The notes under the pieces were generated by a model that saw only the letters and a program-made list of their open reading frames with translations, did no database searches and was not told the DNA's origin. A stretch of DNA of 64,000 nt from Mycteria americana (Eukaryota; Chordata; Aves; Ciconiiformes; Ciconiidae), in contig NC_134371.1 in the NCBI RefSeq assembly GCF_035582795.1, forward strand, positions 48,587,001-48,651,000, read 5' to 3'. Positions 1-64,000 of the stretch are shown piece by piece (position 1 is the stretch's first letter; the number at the start of each line of letters is the position of its first letter). The position numbers were made by a program, and so were the translations under genes.

Positions 1-132
1 ACAATCCCTGATTCCAAACTGCTGTCCAAAGACAACCAAGTCAGTAAAAAACCAGAAAATCAGTCCCAATTGGAAGTTTCAAAGGAAAAAAATCCCAACA
101 TCAATACTATGAAGGATGTAGAAGACAGGTGG
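1..132 (+). CDS. Possible partial exon of a plus-strand neighbouring gene
   Basis: Frame 1 is open from the window edge to a stop at 148 and reads as a hydrophilic, Lys/Asn/Glu-rich segment (for example KLLSKDNQVSKK and KDVEDRW). It ends at overlapping donor sites, CAG|gtgggt (after 128) or TGG|gtaaga (after 132). About 44 open codons can occur by chance and I recognise no family. A plus-strand gene here would run tail-to-tail into the mini-exon gene. Confidence 0.3.
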
Positions 133-879
133 GTAAGAATATTTTCCTGACTGTAGATATATACACATTCCTCCTTCCTACAAGGGAGCACAAGACCAGT
201 CCTATTTATAATGTAATATTAATTTTTGTATGGTACATTTATGTAGCTGTGTCCAAGCCAGCTTTATGTCAGTTAGCAGTCGGGTAACAATGCCACAGAG
301 TTCTGTGCTACATACAAAAAGACGCAAATGTTTTCTCCCTTTAGTGCAGCACATGTAGAGCTCCAGTGACATACACGGCATGACTTTCTAACACATGGTG
401 AACAGAACTGGTCTTGGGAACGCTGTAAACAGGTCTCTCCTGCAAAAGAGCTCTTATCCATATGAGAGGGCTAGCATCATTAAATTACTGATCTATGAAC
501 ACTAACCTTTCTTGCAGTAAATGATCTAAGAGGAATACAAACACATAAGTCCACGTCCTTAGGGGATATTTTGACATAATTCCAAGGAAGCCTATGGAAC
601 TGACTCCCGAAGTAAGTACATATATTGTTATGTACCTGCATTTGGGCCAAACAACATTTTTAATTCAAAGACTTCTCTTTGAGTGAATACTATTTCAAAT
701 GGAAAGAGAAACTGTGAGTGCTGCATGAACGTCCTGTGTGTATTTTTAATTATAACTAAGGTAGATTATTTTCGTAAGTGTATGACTTCTATTAGGTACT
801 GACTCTTTTCAGCCTGTCTAGCCATTATATTGACAAAACAAACACAGGGCACACTTAAAAGCTCATGAGCATTGCTTAC

Positions 880-921
880 ATTTGCAGAGGAATCACTTCT
901 GACTAAGGTAGGGGATCCACC
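880..921 (-). CDS. Tail mini-exon 60 ([14 protein letters not shown]), last one seen
   Basis: 42 nt, phase 0-0, with a very long pyrimidine tract before the acceptor (926-955 on the plus strand is G/A) and donor AAT|gtaagc. No stop codon, so at least one more exon must follow to the left. Confidence 0.78.
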
Positions 922-3900
922 CTGGGCGGGGGGGGAGGGGGGAGAAAAAAAAAGAAAAATTAGCCTTTGTCTTTGACCATAAACTAAAAATGAAAAAAAA
1001 AAATCCTTAGAATGACTGTTCTATGGTATTTTAAAGGAAGAATATCACAATCTGAAATTAAATTACACTTACACTTCACTTACTTTTCTTAATTTGCCAA
1101 GATAGCAAATAGTCTTTTTCGGCTTGGAAGACCGTAAATCACAAAGTATCATTTTGTACCTACCCATGACTCATTGCCTAGAAAATAAGAATGCTACCCA
1201 TGGTGCAGGAATGTCCTTTACATACTACGTGTTGATTGACCACATATGTTTTGCTTTGGAAAGCATGTATTACCCTATTTCACAATCTAAATAATTCCAT
1301 ATGGATTTAAAAGCACATATGAGAAGTGGCTCAGATTTGTTTTTTTTTTTTAATTTGGTAAACATTGATTTCTGAGACAACTTTTTATGGTTGGCAATTT
1401 TGTAGATGATATTATTTTAGCTTCCCTTCACAACATATCTTTTGTCAATTAATTCTGCTATTTAATGCAATCAATTCTTTTTTTTTTTTTTTGAGAAGAG
1501 ATATACATCTCTCTAAATACTATATGGTAACTGAAAGTCACTGCTCAGAGAATACACCTTGCTGCCAACTTTGGGGGTTCCTGGCTTGTATGAGGAATAG
1601 TGTGGCCAGCAGGACTAGGGCAGTGATCGTGCCCCTGTACTCGGCACTGGTGAGGCCGCACCTCGAATACTGTGTTCAGTTTTGGGCCCCTCACTACAAG
1701 AGAGACATTGAGGTGCTGGAGCGTGTCCAGAGAAGGGCAACGAAGCTGGTGAAGGGTCTGGAGAACAAGTCTTATAAGGAGCGGCTGAGGGAACTGGGGT
1801 TGTTTAGTCTGGAGAAGTGGAGGCTGAGGGGAGACCTTATTGCTCTCTACAACTACCTGAAAGGAGGTTGTAGAGAGGTGGGGGTCAGTCTCTTCTCCCA
1901 GGTAACAAGCGATAGGACAAGAGGAAATGGCCTCAAGTTGCACCAAGGGAGGTTTAGACTGGATATTAGGGAATATTTCTTCACTGAAAGGGTTATCAAG
2001 CATTGGAACAGGCTGCCCAGGGAAGTGGTTGAGTCGCCATCCCTGGAAGTATTTAAAAGATGTGTAGATGTGGTGCTTAAGGACATGGTTTAGCGGTGGC
2101 CTTGGCAGTGTTAGGTTTACAGTTGGACTCGATGATCTTAAAGGTCTTTTCCAACCTAAATGATTCTATGATTCCAAATTCTTCATCTTGGCATAATGAG
2201 AAATAACTCCTACCCTGTCAGTAATATGTAAGTCACCAAAGGAAAAATGAATATAAAAGAGTGCATTCAAATAAATAAGTTAGAAATAAATAGGACCACA
2301 GATAATTTTCCAGTTAAATAATTTAGTAAAAGAAAATGTATAATGAACAAATAACACTTACAGAACTTCCCCCAGAACAATCACATCCACCCTGTAAAGA
2401 ATGCAGGAAATATTTAAGATATCAAGAGCACAGGACTGAAAGGAAATCCAGTTACAACTCAAATTACTTCTTCTACCATCCCAGGTATGCAAGCCATAAA
2501 GTTTCATTCATAACTGCTGAAGTGCCCAACTTCTAGAAATTAGTCTCTTTTTTGTTCATCCTATGCAACTATTCCTGAACTTAATGCTCTGATGGGGCAA
2601 AAAACTTCTAATTTTGTTATCTTCAAATTTGTTATATACAAACTTTATCTTAAAAACCTTACTCACCAGAAGAACAAGTAAAAAACTTCTGAGTAATACT
2701 ACAGAAGGCAATTTTTTTTTTCCCTAGAGAGGCCAAAGGACCTGGAATACATGCAGTACTCTTTCATGCTACAAATGTTACAGAAAACAGGTGATTTCTA
2801 CTCTGATAAAACTAACTGAGAGGTGGCCAGGGGTTCACCATTCAGTGTCTCACCTTCCACATTCCATCTGCATGAAATGTGTAAGAAGAAAAGTATTTAG
2901 CACCAAAGCAGGTACGGAAGCCCAAATACAATGGCCATTCAGACAGCTACTACTGGCTACTCTGGCCTGCAGGATGTCTGAATGACACGGAAAAAGAAAG
3001 TAATGTGTTGCTGAGGCTTTGGGCAAAAAGGGCAGTGGTGAAGTAAAACAGTTTTTGTGAAGGAAAGATATGCAAAGTAAATTGTGAGTGCCTGACACTA
3101 GCACAACTGAACAGTGGAGAAAGAAAAGCGTACCTGTCCATCAGACGGGCTGCCTCCTGAAGAATTTGAACCCTGTAAATGTTATATTTTCATTTAAAAG
3201 ATTTTCTTTAAGTTTGACACGTATATTTGACTACAATGTATTGTCTTTTACTCTCTAAACTATTTTTTATAAGATCTATCTGGTTAAGAACCCAATTTTA
3301 GCTATACAAAAAATAATGAGGATAAACCCCCCCCCAGTGGCCTGAAAATTTAGGTATTACCAATCTGGTAATATTTTCTTGAAATATGTATGTTGGGAGG
3401 GCGGGGGGAAAAAAACACCGAAGAAAAATAATTTCCCACCTGCCCACCATACTGGCTGCTTCCGGATGAGGATGAGTCCTGAAAAAAACCCCCAAATGTA
3501 ATTTATATTTTAAATATATAAATTAATATTTAAATTTAAACAAGATATTATTTATATAAATAAATACTTATATCTATTTTTATATTTATAAACATATATA
3601 AGCATGTATAAATATGTCTAAATTTATAAACATTTCATGTACATTTGTATATATTATTTGTATAATTAAATATTTGTTTATATAATATTATATAATATTT
3701 AAATATACGAATATATTTTAAAATATATAAATATTTATATTTTAAAATATTAATTAATACGAAATATTTAATACTTTGTTTCCTGGTGTTAGAACATCAG
3801 TTAATACATGAATTGTATTTCAATCACTCTGCTTACACTCGGGCTTTTATGTAGAGATATATAAGGAAAAGGTGTTTGAGTACCAAATGAATCTTGCTCC

Positions 3901-6900
3901 CAGATAAAAAATTGCTGTAATACAATATGAGGACTCAAGCTTTTGTATAACAGGTACTTCAGGTCAAAAATACAAAAAGTTAGTATTTACCTGTGCACTG
4001 GAGTAGCCACCACCTTGAGAAGATGATCCCTGCAAAAAGTAGACCCAATTTATTTTTCTTTAAAATGGCTTCTGGAAAACAAGACTATATTGTTGAATAG
4101 TCATACACACATTTTAAAAATTTTAAAATTTTTTTTTTTAGAAACAGTTTGCCATTTGGTTTCACAAGACATGACACCAGATATCATGAGAAATTCTAGG
4201 AGATAAACAGTTGGGTATAATTTACTCATGAGGATAATTTTTAAATAGAACAGCCATTTTGGAAGGGAACTGCAAATAATGAATAAAATAGATGCTTACA
4301 TGTCCACCTGACTGGCTGCCTCCTGGGGAATAAAAATCCTGAAAAATGTATTGAAATTACATGAAAAAACCAAAAACTTCCTTTCTTTTGTTGCATGGAA
4401 AGATCAGGATGGAAGCTGAACACTGCTTCTTGCTTCTCCACATTCCTTAGTTTTCTCTCATGGATTGTTCAAGAACAACCAAAAAAAGGTCTTTCTGTAT
4501 AAAACAGCACATGCCCCTTTATGCTTGTTGATAATTGCTCTTTTGGGTACAACAATTAAAGAGCTCTTGTATTTTCAACCAAATAATTTCTCAGTCTGTG
4601 TCATTTAGTTCTCATTAGAATAAATAAAATGGGTGCCATGTAAAAGTGACAGGAAAATGGAAGCCCTCATAAGCAAGTCATACAGCACAACAAAGCAAAG
4701 GGTTTCACTTACAATAAATGCTGGACAAATCATGGTATTGAAGCCTTTTGCAGGCAGACAATGAGTAAAAAAGCTCAGCAACCTGAACAAGTAAATTGTG
4801 GTACTGTGTGTGTAATGTGAGTTTGATTCAAGAGCACACCTCAGCATCAGTTGGGATTTCTAGCAGTACTTTAACACTTCAGCCATATCTTCATTCCCTC
4901 TGTGCTTGAGGACTTTTTATCCCACACTGGAAGCTACCACGCCAGCTCCCACACAAGATATAATTTAGGTGGCTAGCAGTTGCCAAGCACTGGGGCAGAC
5001 ACCCTGGCAACACGTAAGGAAGGAGTGCTTACCCGTTCACTCTGCCGGCTGCCAGATGGTGAGGTGGAATCCTAAAAATATTGGAATCTAGTTATTGCAT
5101 GGCAAATATTTCTATTTTTTCCCTAAGCAAGGGTGGAAGGCAAAGAAAACTACTGCTTGTTTGTGTGACTTGTTGGGAAGGTTAAAGATGTAGGCTGTAG
5201 GATAAGCAGCATTCTTTCAAGTCCTTTCTCTGCTCATTTCTGAAGAATGCCATTTCTTTATTTGGGAAGCCTAATCCTGATGTAGCGTAATAAAGGAATG
5301 AGATCACATCTCAATATATATTATTTTCTCTTAGAATACTATAGGGGAAAACATCAGCACTTTAAAACCTGTCTTAGTTCATGTAAGACCTTAGTGGTAC
5401 ACACCACTGTTGTTATACCTTAGTTTCTTCCATACAGCCTTGGGGCCCTCTAGCTTTTTAATAAATTAGCTTTGCTGAATATCCACAAGAAGATTTTGAT
5501 ACAGAAACTGTGTGGAAACTAGTGACTCACTATACCTGGGACTGAAGTGCACAGCTGAATATAAACATTTGTGGAAAACAATTTCCTACTAACCAGAACA
5601 CTGGAAAACAGACTTATTAGAAATCCAGTTAAAGTACAATCAATTATTCAAGACTCCGAGAAAATGAGACATTGAACTTGGAAAGTTTTATAAACAGCTT
5701 CACCAGAATTAATAGGAAATATACTTTAGTCAGGAGAAAAGGCATGTTCTTAAACAGAAAAGCAAGCAGTTCTCACCACACTACATGAAAACAGGCCATT
5801 CCCATGCAATATATAGATGAAGAAACTTGAATCTTATATGTCTGGCATTGAAAAAACACAAATGAAGTGTAGTGTGAATTGGAGATGGAAGGAGAGGGAA
5901 CTAGTCTGTGCAGTATTGATAAGGGAAGTTGTATTGTAGAAAAAGAATAAAAAGGTAGTAAATTCTGATATTGATACATTTGAGAAGAAATGCTTACACT
6001 GTCATCAGTTTCACCATCTCCTATGGGAGGTGAATCCTGTAAAATAATGGAAAAATATTTATTTTAATATAATATAATGACTCTTACATGACCTTACTTG
6101 TGGAGAATATAAAATAGAAAAATAAAAATAACCAGCCACTTAGAATCTCCAATTTTACCTAAACCAGGGAATGTGCCAGAAAAGAAAAAATACATAACTT
6201 TACCTGTTATTTAAGCAGAAGAGGTTAAAAAACCCCCTCCTTGTAAACACACATTTTTATAAGGAAAAATTTTAGATAAAGTTGATTTGCAAAATTAACC
6301 ATTCTTTACATTCAGAAATCCCATTGTCTATGCTTTCTTTCTAGATCCTGCACTAGAAGTAGCAACATGACACAATTTTCCATGAAAAAGCAATCTGGAT
6401 CATATCTTTTATTATTTTTAATAAATAATTCTATATGACTTTGGCTGGTTAAAATGTATTGCTAAACAAAACGTAAGATGGTCCCTACATAATGATCCCA
6501 CAATGAGATTCATATCAATAAATACAGACTTCAAATATAGTATGTGCATTCCCCTAGACTTTCAACAGCTTCTGCATAAGTAAGGTGTGTAAAGTAAATG
6601 CACAAAATATTTTCCTTTTGAATGAGCTAATGCATAAACAATACAGTAGTTAAAGCATTGTATAGTCACAGTGGCACAGTTAGCAGGATAGTGTATATAG
6701 TGCATCGCCTTCCCTCCATTATGGAAACGTTTAGAGTTGTAAAGGGGTAAATAAAAGTAAAGAGAAACAAAAGGTAAAATGGCATTTCCATGGTCATCAC
6801 TTAAAAGGAACTGAAATACAGAACGCAGTGCACATAAGAACCAACACAGCAAGCTTAAGCTTTTGATGTATGAGACAAATAATACTTACCTGACCATAAG

Positions 6901-9900
6901 ATGCAGCACCACTATATGTGGAAGATCCAGCACCACTGTATGTGGAAGATCCACCCTGTTCAGAAAACATAAATAATTTTCATATTGCAAACAGACTTTT
7001 TTTTTTTTTGACACTTACTGTAGAGATCCCTTTCTGGGGAGATTTAAAAAACATGAATATCACTTAGTTATCAGAATGGCTATTGAGCAACTCATACTTA
7101 TGTCCCTGTAAAACATAAATTTAACATATTTTAAACTCAAATTCTATTTCTACTTTTGAAGAGACCTTCATCTTGTAGATATTTCAAAGCTAGCATCGTT
7201 GAGGAGAATAAGTGTGAACGGTTGGAGGCACCCCACTTTTTACTCCCCTATAAACTTTGAGGCTACTTAGTTAAAAGTAAATGCAAATTCACTCTGCAAA
7301 GAAAAAAACGACCTTCATTAAAATATAGTGAAAGCCAAAATACAGAATATAGCTGTACATAGGAACCAGGGTATTGGCCCTCAGCACCCCTTATACAAAG
7401 AGAAAAAAACAGTATTTACCTGACCATAGGATTCACTGCTGCTGTCATAGAGAGGAGACCCTCCCTGTACAGAAAATAAAAAAAGTGTATTATTTTGGTT
7501 CCCTCAAGAACGATTCTTCCTTCTTTCAAGGGCAATACAGGAATGAAAATAACAGAAGTCTGTTATCTTTACAAACGAGGAAGAAGACTTACCTGTCCGT
7601 AAGATCCACCAGGATAGAAGGAAGACCCTCCCTGTACAGAAAACATAAAAATTTACTGTTTTGTAGTTGAAATGTTCTCTCAAGGAAGAGTTTTAGACTG
7701 CTCCTGTGCAGGCACAGTGACCAGAATATTTACCTGGTTACCAGAGAAAGAGCTGTGGGAAGAACCTGGGCCCTCCTGAAAGGAAAACACAGATCAGCTG
7801 TTTTCCTGCAGACAAGATGAGTATTTAAATACCAGTGTATCTGGTTCTCACTTTACACCCTTCCTCCCAATTTTGAGCTAACTTTTATATACCTAAATAA
7901 AAATCAAGACAATATTGTTAAAGAGGAAGAAGTCTTCTGGCGGTAATTTTCTTAACCTGATGAAATTTGAATTCTGCAAAGAAACTGCAAATGCCATTCT
8001 GTACTGTTCTCTGTCAAGCTTCACACCACTAGGTTGCATCAGGGTTAATGTAAGTTTTGTACTCTATGAGACAACTGTCAGGTCTGTAATTATAGCATGT
8101 CATGGCACCCACAATATCAGGAGTGAAGGAACCAGGATGATGGGAGCCTGTGTTATCCTGGTAATGGAGGAAGAACGACTACCTGTCCATAGGATCCTCC
8201 GGGATAGAAGAAAGGCCCTCCCTGTGCAGAAGACAGAATGGGTTACTGGTTTATGTTTGGCTCCTCCTTCAGGGAAGGTTTTAGATGGAGCTTCTGAATA
8301 GGGCATTTTATCTGAATGTTTACCTGGTTACCAGAATATGTGCTGTGTGAAGAACCTGGGGCTCCCTGAAATGAAAACACAGACTAGCTATTTTCTTGCA
8401 AACAGGATGGTGTAAATAGCCATGTACCTGACCCACTCTAGGCCAATATTGCTGGACAATATTGGCCTAATAAGAACAAGGAACTTTTTATCACTAATTT
8501 TCTTAGCTGGATGAAAGATCATTCCATGGAAGTTGTAAACACAATTTAGTCTTTTCCTCTGACAGACTTAATGTTGTAAGTTATAAATGGTTGATTCAAT
8601 TCTTGGGTGTTATATTTCACAACAGCCACCATATGGGGAATATAGGAATGAAGATAACAGAAGTTTGTCTTATCTTTACAACTTACCTGTCCGTAAGATC
8701 CACCAGGATAGAAGGAAGACCCTCCCTGTACAGAAAACATAAAAATTTACTGTTTTGTAGTTGAAATGTTCTCTCAAGGAAGAGTTTTAGACTGCTCCTG
8801 TGCAGGCACAGTGACCAGAATATTTACCTGGTTACCAGAGAAAGAGCTGTGGGATGAACCTGGGCCCTCCTGAAAGGAAAACACAGATCAGCTATTTTCC
8901 TGCAGACAAGATGAGTATTTAAATACCAGTGTATCTGGTTCTCACTTTACACCCTTCCTCCCAATTTTGAGCTAACTTTATATACCTAAATAAAAATCAA
9001 GACAATATTGTTAAAGAGGAAGAAGTCTTCTGGCGGTAATTTTCTTAACCTGATGAAATTTGAATTCTGCAAAGAAACTGCAAATGCCATTCTGTACTGT
9101 TCTCTGTCAAGCTTCACACCACTAGGTTGCATCAGGGTTAATGTAAGTTTTGTACTCTATGAGACAACTGTCAGGTCTGTAATTATAGCATGTCATGGCA
9201 CCCACAATATCAGGAGTGAAGGAACCAGGATGATGGGAGCCTGTGTTATCCTGGTAATGGAGGAAGAACGACTACCTGTCCATAGGATCCTCCGGGATAG
9301 AAGAAAGGCCCTCCCTGTGCAGAAGACAGAATGGGTTACTGGTTTATGTTTGGCTCCTCCTTCAGGGAAGGTTTTAGATGGAGCTTCTGAATAGGGCATT
9401 TTATCTGAATGTTTACCTGGTTACCAGAATATGTGCTGTGTGAAGAACCTGGGGCTCCCTGAAATGAAAACACAGACTAGCTATTTTCTTGCAAACAGAC
9501 ATTTAAGTAAGTGAGTCCATTTCTGAATTTCTATTCTTTCAAAATATAGCTGTCAAAAAGGACATTACTGCTATCATTAAAAGAGAACACTGGTTATTTT
9601 TGTTAGAGATAAGGAAACCTTTAGCAGGTACTTTTCTGTTCAGGTTAAAAGACCTGAAAGAAATCGTAACTTTTCATTTTACTCTTTCTAATCACAGAAT
9701 CCTATGTCATACCTGGCAGACTCTATATTGTTATAGATGATCATGACCCTGATGGTGTTTTTAAAAATTGCTAGAATACTGAAATTCCAAAGTGTAAATA
9801 GGGTTTAGGAGAGCAGATTTTTCAGCTCACCACTTAAAGGAGAAGACTATTTACCAGTACATAACATCCATTATTACTGTCACATCCCCTTTATATACAA

Positions 9901-12900
9901 AACAGACAAAGTATTATTCTATGGTTAGACTGCTTCCTCAGAGACTATTTGTAGACTGAGCTCTTGTCTTTAGAGGAAGCTTAGAGAAAAAGTGGAATAA
10001 TTGCAGTGTGAGGAATTTGGGGATCCACACAAGGAAACCCATAGTTTCCTTTGAAACAAGATGGTTTAAATATGTATAGCTTTGACTCTTATTTATAATC
10101 CTTTCCAGGTTTGAACAGACCTTCATGTAACTCATAGCTTTTAATTTTACAAGAAAGCTTTTTGCAGGAATTTTCCTCCTGGGCTGAAGAATCTTCAAGG
10201 TAGTAGATGACTGTCTCTTTTACATAAGATTTATGAATGCTGGTTTATTTATACATATACATCTACCTATACCTTGCTTTTTTTATTCAGAAGAATGAAC
10301 CTGCCTGTCATGGCCAATGTGTTTACATGCTAATCTTAGGCACTGCTACTGCCATACACAGAGGATTAACCCTGGACAGAAAATGAAAATAAGTCTGGTT
10401 TTTAATTCAGCCTGTTCTTTTGCAAAGATTGCTGAACTTTACTGTTGGGTGCAGACAAAGATCAAGACTATTGCTACCTAGTTTATAATAAATTAATTCT
10501 ATCAGCTGATACTATCACAACCTGAAATACAAGTCTCTTGTGTATCAAAGTCACACATCTGCACTGAGAACTGGTTTTCTAACGTGTCCAATTTAGATGT
10601 CTTATTTTCTTCATGTTGAAAATTATTGTTTGATAGCAACTAAATATACTCTCCTCCCCCAGCCAAGCTGCGGTGGCTTGCTGTTAAAAACTAAGCCTCT
10701 TTTTGCACCAATTTAAGCATGCAAAGAGAAAGGCCCTATTAGAATGAAAACTTGCATAAGGACGTCCACCTTTTTCCTCATATAGCATTACAATCACACA
10801 ACAAATAAAAAAGTTTTTCCTTGATGAAGTTTCAATATTAGTTATTTTAATAGACTAGTCTACATCTTAAAACACCTGGGTCATGATTACTGCTCAGCCT
10901 CAATTATATGAAAGTGGTGGTATTTTACCTGACCAAAATTACTGTTGCTATATGTTAAAGTTAATGACAGTTAAGTTCAGAAAGCAGTAATTTCTTTACA
11001 CAATTAGTTTGTTTAAATAGCATGCTTTTTTATAGAAATAATAATCCACAATATGATTCTTGTTGAAATTGAAAACGAAAAAAAATTACACCATTAAAAT
11101 TGGTTTATGTAAATACAGCTTCCATAAAAGCTTCAAAAATAAGTTTTCAGGTAGAGGATAAGTGACTTCAAAATCCAAATTCACCTGGCAAAGCCAGGTG
11201 AAGCCAGAAGCCTGGTAAAGCTAGTCTATAATGCCCATGTAATCACATTCCTTGGGCTTTTTCCTGGCACAGAGGCATTGCCTAAGAGAAAAGTTTATCC
11301 AGTGCCACTGATCATGAAATTGCAGTGATTCTCTTTATGGGAAAGAATAATTTAAATACTGATTTAAGAGATTATCTTTTGAAATATTTATCAGATTTTG
11401 ACATTTTAGTCACAATATTTTATTGCACCAGTGAGAAGGACAAGGAACCGAAGCTGGATGCAATTAAATTCTTTGGTTACTACAGGGCATATTGACTCTG
11501 GTTTTTGAAAGTAACGAATGATTAGCACATAACAGTCAACTGACAGAGCATCTGGATTACCAAGCACAGTTAGAGAAAGTTAGTGGCCAAATGGTAATTA
11601 TGCAGTTAAAGTAAAGTGGGACTCATTCTTCCATTTCATTGTATATAATTCTATCCATACTAAGGAAATTATCAATACTCTTTAGTGTTACCCAAGTGTC
11701 CATACTTACTAGGTGATTAATTCAAAGTACTCCATTATGTAGGTGAAAGTATAAACTCAGAAGAAGAATTACCTGTCTATTACCACTGCTCCCATCAGGA
11801 CAAATGCAACCACCCTATAAATTAAAAAAAAAGTAAGCAATTATTGCCTTGTGGAAGTTTAATATAAAATCTTATTTCAGATGTGAAACTGTGTTTAGGG
11901 GAAGAAAGACTGTGGGACTACAGAGTAGCTGTGACCTTTCCTATACCTAGAACAAATGAGAGGACAGCATAGCTCTATACATTTAATGTTTGCTTTGGAA
12001 GTTAGACTGATACTACATCTCTCAGTGCTATGTCTCAATGACAGATGCCTCATCAAGAGAGAATTATCTGGGTAGTCAAGAGTACAGAGAATCACCATTG
12101 TGCTCTCACCAATAAACCGTGTGTGAAATTGAAACAGTGTTAAGAAGTGATTTCAGAGAGCCATTTCAGATAAATTTAATCTGAACAGGATCACTTCATT
12201 TACAATTTAATGCATAACATTACCAATCCCCCATGCAAAACTACTGGACTTAAACTCTGACTCCTGAATTTAATTAGTTTAATTACCAGGAAGCTATCTG
12301 GACAAGACTAGATAAAAATAGAGAAAATCCTGACCTGACTATTTGATCCACCACTGGTTGCAATAAATGATCCACCCTGTGAAGAAACCAATTATTTTTT
12401 ATAGAAGCATTTTATCAGAATCTAACATGTATAGAATTATGTAGTGAGAAGTAAGGTGGTGAACTCTTTGTACTACTTCCCTGCACCAGCAAACATCTGT
12501 TCAGAACTCTCTGTATGAATCATTGTGAAAAGATAAATTTGGATGAAACTTAATTAGTGGCTGGATACAATACAGAGGGAATGGGTGTAAGGAAAACTAA
12601 TTAAGAAAACTGTTACTCTCTGGAGCTCTGAGATCTCACTGTACTATTGAATTAGACTTCAAACTCTCTGAGACAGAGGACTATGCTAGCATTACGTCTA
12701 CATAATGCTGGGCATAGCGGGATTCCAGATCTCTGGGAAGCTGAAGGGTACCAATACAGTACAAAATATTAAGAAAAACAGAATCAGGTGCCACTCTGGA
12801 TCAGTTAAATTTCACATAATTCTATAATATATACACTGCTGCAGCAGTACATAAGTCTACAGAATATGAAAGTTGGACCTACTTTTGTAACAGAAATACA

Positions 12901-15900
12901 TAATCACTAAGATGTACCTTGTTACCAAATTCTAAATGAAACAGAATTATATATCTGGCCATTACTATCACTAGAGCAGGACTGTCTCTAAAAAAAGATT
13001 CTAAAACTATTTATTTTCTGTGTTGCAAACAACTTTTACAAAATGTTATGTAAAGAAACACCTGCAATGCTTACCTGCTTAGTGGAGTGAAGGAACAGAG
13101 GAGATAGTATATTCTGGGCCCATTATCATTATTTACAACTGTGCAAAACTATGACATTATAGGGAAAATGCTGCCAAATCAAAATAGCATCCTCCAGGAC
13201 AGATAAATCAGTGAACCTGATTTTCAGAAACGAAATATAATTTATCAGAAAGCTCCTTGCAATGAGATCATGCAGTAGACACTATGTTATTACCTGGAGG
13301 TTAGTGTGGCTGCTATTTGAAGTAGAAGACTCATTCTGTGAAGAAACAAGAAATGACTCATTTTTCTGTAAGGGTAATAAATTAAAATACATAGTTCTAT
13401 TGGGAAAGAACTATCTAACCCTAAACAGAATACTCTGTTGTGGAAACTAGATCCTTCTTCTTTGTTGTAGTGTCCTGGTTTCAGCTGAGATAGAGTTAAT
13501 TTTCTTTATAGTAGCTAGTATGTGGCTATGTTTTGGATTTGTGCTGAAAACAGTGTTGATAATACAGGGATGTTTTTGTTATTGCTAAGTAGTGCTTATA
13601 CTAAATCAAGGACTTTTCAGCTTCCCATGCTCTGCTAGGTGCACAGAAAGTTGGGAGGGGACACAGCTGGGACAGCTGACCCCAACTGACCGAAGGGATA
13701 TTCCATGCCATATGACATCATGTTCAGTATATAAAGCTGGGGAAGAAGAAGGAAGTGGGGGACATTCAGAGTGATGGCATTTGTCTTCCCAAGTAACCGT
13801 TACGCGTGATGGAGCCCTGCTTTCCTGGAGATGGCTGAACACCTGCCTGCCCATGGGAAGTAGTGAATGAATTCCTTGCTTTGCTTGCGTGAGCGGCTTT
13901 TGCTTTACCTATTAAACTGGCTTTATCTCAGCCCACGAGTTTTCTTACTTTTACTCTTCTGATTCTCTCCCCCATCCCACCAGGGGGGAGTGAGCGAGCG
14001 GCTGTGTGGGGCTTAGTTGCTGGCTGGGGTTAAACCACGACATGTAGATAATACACCAAGGAGCTGTAACACCAGCAGTAGTTCAGAAAAAATGACAAGA
14101 ATGGTTTACCTGTACATCATAGTCTCTTCTGCTCAAAACGTGTGATGTATCCTGTATAAAACGAAGACATTTACTTTTAGGAGCTGAAAACTCTATGATC
14201 AGTGACAGGCCTTCTTTTTTTCCCATATTATTTATTTATAACAAGTCCATGCATACCTTGAGTAGGAGTGCCTTATTACAAAACAAAATGTTATCTGCAC
14301 ATAATTTTTACAGGCTACTGCTGAGTCTGACTTGAAGCTATACAATACACATATCTGTATCTCCTCCACAACATGCTGAGCACAATAAATTACCAAATAT
14401 TATTATTTCTTACTTCATTATTCTATCTTACTTCAGCTAAAATTTTAGCTGTCCTCTGTTTGTATGACACCCATTTAATTTTAACTTTAGCTTGGACTAA
14501 CTCTTTATGTGCTTCCTGAAGAACAGGAATTTGAGCTGCCCTATACCTCATAGCAGGATTTTCAGGCCTTTTTTATATATATATACCTCCTTTAAAGTAA
14601 ATTCACCCAAAGAGCAAATAGCCAAGCTATTTTATTTTACTTTTTCCTTAAATAGAATATTAATTAGGACAAACATAATTAGGGAAAAATTAGGCATAAT
14701 TGGGACAAATTAGGTATAGTTAGGGCAACAATCCTACAAGCAGTAAAAAAAAGAAAAGGAAAAAAAAGTTACTTACCCGGGCAAAAACTTTCTTGTTTGC
14801 ACAACCAGAACTCTGTAAAGGAGCCAGAAGCCAGTTATTACTATATAGATGCAGTCATCCACAGAAAATACTTTCAGCAAAAATCTACCTAAACTTGTCA
14901 AGGTGGCATATTCTGGGACAGGAAAATGTCCAGGGCTATCTTTTTACTGTCAGTATGACTCTTAAAAAGCATATTCTTCGTCTGTTTTGACCTTACCACT
15001 CCTTCATCAGAAGTTCCTGCCTAGCAGAGTCTCCCTCAGCTCAACCACTGTGGTTTAGAGAACAATATGTATAATGAATTTTTAGGGTTTGTTTTTGAAC
15101 ATTCCCCACCCTTCTTTGTGAGAATGTTTAGAAGCAAACTCTTTTACAATGAAGTACAGCAATATGCACTGGATAGGGATAACCAAGGGAATAATAGCAT
15201 CTTTTGTGAACAAAGGAGGAAGTGATGAGACTCTTAAACAGGGCTTGCTCCCGAAGGATTTTTTTTGCAGAACCTTTTGCATTAAACCTAATGCAATGCA
15301 TTCAAGGTAAATACAAGCAAAACCAAAATATGCTTTCAGAAGGCCTCCTTACTTCCTAGTATACATGATTGGTGCAGTACTAAAGTAGCAGAGAGGAAAA
15401 ATAGGGAAAGTAATGAAGCAGTAAAGCATATGGCTGACAACTGAAGAAGAGGCAAGTAGCTGGTAACAGAAGGTTGCTCTAGATGGCAGTAAAACAAAAG
15501 GAGGCTGTAACAGATGGAAAAAGCTTTTCTATGAACAGAAAAAAGTATGGAAAAACGTCATTCATTTACACAACAGTGTATTTGCTTGGTCACGATCTAT
15601 CCATGTTAATCACAGTTTCTGCTTGTAGGACAGATGGAAAGTCTTGACAGAGAGAGTATTACCAGGGGATACGTGTTACTTTACAATACTAGCATATATG
15701 TGAGTTTATTAGAACAAGTGGAAAAAGCTTGAGGTGGCTACATGCCTCACGTACAGAGCTGGTTAATTCCCAAATAACTATCCAGTGAAAGGGCACATAC
15801 TACAAAAACACTGTGTTAGTATATATTCTTAGAAGTATTGTGCAGTTTTAAATAATTGTGCAGCAGCCTTGAGAATGCCTAGAAGCGACTGAGTACAGAG

Positions 15901-18900
15901 AAATATAGCATCAAATATCTCATTCTTTAATTAACTTCTTGAAGGGTATTATAAAGCAATCATACACTACAATGAGAGGCCCACAGGTCTAATGTAGAAG
16001 TGTTCAGTTACTAACACTGTCATTGATCATAAGAATTTGAATACTGCAGAAGAAAAAAAGCACTTACCTGACCATTGGCACTATAGGTAGTGTCATTCTG
16101 GAAAAGAATAAATTATTTCCTTCTTTAAGAATTATTTAAATACAGTAAGCTTACAGAAACCTGATTCTTTCTGATACTGCATACAGACATAACAAAAATC
16201 ATTTTTTGCTCACATCCTCCACAGCCTTGCCTAAATTAGTTTGAAATCCTACCATTCCAGTTGAAAAACATTTTAATAGCAACTTTAGATTGGTAGAAAT
16301 CTAACGTGAAAAGCAGTGGAATATCTGCCACTGTATCTCTCTTCTTTCTTTCATTGTATGTATTTAAAGCTTGTCTATGGGATTTTCTTTTTCTGGAAAA
16401 TTACTGTAAAATGTATCCTTGGATTTTAGGCAAAGTCTTCTGTTACTGCAAAGCCACTGAAATCTTTTTATCCATATTTCATCAAGTTAAATGCATTTAA
16501 AAACACAAAATGTATCTGCAACCACTTACATGACAATTTGCAGTAAGAAAACATGCAGTTGCTGAAACAGCTACTAGTGTGGGAACTCAACATATTTTCT
16601 GGATCATTCTGCTCACAAGACTGCATCTAGCAGTGCAATATTTTCCCATCTACATCAAAAATGTTGTGATGAAAATATATTAAAGAAAGCATACTCACAT
16701 CATCACAAGCATTGGGATTATTGTCTGAGGAATCTTGTGAATCCTAGGAGGACATCAGATACCAGTTATTTCCTCACAAAAATGGATTGTTAAAAATACA
16801 CTTTAATGTTGTACTCCACAAGATAGAATTGAGGCTCATGCAAAGAAAAAGCGGAGTTAAATTAAAGTAAGATCTTTATAAGGAAAATAAGGAGCCAAAT
16901 ACATGGCTGCAATAGTTGCTTACAGGGAATGTTCCACTCTTCAGTAAAGAAAAAACCAAAACCAATCCAAAACAAAAAGAGCACAGAAACTATTATGTTT
17001 TATTACATCTTTGCGAAAGATGATGCAGGGACTACAAAGATTAGCATGAAATAATATATAACTAGGAGAAAGAAAGAACTAGTTACCTGACTATCATAAT
17101 AGCTGTCTGAGGAGGACGATCCACCCTTTAAAACAAACAAACAAACCAAAATCAGAGAAAATTAGGATAACCTGATTTTGGTTTGGTTTTTTTTAGAAAA
17201 CCTGATTTTGAGCAGAGGCTAAATCTCATGTGAAGTGATGTACAAGTAAGGAAACAGAGCATTACTTACTTGGCCACCACCATAGTTCTGTGAGAAGGAT
17301 CCACCCTATAAAACAAACAAATATAAACCCTACTTCAGAAGAAACTGTGATTTTGTTTGGGGGCTGTAAAGCTGGAATAAACAATTGCCTGGGATTCCTC
17401 TGAACAAATACAACTTTCTAGATATCTAGATAAATTATCAGATATGATAAAAATTCTTACCAGGAGAAAATCAAGGTCTACCTACCTGGTTGCCACCATA
17501 ATTTTGTGAGAATGATGATCCACTCTGCTAAGAAAAAAAAAATTAGAAATAATATTACAATATTGCAGATTTGATATTGATCAGCCATTGTGGAACCTGT
17601 GTGAAGTAAAACCTCAGTGGGAGGAGATAATAATCTAGCACTTACTTGGCTACCATCATAGTTTTGTGAGGAGTATGATCCACCCTATGAAAACGAAACA
17701 GCAACAGTTATAATGCTGGAGAGCTGAATCTGATCAGAATCCACAGAGCTAGCTTTATTAGGTTGCCGAGTTCTTTCTATGTAAGTGGAATTTCAGGGCT
17801 GATAAAAAGTACATTTGAAGAGAATGAGTTACAGGCTGGAGCTGGGGAGACTCTGCAAGAGTCTATACCCTCATGAGCAAGAAAACTATACTATGGATTA
17901 GAACTGCTTAAAAAGTTTCTACCAATGGATAATAAAGAGCTAACTACCTGACCAGCCTGTGATCCATCCTGTAAATTAGACAAAAATTATGCATGCTTTA
18001 GACACTTACTGTTTGGCTACGGATTATTTTTCATGAAAGCTACGATAATTGCTTAGGAGGAGTAAGGAGCAGAGGTAGATATGCAATACAGGTATAATTT
18101 CTAATGTAGTACGCATAGATTGCCAATAGTGCAAAGGTAAATACTGGATGAGACATATGCCAAGGAACCACAAACATTTATCTTTAGGTAATGCCTAGTA
18201 CTCAGATGAGTTTTATTCTGAACAGTCTCTAGAGAATGTATCTTTTTTTCTTCTGTAGAAAACCTAATTTATATAAATGGAATGAAAAATTCCCCTGGCA
18301 GCATTATTACACAGAAAGCTGTGAGCTGTGAGATACAGTGGCCTTGAGGAAAAGGTTTTAAATAAACACTCAGTATGTTTCAACATGCCCTCTTCAGAAG
18401 AGGAATGTAACTTGTCCAAGTGAAATCAGAGAGACATATGTAGAAGTATGAGTGTCAAAAGTGTATTATCTTTCAATGTTCTAGCAGTTTTTAGAACAAA
18501 ATTTAAATGTTTCCTTTAGTCTTAGAAAGAAATAGCTCCTCTTTATAAAAAAACTTGAAAAGCTATTATAAAATAGTATAATTATATACCTATATCATAC
18601 ATTATTCTTTCAAGTTACAATAATGTATTACATACAGTGTATTGCATATACTATACCACATTATAATAATATATTATAACAGCATCTATGTTGTTTGTAT
18701 ATTTATAAATACATTATATATTTATATTGCTAAAACACGGTATTTAATACAATTAATCCATCTGATTTTTCTATTTCTTGTGAAAAATCAGTAAGAATCA
18801 AGAGAAGTATCACAAATAAAAAAAGAGATAATCTATTGCTGTTTTCTTACTAATTTTTAACATTTACAGAGATTTTTTTCTTTAAACATAGCAGACATCT

Positions 18901-21900
18901 TTTAGGATAGTGGTTTTTAGAGTTCCAACACTGAAACTTGTAACAAATACATATGTAGCTATCTATACTTCACTGCACAAACTGAATGAATTGTTAAGCC
19001 AGTTTCCTTCAGGAACTCAAGAAGCAGTTCTAAAATATTTTCTGACTTTTGATGGGAAAAGTCCACAGAGAGGCTGCCCTGATTTAAGGCTCCAGCCTGA
19101 TCAGCTCCAGATCCTGATCAGCTCCAGCCCTGATTTAAGTAGTGCCAGTTGAGCAACTCTGCAGTGGACGTGTTCGTTCCAGAATCTGCCCTTAATATCC
19201 TATAGAGCTAGACATTTCACAGACATAATGCTAGGAAAAAGGGGGAAAAAAGACCCCAAGCCCCTGTGATGCTCCTGGGTACAGGAACATAGTGAGTTCT
19301 AATGTCATAATTGGTAAGATTACATGGATTTGCACTCTATGAATCTGAAGTTGGTACTAATTGAGTTAGTGGCGAAACTAATTTTGGATGCATCCTAAAA
19401 TCCGAGGAGGAAGGCCATTTACCTGGTGGCAGGGATTGCTATCGTATGAAATACCCTGTTAAAAAACAAACAAACCAAAAGGTAAATGCCCAAATTTTCA
19501 TTTTCTTGCAAAGTAATTAGCTTTCTTAAAATTTCTTATGTGAGAATGAATGTAACAAAACTCAACATAAAACTTTACAGAGGGTGGGTTTAATTTTATT
19601 TAACCCTTTAAGTCTGTGGCTTTACTCTCTGTCATTCATACCCACATACTCACAAGCACCAAGACACATGCACACATGATCAAAGCAGGACTGCTTGTGT
19701 GCCACATGGAAAGCGAGGTAGGCTGGCAATTGATGTCTCTCTGTATCATCCTAGTTCCTCTTGACTGGTAAAGATGAACTGGGTTTTTTTTAGACAGTCC
19801 TTTTAGGAATCAACAGTTACTGTTGTATGACCATCTACCTCAGAATCTTGCTAGATTTACCCATCATAGATCTTAGGCAAGGCTGCTGCCCAATCCCTTT
19901 CATTTCCCTGTTTTGGGTATATTTTGGCTACAGCCAGTCTTCCTGTTGGGATCAGGATGAGAAACAGTACACACAACAAGTTCTACCCTGGTTGTCACCT
20001 TCCCATTATTAGAGCACAGGTCTTCTGTTGATAAGTCAATCTGTGACACAGCTTTGGTGGAAGTAACACATTCTTCAGTGTTTAATAGTTTCATTGCTGT
20101 TAACTGTGTCCTTGTTGTACTGCTTCTTATGATGTTTTTGCATGCATTTCCATTCATACTTAACTCATACCAATCCTAATATTTCTGCTAAATACTTCTG
20201 CTAAAAATTTCTGTATTTATACTTCTCTCTCATTCTCGTTGCTTTCCCCAATATATTTATTTGAACATAGGTTTACTATCATGGCCTCATTCATGATCCT
20301 TTCACCTGGGATCTCATCACTGAAGATACCATCTTTACACCGTTACAGGAATACACAAGTTGAAATGGAACCAGGATGAAAACTACTAATTGAATTCTTA
20401 TTCCACAGGAGCCACTCTCTGATCCTATTGCTTTCTATAGGAACTAAATGGAGCAACATCCAAAAATCATTCCCAAGCAAAGATTTTATCTGTTTACTGA
20501 GTAGACAGATGAATCACTACTTCTCCGTCTTCCATGTGTAAAACTACATGGGAGAAGCCACATCATTTCGGTTACAATGACCAACAATATCAGTCTTTCT
20601 TGATCTCCGAGATAGATAATTCCATGTAACAATGAAAAGGAAAGATTCCAACTAACAAACATTATATAACTTATTGAAAAATATGTTATTACTACAAAGA
20701 AAACTGGGTCTAGTTTTCAAATAGTTTGGAGAAAGAGGACTTACTTGTCCACAACCAGTGCTGCCACTTGAAGAAGCAGATGCCCCCTCCTGAAAAAAAA
20801 ACAGAGCAGCTCAGTAAACCAAATACTTCTTTTCTCCATTTCAAATACAGAACTAAATTTTAAAGGGCTTTAGCTGCCTGACTGCTTAAAAGGTAGAAGG
20901 CCAGTTACATCCTACTGTGAATTTCCTTGTAAAGTATTGTGTATGTTGAATATTACAGTGCATCAAAAAGCTGACACATACATGCGCTCCTTTATGTGGG
21001 AAAGAACTGCTTCAATGAGCCTATTGTTCCCAGACCCATACCAAAAAAAGATCATAACTCTTAGTTCTAATGAGAACTTACTATATTATTTCAAGAAACA
21101 AAGCACAGAATTCTCAATACTTATACGGGAACATCATATACCTGTTGTATACTGACTGGTGACTGACTGATGCTTACCTGGCCATAGGAACTGCCACCTT
21201 GAGGCTGGTAGGCCTGTAAGAAAGGCAAGAACTCATTTGTAAACAAAGCTGTAGTCTTAGCACAGCTGTGACAGAAAAGCCCATTTCCACCACAAGTTCC
21301 TCTGTACTATGTTCTTTTTCCTTCATGGTAATTCAGTGGTACGAACAAAATCAGGGACCACTCAGCAACACCAAGAAGGGGAAGCCCAACCAAACCCCAC
21401 AGTCCATTTACAAGGCAGGCCCTGACAGAAAAGCTCAATACCTTTCAGCAAAAAAGTCTCACCTGGCCATAGGACTGGCTGCCTTGGGAACCCTTTAAAA
21501 AAAGAGAATTACCACCTTGACAAGGAGGCTTCTATAAAGAGCATAATGTTTATGGAAATACACAGCTGCACAAGGGTTTCCCAAAAAGGCTCTTCCTGAG
21601 CCAAAGGAGACAGAGCAGTAGGCTAGCATCTGTGCAGCAGCTTGTCCTATTCTCAGCAAAAGCCATGAATCGAATTGAGACGAAGGCTACCAAAGGAAAA
21701 CACTGCTCTCAAAAATCTGCCAGTCGTGCTGGTCACAGAGAGATCAGTGAAGAACTTCCTACAGAACATCTGGTTTGCTTACCTGGCCGTAAGAACTGCT
21801 GCTGCCCGAGTAACTTGCCCCACCCTAAGACAAGAACACCATTTGGTTACTTCCCTTTTGTAAGGGATCCAGCCTGCCTTAGGAAAAGCAAGCAACTACA

Positions 21901-24900
21901 TCCTAAAGCTGTGCAGGGCAGTCTGAAGAGCCCGGGCTTCCTCCTGGCCCTCACAAAGATGCTGACTGCGATGATTTCACATGCTGGGATTCCCAATAAA
22001 TGAGTAGCACATGGATAAATGGTGAGTGTGAGAATACACACTTTCAGAGAAAATGCCCTTTAAAGTTCAAATTCTGAGTGATTGCTAAGTACTTTTGCAG
22101 TGCCATGGCACTCCACTTTCTCAAATGCTGTATTCCGACTGGTGACTGACTGATGCTTACCTGGCCATAGGAACTGCCACCTTGAGGCTGGTAGCTCTGT
22201 AAGAAAGGAATTATTGATTCATAGCTATTGTATTTGTGAAGCAGATGCCCCTCTCTTGTTTGTCTGTTTGCGGGGAAAAAGACCCAGAATAACAGAGAAT
22301 GTACAGACTCTGCTGCTTAACTAGAATTATTTTGACATTTCTTATTCTGGATTAATATCTGATCACACTGTATTTATCAAACAACAACCATAGAGTAGTT
22401 TTGTATCCATCTCAGATGGGACTCTAGTCTTATAAAGGTTTTCCAGGACATTGATGGGATGCAACATTTTCTTCCTATGTTTCTTGTGCCTGCTGTTTCT
22501 CAGACACTGGGCTTAGATGGCTAATTGTAGGTGAAGACTGATTTCCTATATTTGTATTTCTGGTGGGCCCCAGTTGCACTATTCCCTTCCTCTGAGGGAA
22601 AATAAAGGTGAAAAATAATTTAAAAAAATTAAGAAATAATCCTAGAAAAAAATATAGATTCATAAAATGGAAACAAAACAATGCAATTAAAAGTAGCAGG
22701 TCAAATGAATTAGTCAAGGATGCCAATACCTTTTGAAAAACTTTCAGTAATATAAAGTCACTGTGAGTAACTATAAGCTGCTGATGCAATCTGCCTTCAA
22801 TATAATGTCAAAAAAGAGCAGATGTTTCATGTACATGCAGACCGGGGCCACAGCAGCCTGGCAGAGTTATGAAGGCAGGGATTACCAAGAAGGATTTGAA
22901 CAATCTTGTCTATTTCTGCCATCTGACACAAAGATCCTGACAAAATTCGTGGCTATCTTAGGGCTGCTTTAAGTCACATAAAAACTGTAAAGAGAGGTAA
23001 ACATTCATCAGCTGCAGGCTCTAAGACCAAATCTTCCTGCAGCTGAGGACCTGACCCAATGTTCTTTAGCTCCTCAACACTGTTTCTCTGTACTGAGACC
23101 AAAGGAGACAGAGAAGAAATTACTATAAATTTGTCTTGTACCATGTAAATCAACTGGAACAGGAACAGCACCAAATAGACTATTTCCATCATAAATTTTA
23201 AAGTTCCATAGCCATGGAAAAGACTAGATAGCAATGGGAACCCATGCTTCCGGCAGATATCTGTTAAAAACACAACTGTCATTTTCAAAACAAAAGTTTT
23301 GAAATGGATTCAGAGAATTTTTTTTTTTAAGAACTCAGTATAAATTGGAAAAGAGAAGTTTAAAATCTGCTACCTTTTGCAGCGCCATGGCACTCCCTTT
23401 CTCAAATGCTGTATTCTGACTGATGCTTACCTGGCCATAGGAACTGCCACCTTGAGGCTGGTAGGCCTGTAAGAAAGGCAAGAACTCATTTGTAAACAAA
23501 GCTGTAGTCTTAGCACAGCTGTGACAGAAAAGCCCATTTCCACCACAAGTTCCTCTGTACTATGTTCTTTTTCCTTCATGGTAATTCAGTGGTACGAACC
23601 AAAATCAGGGACCACTCAGCAACACCAAGAAGGGGAAGCCCAACCAAACCCCACAGTCCATTTACAAGGCAGGCCCTGACAGAAAAGCTCAATACCTTTC
23701 AGCAAAAAAGTCTCACCTGGCCATAGGACTGGCTGCCTTGGGAACCCTTTAAAAAAAGAGAATTACCACCTTGACAAGGAGGCTTCTATAAAGAGCATAA
23801 TGTTTATGGAAATACACAGCTGCACAAGGGTTTCCCAAAAAGGCTCTTCCTGAGCCAAAGGAGACAGAGCAGTAGGCTAGCATCTGTGCAGCAGCTTGTC
23901 CTATTCTCAGCAAAAGCCATGAATCGAATTGAGACGAAGGCTACCAAAGGAAAACACTGCTCTCAAAAATCTGCCAGTCGTGCTGGTCACAGAGAGATCA
24001 GTGAAGAACTTCCTACGGAACATCTGGTTTGCTTACCTGGCCGTAAGAACTGCTGCTGCCCGAGTAACTTGCCCCACCCTAAGACAAGAACACCATTTGG
24101 TTACTTCCCTTTTGTAAGGGATCCAGCCTGCCTTAGGAAAAGCAAGCAACTACATCCTAAAGCTGTGCAGGGCAGTCTGAAGAGCCCGGGCTTCCTCCTG
24201 GCCCTCACAAAGATGCTGACTGCGATGATTTCACATGCTGGGATTCCCAATAAATGAGTAGCACATGGATAAATGGTGAGTGTGAGAATACACACTTTCA
24301 GAGAAAATGCCCTTTAAAGTTCAAATTCTGAGTGATTGCTAAGTGCTTTTGCAGTGCCACAGCACTCCACTTTCTCAAATGCTGTATTCCGACTGGTGAC
24401 TGACTGATGCTTACCTGGCCATAGGAACTGCCACCTTGAGGCTGGTAGGCCTGTAAGAAAGGCAAGAACTCATTTGTAAACAAAGCTGTAGTCTTAGCAC
24501 AGCTGTGACAGAAAAGCCCATTTCCACCACAAGTTCCTCTGTACTATGTTCTTTTTCCTTCATGGTAATTCAGTGGTACGAACAAAATCAGGGACCACTC
24601 AGCAACACCAAGAAGGGGAAGCCCAACCAAACCCCACAGTCCATTTACAAGGCAGGCCCTGACAGAAAAGCTCAATACCTTTCAGCAAAAAAGTCTCACC
24701 TGGCCATAGGACTGGCTGCCTTGGGAACCCTTTAAAAAAAGAGAATTACCACCTTGACAAGGAGGCTTCTATAAAGAGCATAATGTTTATGGAAATACAC
24801 AGCTGCACAAGGGTTTCCCAAAAAGGCTCTTCCTGAGCCAAAGGAGACAGAGCAGTAGGCTAGCATCTGTGCAGCAGCTTGTCCTATTCTCAGCAAAAGC

Positions 24901-27900
24901 CATGAATCGAATTGAGACGAAGGCTACCAAAGGAAAACACTGCTCTCAAAAATCTGCCAGTCGTGCTGGTCACAGAGAGATCAGTGAAGAACTTCCTACG
25001 GAACATCTGGTTTGCTTACCTGGCCGTAAGAACTGCTGCTGCCCGAGTAACTTGCCCCACCCTAAGACAAGAACACCATTTGGCTACTTCCCTTTTGTAA
25101 GGGATCCAGCCTGCCTTAGGAAAAGCAAGCAACTACATCCTAAAGCTGTGCAGGGCAGTCTGAAGAGCCCGGGCTTCCTCCTGGCCCTCACAAAGATGCT
25201 GACTGCGATGATTTCACATGCTGGGATTCCCAATAAATGAGTAGCACATGGATAAATGGTGAGTGTGAGAATACACACTTTCAGAGAAAATGCCCTTTAA
25301 AGTTCAAATTCTGAGTGATTGCTAAGTGCTTTTGCAGTGCCACAGCACTCCACTTTCTCAAATGCTGTATTCCGACTGGTGACTGACTGATGCTTACCTG
25401 GCCATAGGAACTGCCACCTTGAGGCTGGTAGGCCTGTAAGAAAGGCAAGAACTCATTTGTAAACAAAGCTGTAGTCTTAGCACAGCTGTGACAGAAAAGC
25501 CCATTTCCACCACAAGTTCCTCTGTACTATGTTCTTTTTCCTTCATGGTAATTCAGTGGTACGAACAAAATCAGGGACCACTCAGCAACACCAAGAAGGG
25601 AAAACCCAACCAAACCCCACAGTCCATTTACAAGGCAGGCCCTGACAGAAAAGCTCAATACCTTTCAGCAAAAAAGTCTCACCTGGCCATAGGACTGGCT
25701 GCCTTGGGAACCCTTTAAAAAAAGAGAATTACCACCTTGACAAGGAGGCTTCTATAAAGAGCATAATGTTTATGGAAATACACAGCTGCACAAGGGTTTC
25801 CCAAAAAGGCTCTTCCTGAGCCAAAGGAGACAGAGCAGTAGGCTAACATCTGTGCAGCAGCTTGTCCTATTCTCAGCAAAAGCCATGAATCGAATTGAGA
25901 CGAAGGCTACCAAAGGAAAACACTGCTCTCAAAAATCTGCCAGTCGTGCTGGTCACAGAGAGATCAGTGAAGAACTTCCTACAGAACATCTGGTTTGCTT
26001 ACCTGGCCGTAAGAACTGCCGCTGCCCGAGTAACTTGGCCTACCCTAAGATGAGAACACCATTTGGTTACTTCCCTTTTGTAAGGGATCCAGCCTGCATT
26101 AGGAAAAGCAAGCAACTACATCCTACATCTTTTTTTTCCCCAAAGAGGAGGAAGTCTGAAGAGCCTTCATACTTGAGTTCATAGTGTGAATATTCTCATG
26201 TGTTACTCTGCAACAATTTATGTTATCATCATGTTAGTATTCGTTAAATTCACACAGTTGTTTTTCACACAAGTAGCTTTATCTGCATGGCTTTAAGTAA
26301 GGCCGAAAGACGTTTCACATAGGTCCGCAGTTATGATTCTCCATCGTTCTTGATATGGATAAGCAACTATCGTTCACAACTTTTGGAAATTTGAGATCTA
26401 ATATACAGGCAGTCTGAATCTACCAGTATGGGATTTATGGTGTGATACTGAGGCTAGAATCACTTCCTCTCAGTGCCATGACTTTTATGCACCTTTTAGA
26501 GGACACATTGAGTGGAATACAGTCATTTCACTTCAACCAATGACACATGGAAATACATTATGAGCATTCAAAACAAATATATTTGAACACCAATACCAGA
26601 TGACAATTTTATGAACAAAAATCAGAGAAACAGAAATATCTGCACCCTGTGAAATACATTTAAAAATTTAGGAAATAATTTATTTCCAAGTTGTGCTGGC
26701 CCTGTTTCATGAAGTCTACAGCAATATTTCTAGTCCCTTTTAAGTTCACTTACCTGAACGTAAATAGTGCTGCTGCTGCTTTGCTGTCTTTGTCCAGACT
26801 ACACAGAAACAAAAAAAATGGTTATTTATTTTTAAGAGGAATTGCTTACATACTAAGACATTTCAAGAAACAACTCTATCCTTATATCTACTACAGTTTG
26901 AAAGCCAGAAAGAGCTCCTTATGCTATTTCCTACTTTATTTATGCCACCTCCATGCTCTACAATGTTCAATACTTCAGTATATAAAGATCCTTCACAAAT
27001 AAAGTGCTAAAAGTATTTATACATCTTGATGTCATTTTCTTAACAAAAATTCATTATATAATACATTGTTGTGTTATATTGTGGTATTTCAATTGAGTTT
27101 AAATAATTCTGCCCTTCAAATGCATCACACAAATTGCCATTAAACTTGTATCCATTTATATTCGTATTATTACTGATTTTTTCATGAATAAGCACAATAA
27201 ACTTTTGACAAAGGCTTTGTCAAAACACAAACTGGAAAAGCCACAGTTACAATTTAACCAAAGGAAAAGCCACTGCAGAAAATCTTTCTATTCCCATGAA
27301 GTACATGGATTATGAGAGCAATCAAATATTCTTCAGTTTTATTTATATACACACATTGAAAATATTTAACCTGTGTAATCAAAACACTACACATTTAAAT
27401 TCAGAAATAAAATAACAAGGAAATCTTATTCATTACTCTGCCAGCATTCATCACTATTTCTGGAAGAACCTAATGCTATAATGTAATGATTTTCAAAAGA
27501 CAAATTTCAGCTGGAGTAACCTGCTACCAATCCTTCAATGAAAGCGAGAATTTGTTGTCACAGTCTGAAGGACTATCATATGCAGGAAGGAAAGCCTAAA
27601 CTGTGAAGAGTGGCAGGTAGGTTAAAATTGCAAGGGACCCAGAAAAAATATGCCTGAGTGATATCCATTATACTTTACAAACATGCTCTTAATTAGATTG
27701 GATTGTTATCAACTTTCCAAGTGCCTGGTTATCAAGAAGCAATGTTATAAATACAACAGCAAACAAAAGTTCACCTAAGCACTAACTAGCAGGGTTTTAA
27801 AAAAAATGTAATGCTGAACTAGTTGTTTCCATTAAAAAATTAGACTGTTTAAATGAACATGGAACTGTGCAGGTTATGATTTATGCATCTTTGATTTAAT

Positions 27901-30900
27901 GTCGAATAACATTCAAGCCTAAATTCCACAATTCCATCCACCTTCCTGAGCAGATTGAGATGGTTGAATTTTGCAAATTTTGAGAGCACTATAGAATTAG
28001 CATACAGAGGTTTTCATATTTTATGACTGTAGAAAATAGCTGCAATGGTCTTTAATCAGCAACTAAGTAGGATATCCACTTTGCTGTAACCACAGAAATG
28101 CCCTACTCCACCACTGTAGTTTGTGGATATCTAAGATATCCATAAGTTATCTGTATTCATTTATTCCCAAAAAGATGAATTATTATTTAGTTTACTGAGA
28201 CAGGGCTTCAGTTAAAACTCAAGTATAATGGAGAAAGAATGTCTACCTGTGTTATGATCCTAGTAGCAGAACTTCCCAAACTCTGAAAAAAAACCAAAAA
28301 CAAAAAAACCCAACAGAGAACATTTAATTTGACTTGTTTAAATGCAATGCAGTTAAACAGAAAATACCAAGTTTTACTATTTTGCTTGGGAGAATAAAGG
28401 GAAAGGTCATACGTGTGATGTACCGAGTATCAAATTCTTATCACCCAGCATTAAACTACTGTATCCTCAGCTCTGACAGTTTGGGGAGGCAGCCTGACCC
28501 TACTAAGTAATTTTCTACACTTGCATCTGCTTCTGTTACAGCTTATGTGGAGAGCAGCTATGAGGAGTACAGGCTATGCCCTTTTTGCACTCCCAGTCAG
28601 CTCGGCTTTTCCAAATGTGGTGAGTGAAGCTAAGACATCGTCATTCCTCCAACGTGTCTCACTGTCACCTGCACTGGACATATATCACCACACATACGAA
28701 TTCAATTCCTGATCCAGTCATTTGTTTGCTGAATTTTGGGGCATGAGGGACAAATGTAGAAGGGTAGCAGGCACCATCCTGAGGCAACTGGTTTCATCCC
28801 GTAAGAACTATATTACTATTATAAAAATCATAAGAAAAAAGTATGCTTACCTGGGGGTAGGTATGACGCTGCAAATGAAGCAAAACAATCTTTAATTATT
28901 TTGCACAAAGGGTTGTCCAAAGAGAATATTGCAGCAGAAAGAGGGCCCTGTCTTTTGGATGCAATACACAATCAAATGTGAAAGAAGATATGGAAAGGAT
29001 AGCATAGAACAAATGCATCTTAATCTTCATTCAGGTCAGAACAACATGTTTGATTAGAAACTAGACATCAGAAAAACATATATATCAAATGTTACGTCAT
29101 ACAAACTCACTTTAACCACCTTAAGGCTAAACTTACTCTTGACTGACTGTATGAGTTCCCAGTAAGCAAAGTGGAAATTTAATAGTTTAAAAATGAGAAT
29201 GGAAATGAATTTACAAAGAAAATTGCAATAGAAATAGAAAATCAAAACTATTCAGGAACACAGAGGCTGTATGCATTGAGAGACCTGGAATCTGCAGCTA
29301 ATCCAATATCTCTGCAAGTACTAATAGCAATCATAGTACCACGAGATTTGTAGCTATCTTACTACTGGCTTTCCCGGAAGATAATTATGCACCTAGGTAA
29401 ACCCTGCCTGCCAAAGTGTTGTCTCCTTACACCAGGAATCTTTCTGACAAATTAAGCATGTAGATATTTGAAAGCTTTTTGAGTCAAAATTCTTAGCATT
29501 GTAGAGAAAAACTGCTTACCACAGGTGGAAAAGGGTCGCTGTTGGCAATGACCACTACCTATAGAGGAATCAGAGAAAGCTGTTTACTCATCATAGACTT
29601 GATTTAAATAGCTAAATATGTTAGGAAAATGAAGACTACTGCATTCTCTAAATTTACAAACTCTGATAATAATGCTATGGATTATCACTTTTATAAAATA
29701 CTATTTTTATAAAAATTTTTAATGCACATTACCAAGCAAAGAAGAATATATATGTATACATGGTTTACACAAGAGTATAAGGAGAGAAAATACTTGCTTC
29801 CAGTCACACAATGACTCAACGGTAGAGGCCGAAGCAGGATTTAATGTATTGTACCATATCCACTGGCCTATACTGTGTGTCCTTTTTGATCTTCAACTTT
29901 CTACCCCAAACTGGAAGATCAATTTCTTTTCTCTTTATTCAGTATTATGCTAAAAAAGGGCTTAATATTGAGTTCATTCAAACAAATTAAGCCAAATGCA
30001 ATAGTAGTATCTTCTGTTCAGGTTTTAATGTTTTCTAAGTAGAAGCTTTTTTGTCCCCCGCCTTTTTTTTTAAACTGAAAACAGCTTGTATTATCCAGTA
30101 GTGTAAAAAGGAAGAGGAGAGTTGGTGCTATCAGAAGTAAAGAATTCTGGTATAGAACAGGGAGAAATATTAAGTTTTTAAAACTAAGTTATTAAAAAAA
30201 TAATCTATCAGTATGTTTTGAATTCTTAAAACAATGGGAAACTAAAATGAAAAAAATATCTGTGAGGACATGAATGGGTACACTGTGTGTTTACTGAACA
30301 CACCATAGTATTAGCCCTGAGCTTCCTGGGGACTGAACTGAGAGGAAGAGTCCATGTAAATATTATAAGTCGAATTCAACAGTAATATAAATTCCATTGA
30401 TTTCACTTGCTTTGAGTCACACACATTCTCCAGCCCCATCTGAATAATAATTACATAATCTATATCCTTAACAGTCCTAATTACATCACAGTCACTATCC
30501 TAACTTTTTTAAAACAAATCTCCATAAACATGTATGAGATTTTATTTTATATACAGTTAAGTCAACTATCAACAAAAGCCATGACAGCACAGCTAGTTAG
30601 TATAAGGCATCTAAGAATCAAACTGATTCAAATCATATGAATCAATCTGGATTAAAACCTTGAAAAGTCTTAACTGGTAAAAGAAACTGTAGTACCACTG
30701 AAATAAAAGGAGTCATGTCAAGTTACAACTGTAAGAATTTTTTCCCTTTGAATTGAAAAGGAGTGCTTACCTTCTTACTGGAATCTGAACTGCTTGAAGG
30801 GACTGACTGTAAAGAATACAGAATCCATTTTCTGCTTAGGTAAATGTATGACAAATTAACTACAGCACTATTTTCCACAAGTATGTTATAGCTAACATCA

Positions 30901-33900
30901 TTTCCCTGAAGTACCAAACAAAATAAGATTCTGAAGAAAAATATTAATGTATTGGCAATTAATAAATGAACAACTGAAATAAATCAACTGGTTTAATGTT
31001 TTTCTACAAACCTCAATTATTGTGCTAGTTTTACACAGCACTGTACAGAAGCTGCAAATGTTTCATCTAACATCAAATTGGAAGTTTGTATATAATAAAA
31101 ATAATCTATCGGTAGGAAAAAAAACCCAAACTCTTCTACCTTCATCAAAAAAGAAACCAACCCAAACTCCAGAACCCACCCCCCCAAAACTAAAAAACCT
31201 ACCGTTGAAATATAAACCAGAATAAATGGGATGCACCATAAGAATATAAATGTTTTAAATGAAGCATAAACCAATGTGCAGTGAAGTTTTCCATTTCATC
31301 AACCCATGTGTACAACTGCATAGGCAAAAGCCACAAAAATACTTCTAATTCTTAGTAACTATCAAAGAAAGCACTGACTTTTGGAAAATAGTAATAAAAG
31401 TAACTGGTGCTCATTTACAGAATAAATATAGTTGAGTTTCTGTGCAAAACAGAAGTAAATAACTTCTAACAAAGCTGATACTACAACGTACACTAAACAT
31501 GTAACTCATCTGCTGAAGTTATTTCCAGATATGATTATTACTTAACCATTTGAAGACAGTCCTCCTTTTTCCCCTTCCATTAATTTTATTATTGTTTGGT
31601 AAAAGTTAGGCATAACTGCTTAGTTTCTGAATAGCTTAGGAAACTGAAATCACATTGGAAAGCACATAGTTACCTGGCCATAGGTAAGACCACTGCTGGA
31701 TAAGGATGCACTCTGAAATAAAAACATAAAGCATGTATTTATTTATATAATAATTTGTTAATTATATCTAGAAGACATCGCTTTTTTCCTTAGAGGATGT
31801 ACACTTCAAATAAAACTGATTTCATCTATACTTAAATAAATCTAGGGCAATAGTCAAGTATACTGAACTTGCTTAAAGGTAACTGAAATAAAAATTTTCC
31901 AGCATTCTACTATAGTCATAAGATTAGTGTTGCTCTATTACAACTACAGTTTACACTTACATATTAAACAGATATAAAATATATTTAATATTTAGGAATT
32001 AGTTATACTAATGATGTATTTAAAGTTAAGCATCTGATTAAGCAGTTTCTTGGCTAGGGTTTCAGTTCCTAACAGGCATTAGAGAGTGTGTTGTCTTTCT
32101 GATAGATTTTTTTACTTGCTTTCATGATTTTAAAAATGGAAAATATGTTAGATTTTAAAATAAATCTGTTTTCAGGTGAAAATGAAATAAATGAGATTGA
32201 CAATAGAAATTTCTCTACTAATTAAAGAATTATTGGATTAATACACAAAGATTGTTAAAAAACCCAAAGGATATTGCACAATATGCAATATCCAAAGACA
32301 ATTACTCTAACAGATAAAAAGCATTACGCAGTAAGAATTCTCACATTTTAGTAGGCTAACAAATTAAGTGTTTATAATAGATGATGACTAGACCCTATAA
32401 CATAAATGATTACACTTAGAGGAAGTGACAATGTAACACCTTTTAATTTTGGTTTTTAATCTCAGAATAATACCTCAGACTACCACCATTTTCCTTAATA
32501 TATTTAGGAAGAATAATACAGCTCTGCAGAAGAGAATCAAATGCAATTTGCAATAAAGAGATGAGTTAAGAAGCACAGTAGTAGACAATCAGTAAATACA
32601 CATATAACCAGCTTACATCTTTACAGGCATGTTGACTATATGCATCAGCAGCTCCTCCCTAAGAAAAAAATGAAACCAGTTATTTCTCTTCTATAATTGC
32701 TTAAGAAGAAAAGGCACACTTCAGACACCCTCAATTCTGACAGATCCTTATGTAGAGAATGTAAAGAATAGATGATAAGGAGAGTATTGTACTATCCACT
32801 ATTAGTGCATGAACACCCATGTGTGAACATAACAGCCAGGCTCTTTGTATATTAGCCCTTTGTATACATTATATATTGTATATTGTATACATTATATATG
32901 TATACAATATATATTATATACATTATACTTATAATATACATATACTTATATATAATATACTTATATACATATATAATATATGTGTATATATTATATACAT
33001 ATAATATACCTATACTTATATAATATACTTATAATGTAATATACTTAAATATACATTATACTTTGTATACATTATATATTAGCCCTTTGTATACATTAGC
33101 CCTTTGTATATTAGTGATTATCTAGTGGTTGTCAGGAAATATTTTAAAACAGACACTGTCAAGACACTATTTTAATAGAAGTAAATTATAAAGATATAAT
33201 ATAATGCTTGTAATTCAAACATATTATGTATGTAATATGTACATACACATATATGTAAAAATTAGGAAGCAGAAACTGGAAAGAAACAAAAATTACACCT
33301 TCCTGATTTACAGTCAATCAAATATAAAATATCAAGGTGCAGCATAAATAGTAATAGTTCATTTTTTAAAGTAAATCTCACTTGTTATTATTAACACAAT
33401 CAATTGTCTCCCCCCAAACGGTAATTTTGTTGTGCTTTGCAAAGACACAATACACGTTGTGATGAATTTTACATTTTACAAGTACTGATGACATGAATGT
33501 TTTACATTTTTTGAAACATTCTCCTTGTTGGTGCTGAGTCATCCCCATTTTTCTAGTTTGAAGTGGCAACTAAGAGTGCTTAGCAAAAGAACTACATGAC
33601 TAGCTTATTTTTGTTTACTTGCTATACTATGAAAACCAAGCAAAAACACCTGCCATTAACATAGAAAGAGTAAACTTGACTGGTTTGTTTACCTTTCAAT
33701 TTTTTTCTCATTTTTTTATATTGAGTAAATGTTTGAACATAGTAACTTAGAATTAAAAAAATAAAAATCTTATCTTGTAAATGCTGAAAGGAAACCAAAA
33801 TAGTTATATATATTTGACATAAAACTGCAAATATTTTTGTCCATACAATTAGTCACCATCTTGATAAAAATGCTTCAGCTAAGTTTTTGATCTATTCAGC

Positions 33901-36900
33901 ACCACATTAGAGCACTCTTGCATCTTTCACCTATTTCTGGATGACTGGCTTGACCTGTCTAGTATTCATAACTTCAGAAGTATCCCTGCTGTACGAAAGA
34001 ATGAAAAACTGAAATAGCCTTAGTTATTGTAGATATCTGTGTGATTACTTCTGAGAGGAGGAACAACTTAGAACATGCAGACCAATTCACACCAGTCTTG
34101 TCTGGGGCAGAAGGGGAGAATAAACAACCTGTATAATGAGTGTAATGTACGTGCAACAGATAACCCCTTCCAGTCCTTTTTTCATTATTCTACAATCTAT
34201 GTGTTTCTATTTAACTTTTTAATATTTCTGTTTGCCAACTACTTTATATCATTGAATAAATTGTAATATTCATCTTCGAGCTCTCTCCATTATTTTCTAT
34301 TTGCAACAGAAACTCCCACATGAACACTCATATAAATAATGCAATTGAAGGCTAGGAGTTACTATAAATGTAGTTATGTTGGGGACAAAAAAGTAAACAT
34401 AAGAAAAGTACTTACAGGGCCACATCCACTCTTGCTTATTGTGTAGACTACTCCACTCTGAGATAAAAACAGAAGTCAATTATTTCCATGTTTGGGGGGG
34501 GGGGGGCAGAAAGAAAAAAAAAAAAAAGCCCTGTTGTTTATGGTATGAAAAGTTGTGCAACTGACAATGTGTATATGAAAATATGAGATAAGCAAGTACA
34601 GAGGTTACCAGTTCACTGGCAACTGGCTGTAACAATTCTAATTTAGTATGAGACATTAGTCATCACCTGGATTTCATATAACTTTGTCCTTGGTCATGCA
34701 ACCTTTCAAAATGCACAAGTTGTTTTACTAAATGATCTATATTTTAGAAAAAACCCAACAACTTCAGGTAGTTACGTGACAAGATGAGAAACTCAACTCT
34801 TAGAAAAGGGTATGTATTATATATGAAAGAAATATAATGAAGAAAATCAGTTTTTAGTATATAAATCAAAATAATTGGCATTTCTCAGAGTCTGGTAATT
34901 CCACTTACAAGTAGTGAAGATTGAACAAATGGAATATTACCAGATAATTCACTAATAAATAGAATCACTAGTAAGTAGTAAGAAATATATACTTAAGAAG
35001 CTAAGTTCAAGAAACTGGAGACATACCAGAAAGCATCTGACAGTTCAAGTGCAAATAAGCACATTATGGTAGTGGAGATAACTAACTAAAAACCAAGTAT
35101 ACATTTCTGTGATTAAAGAAGTGAAAGTGATCAGTGAGAATGCAGACATACATACCCCAAAAGTTTTAAAAGGCTAACTAGACAGTGAAATCCCCAAATT
35201 TTCAACTGCAAATATAATCCAGTGTTAAAAGTGATACAGACGTTATACCGGGGCTTTAATAGATGCATGAATATCTGGTGAATTTTGGAGAAATTTTGCA
35301 AATTTTTGTGGCGAAGACAGTGAAACACAAGTATAATTAGTCCTTTTATTTTGATTATTAAAAAAAAAAGAAATAAGAAAAATGCCTAACAAATCAATTA
35401 ATAATAAGTACAGTCTCATTTTCATTATGCCAGATGTCTCTCAAACTATAAAACAAATGGTTTGTGACTGTGTTTGCATGCACATGTGCACACACCGGTA
35501 GGAATCCTCTAGGAAAATGGAAGGAATCTTTTTTTTTCCTCAAAAGGGTCAAGTTAATGCTTGATAAAAATGCTTAATGTGTGAAATAAATGAGAGGTGG
35601 TGAAGCATCTTGTAGGTAAGAATACTGACAGCAAGCTATTGAGTTCAACAGAGTGTATGTAGTTGAACCTAGTCCTAGGTTCTGAACATACAGTTTACTG
35701 GATTAATAACTCTGGCTTTCTGTTTTAACTAGCAGAGATGATATTTCAGTACAGTATTAAATCATCTCAGTACTCTGTAGTTACAGAATTTTAGTTGTTC
35801 AAGGTTACTAAAGGAAAACGTACAAATGCTGGAAGTTAGGACTCTTACCTGACTGCCTGAATAGCTGTTCTGAGAGGAACTGGAAGGTCCAACCTGTAAA
35901 GAAACCAAAATGCTATTTATTATTTTGCAGAAATTTGATTGTTATATAAATGATTTTCAGGAAAGAAAGATCTACTTGGTGGGAAAAGGAAGAACACACA
36001 AAGTAGTTTTCCGTGACTTCATTCCACCAACTGATACTATTAAAATTATTTCAGAGATCTTTAAAGCCAAATAATCAAAACTATACCAAAACAGCTGGTA
36101 TAAATAAACATAATTCTGCTGCTTGCACCCTTTTTTATCTGGCCTCGTACACTTGATGTCCATCATTGAGGAAGAGACCTACACTGTCAAGATCATTAAA
36201 AAGTAGATGAAAACTTTTTACTGATATGACTATGTAATCACTAGACACTACGAAATGTAGGGCATATTTGCTAGGAGGAAGGAAAGAAGAAAAAGAGCCT
36301 TCTTCACTGAGCTGAAAGTGATAGTTTTCAGAAAAAAAAATCAAATAGTTAAATTTTATATCTAGATCATGATTTGCAAAAAGGCAAGGTTTCAGAGCTG
36401 TTGAAATAAGTGATCTTGAAAAGCAAGCAAGCACTATGACTAAAAAGTGAAGACAGAAAAAAGAAAACTTCTATTAGAAAGTTACTCCAGATTAGATAGA
36501 GAGAACCTGTAGAAGGAAATAGTAACAAGGCTGACAACCATTTAGAAAGTTTGGGATTTTAATCAACCAAGGTAAATTGCCAAAAAGAAAAATAAATTGA
36601 GCAACAAGAGGGATAAAGGTGTGACTAGAAGCAGCTTTTGACTAGGTCTTGAGATCTTGGGCAATTAGCAGTATGTCAATGTATTTGGAGAAAGAATATT
36701 TACCATGATGCATCGGCCTTGTGTTGTGTAAGTCCCCCCACGCTGCAAGAAAGTACAGGTTCCAGTTACTGTTTATTGTCTGGTGTATAAATACCAAATT
36801 ATTTTAAACAGGAAATCAACTGAATTCACATTCATGGTGTGAGTGAAGAAGTGTTTCATTGCTTACAATACCTTACACATTGTAACAAACTGATCTGAGC

Positions 36901-39900
36901 ACTGATGTTAACTAATTGAAAATAAAAATACCTTCAAAACTGCATACCAAAATGTAAGCATAAATGAGATCTCACTAGGAAAGTAATTTGAATGGTACAA
37001 TATAATCTTCGTGCTACAAACATGAAACAACTGGACCAGTAGGACAGGAATTCTCAAACTGAGGTAACTGAAAATTGGGAAATTGAAGAAAAATTGCTCT
37101 TACCTTGTTACATTCTACTTCTATCATAAGCTGTGAAAAAAAATGACAAAACATTTACAAGTTATTTACTGGAAAAAAAAAAGCAGCTTATTATAGGAAA
37201 CAGGAAATACATTTGGTGAAGCAAGGGACAAAAGACTGTTCACTCTTGGTTAGATTGCAAGATGACATAAATCAGTGTTGCTACAGCCAAGAACCAATAC
37301 AGTAGATTTGAACAGAATTTCTTTACTTTAGGTGCCTATTGTGTTTAAGATGTTTCATATAAGCATAATTCTTGGCCAAAAAATAAACAAACTCATTTCT
37401 AAGAATATGCTACACAGCTATAGTTCCAAGGAACTGGGGCAGCAGTTAAGAACAGCACAGTACACCGGCAGTACAGTAGAGTTCTCCTTGTGACCAATTT
37501 TCTTTTCTTTGTCTTTATGCTATGGATTGTTTTGATAACTAGATTATTAGTTTCCTTATTTCTGTGGGGGAAAAAGAATATTTATTTTATTTTTTCATCA
37601 ATTTAGTAAGAGGATTAGGCAGTTAAATTAAAAGTGTTGAAAATATCTAATGATTTTGGCCATCTTAGTTAATGAATACATGACAACGAATGTATGTCTT
37701 GTATCAAGTCAAAGATATTTTAATTTACTGCATTAATTTCTAGTATGCAAATACATTCAAAACATACCTTTCTTTTACTTTTTCCTGTCCCATTAACTGA
37801 CTCAGAATGTGTAGGTGTGAGAGTTTTGCTTTGAATTCCAACCCAAAATTTCTCTAGATCTTGAACAACAGTTGCACTGGAAAGAAAACAAAATAATCAT
37901 TATTTTTCTATCAACACATTTCAGTATAAAATACCAATAAACTCTCTTTCCCCCCCAAGCCAAGAAAATCCACTCTATTTTGATTTTAAGGGTGTACAGT
38001 ACAAGTTTGAAAAGAACATCATCATTTTCCAGAACACTTTTCTTTTCCAGTTGCTGTATTATCATCCAACGTAATTTTGAAGATAAATAAAATAGATGCT
38101 GAGAAGGAGCAGAAGAGGAATGGACACTATATGAAGAAGCACTGACTCCAGTGGGGAGTATCAGCTCAAATGTCCATAAAAATTGTCACACCTCTTTCCT
38201 GCTCTGACGATCTATCTATATGATGGTGAACTGATTTTCATGGCATTAATGAGTGCAAGTGATCATGTTTTTAATTTGTGTTCTTTTGCCCCTTTTTGTA
38301 TTCCTCAAGATTTAATGAAGCAAGGCCAAGATGCCCCTATCATAAATCTACACTTCAAACAATATCAAGCTATCAAATATTTAGATATTTTCCAATTACA
38401 TCAAGCATGAATTTTGTTAGACCAAGTGATATTTTTACAAGCTTCAGATCTGCAAGAAACATACCATTAAACGAAGGATAAATTTGTCTTCTCCTGTTTT
38501 CAGCAGTTAGTTCATGGGTTGTAAACTTATTTTTAGATTTATCTTACAAGCATTTACCTCAAACTACTACTCTTCTGCTGTTCAAAATGAAAAAAGTTAT
38601 AATTGAATACAGTCTGAACTTCACTTATTCAGGGAACTAGTTACATTCATAATGTTGCTCTTGTAATTAAAGAGGTCAAAGTGTAAAGACTGGTCACTCA
38701 AAGATCCATTAAAAACACTGTGCTTAATGGAATTATTTACATATATTACCACCTGTAGGACAGTTTTTACCTTTTATAATTATACCTTGAAATGGAAATC
38801 ATGTTATTTAATGGACACAGTGGGAAGTTATGACAAACTATGAAAAAAACCATGACTGTGGCAAGACAAGAACATCAGAAACAGCAACACAGATCCATGT
38901 CAAAATAATCCATAGAAATAAAATTTCAAGGGAAAAAAAAAAGAAAAACAATTATTTACATAAAGTGGAGATCTCTAATATCATGTGGAGCAATCCATGT
39001 TGTTGTAACTCTCTGCTTCACATCTGAATTTGCATGACTTACTGCTGAATTCTGCAATTAAAAAGAAATACATACAGTTATATAAGATGCAAAAGTGACC
39101 TATATTATTAGGGGAATGGTCTCTACTACAACAGGTAACACTGATGTCCTCCTAAAAAGTGCCAGGTAGCTTCTACATTAGATTCATATCACATATAGAA
39201 GATACATGTATTTCTTGAGAAAGACTAAATTTTTGAACTCTACTGATGAAATAACTTTGCCATATAAAAAATGCTCACTACTTCTATTAATTTTGATTAA
39301 AGTATTTAAAAGGAAACCAAGCTTAAGTAAGTATTCCGAAGACTGAACACATACCGTCATGTTACGACACTCCAAGCCTTTAGTGTTTGGATCTGTAATT
39401 TTAAAAGTACCAACAGGAACATCTCCTTCTATTTCTCGAGCTTGTAGATTAAATCCTTTAAAACCAACATCTTTAAGTGCTTCTAGAGTCACTGTGAAAA
39501 CAGACGTTTTGAGAAATTTAAGTTTCATACACAACTAAAACCTCTTAAATCTTTAACAACTAATTTCTCTTACTCCAAAGCACAAGACTGCTTAAAACTT
39601 TTACAATTTTTAAAAATATTGGGATTTATTACAGTTTTTATTAATTATCAAAAGAATGACAATAAAGGAAAATGAAGAAATTTGGAGAGGCATTTCTGTG
39701 TAAAGTAACAGGAAATATATGATTTACTGACAATTTTAAAAGTAATTCTGCTCTACCAAATGTCTACAACTTTCTTATTAATCTCACTTGCTCCCCATGC
39801 ATACTCAGAATATTGGCCAATGGCCCTGCTGACCAAAAGGTTATTTATTTTCTATCTAATTAGGCCTACAAAGTCAAAATATCTATGGGAGAAAGAGAAT

Positions 39901-41940
39901 TGCATTTCTTTCTACCTCTGTTTCAAAAAAAATATGAACTTTTGCCTAAGGCTGAATTGCAGAACCATTTTTTTAAATGTGTTACAACTGGAAAAAGAGA
40001 AACTAGACAGTTTGGCTCTCATGTTCTATCTTAAATATGAAAAATTAATAATTATGAACTACTCAATTTTACTCAAATTTTGTTACTGAAGGAGCTCAGA
40101 AAAATATGGAAGAGAGCAGTTTTGTGTATATCCAAATTGAAATTAAATTTCAAGAGGCATAATCAAACTTGTTATGATCTATTATAAACTTGCTGTGCTA
40201 ATGCCAATATTAGGCACTTTTGCAAATAAAATCAGAACAATGGTTTATGCCCACAGATATGTGTAGTCATTAAAAATAAGGATGGATAAACTGGGAATGG
40301 CACAGAAGTCAAGGCAAGGACCAATAATACCTTGACGATTTAACATTTCCAAACACCTGCATAATTAGCCTTCCAATTTGTCATCAACTTTCAGTCCTAA
40401 TTCACTAATTTTTTGCAGGTCTCACGGGGGGAAGACATCCAACACTTGAATGCGGTGTTAAACCAACCACAGATGTGACTGTAAGAGTGTTGGCACATGG
40501 CATGCCACAGGTGAAACTGCAATATGGAAGGGCAGCTCCCTGAGACCAGGTACAGGATGCTTACAATTTGAAGCAATAGAAAAGTAGTGCTAAAGCAAGA
40601 AAAGCACTGTTAGAAAAAAAAGGAAAAAGAAAAAAGGCAAGGTTAGTAGCATCTGGGATTCAATATTTTTGTAATGGTAAATCCCATATAACCTCACAGA
40701 ACAGTCTGCATATACTTAAATCCATCCATCATTTTCCTGGCAATACTGTTTTAAAAATAGCTATCAGTAATCAAACAGCCCTCACAGCCTTGAAGGCGTT
40801 ATTCACACGTTTTTCCAAGAATGGCAGCTATAATAGGACTCCAATGCTTGTCCATTCTTCTCCCTACATATCACCCTCTGCGGAAGCACTTCCATGCTAC
40901 TAGGTTCCGGTAAAACAGAATCCTAGCTGGACAGTAGCTACTTAGTGAATAATGTTCTTTTTCAGCTACCGAGATACAACGGACATGTGACAGGTTACAA
41001 CTCGCTTCCACTTCCATGCTTCTTCTAGCAAATGGCTAGAAAACAAGCATTCACAAGCCACTTAAAGTGTGACAGCACCATGAGATGGCATCATAGTGAG
41101 GTGAAACAAGGCTTTCATGTGTTCCATCCAGAGAGCAATTTGGGATTAGGAAGATAAAAAGGTGGTTTAAACCACAATAGCTCCACCTCCTGCAATTTGA
41201 TAAAATCTGGGATGCAGCTCTTAGAAGGATGACTCAAAATGTCTCACTCTTGAGTTGTCTTATACTGCATCCTGAATTTTTATTTTCCTGTAAGATGAGA
41301 GCATGTGAACATCTAATGAGTGGGATCCTTTTGTATTGCAGAGGCCTGATACAACAGCAAATACTCAAATACAAAGTTAAAGAGCAACTAATTATTAGTC
41401 CAGTTTGACCAGCTGTCCCATTTCATTTTAATTTTGTCACAAAAATTGTAGCATGAAGTTAAGATGTATTTATTAGATAGGGAAAAGAAAAAAAGAGAAT
41501 ATATTTTCAGTTAGACATACATATATATATACTATATACATACACACACACATATATATATAACTATATACATACGTATATATATAAAACGTTTCCAAAA
41601 AGATTAATATCTCAGGTATGGATGAATGATATTGAAATTAAAAAATAGATTTAACTTGACTGGGAGGGAAACATGGGAATTTTGGTGAAGACTGGTAATT
41701 CTGGGAGACACAGATAAAGATTTTATGTCATTCAGATTATTTACCTTGGATTTCATTTCCTGGCTCAAAGTTATCAAAAGATACAGTAATAAGATATGGT
41801 GGTACAGATGTCTGTGGTTCAGCTTCATAGTTTGGTAACAGAGAATCACAGTCAATTGAGGTATTTGTCTGTGGAAAACCAAGGATTCTGGGCAAAAATA
41901 TCCCACAGAACAAAAAAACAAAGCAGGAGTGTCTCCTCAT
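880..41940 (-). CDS. Reeler-domain secreted protein with a Gly/Ser/Tyr/Gln-rich tail encoded by 56 mini-exons (whole gene, 3' end not in window)
   Basis: Sixty coding exons can be joined into one open frame on the minus strand. Exons 1-4 give residues 1-178: signal peptide, then a Reeler domain (about residues 29-160) with the family's hallmarks, namely an N-terminal Cys31, a PPYLI strand, [20 protein letters not shown], a second Cys107, AVSHAN and [17 protein letters not shown]. The next 56 exons (18-66 nt) all divide by three, join in phase 0 and mostly end in CAG (Gln) and begin with GG (Gly). They add about 716 residues of Gly/Ser/Tyr/Gln-rich sequence. Reeler domains occur in reelin, F-spondin, ferric-chelate reductase 1 and insect defence proteins; I see no DOMON, cytochrome b561 or spondin domain here. 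An extracellular matrix, mucus or adhesive role is inference. The stop codon lies outside the window or was missed. Mammalian REELD1 is another Reeler protein, but orthology cannot be judged from this sequence. Confidence 0.85.
1545..2173 (+). mobile_element. CR1 LINE, 3' fragment (ORF2 C-terminus)
   Basis: The frame ending at 2091-2093 encodes the C-terminal end of CR1 ORF2 after the reverse transcriptase: [57 protein letters not shown] and [19 protein letters not shown] short 3' UTR follows, ending in the CR1 terminal repeat (gattctatgattc near 2160-2173). The element is strongly 5'-truncated but its remaining frame is open to its natural stop, so it is fairly young. It lies in the intron between exons 59 and 60, antisense to the gene. 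Confidence 0.9.
2362..2391 (-). CDS. Tail mini-exon 59 ([10 protein letters not shown])
   Basis: 30 nt, phase 0-0, acceptor ctttacag, donor TCT|gtaagt. Second exon with a Cys-x-Cys pair. Confidence 0.78.
3134..3172 (-). CDS. Tail mini-exon 58 ([13 protein letters not shown])
   Basis: 39 nt, phase 0-0, acceptor atttacag, donor CAG|gtacgc. NSS is a potential N-glycosylation site. Confidence 0.86.
3440..3478 (-). CDS. Tail mini-exon 57 ([13 protein letters not shown])
   Basis: 39 nt, phase 0-0, acceptor ttttttcag, donor CAG|gtggga. Confidence 0.86.
3500..3785. repeat. AT-rich low-complexity tract
   Basis: Nearly pure A/T with ATTTATATAAAT-like words, in the intron between exons 56 and 57. Confidence 0.85.
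3991..4029 (-). CDS. Tail mini-exon 56 ([13 protein letters not shown])
   Basis: 39 nt, phase 0-0, acceptor ttttgcag, donor CAG|gtaaat. Confidence 0.87.
4300..4338 (-). CDS. Tail mini-exon 55 ([13 protein letters not shown])
   Basis: 39 nt, phase 0-0, acceptor ttttcag, donor CAT|gtaagc. Confidence 0.84.
5033..5071 (-). CDS. Tail mini-exon 54 ([13 protein letters not shown])
   Basis: 39 nt, phase 0-0, acceptor tttttag, donor CGG|gtaagc. Confidence 0.82.
5998..6036 (-). CDS. Tail mini-exon 53 ([13 protein letters not shown])
   Basis: 39 nt, phase 0-0, acceptor tttacag, donor AGT|gtaagc. Acidic, without Tyr; start of the more divergent 3' part of the tail. Confidence 0.82.
6204..6239 (-). pseudogene. 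Probable decayed mini-exon
   Basis: 36 nt between an acaag acceptor and a CAG|gtaaag donor. It begins EGVF and has stops at codons 5 and 11. Confidence 0.4.
6890..6955 (-). CDS. Tail mini-exon 52, internally duplicated (GSSTYSGA twice, then ASYGQ)
   Basis: 66 nt, the longest tail exon; phase 0-0, acceptor tgaacag, donor CAG|gtaagt. An extra Gly is followed by two 24-nt copies encoding GSSTYSGA that differ at one base (TAC/TAT), then ASYGQ. The extra length is explained by this duplication inside the exon. Confidence 0.9.
7420..7464 (-). CDS. Tail mini-exon 51 ([15 protein letters not shown])
   Basis: 45 nt, phase 0-0, acceptor tgtacag, donor CAG|gtaaat. Confidence 0.9.
7593..7631 (-). CDS. 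Tail mini-exon 50 ([13 protein letters not shown]), first block
   Basis: 39 nt, phase 0-0, acceptor tgtacag, donor CAG|gtaagt. Confidence 0.9.
7734..7775 (-). CDS. Tail mini-exon 49 ([14 protein letters not shown]), first block
   Basis: 42 nt, phase 0-0, acceptor ctttcag, donor CAG|gtaaat. Confidence 0.9.
8183..8221 (-). CDS. Tail mini-exon 48 ([13 protein letters not shown]), first block
   Basis: 39 nt, phase 0-0, donor CAG|gtagtc. Paralogue of exon 50 at protein level (Ser-Ser changed to Pro-Phe). Confidence 0.9.
8324..8365 (-). CDS. Tail mini-exon 47 ([14 protein letters not shown]), first block
   Basis: 42 nt, phase 0-0, acceptor atttcag, donor CAG|gtaaac. Confidence 0.9.
8687..8725 (-). 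CDS. Tail mini-exon 46 ([13 protein letters not shown]), second block
   Basis: 39 nt, phase 0-0, donor CAG|gtaagt, 102-nt intron to exon 45. Identical to the exon at 7593. Confidence 0.9.
8828..8869 (-). CDS. Tail mini-exon 45 ([14 protein letters not shown]), second block
   Basis: 42 nt, phase 0-0, acceptor ctttcag, donor CAG|gtaaat. Differs silently from the exon at 7734. Confidence 0.9.
9276..9314 (-). CDS. Tail mini-exon 44 ([13 protein letters not shown]), second block
   Basis: 39 nt, phase 0-0, donor CAG|gtagtc. Separated from exon 43 by only 102 nt. Identical to the exon at 8183. Confidence 0.9.
9417..9458 (-). CDS. Tail mini-exon 43 ([14 protein letters not shown]), second block
   Basis: 42 nt, phase 0-0, acceptor atttcag, donor CAG|gtaaac. 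Identical to the exon at 8324. Confidence 0.9.
9713..9748 (-). pseudogene. Decayed mini-exon with a stop
   Basis: 36 nt between a catcag acceptor and a CAG|gtatga donor. It starts GHDHL and then meets TAA at codon 6. Confidence 0.5.
10327..10371 (-). pseudogene. Decayed mini-exon with three in-frame stops
   Basis: 45 nt between a ctgtccag acceptor and a CAT|gtaaac donor. The frame keeps SSVYGSSSA but has stops at codons 2, 12 and 14. Either a dead exon or, if spliced in, a truncating one. Confidence 0.6.
10929..10967 (-). pseudogene. Decayed mini-exon: acceptor lost
   Basis: 39 nt still open as [13 protein letters not shown] with an intact CAG|gtaaaa donor. The acceptor position reads ctg instead of cag, so it should no longer be spliced in. 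Confidence 0.6.
11773..11814 (-). CDS. Tail mini-exon 42 ([14 protein letters not shown])
   Basis: 42 nt, phase 0-0, acceptor tttatag, donor CAG|gtaatt. Carries a Cys-x-Cys pair. Confidence 0.82.
12335..12376 (-). CDS. Tail mini-exon 41 ([14 protein letters not shown])
   Basis: 42 nt, phase 0-0, acceptor ttcacag, donor CAG|gtcagg, which is weaker than most. Confidence 0.82.
13075..13113 (-). CDS. Possible additional mini-exon ([13 protein letters not shown])
   Basis: 39 nt, phase 0-0, with a strong CAG|gtaagc donor but a purine-rich acceptor tract (gggcccag). The peptide is hydrophobic and unlike the tail; not counted in the total. Confidence 0.35.
13294..13335 (-). CDS. Tail mini-exon 40 ([14 protein letters not shown])
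   Basis: 42 nt, phase 0-0, acceptor ttcacag, donor CAG|gtaata. Contains NES and NSS sequons. Confidence 0.8.
13471..14042 (+). mobile_element. Solo LTR of an endogenous retrovirus, with target-site duplication
   Basis: The 572-bp element starts TGTCCTGG and ends ACGACA and is flanked by a 5-bp direct repeat, tgtag, at 13466-13470 and 14043-14047. Inside are a TATA box (13728-13735) and an ATTAAA polyadenylation signal (13911-13916), placed as in an LTR. No internal retroviral genes are present. A 5-bp duplication is compatible with several ERV classes. It fills most of the intron between mini-exons 39 and 40 and is antisense to the gene. Confidence 0.88.
14110..14151 (-). CDS. Tail mini-exon 39 ([14 protein letters not shown])
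   Basis: 42 nt, phase 0-0, acceptor tatacag, donor CAG|gtaaac. The solo LTR sits just upstream of it in the transcript. Confidence 0.78.
14645..14728. repeat. Short imperfect tandem repeat
   Basis: The words aattaggacaaa, aattagggaaaaa, aattaggcataa, aattgggacaaa, aattaggtatag and agttagggcaa follow each other at about 12-17 bp spacing. Confidence 0.6.
14777..14812 (-). CDS. Tail mini-exon 38 ([12 protein letters not shown])
   Basis: 36 nt, phase 0-0, acceptor ctttacag, donor CGG|gtaagt. Contains one Cys; more basic than its neighbours. Confidence 0.75.
14997..15020 (-). CDS. Possible additional mini-exon (AGTSDEGV)
   Basis: 24 nt between a tgctag acceptor and a GTG|gtaagg donor, phase 0-0 and open. 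The peptide composition fits the tail, but the exon is short and lacks paralogue support; it is not counted in the total. Confidence 0.4.
16068..16097 (-). CDS. Tail mini-exon 37 ([10 protein letters not shown])
   Basis: 30 nt, phase 0-0, acceptor ttttccag, donor CAG|gtaagt. Begins with an NDT sequon. Confidence 0.82.
16699..16743 (-). CDS. Tail mini-exon 36 ([15 protein letters not shown])
   Basis: 45 nt, phase 0-0, acceptor tcctag, donor GAT|gtgagt. Acidic, with one Cys. Confidence 0.8.
17087..17125 (-). CDS. Tail mini-exon 35 ([13 protein letters not shown])
   Basis: 39 nt, phase 0-0, acceptor ttaaag, donor CAG|gtaact. Confidence 0.88.
17270..17305 (-). CDS. Tail mini-exon 34 ([12 protein letters not shown])
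   Basis: 36 nt, phase 0-0, acceptor tttatag, donor CAA|gtaagt. Confidence 0.88.
17486..17524 (-). CDS. Tail mini-exon 33 ([13 protein letters not shown])
   Basis: 39 nt, phase 0-0, acceptor ttagcag, donor CAG|gtaggt. Paralogue of exons 32 and 34 (shared SQNY core). Confidence 0.88.
17646..17684 (-). CDS. Tail mini-exon 32 ([13 protein letters not shown])
   Basis: 39 nt, phase 0-0, acceptor tcatag, donor CAA|gtaagt. First of four closely spaced paralogous exons. Confidence 0.88.
17948..17968 (-). CDS. Tail mini-exon 31 (DGSQAGQ)
   Basis: 21 nt, phase 0-0, acceptor tttacag, donor CAG|gtagtt. Confidence 0.7.
18545..18765. repeat. AT-rich low-complexity tract
   Basis: TATAATA/TATTATA-rich sequence in the 1.45-kb intron between exons 30 and 31. 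Confidence 0.75.
19423..19455 (-). CDS. Tail mini-exon 30 ([11 protein letters not shown])
   Basis: 33 nt, phase 0-0, acceptor aacag, donor CAG|gtaaat. Contains one Cys. Confidence 0.8.
20745..20789 (-). CDS. Tail mini-exon 29 ([15 protein letters not shown])
   Basis: 45 nt, phase 0-0, acceptor tttttcag, donor CAA|gtaagt. Contains one Cys. Confidence 0.85.
21178..21213 (-). CDS. Tail mini-exon 28 ([12 protein letters not shown]), array copy 1
   Basis: 36 nt, phase 0-0, acceptor cttacag, donor CAG|gtaagc. Last exon of the array in transcription order. Confidence 0.88.
21463..21492 (-). CDS. Tail mini-exon 27 ([10 protein letters not shown]), array copy 1
   Basis: 30 nt, phase 0-0, acceptor ttaaag, donor CAG|gtgaga. 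Confidence 0.88.
21783..21824 (-). CDS. Tail mini-exon 26 ([14 protein letters not shown]), array copy 1
   Basis: 42 nt, phase 0-0, acceptor tcttag, donor CAG|gtaagc. Confidence 0.9.
22161..22196 (-). CDS. Tail mini-exon 25 ([12 protein letters not shown]), orphan array exon
   Basis: 36 nt, phase 0-0. Differs from the AYQ type only in the first codon (acceptor cag then AGC). It sits 983 bp from the exon at 21178, but its own upstream partners are replaced by unrelated intron. Confidence 0.88.
22209..23373. other. Non-repeated intron splitting the exon array
   Basis: About 1.2 kb between the orphan exon 25 and exon 24 has no similarity to the 983-bp unit. I found no mini-exon, mobile element or other feature in it. 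Confidence 0.7.
23431..23466 (-). CDS. Tail mini-exon 24 ([12 protein letters not shown]), array copy 2
   Basis: 36 nt, phase 0-0. Repeat homology ends about 60 bp to its left, where the 1.2-kb spacer begins. Confidence 0.88.
23717..23746 (-). CDS. Tail mini-exon 23 ([10 protein letters not shown]), array copy 2
   Basis: 30 nt, phase 0-0, acceptor ttaaag, donor CAG|gtgaga. Confidence 0.88.
24037..24078 (-). CDS. Tail mini-exon 22 ([14 protein letters not shown]), array copy 2
   Basis: 42 nt, identical in sequence to the exon at 25020; phase 0-0, donor CAG|gtaagc. Confidence 0.9.
24415..24450 (-). CDS. Tail mini-exon 21 ([12 protein letters not shown]), array copy 3
   Basis: 36 nt, identical to the exons at 21178, 23431 and 25398; phase 0-0, donor CAG|gtaagc. 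Confidence 0.88.
24700..24729 (-). CDS. Tail mini-exon 20 ([10 protein letters not shown]), array copy 3
   Basis: 30 nt, identical to the exons at 23717 and 25683; phase 0-0, donor CAG|gtgaga. Confidence 0.88.
25020..25061 (-). CDS. Tail mini-exon 19 ([14 protein letters not shown]), array copy 3
   Basis: 42 nt, phase 0-0, acceptor tcttag, donor CAG|gtaagc. Lies exactly 983 bp from its paralogues at 24037 and 26003. Confidence 0.9.
25398..25433 (-). CDS. Tail mini-exon 18 ([12 protein letters not shown]), array copy 4
   Basis: 36 nt, phase 0-0, acceptor cttacag, donor CAG|gtaagc. Third exon type of the 983-bp unit. Confidence 0.88.
25683..25712 (-). CDS. Tail mini-exon 17 ([10 protein letters not shown]), array copy 4
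   Basis: 30 nt, phase 0-0, acceptor ttaaag, donor CAG|gtgaga. Second exon type of the 983-bp unit. Confidence 0.88.
26003..26044 (-). CDS. Tail mini-exon 16 ([14 protein letters not shown]), array copy 4
   Basis: 42 nt, phase 0-0, donor CAG|gtaagc. It is the 5'-most and most diverged member of the [14 protein letters not shown] exon type of the 983-bp array, with Arg/Pro and Gly substitutions. Confidence 0.88.
26754..26798 (-). CDS. Tail mini-exon 15 ([15 protein letters not shown])
   Basis: 45 nt, phase 0-0, acceptor tgtgtag, donor CAG|gtaagt. The Ser run is encoded by an AGC triplet repeat that could vary in length. Confidence 0.8.
28247..28282 (-). CDS. Tail mini-exon 14 ([12 protein letters not shown])
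   Basis: 36 nt, phase 0-0, acceptor tttttcag, donor CAG|gtagac. Confidence 0.75.
28851..28868 (-). CDS. Tail mini-exon 13 (RHTYPQ)
   Basis: 18 nt, the shortest exon called; phase 0-0, acceptor atttgcag, donor CAG|gtaagc. Confidence 0.6.
29520..29558 (-). CDS. Tail mini-exon 12 ([13 protein letters not shown])
   Basis: 39 nt, phase 0-0, acceptor cctctatag, donor GTG|gtaagc. The peptide is unusually hydrophobic for this tail. Confidence 0.65.
29795..29870 (-). mobile_element. Possible MIR fragment
   Basis: The string cagtcacacaatgactcaac followed by gaggccgaagcaggattt resembles the reverse complement of the MIR core. It is short and diverged. It lies in the intron between exons 11 and 12. 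Confidence 0.3.
30771..30806 (-). CDS. Tail mini-exon 11 ([12 protein letters not shown])
   Basis: 36 nt, phase 0-0, acceptor ctttacag, donor AAG|gtaagc. Confidence 0.8.
31674..31712 (-). CDS. Tail mini-exon 10 ([13 protein letters not shown])
   Basis: 39 nt, phase 0-0, acceptor atttcag, donor CAG|gtaact. Ends in the recurrent YGQ. Confidence 0.85.
32617..32658 (-). CDS. Tail mini-exon 9 ([14 protein letters not shown])
   Basis: 42 nt, phase 0-0, acceptor ttcttag, donor GAT|gtaagc. Contains one Cys. Confidence 0.8.
32841..33115. repeat. TATA-rich minisatellite with recurring agccctttgtata word
   Basis: Imperfect TATACATTATA and TATACTTATA units are bracketed by three or more copies of ttagccctttgtata, near 32853, 33080 and 33098. 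It lies in the intron between exons 8 and 9. Confidence 0.8.
34416..34457 (-). CDS. Tail mini-exon 8 ([14 protein letters not shown])
   Basis: 42 nt, phase 0-0, acceptor atctcag, donor CCT|gtaagt. Contains one Cys. Confidence 0.75.
34494..34527. repeat. G-run and A-run homopolymer pair
   Basis: A run of 13 G is followed by a near-pure run of A, 36-70 nt from the acceptor of mini-exon 8. It makes an unusually C-rich polypyrimidine stretch in the transcript. Confidence 0.85.
35849..35893 (-). CDS. Tail mini-exon 7 ([15 protein letters not shown])
   Basis: 45 nt, phase 0-0, acceptor tttacag, donor CAG|gtaaga. First clear Ser/Tyr/Gln-rich module. Confidence 0.85.
36704..36742 (-). CDS. Tail mini-exon 6 ([13 protein letters not shown])
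   Basis: 39 nt, phase 0-0, acceptor cttgcag, donor ATG|gtaaat. Contains one Cys. Confidence 0.75.
37104..37130 (-). CDS. Tail mini-exon 5 (LMIEVECNK)
   Basis: 27 nt, phase 0-0, acceptor ttttttcacag, donor AAG|gtaaga. It is not Gly/Ser rich and has one Cys; it may be the last part of the linker. Confidence 0.75.
37768..37876 (-). CDS. Exon 4: end of Reeler domain and basic linker
   Basis: One base plus 36 codons, residues 142-178. [17 protein letters not shown] is the closing strand of the Reeler domain. The linker then holds an NGT sequon (Asn170) and a basic KSKRK at 174-178, a possible proprotein-convertase site of the K-x-K-R type. After this exon every junction is phase 0, so this is the boundary between the folded domain and the modular tail. 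Acceptor ctttccag, donor gtatgt. Confidence 0.92.
38960..39051 (-). CDS. Exon 3: Reeler domain, AVSHAN segment
   Basis: The exon encodes residues 112-141 plus two bases. It starts [12 protein letters not shown] and continues [15 protein letters not shown], matching the family pattern of an SHTN-like turn followed by a W-x-AP strand. It ends in phase 2 (AT) and the next exon supplies T, so the frame is confirmed at both sides. Acceptor aattgcag, donor gtaaat. Confidence 0.92.
39355..39491 (-). CDS. Exon 2: Reeler domain core
   Basis: The exon has 2 + 135 nt, residues 66-111. It contains [28 protein letters not shown] and GLECRNMT, the most recognisable part of the Reeler fold, with Cys107 as the likely disulfide partner of Cys31. 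NMT at 109-111 is an N-glycosylation sequon. Acceptor ttttcacag, donor ACG|gtatgt. Confidence 0.92.
41512..41588. repeat. TA/CA microsatellite
   Basis: Mixed (TA)n and (CA)n runs in intron 1. Confidence 0.85.
41745..41940 (-). CDS. Exon 1 (coding): signal peptide and start of Reeler domain
   Basis: This exon encodes 65 codons plus one base. The start codon ATG (41938-41940) directly follows a good acceptor (pyrimidine-rich, ending ccacag), so a 5' UTR exon probably lies upstream. Residues 1-22 are a typical signal peptide: a basic MRR, then a hydrophobic core ([12 protein letters not shown]). The mature start carries an NTS sequon at Asn26, Cys31 and the PPYLITVSF strand of a Reeler domain. 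The donor is CAAG|gtaaat, and its single leftover G completes a Val codon with exon 2. An upstream in-frame ATG at 42037-42039 exists, but the peptide before MRR is not signal-like and an acceptor interrupts it. Confidence 0.88.
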
Positions 41941-44689
41941 CTGTGGAACAAAAAGACAACACAGTTTATAGTAACTTCTTTTTAGTAGTTGCCATGTTTG
42001 ACAAATATCTGCTTTTCTCCAGGGTAGGAAACAGAACAAGCCTAGAAAGCTGGGCTTTCATTGCATTAACATATTTTGAAGAAAATAAATTAAAATAAAA
42101 TACCTATATACACTGGCAAAACAGTGCAATAAATGACACAAATATTTCCATAATAAAATACTGCATTATTAAAGGAAGTTTAAATTCTCTGGTTACATTA
42201 CAGCAATCCATTAACAGCCATGTCTGCTGCATTACAGCTTTGGACTAGAAAAGGCTTTAAACAAACTTCCTTGTTGTTGAGCCAGCAGATTTAGCTTAGC
42301 TCCTTTGTTATTCAAGAACTAAGACACAATCCTTGGTCTCTCAAACTGCTTTTTGTAGATATATCCATGACTAGCATGCTCTCTTCTGACTGCTTTGCCT
42401 AATTCCACTTCCAAAAGACAGCCAAGAAATCTATCATTAAATGCCCTGGAGAATTCTTAGGAGTTTTTCAAAATATTTGTTTCCTGAAGGACTTAACAAA
42501 AGACTTCCGCAAAGTCCTTTGGAACTTCCAAACAATTTAAAAATACTAAATTGTTAATACATGCTTCGTATGGGTTAAAAATAAATTATACGCAGTCCAG
42601 AAATTCACAAAAATAGCTAAGAGGCAGGACTGAAGTCCAGTCTTTAAGGATTGTCAGTGGAAAGAAAATGTATTTTCCTTATAATTCACTTGTAGTACTG
42701 ACACTGATAGTAAACTGTTTCCAAGAAAGAAAGGAAACACTTCCCAGCAGTATTCTCAGGTGTTTAATAACAGGTTTTATGGCCCATGTTCAAAGTCTAA
42801 ACATTCAACCATGGCACCACATAATTTGTAAGGCCATTACATCTTATGAATATCTCACTGTTCCAGTTACAAAAATGCTGATACAACTGTTAAATCACAA
42901 GAAGTATTTAATAACGCTATTTTTCATGCCTGTCTGCTACAGGATTGCCTTGTGTGATACAATAGGCTGTAACAGAAAGAACGAAGATATTTACTTGAGA
43001 TTTTTTAAAGCATTTCAAACACAACATAAGAGATATGTTCAATTTGTATCATCTACCTGTGTATCTTAATTTGTGCATGAATGCGTAAGACCATTTTGTT
43101 TTGTATGTGCTAATGAAATAAGTAACAGAAGCATCTGGAAGCAGGGGGGAAAAACTTCAGAACACAATTCCAAACACCCATGCACTTAACTCTGAACTTA
43201 AACAACTTTTTAAAAAGCCACTGAGTCAACAGATAATAAAACAGGTGACTGTGAAGTGTTGAAAGATTTCCTACAGGAAGACGATGAAGGTTTGCATGGT
43301 GTCACAACCAGTAAGTGCAGCAATCAGGAAAGATGTATCTGCAAGTTATCATGTCGTTGAAGCAGATGAAGACTATCCCTCCCAAAAGTCTCATGAAAAT
43401 GTCGCTTAAATGGGATCCTGGTAAGCATTATGTTTCGGTATCAGTACGCTGGGTGCGGTTATCCAATCTCTTGTGACGATTTTTACATGGCCCACCTCTA
43501 ATTAAATTTTAAATACAGCATGTAGGTGCTATTATATTAACAGATGTGGTAAACAGTGATTTAATATGAACCAGTCTATGTGTTGTTGAAATCTTTGCCT
43601 GACTCATGGAGAGATGGAAAAAAAAAATCTGTTTCTAATTAGATGTTCTATTTCAAAGCACGGAGTCCTTAGCGCTAGTTCAGCTGGGACTGGAAAATTG
43701 TCTGGAGCTGCACTCTGCCACGAAAGAAAACCAGTCTGAAACCTCCTTTCCTCTTTTTCTGGCTAGAAGAGAGCCAGAAACACAAGCACAACAAGTTGAA
43801 ACATGGCTGAGATGCCTTCTCTTTGCATCAGCTCTCTGATTTAACAGTTCAAGAGCTATCCTAAGAGTCTCATCATGCCATCCTTTGGAACTAGGTTTTA
43901 GATGAGGAAGAGAGAGATATTAGCATCTTACAAAATTCCAAGTCCAGACTTGAGGCAGAAACAGAAAATAGTTTCCATGGAACCCGAGTTCCAATACATA
44001 TTCCATGCAATCATGTTATCTTGCATCACAAATTTACCTTTTCTCCATTAAAAATGTAAAGAAACTAAAAGTAAATATTTATAAAATAGAAGCATAGGGA
44101 ATTCTGGCAAATAAATATTATTTATTTGCAAGCTTCTAATTGGATGTAATTATGAAAAGTTAACTGTATCCAGAGTTCCTTCATCTGATGGAAAAATTCT
44201 AATTCGTTTTTTATCACAGATACAATCCCTTCTTCCTATGAGCCTATACGGCCCTCATCTTTGCAGTACCTGAGCTGCTACCTTAAGAATCCTCTTCCAC
44301 ATTTAGTCTAATACGACTTCAGGCCAACAATTAAATCCCTGGGTGCTAGTTAGTTAGCTACTGCATTCAAAGTCTAGTGGACTCAGGAAGAGACACTTTG
44401 GTGGTTTGCTTCTCCAGAGCCTTGGGCAAACTTCTGAATAGAGATAAAAGTTGTTTTAAAAGCCCTTAAATATAGAGTATTTAATTAATATGATAAATAC
44501 TTTTCTGTAATTTGAAAAACACAGTCCTGGCAAGTCCATCCTGCCAACAGTTTAAGACTCAGTCCTGTATGCCCCTTTCTAATCCCATTCTTTATGAGTA
44601 TTTTTCTCCTTTCTTTTCTCCCCCTAAACGATCTAGATGAGCCACAGGCTTATTCTTCAGCCTTTGAGAATAAATATCACCAGTTAGTC
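41941..44689. other. Upstream of first coding exon, no gene recognised
   Basis: Probably holds the first intron and a 5' UTR exon. The longest frame (plus strand, 42668-43069) has no family features and no support from flanking signals. Confidence 0.5.
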
Positions 44690-44960
44690 TGCACCCTGTC
44701 CACCACGTCCCCAACAACACACCTTCTCGACCGAGCGCTGATGCGTGGGCATCCTCCGGTCCGTCTATGGTCAGCGTGGAAGAGTTGCGGCTGGGCCGTG
44801 CAGCTGCCCCAGCAAGATGAGAGAGAGGAGGCGGAAGGCTCGGCCAATCCGCAGCGAGGCGGGGAGCCAGCGCGGCCAATCGGGGCCAACCGTGCTTCTG
44901 CCGTGGAAATTAGGACACTGCAGGTGGGACTCTCCTGCCCAGATGGGGCGATGACAACAC
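44690..44960. promoter_or_regulatory. GC-rich block with paired CCAAT boxes, candidate promoter
   Basis: This is the only GC- and CpG-rich stretch in the window. It has CCAAT pentamers at 44844-44848 and 44876-44880 (32 bp apart), a CCAAC at 44886-44890 and a GC-box-like aggcgggg at 44857-44864. It lies 2.8 kb upstream of the first coding exon, and a possible first-exon donor (AAG|gtgtgt, minus strand) is at 44721-44722. Assignment to the mini-exon gene is inference; a divergent plus-strand transcript is possible. Confidence 0.5.
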
Positions 44961-45416
44961 ACGCTCCTCACAGGTGAATCATGCCCCCTCTGACCTTTAC
45001 CTAGGCATCTGGGATAGGCAAGGCGTCTGAAGGTTGATAGCCTAAACCAGTATGTTGACTAAAATCTGCAGAATTATGCTATACAAAAGACTGACAAATA
45101 TTTCATGAGCAGCTCCAGTAAAATATTCTACACTAGTGTGTTTAATTTGACCTCAGAGTCTTCTGCTGCTAGTTTTTCACTTTTTTACTCCTTTCTTACA
45201 GTTGGAAAAGACGTGGAAAATTCCAGTCATCGTAATACTGCCAAGCATTTTCTCAGAGCAAAGAGTTAACTAGGCTGTTTTATCTCAGGTACCTTGTGGG
45301 AAGGATCAGGAGTTATTGCATCTGACCTGCATTAAAAACTAAACATTTTTTTTTCTTTTCAAAAGCATTTTCATAAGGTCTCTGCTGAAGATTGGAAGCC
45401 CAAAAGTTGGATGACG

Positions 45417-45905
45417 TAGAGAATAGAACAGAACAGAACAGAATAGAACAGAATAGAATATTTTCAGGTGGAAGGGACCTACAATCATCTATGTAGTCCG
45501 ACTGCCTGACCACTTCAGGGCTGACCAAAGGTTAAAACATGTTATTAAGGGCATTGTCCAAACACTGACAGGCTTGGGGCATCGACCACCTCTCTAGGAA
45601 GCCTGTCCCAGTGTTTGGCCACCCTCTCAGTAAAGAAATGTTTCCTAATGCCCAGTCTAAACCTCTCCTGGCGCAGCTTTGAACCATTCCCACGCATCCT
45701 ATCACTGGATACCAAGGAGAAGAGATCAGCACCTCCCTCTCCACTTTCCTTCCTCAGGAAGCTGTAGAGAGCAACGAGGTCACCCCTCAGCCTCCTTTTC
45801 TCCAAACCAGACAAACCTAGACTCCTTCGCTGCTCCTCTTAGGAGATTCCTTCCAGCCCTTTCACCGGCTTTGTTGCCCTCCTCCGGCTGCTTTCAAGGA
45901 CCTTA
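45417..45905 (-). mobile_element. CR1 LINE, 3' fragment (minus strand)
   Basis: The minus strand encodes CR1 ORF2 C-terminal motifs ([35 protein letters not shown]), then a 3' UTR ending in an imperfect AACAGA/AATAGA repeat at 45417-45461. It lacks an intact frame through to the normal stop. It appears older than the CR1 at 1545. Confidence 0.88.
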
Positions 45906-48900
45906 ACAATATGACACACATTTCTATTTAACCAGGGAATACCAGGAAATCCATGAACCAAAGACTGTTCACAAGAAACTTCAATGTCATGATGTTTGTG
46001 CATTTAAAATGACTTAAAATTCAAAATGCTGATAGCATTTTAAGAACACTATCTATTTTTAAGATTTAGCATATTTAACTAACTGTATTCTCTTTCAGTT
46101 AATCACCTTTAATTAATGAGTAGCATTTTATTTACATTATTCCATTATGAAAGACATTACTTTCCTATCTGCTACTATCCATTGGGGAAGAGATTATAAT
46201 CTTCCTTCTCTTACTGTACCACCAAACTTACCAATGTTATAAATAGTAATGAAAATGCATGCTATACACCACAAATACAATAGCATACTGGCAACACTGT
46301 CAAATAAACAACAGAGTAAAGAAATATCAACTGATTGCACTAGAAACATATAAACAAAGAGACAGGATCTTACAAATGCTTATATGTAAGACCTCCTTCA
46401 CTACCAGCTAGGAGATACTGAGAGGTAACAAGAGGGGTCAGAACTATTACTCCAGCCTACTCTGAGCAGCAATGAGTACTCCATGAATATTTGGTTTGAC
46501 AGGCAGATATATAAATGTCAGGCAATGAATTGCTGCAATCTTGGTAATATTATGGTTATAAAGAAGCATGGATAAGACAAGCAATATGCTTATGTTGGCT
46601 GTAACACTAATAAAATACTATATTGAATAAGCTAGTAAAGACTCAGACCATTAGTTTACAATGTGAGAGTTGTAAACCTGCTGTCCCAGCTCTTGCACAA
46701 CATATTGCTTGCGGTTTATTTCAAAGGAACAGTATTTCCACTGAATCAAACATAGGACACTGATTCAGTATTAATTTACCTGTACTCTAGGATTGCCAGT
46801 TAAAAAAAAGTCTTTTTCAGGTCTCCATGCTTGAAAGGACAATTCTGAGATCATAAATTAAATACGGACTGAACTAGTGGTGAATTCCTGACTCTGGTGA
46901 AACCACGATTACAAAGTTTGCTACATACTGAAACTACTGTGCAAGTGCAGATCAACCCTATGCTGTATGCACATGGACTCTCCTGGTGCTTGGAATGCCT
47001 TCAGTGCATATTCCTGTGGGAATCTTAGCCACTTTTTTTTCTTTTTTAGGTCTCTGATTGTATGGTAGCCCATATAGAGTTAGCTGGTCTTTCTTTAAAA
47101 TAATCTCATTAGACTTGTGCCACCAAGGGTGAGTCAATTCATTTTAGGAACAAGCCAGAGAACACGGAAGAGAGGACAGAGTCCAGAACACCAAAAGAAA
47201 GGGGATCCCTACTGGGCAGTGGGTGAAAATTTTAAAGGGTACATGGTGGACAAAGGGGCAGCCAGCTACTCACCTAAGCAAAAGAGTATCTTCTTGAATA
47301 AAGGACTGCAGACCCTGGCAGAGTTTTCTAGAAATACTTTGTTTCTACTAAAAGCTGCTTAAACCAAATCAGACCAAGCAGCCTGTTTCCTTTTTCCTCA
47401 CTGACATCAGGACCTCCAACTGCCATCATGACCCTCAACAGCCTTCAGCTTGTTCTCTGCAACTTCTGAGCCAAAATTATTTTTGATCTTGTAACTTACA
47501 TTGCAACTGAAAATGCTAGAAATCATAACAAAGCTTCAGCTAATGTCAACACATATACATAAATAACAAGGTAAAAGATGTGAGGGTTATTTTCGTCAGG
47601 GTCTGGTATCCTTATCAAACTACTTTGATTTTTCCAGTATGCAGTATTGATATACCACTGAGTCTTGGACTGTGCAGGAGAACTGACACACTATTTGCTT
47701 GGATATGAGGTGTGCTGGGAGACAATGAATGATAAAACAGTAACCACTCCAAAATTATTTCAGAGAAAATGTGCATAAGAAGTGGTCTTACAGATATGAA
47801 GACGTGAGATTATAACCATATACATCTTTTGTTGAGTACTCCGAACTGACTCTGTGAAACAATAAAAGTGAGTGGGAAGGGAGAGAGAAACTTTATTTCT
47901 TCCAAACATTATTTTCCATAATTCTGGCAAAGAAAACAATTATTACGGAACATCCTTGCCTCCTCTTAAGTGCCAGCTGCCTTCCCAAGCTCTCCCAGTC
48001 CTTTTCTTTGTTTCCTCCTTGCTCAAAGAGGGAAGGCCAAGAAAAATTCCTATAAATGTTAAAAATAAAATTTGCTTTCCTGACACCTACTTTGACAATC
48101 AGAGGAAATTTCTGTAATATCCTACATTTCATCTCCAAATGAAAGTGGTTTGCTCAGTGTACAGTATTAGTGCTATTAAGAGGATGTTATCATTGCTGCA
48201 ATCCTCCAGCATACTTTCTGTAACTCGAAAGTACTCAACTGAAGTTATTTTGAAACACATTCTAGTCTAAATTTAGTGGTGAGGATTCTTAATAGGCTAT
48301 GTGAGTTGTATCATAATGATTATATGAAGAGATACATTTATTTACTTTTCCTTCAAAACCAGTATTTCTTCTGCCTTATACTAGTGTGTCAATATTTATA
48401 TCCTATTTCCAAGGCCTTTAAATACTGCCACATTTTTTATTTATAAGGGAACATTATACTTCCTACATTCAATAATTATATTCCCTTCTTAAAATACACC
48501 AACATATAATACAGTAGAATTACCTACTGCTCAAAATAGCTCTAGCTATAACTAAGTATAGTGTTGTTCTTCAGAAAAAGAATACTACATTAAAATAATA
48601 CATTGTAAGAGCCAACTAAAATTTACATAGTATATTTTGCACTCTTAAGGAAATATATTAAATGTATTCCCGATAAACGTGTAATTATCTGATAATTCAG
48701 CAAACCAGTAATTTATACATTTTTCTAGAATAAAAAAGAAGATATGAAAATTATCCTTTCCCACATATTAAAATTTTTCAACTCCTTGTTGTCTTTAATT
48801 TCCTGCCTTTGCTCATGTTAGCGCTTTTCTTGTCTGATTTAAATCCTGCCAACATTAGTATAAGTCTAGTACTCTATAAATAACAATAATGGTCCACACC

Positions 48901-50439
48901 CCGAAAGTCCTAGTAAGATGATGTCACTGGGAGCCTTACATGAGAATTAGTGAGCAAAAAAAAGGTTTGACTTGACTACAAAAGAGTAGAAAGGGATTGA
49001 TCAAATGGATTACTTCCACTGAACTTTTTTGCCACAATAGGCAAAGATTTTTGCCAGAGATGAAGGCAAAAAAGACTGTGCATAGCTTATTGATGCCATA
49101 CACTTACGTGCTGCTCAGGAGAAACACCTGACATGAACAGCACATACAACAGCAATGATATATGAACATTGCGTCATCTTATCGCATGCATTGTGCAAGC
49201 TAAGAAATAGTATTGCCCCTATGTGCTTTTAAGGTGAGTGCTTGGGTGTGGCTGCAAACTTATGCAATACTTCATATAAGCCACAGTGACTACCATTTAT
49301 TAGTGATTTAACAGGCTCTATATTCAGATTTAAATAAATGTAAACATCTGTTCATGGAATGGAAGATATTATACAAGAGGGTTCCCACTACCGAGATATG
49401 CAGTCCGAAAGAAAACTGGAGCCTTAATACTAACAATCAAAATTCATTGTTTTCCCATTCACAGCTAAATGGTCTCTCTTACACATATCACCTACTGGTA
49501 TTACTGAAAAATTCTCTTTGTATGTAATTTGTATCTATGGATCCAGAATACTTCAAGCACAGCTGAAATACATTTACAGGCTATTTGTAAGTCCCTGGGG
49601 CCTAGAGGATTCACCTGTATAGTGGAGTTAATGCAATGCATATAAATGCATGTGTGGTCCACTCATGAGTGAGCAGCTAGGGTTCAGTAATAATGTAAAT
49701 TTAGCTTTAGAGCTTCTACTGATCCGACAGTACTGGGTCAAAAATACCATAGCTACATGATATAAAACATTTACTGGTATAAACTCACTTTGTTGATGCA
49801 CTCTCATCCATTCAAAAATGTTGACTTCTTAGGCTAATTGAGTTTTGGCTAATTTGAAAGAAATGTTGTTGCATGTCCATAACTGACACCCATGAACTCT
49901 GCACTACTATGTGATCAGGCAATGCACAGATCTGGTTTAATAAGCATAGAGCTGCAGCTTATACAAGTTTCTTTCAATCTGCTAGGCCAAGAGGGAGATG
50001 CTCACACTAGTGGACATTCCTTTGGACTTCAAAATCAACTTAAACACCTGGGATCCACTTCTCTGAAACTGTAACTAAAGGAATTTTATTACTTATCTTT
50101 ATGTCAATCTATACAGGATGTTCCTAGGTAAGAGAATGTGATTATAACTTTGGGGGGGCTCAGGTTCATCATTTATAGAAGCCAAAAAGCAGCTGTCATA
50201 GAAAGGGGCATACTTTTTTGATAGGCAGAGAGGTTGTCTAATTTTGCCTAACAACATGTGCACAACTACGTGAATACAAGAGCATAAAGGAAGCAGAGGA
50301 AGGAGGGCTCATGGTTTGATGGTATGATGGGCTCATGGTTTCTGGTAATATCAGATTCCCAAGCAATAGCCAGTTAACAATATATTTTCCAGGACATGAT
50401 CAACAAGGTATATGATATTGTGCAGGTTTCCAGCAATAA
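45906..50439. other. Intergenic sequence, nothing recognised
   Basis: AT-rich sequence with only short, unremarkable open frames. I see no exon-like, RNA-like or mobile-element feature that I can support. Confidence 0.55.
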
Positions 50440-50645
50440 ATAATAACACTTCCACTGCATCTTTTCTATTTGTCTCTGAACACGCCTTGCAAACAGTAAT
50501 GAAGTAATCCCCACAGCTCCTTGTGAGGCATGGAAGTATTATTATTTGTACCTAATTCTGCAGATGAGGAAGCCAAATCACAGAGGGATTAAGTGACTCG
50601 GCCAAGGTCATATAGAAAGTCTGATGCCACTCATGGTATGTGTCA
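50440..50645 (-). mobile_element. MIR-like SINE relic
   Basis: Read on the minus strand it contains the MIR core pattern: gaccttggccgagtcactta, then cctctgtg, then cctcatctgcag. Heavily diverged, as expected for this ancient amniote SINE. Confidence 0.7.
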
Positions 50646-52599
50646 TGCACTCAATGCACTCATTGTCAGCACTCAGTGACGCTCCCTGAAAAGTTCACTC
50701 AACCCCTTTCTCTGTGTAGGCCAGCATCTTTAAGATTTCATAAGTATCATGTTCCACCTTAACCCTGACTGAAAGAAGAAACTTCATCAGTCCAGGTCAG
50801 AGTCAGGCTGAGCATGATCCCCAGTTAATGGCTTTCCTGTTGTTTCATTTAGGACTCCTGATTATCTCCAGGATTCTACTTTATTTTGACTGCTGCCAGG
50901 AATTTCTCCTAATGGACTCCTGTAATTTAAAACTATGTAGCTAGGCAGGATAGTATTGCACAAATAGACCATACAATAAATACATGCACTAATTATTTTC
51001 AAAGTTACATACGTATTTCTCTCAGAACACATACAGGACACAAACCTCCCAATTTCTACTCCTGCACTTAAAAAACCCCACCTTCCTTCTCTACACAATA
51101 TAAATCAGCTCAAAGTTTCATACAATTCATGTCATACCATGTGTGTGTATATATATATACATATACAGACAAATCACAAATAGTATAATACCTCCTGTAT
51201 AGACACCGTTATACTACAGATGGAAATCTCTAAGTATATAACCCTTATAGGAAAAAATAGCAAGAATAATCTTAAAAAATTAAAATCTTAATCTTAAAAA
51301 CCCACATGCTGAAGTATTTCACTTTTACAGTAACTTTCCAACCAAAATCTCTGATGTATTTTTATGTGTAAGCATTTATGTGATGCATTTCACATATTAT
51401 TATTTCATTGTGTGTTTATGTATCAGCATAGTTAGTGTACTTAGTTTGGGTGATGCCTTTGGGTGATGAAAAAGTGCACATCATGTCCCTTTCTTCTTGC
51501 TAGTAAAGCAGAAACCTGAGCTTCGTTTTAGATCTTCAGTTGCCCAAACTTTGTCTTAAGAAATTTCTTCCTATCTTCCTCACTTTAATTTTTCTGTCCC
51601 TGAATTTGAACAAACACCCTGAATCTTGTTTCAAAGCTCTACTTTGTGCACATAACAATGGAATATTTTTTTTTTTTTTTACAGTTTAATAGTTTGTTAA
51701 ATTATACACTTTGAAATTTCAAAAGACCCTGATAGCACAAATACCTTTTGTAATTTAACCTACTTTTAACTTACATTAAGTTAAATTGCATTTCATATGC
51801 ATCTTAGAAAACAGTCTTTCCACTGAATGCCGGTCTTTTTGTAAGATCAACACGGCAGACAATCAATAGAGCAACCAACTCTGTGATGTAAAAAAATGAT
51901 CAATGTGAATTTGGGGAGATTGTGGTTAACCCATAGGGAGGAGTTAGCTGTGTTGGATGGGGGAAGAGAGAAACTTTACTCTTTTATCTGCGTTAAACTG
52001 TAAATTGAGAAACTGGACATAGCCCATGAGTCAGCAATTAAATATGGCCCTCTTCATATACAGCAAAGGAATTAACATGGATACATATATGGGCCACAGA
52101 AGTGATCTGTGCCTTTTTCACACACTGGGGAAGAGAAAATAACACCATCATCCCCTGTGACCCACACAGTGAACACTGCATTTTGCTCAGTTTAAACAGA
52201 AATGCTGAGATTCAGCCACAGCCAGATCAAGAAGCCCAGGAATGAATCAGTATGTTCAAGACTCAAGACCAGATTAACAGCTGTTTCTTCTATGCTGGCC
52301 ATTCTAGATTTCTGGTGCTGCATCAAACTGCGGAAATCCCCCTTCCCCTCCCTCACCTTCTTCAAATTCAGGTCTAGGATTCTCGCATTCTTTATAACCT
52401 GTCTCTACTTAAAAGCAATCCTATACCAATAATAGCTCAGTTCCTCCATTATATTAGTAGAAAAGAAGCAGAGCTGCTCGTTTTTTTATTTTACTGATTC
52501 AGTAATCCACCTTTTCAGTTCATGCATTAGTAGTGCTGCTCCAAAACCAGGAGTGCCTTTTCTTTTGGGACAGAAAGAGTCATTTTGTAAACAAAAGAA
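50646..52599. other. Intergenic sequence, nothing recognised
   Basis: Contains a short TG/TA run near 51141-51160 and a T-run at 51665-51680; otherwise nothing I can name. Confidence 0.5.
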
Positions 52600-52800
52600 T
52601 AGGCATGAGAGCTGGGGGAGCTGCCATCTATTCCTTGCTCTGCCACAAACTTCCTGTGTGACTCTAGCAAGTCATTAATCTCTATATGCCTCATCTAGAA
52701 AATGGGATAATGATATTTAACTATTTCATTGGGAGGCTTAATGGTTGTGAAATGTGCTGAGCTCCTTGGATGGAAGGAAACTGCTGTCAGAGTAAACAGT
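52600..52800 (+). mobile_element. MIR-like SINE relic
   Basis: The plus strand shows the MIR order: tgctctgccac, tgtgtgact, caagtcattaatctct, cctcatctagaaaatggg, then the aatgtgctgagc region near 52751-52762. Confidence 0.72.
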
Positions 52801-53265
52801 AATAGCATGATTATGTTTGGTGGGAAGGTTTTAGGAGAGTCACTTTGTAACAACAATATCACAATTCTGCATTACACAGACAAGCCTGCCTAATCAAGTG
52901 AGGCACTTACTGAGAAATTTGTGTTTTACTTCACTTGTGGTATCTATGCATACTGTCTGGACCCCAAAGTCAAGATGAATTGTTAACACCCTGTAAGTCT
53001 GTGGAAAGAGATACCTTCTTTAGAGAATGACACATCCTTTCTCTAGTCTTAGAACCTAACTGCAAGCATCAGCCGACAAAACATTCAGAAATGTGCCTAT
53101 GGGCTTTGAAATCTGCTACAGACTAGTACATCCCACCATGTGACAGATCAGAGTCATAGACAGTAGCACAGATATTAGTTCCTTGATTATTTTTCCTCTG
53201 ATATTCTAGAAAACAATGGGTCTTAAACTAATGTATCTGGCATTCACATACTCTTAGATAGGAAC

Positions 53266-53845
53266 TGTCGCGGTTTAACCCCAGCCAGCAATTAAGCACC
53301 ACACAGCCGCTTGCTCACTCCCCGAGTAGGATGGGGGAGAGAATCGGAAGAGTAAAAGTAAGAAAACTTGTGGGTTGAGATAAAGACGGTTTAATAGATT
53401 AAGCAAAAGCCATGCACGCAAGCAAAGCAAAGCAAAGCAAGGAATTAATTCACTACTTCCCATGGTCAGGCAGGTGTTCAGCCATCTCCAGGAAAGCAGG
53501 GCTCCATCACGCGTAACGGTTACTTGGGAAGACAAACGCCATCACTCGGAACATTCCCCCCTTCCTTCTTCTTCCCCAGCTTTATATACTGAGCATGATG
53601 TCATATGGTATGGAATATCCCTTTGGTCAGTTGGGGGTCAGCTGTCCCAGCTGTATCCCCCCCAACTTCTTGTGCACCTGGCAGAGCATGGGAAGCTGAA
53701 AAGTCCTTGATTTAGTATAAGCACTACTTAGCAATAATGAAAACATCCCTGTATTATGAACGCTGTTTTCAGCACAAATCCAAAACATAGCCCCATACTA
53801 GCTACTATACAGAAAATTAACTCTATCCCAGCCAAACCCAGCACA
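53266..53845 (-). mobile_element. Second solo LTR of the same family, inverted
   Basis: This is the reverse complement of an element clearly related to the LTR at 13471: same terminal ggtttaacc block, same TATA region (near 53580-53590) and same length class, with scattered substitutions. Flanks ggaac and gaatg do not form a perfect duplication. A GCAAA run at about 53417-53441 is expanded relative to the other copy. Confidence 0.85.
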
Positions 53846-56800
53846 GAATGCAGCTATGGATTCTGAATGCATTTGTGAAAAAATATCTAATTCACTCAGT
53901 CAGTGGGAACCACAGATGCTTAGAATCTCTAAAAAACCCACATAACCTGTTTTGGAACTTCTCTACGGATGTAGGTACCTAATGTCAGACACATGTACTC
54001 CGCAGTTCTAACTTCCCAAAGCCTCACCTCTCTTCAGTGTCCCATCCTCTCCCTCCTCATCAATATTTCCTGGTTTGGATTTTTTTTAGGTTTATATTTC
54101 TTTAATTGAGAAGAAGGTGTGACATCAAATACTCTTCTATACTGCTTTTGGCCACCATAACATGAAAAATGTTGTGACTCTATCTCCTACAACCTCAAAC
54201 AACTCATGCTGACAAAATGACTGGTAACTTATTTTTGGGCAACAACCTGAAACTGATGCTTCTGCTTCCACCATAGTAATCCTCATTTCATTTGTTATAA
54301 GGGACTAATACCGGTCACCTAAATCCTCTGTGATGTTTTAATGTTGGTAAAACATCAATGAATGTATGTTGCTTTCCTCTTCAAATTAAAAGGTCACCTG
54401 AAGTAAACAGATCTCGTTATATACACTGTTTGTAAATACCTAATACCCCACTACTGATACCTTAAAAAATTCTTGATATCCACAGCCAGTACCTTGACTA
54501 CAGGAAATAACAAGCCACCTTTTTACTTGAAAAAGGAACTTAATCAAGCATTCACTTTCTCCAAATGCATGTTACTAAATAACAAGGAATTAGGACAGCA
54601 CTATGTAATAGAGAAAACAGTATGTACGGAGACAGAGAAAGCTATTCTTGTATCACTGTCTACAGAGCACATTCTCAATGGTAAGGCATGGCTTTCATGG
54701 GATTACTAGGAATGTCATTACAATCATAGCAGAAATAAAGTCTTCTAATGGTAGTGGCACTAGAAACCGTAGCATTGGTCCTATCTAATCCATTTGATTC
54801 ACAATGCTTTAGAAATTTAACTGAATTTTCCCTAGGAAACATTAACTGTCCACAGGAGATCCATATTTCAGAAAAAATATGAGATCTTGGGATAAACATG
54901 AAGTTCACGTATTGTTCTGTCAAACACAGGGCAACTAGCTAGCTAACCAATTTTAAAGATTTCATTACACATTTTGCAACTTCTCCACAGCAACACAGCT
55001 GAATAAGGATCCTCTCACACCTACGTCACATTTCATGGTTTCATATCTTAAAGATCAGGAGATTCCACAACATCACACTAGTGCCTATTGAACTGCTGTA
55101 TTGTTGGAAAGTCAGCAATTCTGAATGCAGCCAAAAGACGTCATTTAAATAGATTTGTAGATAGCTGCACTTTTGAGTTCCATCACCAAATGACTTGATT
55201 CATGTCAACCCAAGTAAAACAAAAGACCAGTTATGATATGTAAGTGGCCAGAACTCATATAGTGGGTCAAGAGGCTAAAATGTTCATTCTACAGCCAGCA
55301 CCTTGGGAAACATGCACAAGATAATTGGTTGAAGTCCCAAAAAGAAGAAAAATTTACCATTTACTATAGCAATTTTCAAAAACTCAATCACAAATGAGTG
55401 TTGAAATAGGAATTTGTAACACGACCACTGTGGTTGTTTCTGCTTAGCAGTATCTGAAGAATGCAAATTCTGTTTCAGTAGCAGTACATTAAGTAGATGA
55501 CAAGTTATGAATTATTATGTTAAGGTTACAAATATTAGATGCAGGAATACCTGAATGGACCGCTCCTGTTCTCTTACTGTTTTCTGCCTGTTTGTGTGCT
55601 CTGGTAAGCCTTTGCAACAAGAGTAATTTTAATATATATGTCTTCTAAAGTGCTCAATACAGGCTCTTGCAAGACAAACCATAGCAGATATACCACAGGA
55701 GACAGCATTAAACCTCTGAAAACTCTTGGATTAACTTTACTCCAAATTTTAAAAGAAGAAGCATTCACCTGTTTTGCAGATTGCTGAAAAATAGATGCAC
55801 TGTGACAAGGTCTACCCAACATCTAAAACTGACCATCCACTAAAGCTGTGGCTTTTCTAGTATGTGTTTATACTCTAGAATCTGTGGTTTTAAAATTACA
55901 TCAGGGCATGTTAGTTCCAACTATTCACTTTCAGCAAAAGGACTGCAGTAACTACACTGTATAAGCTGATATCACTGACAGGTCTGTATAAATCTACACT
56001 TGCTTATAACAAAGAGAGATTTACAACTGAGAATAAGCCCTACTTTTAACTCAGAAGGCAGTGTCTGCCAGCAGGACCTAACACTCAGGGGAGAAAAATG
56101 TGAGCTTGGCATGACTAAGGTAGACATTAGAAGATGTACAGCTGGGACTGGATAAACTGGAATGGGCAAGGTCGAGAGTATTAAAATTTGGCCTATTTCT
56201 TCTGCTGAAATGCTCACTGAAGGATTGTACAAGGACAAGGTCCTATACAGTTGGTATGTAAAAAATAGTAAAAATAAACCACTCTTCAAAAAAACTGTTA
56301 CGAAGAACAATGTGTATGACAAGTTCATGCAAATTAGGAATTAAGAAAATTTAGGAAAATGTGAAGAGGCATTTAAAACACTAAAGGAAGAAGTTACAGA
56401 TTACTTATTTTCCCCTGAATCTTGCTCTTGATTATGTATTTGGCTATATGGGTGGAAAAAAGGATATAATATTGTATATCATGCCCAGCTCATTCTCAAA
56501 CTCCCCAGTTGATTCTCTTTCCATCTAATTTGAACTGTGTGAAATTATAAAGGACATACCATATCATGCAGCTACAGAAACTACTGTGCCAAGACTGCAG
56601 AACTCTTAAATTGCACAAACACTTGTCCCTTGCTAAGAAGGTAGGAGCATATAATGGCTGAAATGAGAAAAGTAAAAGGGGAGAAAGGGAGCCAGAGAAG
56701 CAAGTCCTCCACTGGACTGAGTCCCTGAAGTAAGAATTGTAAACAGTATGGAATTTCCAGTTTCACGTTTTCAAAGCAGCAGGTCTGAGTGACCCTAAAG

Positions 56801-59800
56801 TAGCTCTAAAGGACTGAGAAGAATACTAACCACTACTTTCAAATGCTGCTCTTTCCCATTCAGCTTTTGGTAAGAGCAATGAGAGGTCTTTGAAAGTCAC
56901 AAGCTTCCTATTTTCTTCCCATATAAATAACCCATACAGACAGTTACAAGAGCAAGTCATAGACAACCAACAAAATGATCAATGGCCTAGCTACCCTCTG
57001 AATGAAATTTGCTCCTTTTTCCTGTATCAATATTAAATGTTTAAGGGCTAACTATAGGAAGTTTATCATTTCAGAGCATAAAAATTAACTTGCATTATAA
57101 TTCATATTTGTAATGTATGGTGTTAATAAGTTTACAGTAGAAAAATTAACTTTCTTTATAATTCATCTATATAATAAACCTCAAATTGTAATGTTTATGT
57201 GGTTAGCTGCAAGGTACCTAAAGTTTTATACATTTATAATTTATACTTTGAAAGTGTTTAAGTGTCTTTTAATTGTAGAGAGCCACTTTGTTGGAAGGGT
57301 GCAACCCAAAGTTCAAGGGCTGACACTGACCTCTGTGGTGATGACTTGGAGCCCTAGGGAACTGGGATGTCCCTAAATTTATTATGATGCTGGCTGAGAC
57401 ACATCACAAAATTTTCTGGCCTCTTTGTTAATGGTACCCTCGATTCTCAATCCCTCGCTACAGAAACACAAGCTAGCTAGGATGTACGTGTTCCTCACTA
57501 TGCTGTGGCAGCTTCACGCAAATGCAGTGGAAAGGAGAAAAATATTAACAGAAAGTCTGGGCAAATTCATTTGGAGGCATCTAACTGATAGCCTTTTGCC
57601 AAAAAAAACCCCAAACCCCACGAGTTTTTATTTGAGCAACACAGTATTGTCAATTCTTGTGATTCAATAATGAATTTATTTAGGACCAGAAGAAAAGTGA
57701 TTACATAAGAATATCATCTTCCTTTTTTCACTGGCGTTATGCAGAAAAAAGTTGAAAACATCATCTGTATTTTAAATACTGAGAACAGTGAGTATAATTT
57801 TTCAAACCTCATAGCTTTGTATGGTTAAATTTGCAATCCTGGATCTAATCTCAGTGCTTTTGCTTTTCTAGCTAAAGGGGAGACTCTCGTGCTGTAGAAC
57901 TCCCTCACACCAAAAATGAGATTGGACCAAAATGTAATCATTCCCTTGGCACAATGTTATCATTCCCTTGACTTTGGCTTAGGATGTTAGCCATGATACA
58001 GCTATTGATCTGTAATGCTGCTTGTGGAAATGACAAACTGGACTTCTTGTAAGTGGTTGAGAGAGAGCTTTCACACAATTAAATAACAATTTCTTAGAAC
58101 TGCTAATATATTTAAGAAATGCTCATAATAGTAAATTAGAGCAGTATTTTCCACTTACTGCTAAAACAGGAAGCGTATGTTCGAATGCCTTCAAGACACA
58201 AACTTCCAGGTACGTTCTTATTTTAATCTGAGCCTTTTTGACCCTCTTCTTGTATATCAGAAACCTTGTGAAACAAAGCTTTTTGAACTTTTTGGTAATA
58301 CAAGACCTAGATTGTATTAGACCTCTACACAGGCTGCAGCATTGCTATGCTAGACATTTTTCAGTACAGTGAAAAGTTTGGAACAGGGTGCAACCGTGCG
58401 TTTATTATTGCAACATGGGAGCAGGTTTAATCCTCACAGTCCTAAAGAAATACTGGTCCAGTACAACCCTGAATTTCTATCTAAGCAAACACAAATGGTG
58501 GATAACAACTGAGATAGTCTCCAAAATCAGAAAAAGAGCAAAAAGATGGGAGACGGATGAAAATCACATCTATGTAAGTCTCAGTCTCCAGTATTTAACA
58601 ACCACAGTGACCCAGAAACTAAAATGGAAAGTGTAGCATTAGTGGCACTTTGATTCCAACTAGCCACAGCTATTTATTTTGAGAGAGAATATAGAAAGAG
58701 GAGGGAGGGATTTGTGAGGGAGCCGAGGGAGTGCTCTGTGTTTCACCATATCCTGTTTTGAACAGTTTCATTAGGCTTACCCTACAATTAGTTTCAGGAA
58801 CAGATCTTGCAGCACCCTAAGGATATCTAGTCTTTCCTGGCTCTAGAAGCTCCCACTGAACTGATGATACTTCTAGACCATAAACTTTTTCCAAGCTCAT
58901 CAACGGTCAATAAAGCAAATTATTTGCTGCATTTCAAAGTTCTAGATAATAGCATTAGTCTTGAATTGCACTGTTGGGGAGTTCGTAACACACCTTAGTA
59001 ACTTAAGTTACTTCCTACTTAATGACCTATGACCTATTGATACTATTTTGCAGCTTAGAATGAGAAAAAAATGAAACCTTTCAAGAAATTGTTTGCTTGA
59101 CATGCAGAAAGCCAGTGGATCCTACAAAACTGAAGTGCTAATGAAGAATGAAAATTAAAAGCATAGCATATACTATATGAGGGCCTAATGCAATTTTTAT
59201 TAACAAGACTAAAACTCATAAACTATCTGTAGAGCACGTTCAGTATTTTGGAAAGACTAGAGGCAAATTTATAAGTACAGAATCTACAGCTATTTCTTAG
59301 AATATTTTTTCCTAACAAAACTATTTCTATAATATAATAAAAGGTAGAACTGAATGTGAGAGAAAATGTACCATTAACTGAGCTGAAGTTTTAAGTAGCT
59401 GTTTTTTTCTGGTACTGAATAAAACCAGGTTCCTAAAAATGAAGCTTGGGAACCAGTAACAGCAATGTCACTGATAGTACCAGCAATGGTAATTATCCTC
59501 TCCACTTGCAAGCATATCAAAATGATACCTAGTGTTATGAAAATAGGAGGGTGTCTGCTTCAATCCGTCTGCTAATCTAGATGAAGGACCCTTCTTTGCA
59601 GAAATAATGGGACAGGAGAGGTGTGGATACACTTATATATGCAAAGACGACTATTTATTTATATGGCCTGGGAAATAAGAAGTTAGGTGTGACAGGCTTG
59701 AGCAATGCCTATTATCATTTCTGCAGTTAGCTTGGTACACTGAAATCAGTCCTGTGATAATTATTTCCAAGGGCTTGACTGGGTGGCATTGCATCATAAC

Positions 59801-62800
59801 TCCATTTTCAACTTTATACCCAAACCATTTCTGCAGTTCTGAAAGTAGATGCATCCCAAAGCACTTGACAGTTGTACAATGACAGGAAATGTACTTTAAG
59901 AAAATGTTGAAGAAGAACACAAATGAAACAGGAAGAGGCAGGTGGTGCTGATCAGTGGCACTGCACATGGTATGCTTATTCTGTATTGATAAATTATGAA
60001 AAGTCTGATGCATACCCATATCTGAACCCAATAACCATACCCATGAGTTAAGGGCTGGATTGGTAACTGAAAATAACAATGATTGTTTCATCTCCATTTA
60101 TTCATGTTTTTGAAGCAGCAGAAGAAAAAACTTGCTGGGTGGTTCAACTAATTAATTTATATAGATGAAGATTTCTCAATGACTTGGAACTAGAGCTATT
60201 CCTTGGATGTGAGCTACTTTCACGTTTTAGGCACAAGTACATCTTAGCATAGCTAAGATTTACTATTGCTGACTGTCAATAATTTCCTTATATCCTCAGC
60301 TTGTGAGCTACTTCTAGACTACCCAAAGGAACATTATTATGCAAGAAATCATATACTAACACTAATTTGACATATTTTTGAACCAATGTATAAACTGGTC
60401 AGTCAGGAAATACAATTTCTATCTGTATCTTACCAAGCTTTCATAAGCCAAACGTAACTCAAACATATAGACTTTTTTTTATTTACAGTAATTACTATTG
60501 GATTACTTCTAGAATTTTTGATGCTCAGAACTATGTATAAGATTACAGGTTCTGACTTAACATTTTTAAAAGATGACCACCTAAATGATCATCTGTATGA
60601 TGATCTTGTCATACAAATGCAGCAATTGGAACCACACAGGAAAGAATAACTGAAGAAAATGTTTTTGTTATGGCCTTCTATCTCAGAGAAGCATTCCATT
60701 CTCACCAGAGTAACAATGACTTTTTAGAAAAAATATAGAAACAAAATAACAATTACAACAGAGCAATCCAAGAAAGACAGAATCCAGAAAAGGTCTGCTC
60801 ATACATTAGAGATTTTGGGAACAATGCAATCATTGTTACCTGGTTACTTCTGATAAATTAGTTATGCTAGCTTCATTGTTTTAAAATAAACAATCACCAG
60901 TATAATCTTTAGCCTTATAAATCAAGGAGATTTGCTCCTAAAAGCATCAGTAGCTTAACTGGAGCTTAATTAAATAAGAATTTAGTAAAGAGCTATTGAT
61001 AATTGTAGTGGAAAGAATGTGAATGTGATCACCTAAAAAGACACTCCTTTTCTCTCCTGCCCTGAGAAGTCCTGAAGAAGTCGAAGATTTACCTGAAAAT
61101 TGAAAAAATCTCCCTTATAACCTACGGCCTGCCTCAGATTGGATGAAGGACACGTGTTTTGTAAATTTGACTGTAGATTAAAAAGTCCAAAGTACCAAAG
61201 ACTGAGCAAAAACATTTTGAGAAATTTGTCTGACAAACCCAACAAATGTGTCACTGTCAAGAAATACTTCTGACAAAAATTTAATGAGGAGATTATAATG
61301 ATCCAAGATGGAATCTCAGAATGTGAACTGTAATCCAGAATAGGCAACTGATTAGGACAGCTGGATCTCAGACTCAGGCAGCCCTGATTCTAAGCAAAAT
61401 CTGACTGCACCTATATTAATGCTATAGTTCAGACCAGGAGTACATGTTCACATCACTCCTGAAGCACTTGTATTCTTTATTTTAGCAAAAATCTGTCTTA
61501 TTCCTCTTTTTTCAAGGTCCTTCACAGCTCTCACTCTAGTGCATCTAGCCTTGTCAATAACTATACTGCGCCCCATTCTGCCTGATCCACAAGGTCCTTA
61601 TTTATGCTGAGTCAGCATCTCTCACTAACTGTTCACTCCTCTTTCTTTTATTAAGAGATAGCTGTCATACCATATCAAGAAGGAATCTTCTAAGTGTAAG
61701 TTAAATAAATTTTTGGTGCTACTCTATTTTCACATTTTGTGCAAGTATAAATGACTTTTCAAATATTTTAGTCTGGAAGTTGCTGCATTCATTGATCTAA
61801 AATAGCTGGATCTAAAATAGCTGGACTTTGGTGACTTAGACACAGAGCAAAAGATTTCTCTCGTTTCTTTGCAGAAGGCTATTGATGAGCTACAGTGAGT
61901 GGGTAACATGGAGATGCTGCATGTATCTATTGGGCTAAATTCCTACTAGACTGACTAATTTAAAGAGGTTTTAATTTCATTGGATAATGAAATAACATTT
62001 TCAAGCACTTAGACCCTTTAAATTTGTAAAAATAAAGACACCTATTAAATAAATAAAAAAAATATGTTTGTGATCAGAGGTAGTAAGCTTACTGGAGCAA
62101 GGGTAATGACTGCTTATGTCATCATACTCAACACAAGAACACCTTCTTGGGGCTTCTAGATATTGCCTTAATACAAATATATTAATATCCCGATAGGGAC
62201 TTGGAAGGCACAAGAGAAGCCCACAAAGAAACTGTTTAACTATGGCCTTTCTCAGTAGAACCAGCTGATCTTTATTGTTTAATATTCAAAGGTCTCCTCC
62301 AGATGTGCCAGGACTGGGATGTGTGTCTTGGCACTCAGGACTTGTCAGTCAATCAGAGTCCAGAGAGTTTCAAAGGTATTCCGTGACTGTTTCCCAAGCC
62401 CTTCCTTTCACTCCGCATAGCAGTGAGAAGTCACCGCAGGATATGTTCTCATGATGCTATGTCACCAGGGTTGCAAAGAGTTTTCACTTTCAAAGGCAGA
62501 AGCAGGTGAAGCCCCACTCCTTCAGCAGCTAACACGATAAGGAATACTCAGGTAACAATTGCTGTTCAGTATTCTTAACATTTTTTCATGGTGAATTTGA
62601 AATCTCTCTACTATAAGGAAAAAAACAACTTACCTTCTATAAATAGTCAGTTCCACAGAGCTGGAAAAACTTCATTCAAAAGCACCCCAAAATTTGTAAC
62701 GGAGAAAGCTTCAGAACAGCAAACATATCATACATGCTTTGGTAGTGCAAGTAGCTATAGAGCCTGATTTGCAAAGACAGCTGATTACAGATAGCATAAT

Positions 62801-64000
62801 ATCAGACAAAGGACCTAGAGGCTGAAGACAAAACATTTCTGCTGAGGCCTCTTAACCTTTCCTTTTTGACCTTTATCTTTTTTTTCTTCACTCTTAATCA
62901 CTTTCCTACAACACCACTGATTACCCTCCTCCATCAGACAGAACATGGTCTGCCTGTGTGAGCTGTGGCTTATACCAGCTTCCTGGCTTGCAAAGTCAGT
63001 TTATAAACCTTCATGTCCTTCTGGCAAAACTTCCAGTCCTGAGGCTTGATTAACAAACCAGGCCTTGGAACATCCAAAATTCTCCATCCTATAGACCAAG
63101 CCAGAGATGACATAATTTTTACTAGACTATAGAATCTTTTTTTTTCTCAAGTACTCAACTGTCAGGTACTTTGGTCTCACATGTAGTATTCAAGGTATGG
63201 CAAAATGAGTGACATATCAACAATGATGTGATTTCCTAGATGAAGTAATAACGTGAGAATACACACAACTCCTAGTATTTTGAGGAAGAGAGTCTGTTTT
63301 GGAGGACAGTGGGAATGGAATATACAAAGAAGTCCAATTCCTATCATTCTTTCACTGTCACATAACCTTGGGTATAACGGGCACACAGACACCTGAGCAT
63401 AGAAGAAAATGCAGAAATGAACTGAAGACAGCATAGCAACAAAGAGCTCCAAATAGGTGAGGGACAGGCATGTAAACAGAGCCTGTTTACAGGGAAGCAT
63501 GACTCATAGGGTACCTTTCTGTGAAATGGAAGAAAGAGTCCCTGGTGTGTATGCAAGCCATACAGTTTACAAGACCGGTGAAGTGCACATGCTCTATACA
63601 TTGGATAAATACAGCTGCCCTCAAGATAACACATTTTTCTGAAATAAATAAATAAACCACTTCACACTAGTAGTATTCCCTTCCATACACTAGTCATGAA
63701 AATGCTTTGAACTTGGAGTTTACTTAATTAAATACCTAGCTAGTTAACTAAGGCAAAGATCATGTGTTTTTGAAGTGGTCACTCTTGACCATCTAATTCC
63801 TTCCATCTAATTGTCTCCTTGTCTCTTGCTATTACTCATGATGTTAAGCCTAAATAAAAGATTATCACCTTTTGGAGGCAGAGACCAAGTATTATGTCTT
63901 TGAAGCACAATGAATCCTAATTAGGTATAATCAATAATAATTATAGTTATGTAATAGAAAATAGGAAGGTGAGGAAAAGGAAATGGCTGAGATCATAATT
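53846..64000. other. Long stretch without a recognised gene
   Basis: No exon with convincing frame plus splice sites, no LINE or LTR motif. The largest frame (minus, 59651-60097, 148 codons) has a low-complexity, Cys/His-scattered translation typical of non-coding DNA. A 15-bp direct repeat (gatctaaaatagctg) occurs around 61795-61824. Old unrecognisable repeats may be present. Confidence 0.5.

Follow-up and report, generated by a model that had tools for sequence, protein, structure and literature searches.

Elastin, the PEVK region of titin and dermokine are encoded by many small symmetric exons, which specify low-complexity segments of tuned length. Among proteins with a Reeler domain, F-spondin also carries spondin and TSR domains, and in FRRS1 the Reeler domain is followed by DOMON and cytochrome b561 domains. 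In schistosomes, the micro-exon genes (MEGs) place their coding sequence mostly in very small symmetrical exons, and the portion of PMC4350168 that treats them describes how alternative splicing yields a pool of similar proteins that occur in secretions and at exposed epithelia. The same portion describes VAL-6, part of which has very small symmetrical, MEG-like exons beside a folded domain. Epidermal differentiation genes, in an excerpt of PMC9365767, are credited with one or two coding exons. Here, we describe a gene of Mycteria americana in which a Reeler domain is joined to a tail of dozens of mini-exons.

The window that we analyzed is the whole stretch of 64,000 nt at C7:48,587,001-48,651,000 of the M. 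americana genome (NC_134371.1, GCF_035582795.1; 1.35 Gb), and negative positions denote bases before its first base, outside the window. On the minus strand, we modeled a gene whose coding part spans ∼56.7 kb in at least 79 exons (Table 1). Four Reeler exons (41,940-37,768) are followed by 73 mini-exons of 18-66 nt, all in phase 0 and all multiples of three in length, which encode 927 of the 1137 residues. Fifty-six of the mini-exons (717 residues) lie within the window and 17 lie past its first base; the 3′ end of the gene is 11.9 kb outside the window, with the terminal coding exon at -11,921..-11,823. A preliminary description of this DNA had counted at least 56 mini-exons of 18-66 nt and ∼716 residues, figures that our curated in-window model reproduces to within one residue. 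The limits that it gave, 880 and 41,940, have both moved outward, the former to about -11,921 with the addition of 17 mini-exons and the terminal exon, and the latter through a conserved 5′ exon at 44,723-44,764. Our overall explanation, which we hold to be rather probable, is that this sequence is one functional gene, conserved in sauropsids, that makes a Reeler protein of the secretory pathway and would be transcribed in M. americana.

The four Reeler exons encode 178 residues, and a search of these residues returned PF02014 at full length (positions 1-131 of 131) with 105.1 bits against a cut-off of 21, which bears out the earlier reading of the N-terminus as a secreted Reeler domain. Introns among these exons are in phases 1, 0 and 2, the pattern of an ordinary gene; downstream from 37,130, all further coding exons of the model are in phase 0 with lengths that are multiples of three. 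Translation of the 5′ exon from an in-frame ATG at 44752 gives MPTHQRSVEK, and its junction with the Reeler exon is in phase 0. Ten similar residues (such as MPTHQHLVDK) stand ahead of the Reeler exon's own Met in six of the seven unfused bird models listed; the conserved 5′ exon corresponds to these N-terminal residues. The surrounding stretch, 44,500-45,000, is richer in G+C and is a candidate promoter region of the gene.

Table 1. Coding exons of the Reeler mini-exon gene of M. americana (window coordinates; negative positions lie outside the window)
Feature	Coordinates	Strand	Evidence and remarks
5′ exon	44723..44764	-	acceptor 3.1, donor 9.3; 5′ boundary uncertain
Signal peptide and Reeler start (...GNEIQ)	41745..41940	-	splice sites, Pfam
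Reeler exon 2	39355..39491	-	splice sites, Pfam
Reeler exon 3	38960..39051	-	splice sites, Pfam
Reeler exon 4, ends in basic junction ..NGTGKSKRK	37768..37876	-	splice sites, Pfam
Mini-exons 1-11	37104-37130, 36704-36742, 35849-35893, 34416-34457, 32617-32658, 31674-31712, 30771-30806, 29520-29558, 28851-28868, 28247-28282, 26754-26798	-	splice sites, homology
Mini-exons 12-24, SYGQ block	26003-26044, 25683-25712, 25398-25433, 25020-25061, 24700-24729, 24415-24450, 24037-24078, 23717-23746, 23431-23466, 22161-22196, 21783-21824, 21463-21492, 21178-21213	-	splice sites, homology, repeats
Mini-exons 25-38	20745-20789, 19423-19455, 17948-17968, 17646-17684, 17486-17527, 17270-17305, 17087-17125, 16699-16743, 16068-16097, 14777-14812, 14110-14151, 13294-13335, 12335-12376, 11773-11814	-	splice sites, homology; some alignable to turtle
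Mini-exons 39-46	9417-9458, 9276-9314, 8828-8869, 8687-8725, 8324-8365, 8183-8221, 7734-7775, 7593-7631	-	splice sites, homology, repeats
Mini-exons 47-56	7420-7464, 6890-6955, 5998-6036, 5033-5071, 4300-4338, 3991-4029, 3440-3478, 3134-3172 (by hand), 2362-2391, 880-921	-	splice sites, homology
17 further mini-exons	-766 to -11,414 (outside window)	-	splice sites, homology
Terminal coding exon, SSAGKHSTPRFLLLLSVLSAFGLSAATSKWSI-stop	-11,921..-11,823 (outside window)	-	C-terminus conserved in birds and turtles

The mini-exons average 38 nt, and their most frequent length is 39 nt (27 of 73). Every acceptor is AG, and the donors are GT in 72 cases and GC in one; the GC donor belongs to the mini-exon at -7095..-7057, outside the window, which uses a GC-AG intron instead of GT-AG. 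The tail consists of 27.6% Ser, 23.5% Gly, 10.6% Gln and 7.6% Tyr and contains 30 [G/S]Y[G/S] and 19 SYGQ motifs as well as 14 Cys residues and 5 sequons. Gly is the first residue in 42 of the 73 mini-exons and Gln is the last in 54, the latter in part because CAG suits the donor consensus. Each tail module would then be one phase-0 mini-exon of 6-22 residues, often with Gly first and, at the splice site, Gln last. At 66 nt, the mini-exon at 6890-6955 is the longest; it contains an internal 24-bp tandem repeat of 2.3 copies at 6898-6953, so mini-exons may also grow from within. By eye, one intron appears to hold the 3′ end of a LINE at 1545-2165, which we presume to be of the CR1 type.

When candidates of 15-90 nt were scored by splice sites only, open phase-0 stretches of a length divisible by three accounted for 94 of 246 overlapping candidates on the minus strand of the window and for 10 of 93 on the plus strand. 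A chain model that combined splice scores with residue composition at a penalty of 15 gave 61 minus-strand exons in the 55-kb locus and 2 in 209 kb of flanks, and at the same penalty 0 exons on the plus strand; this model is partly circular because the composition weights came from exons of the same locus. In the least biased test, frame and length were left free, and the score, with a threshold of 22, came from comparison with 12 bird proteins. Of its 86 picks, 71 were phase-0 stretches of a length divisible by three; on the plus strand it made 5 picks, at 22-28. Twelve of the 15 other picks likewise scored 22-28, and the three higher ones were a 92-nt stretch matched by Nyctibius, a 103-nt pick containing a true exon and a 31-nt truncated form of the GC-donor exon. 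Before homologues entered the model, 64 of the 73 mini-exons had already been predicted with the same ends.

Our curation favored phase 0. One pick was dropped, five were re-bounded and two exons were added by hand. The 66-nt picks at 25683, 24700, 23717 and 21463 were each cut back to a 30-nt exon, and of the 103-nt pick at 22161 we kept 36 nt; the additions were 3134-3172 and the GC-donor exon at -7095..-7057, of which the homology test had picked only the truncated form. The pick that we dropped was the phase-0 one at 2667-2723, which we took for a chance resemblance to the C-terminus. We also left out a 92-nt open stretch at 36087-36178 on the minus strand, whose splice sites are weak (-2.6 and 0.6) and whose length is not a multiple of three. 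This stretch closely matches part of a Nyctibius model (P0026) and may be an exon specific to one lineage or an artefact of annotation.

Three protein searches returned relatives from birds, one crocodile, turtles and squamates (lizards and snakes), the nearest being birds, which are as much as 94% identical in the Reeler part. Amphibians, mammals and fish were not among the relatives returned by these searches, and because they required shared 5-residue words and had protein-length limits, this absence outside sauropsids is weak evidence. The joined exons aligned with models from crow (84.6% identity over 1015 residues), duck (84.2% over 1010), ostrich (83.4% over 881), cuckoo (85.4% over 943) and swan (85.5% over 818), identities that are not wholly independent because all five models are among the 12 proteins used in exon choice. 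Exon order was kept between M. americana and these five models. One turtle protein gave anchors, in order, for 14 of the 73 mini-exons and the crocodile protein for 29, some of the low-complexity matches being weak. From FWVG to the SAGK of the C-terminus, M. americana has 955 residues, compared with 649-898 in five bird models and 305-424 in five turtle models. Because this distance is shorter in turtles, birds seem, from these sequences, to have extended the tail, with the reservation that exons may be missing from single models.

As far as the protein models show, related birds are free of frame-breaking changes across most mini-exons, which the preliminary description had named as grounds for rejecting the gene; identity in the five other birds is instead 83-85%. 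Its account of a secreted Reeler protein with a tail of phase-0 mini-exons is supported, and in the unfused database relatives PF02014 is the only domain found; three fused models add transporter domains. The word "undescribed" has to be withdrawn, as the gene is already in public databases for many birds, a crocodile, turtles and squamates, misnamed and uncharacterised. Literature searches yielded nothing that we recognised as describing this Reeler mini-exon gene, and no function was found. Many of the relatives are named "hornerin-like," "loricrin-like," "filaggrin-2-like," "spidroin-2-like" and "FRRS1 reductase." We know of no Reeler domain in the hornerin, loricrin, filaggrin-2 and spidroin-2 families, and for this reason the first four labels are probably misnomers.

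The modularity of the tail is apparent in 28 isoform models of Corvus kubaryi, which are database predictions to which RNA reads presumably contributed. These models have 28 different tails, and all 28 split exactly into whole mini-exon units, 57-60 each. We counted 58 unit types, of which 41 were present in all 28 models and 17 were absent from some. The parse used 58 of 67 unit strings, with seven single-occurrence strings and two fragments omitted, and the strings were cut out of these very isoforms at borders transferred from the M. americana exons. Upon alignment of the isoforms, we found block-wise gaps that match the units. The preliminary description had held that any subset of mini-exons can be skipped or joined without a frameshift. 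Skipping of whole exons without a frameshift is borne out by 28 of 28 crow models, but a choice of any subset is not, with 41 of the 58 units constant and 17 optional.

Near-identical tandem units lie within the gene at 21,143-25,865 and 7,587-9,276. The SYGQ block (21.2-26.0 kb) contains four repeated units spaced 2254, 983 and 983 bp, and the 300-nt segments tested there were 98-100% identical, apart from one at 75% in an ungapped comparison. In the 7.6-9.5 kb block, two units of four exons each lie 1,093 bp apart and are 99-100% identical. Because every unit is symmetric, duplication of intron-exon-intron keeps the frame, and the tail would have grown by tandem duplication of such units. 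Mini-exon number may differ between individuals where the tandem units are near-identical. Cassette skipping of whole mini-exons would in turn give each bird a family of tails that differ slightly in length and content.

The C-terminus has the layout SSAGK-HSTPR-FLLLLSVLSAFGLSAA, which is hydrophobic and conserved in birds and turtles. We found the pattern SSAGK..LLLLFSVLSAF in 15 of 67 non-kubaryi proteins (7 bird and 8 turtle); it was absent from the squamate and crocodile models, and most of the database models among the 67 end earlier or do not match. GPI-anchored proteins combine a signal peptide with a small-residue site, a spacer and a hydrophobic C-terminal tail. Judged by its appearance as a sequence, this short hydrophobic C-terminus would most likely direct GPI anchoring. 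In the order that we propose, a signal peptide would be followed by the Reeler head, the KSKRK junction, a tail of ∼930 residues rich in Ser, Gly, Gln and Tyr, and the hydrophobic C-terminus. The product would either remain on the cell surface or be released by shedding at the basic site, and its role would be that of a flexible coat on the surface, an adhesive or a matrix protein.

Along the contig, the order of genes is TRMT13 (PF05206), SASS6 (by eye), MFSD14 (-49 to -57 kb), SLC35A3 (-25.8 to -35 kb), the Reeler mini-exon gene, AGL (PF14701), an FRRS1-like Reeler exon (+134.6 kb, plus strand) and a Paralemmin-domain gene. We take the Paralemmin-domain gene to be PALMD. This order is presumably that of human 1p21.2, with the Reeler mini-exon gene added between AGL and SLC35A3. 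The FRRS1-like exon (L002), ∼90 kb away and on the opposite strand, matched PF02014 at 33 bits, and a candidate cytochrome b561 exon beside it (140,960-141,075) gave no Pfam match. From its Reeler exon and the gene order, we tentatively take this neighbor to be FRRS1. Because of this separate Reeler exon at +134.6 kb, and because neither DOMON nor b561 is listed for the unfused relatives, we judge it unlikely that the mini-exon gene is itself FRRS1. With the neighbor taken as FRRS1, the label "FRRS1 reductase" on bird models is probably a misnomer.

The same observations can be read in other ways. The tail could be an inert spacer, a loosely constrained linker in which duplications are neutral and the many isoforms reflect noisy splicing or combinations produced by annotation programs. 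We consider this doubtful: it would accommodate the 41 of 58 unit types never skipped in the 28 crow models, the near-identical tandem copies and the variation of tail length among species, but it is at odds with the 83-85% identity and conserved exon order in crow, duck, ostrich, cuckoo and swan and with non-repetitive exons that can be aligned to turtle. We are equally hesitant about a precursor of two parts, in which a proprotein convertase would cut the K/R-x-K/R-R-K junction to leave the Reeler head as a secreted ligand and the tail as a separate surface coat. A basic junction K/R-x-K-R-K/R is present in 35 of 35 bird rows listed, which exclude a few models that did not match the search pattern (e.g., P0017, P0081 and P0082), and K/R-S-K/R-R-K is present in 12 of 12 squamate rows listed; the turtle and crocodile junctions, however, are other basic stretches without the exact bird or squamate pattern. 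That the gene is the 5′ part of the SLC35A3 transcription unit, with a fusion to the Golgi transporter as its main product, is very improbable. Fused models are found in duck (P0083), Willisornis (P0081), Hirundo (P0082) and a turtle (P0089), and in M. americana the exon with the SLC35A3 ATG is open in frame behind a phase-0 acceptor, which means that a read-through splice from -11,414 to ∼-25,760 would fuse the two in frame. A conserved terminal exon with its own stop in birds and turtles argues against such a fusion, as does a G+C-rich stretch seen by eye between the genes at ∼-13.5 to -14 kb. We give next to no credence to a pseudogene or chance pattern, for which low coding density and nothing else speaks, and which the strand and flank controls together with cross-species conservation rule out.

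A role as a structural protein of skin, feather or other cornified or secreted material, akin to the cornification proteins after which the gene is named, would fit the Ser/Gly/Gln/Tyr composition and the database names hornerin-like, loricrin-like and filaggrin-2-like. A possible lead comes from REELD1, which is raised in green head-feather follicles of mallards according to passages of PMC8692775, cited in PMC11050116, and which could be the Reeler mini-exon gene or another Reeler gene. We nevertheless find this role unlikely. Composition is probably what gave rise to the names, the gene is flanked by AGL and SLC35A3 and encodes a signal peptide and a Reeler domain, and a literature search pairing "hornerin-like" with feather found nothing. 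Identity with an epidermal differentiation gene (hornerin, filaggrin or loricrin) was rejected on position, the locus being the AGL-SLC35A3 interval and not the epidermal differentiation complex. In a chicken muscle microarray, as given in part of PMC8273767, 36 differentially expressed "hornerin-like" transcript variants showed a 3.4-4.1 fold decrease in wooden breast at 7 weeks. These variants may derive from the Reeler mini-exon gene because its crow, cuckoo, crocodile and tortoise models bear that name. Uniting the scattered names, such as hornerin-like and spidroin-2-like, would make expression data under them usable.

The reading that we prefer remains a functional, conserved Reeler gene, one that appears able to vary the length and make-up of its tail by splicing without loss of frame. 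As a tentative extension, it is possible that this gene is a vertebrate counterpart of MEGs, in which dozens of symmetric mini-exons would give a large repertoire of surface or matrix proteins, perhaps specific to tissues or individuals, with exon number still changing through the near-identical tandem units. The symmetric-exon design would offer a clean system for low-complexity tail growth by exon duplication and for possible regulation of length. What is new in this uncharacterised, misnamed gene is the combination and its scale in a vertebrate; it involves no new principle. To our knowledge, its mini-exon count is among the highest in any vertebrate gene.

In comparison with known Reeler proteins, the F-spondin (SPON1) structures 2zou, 2zot and 3coo were matched at E 0.0035-0.0052 (three of six structure rows), and the remaining three were weaker matches to proteins that are not named as Reeler proteins. 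F-spondin shares the Reeler domain, with weak sequence similarity, whereas its spondin and TSR domains are absent from models of the mini-exon gene. REELD1 (RELD1) is likewise a Reeler protein, and one hummingbird model of the mini-exon gene is named RELD1 (P0022). Another Reeler exon, at C4:75,843,969-75,844,199 (L001; 64 bits), had no match among solved structures, F-spondin included, at E up to 1 and is possibly bird REELD1; the three relative searches, limited by 5-residue words and protein length, returned no mammalian sequence for a comparison with REELD1. With FRRS1, the mini-exon gene has in common PF02014 and the name on many of its database entries, but it occupies a separate locus on the opposite strand and its unfused models carry PF02014 only.

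As regards gene structure, elastin, titin PEVK and dermokine are alike in their small, symmetric, length-tuned exons, with no homology claimed, and epidermal differentiation genes differ from a gene with at least 79 exons and a Reeler domain. The nearest precedent is the schistosome MEGs, in which small symmetric exons likewise supply most of the coding sequence. The two differ in phylum, Reeler domain and tail composition; we claim no kinship and assume convergence. The 28 of 28 crow models, as database predictions, are consistent with MEG-style variants that differ by few residues, and VAL-6 provides a close structural parallel in that it links a folded secreted domain to a MEG-like stretch.
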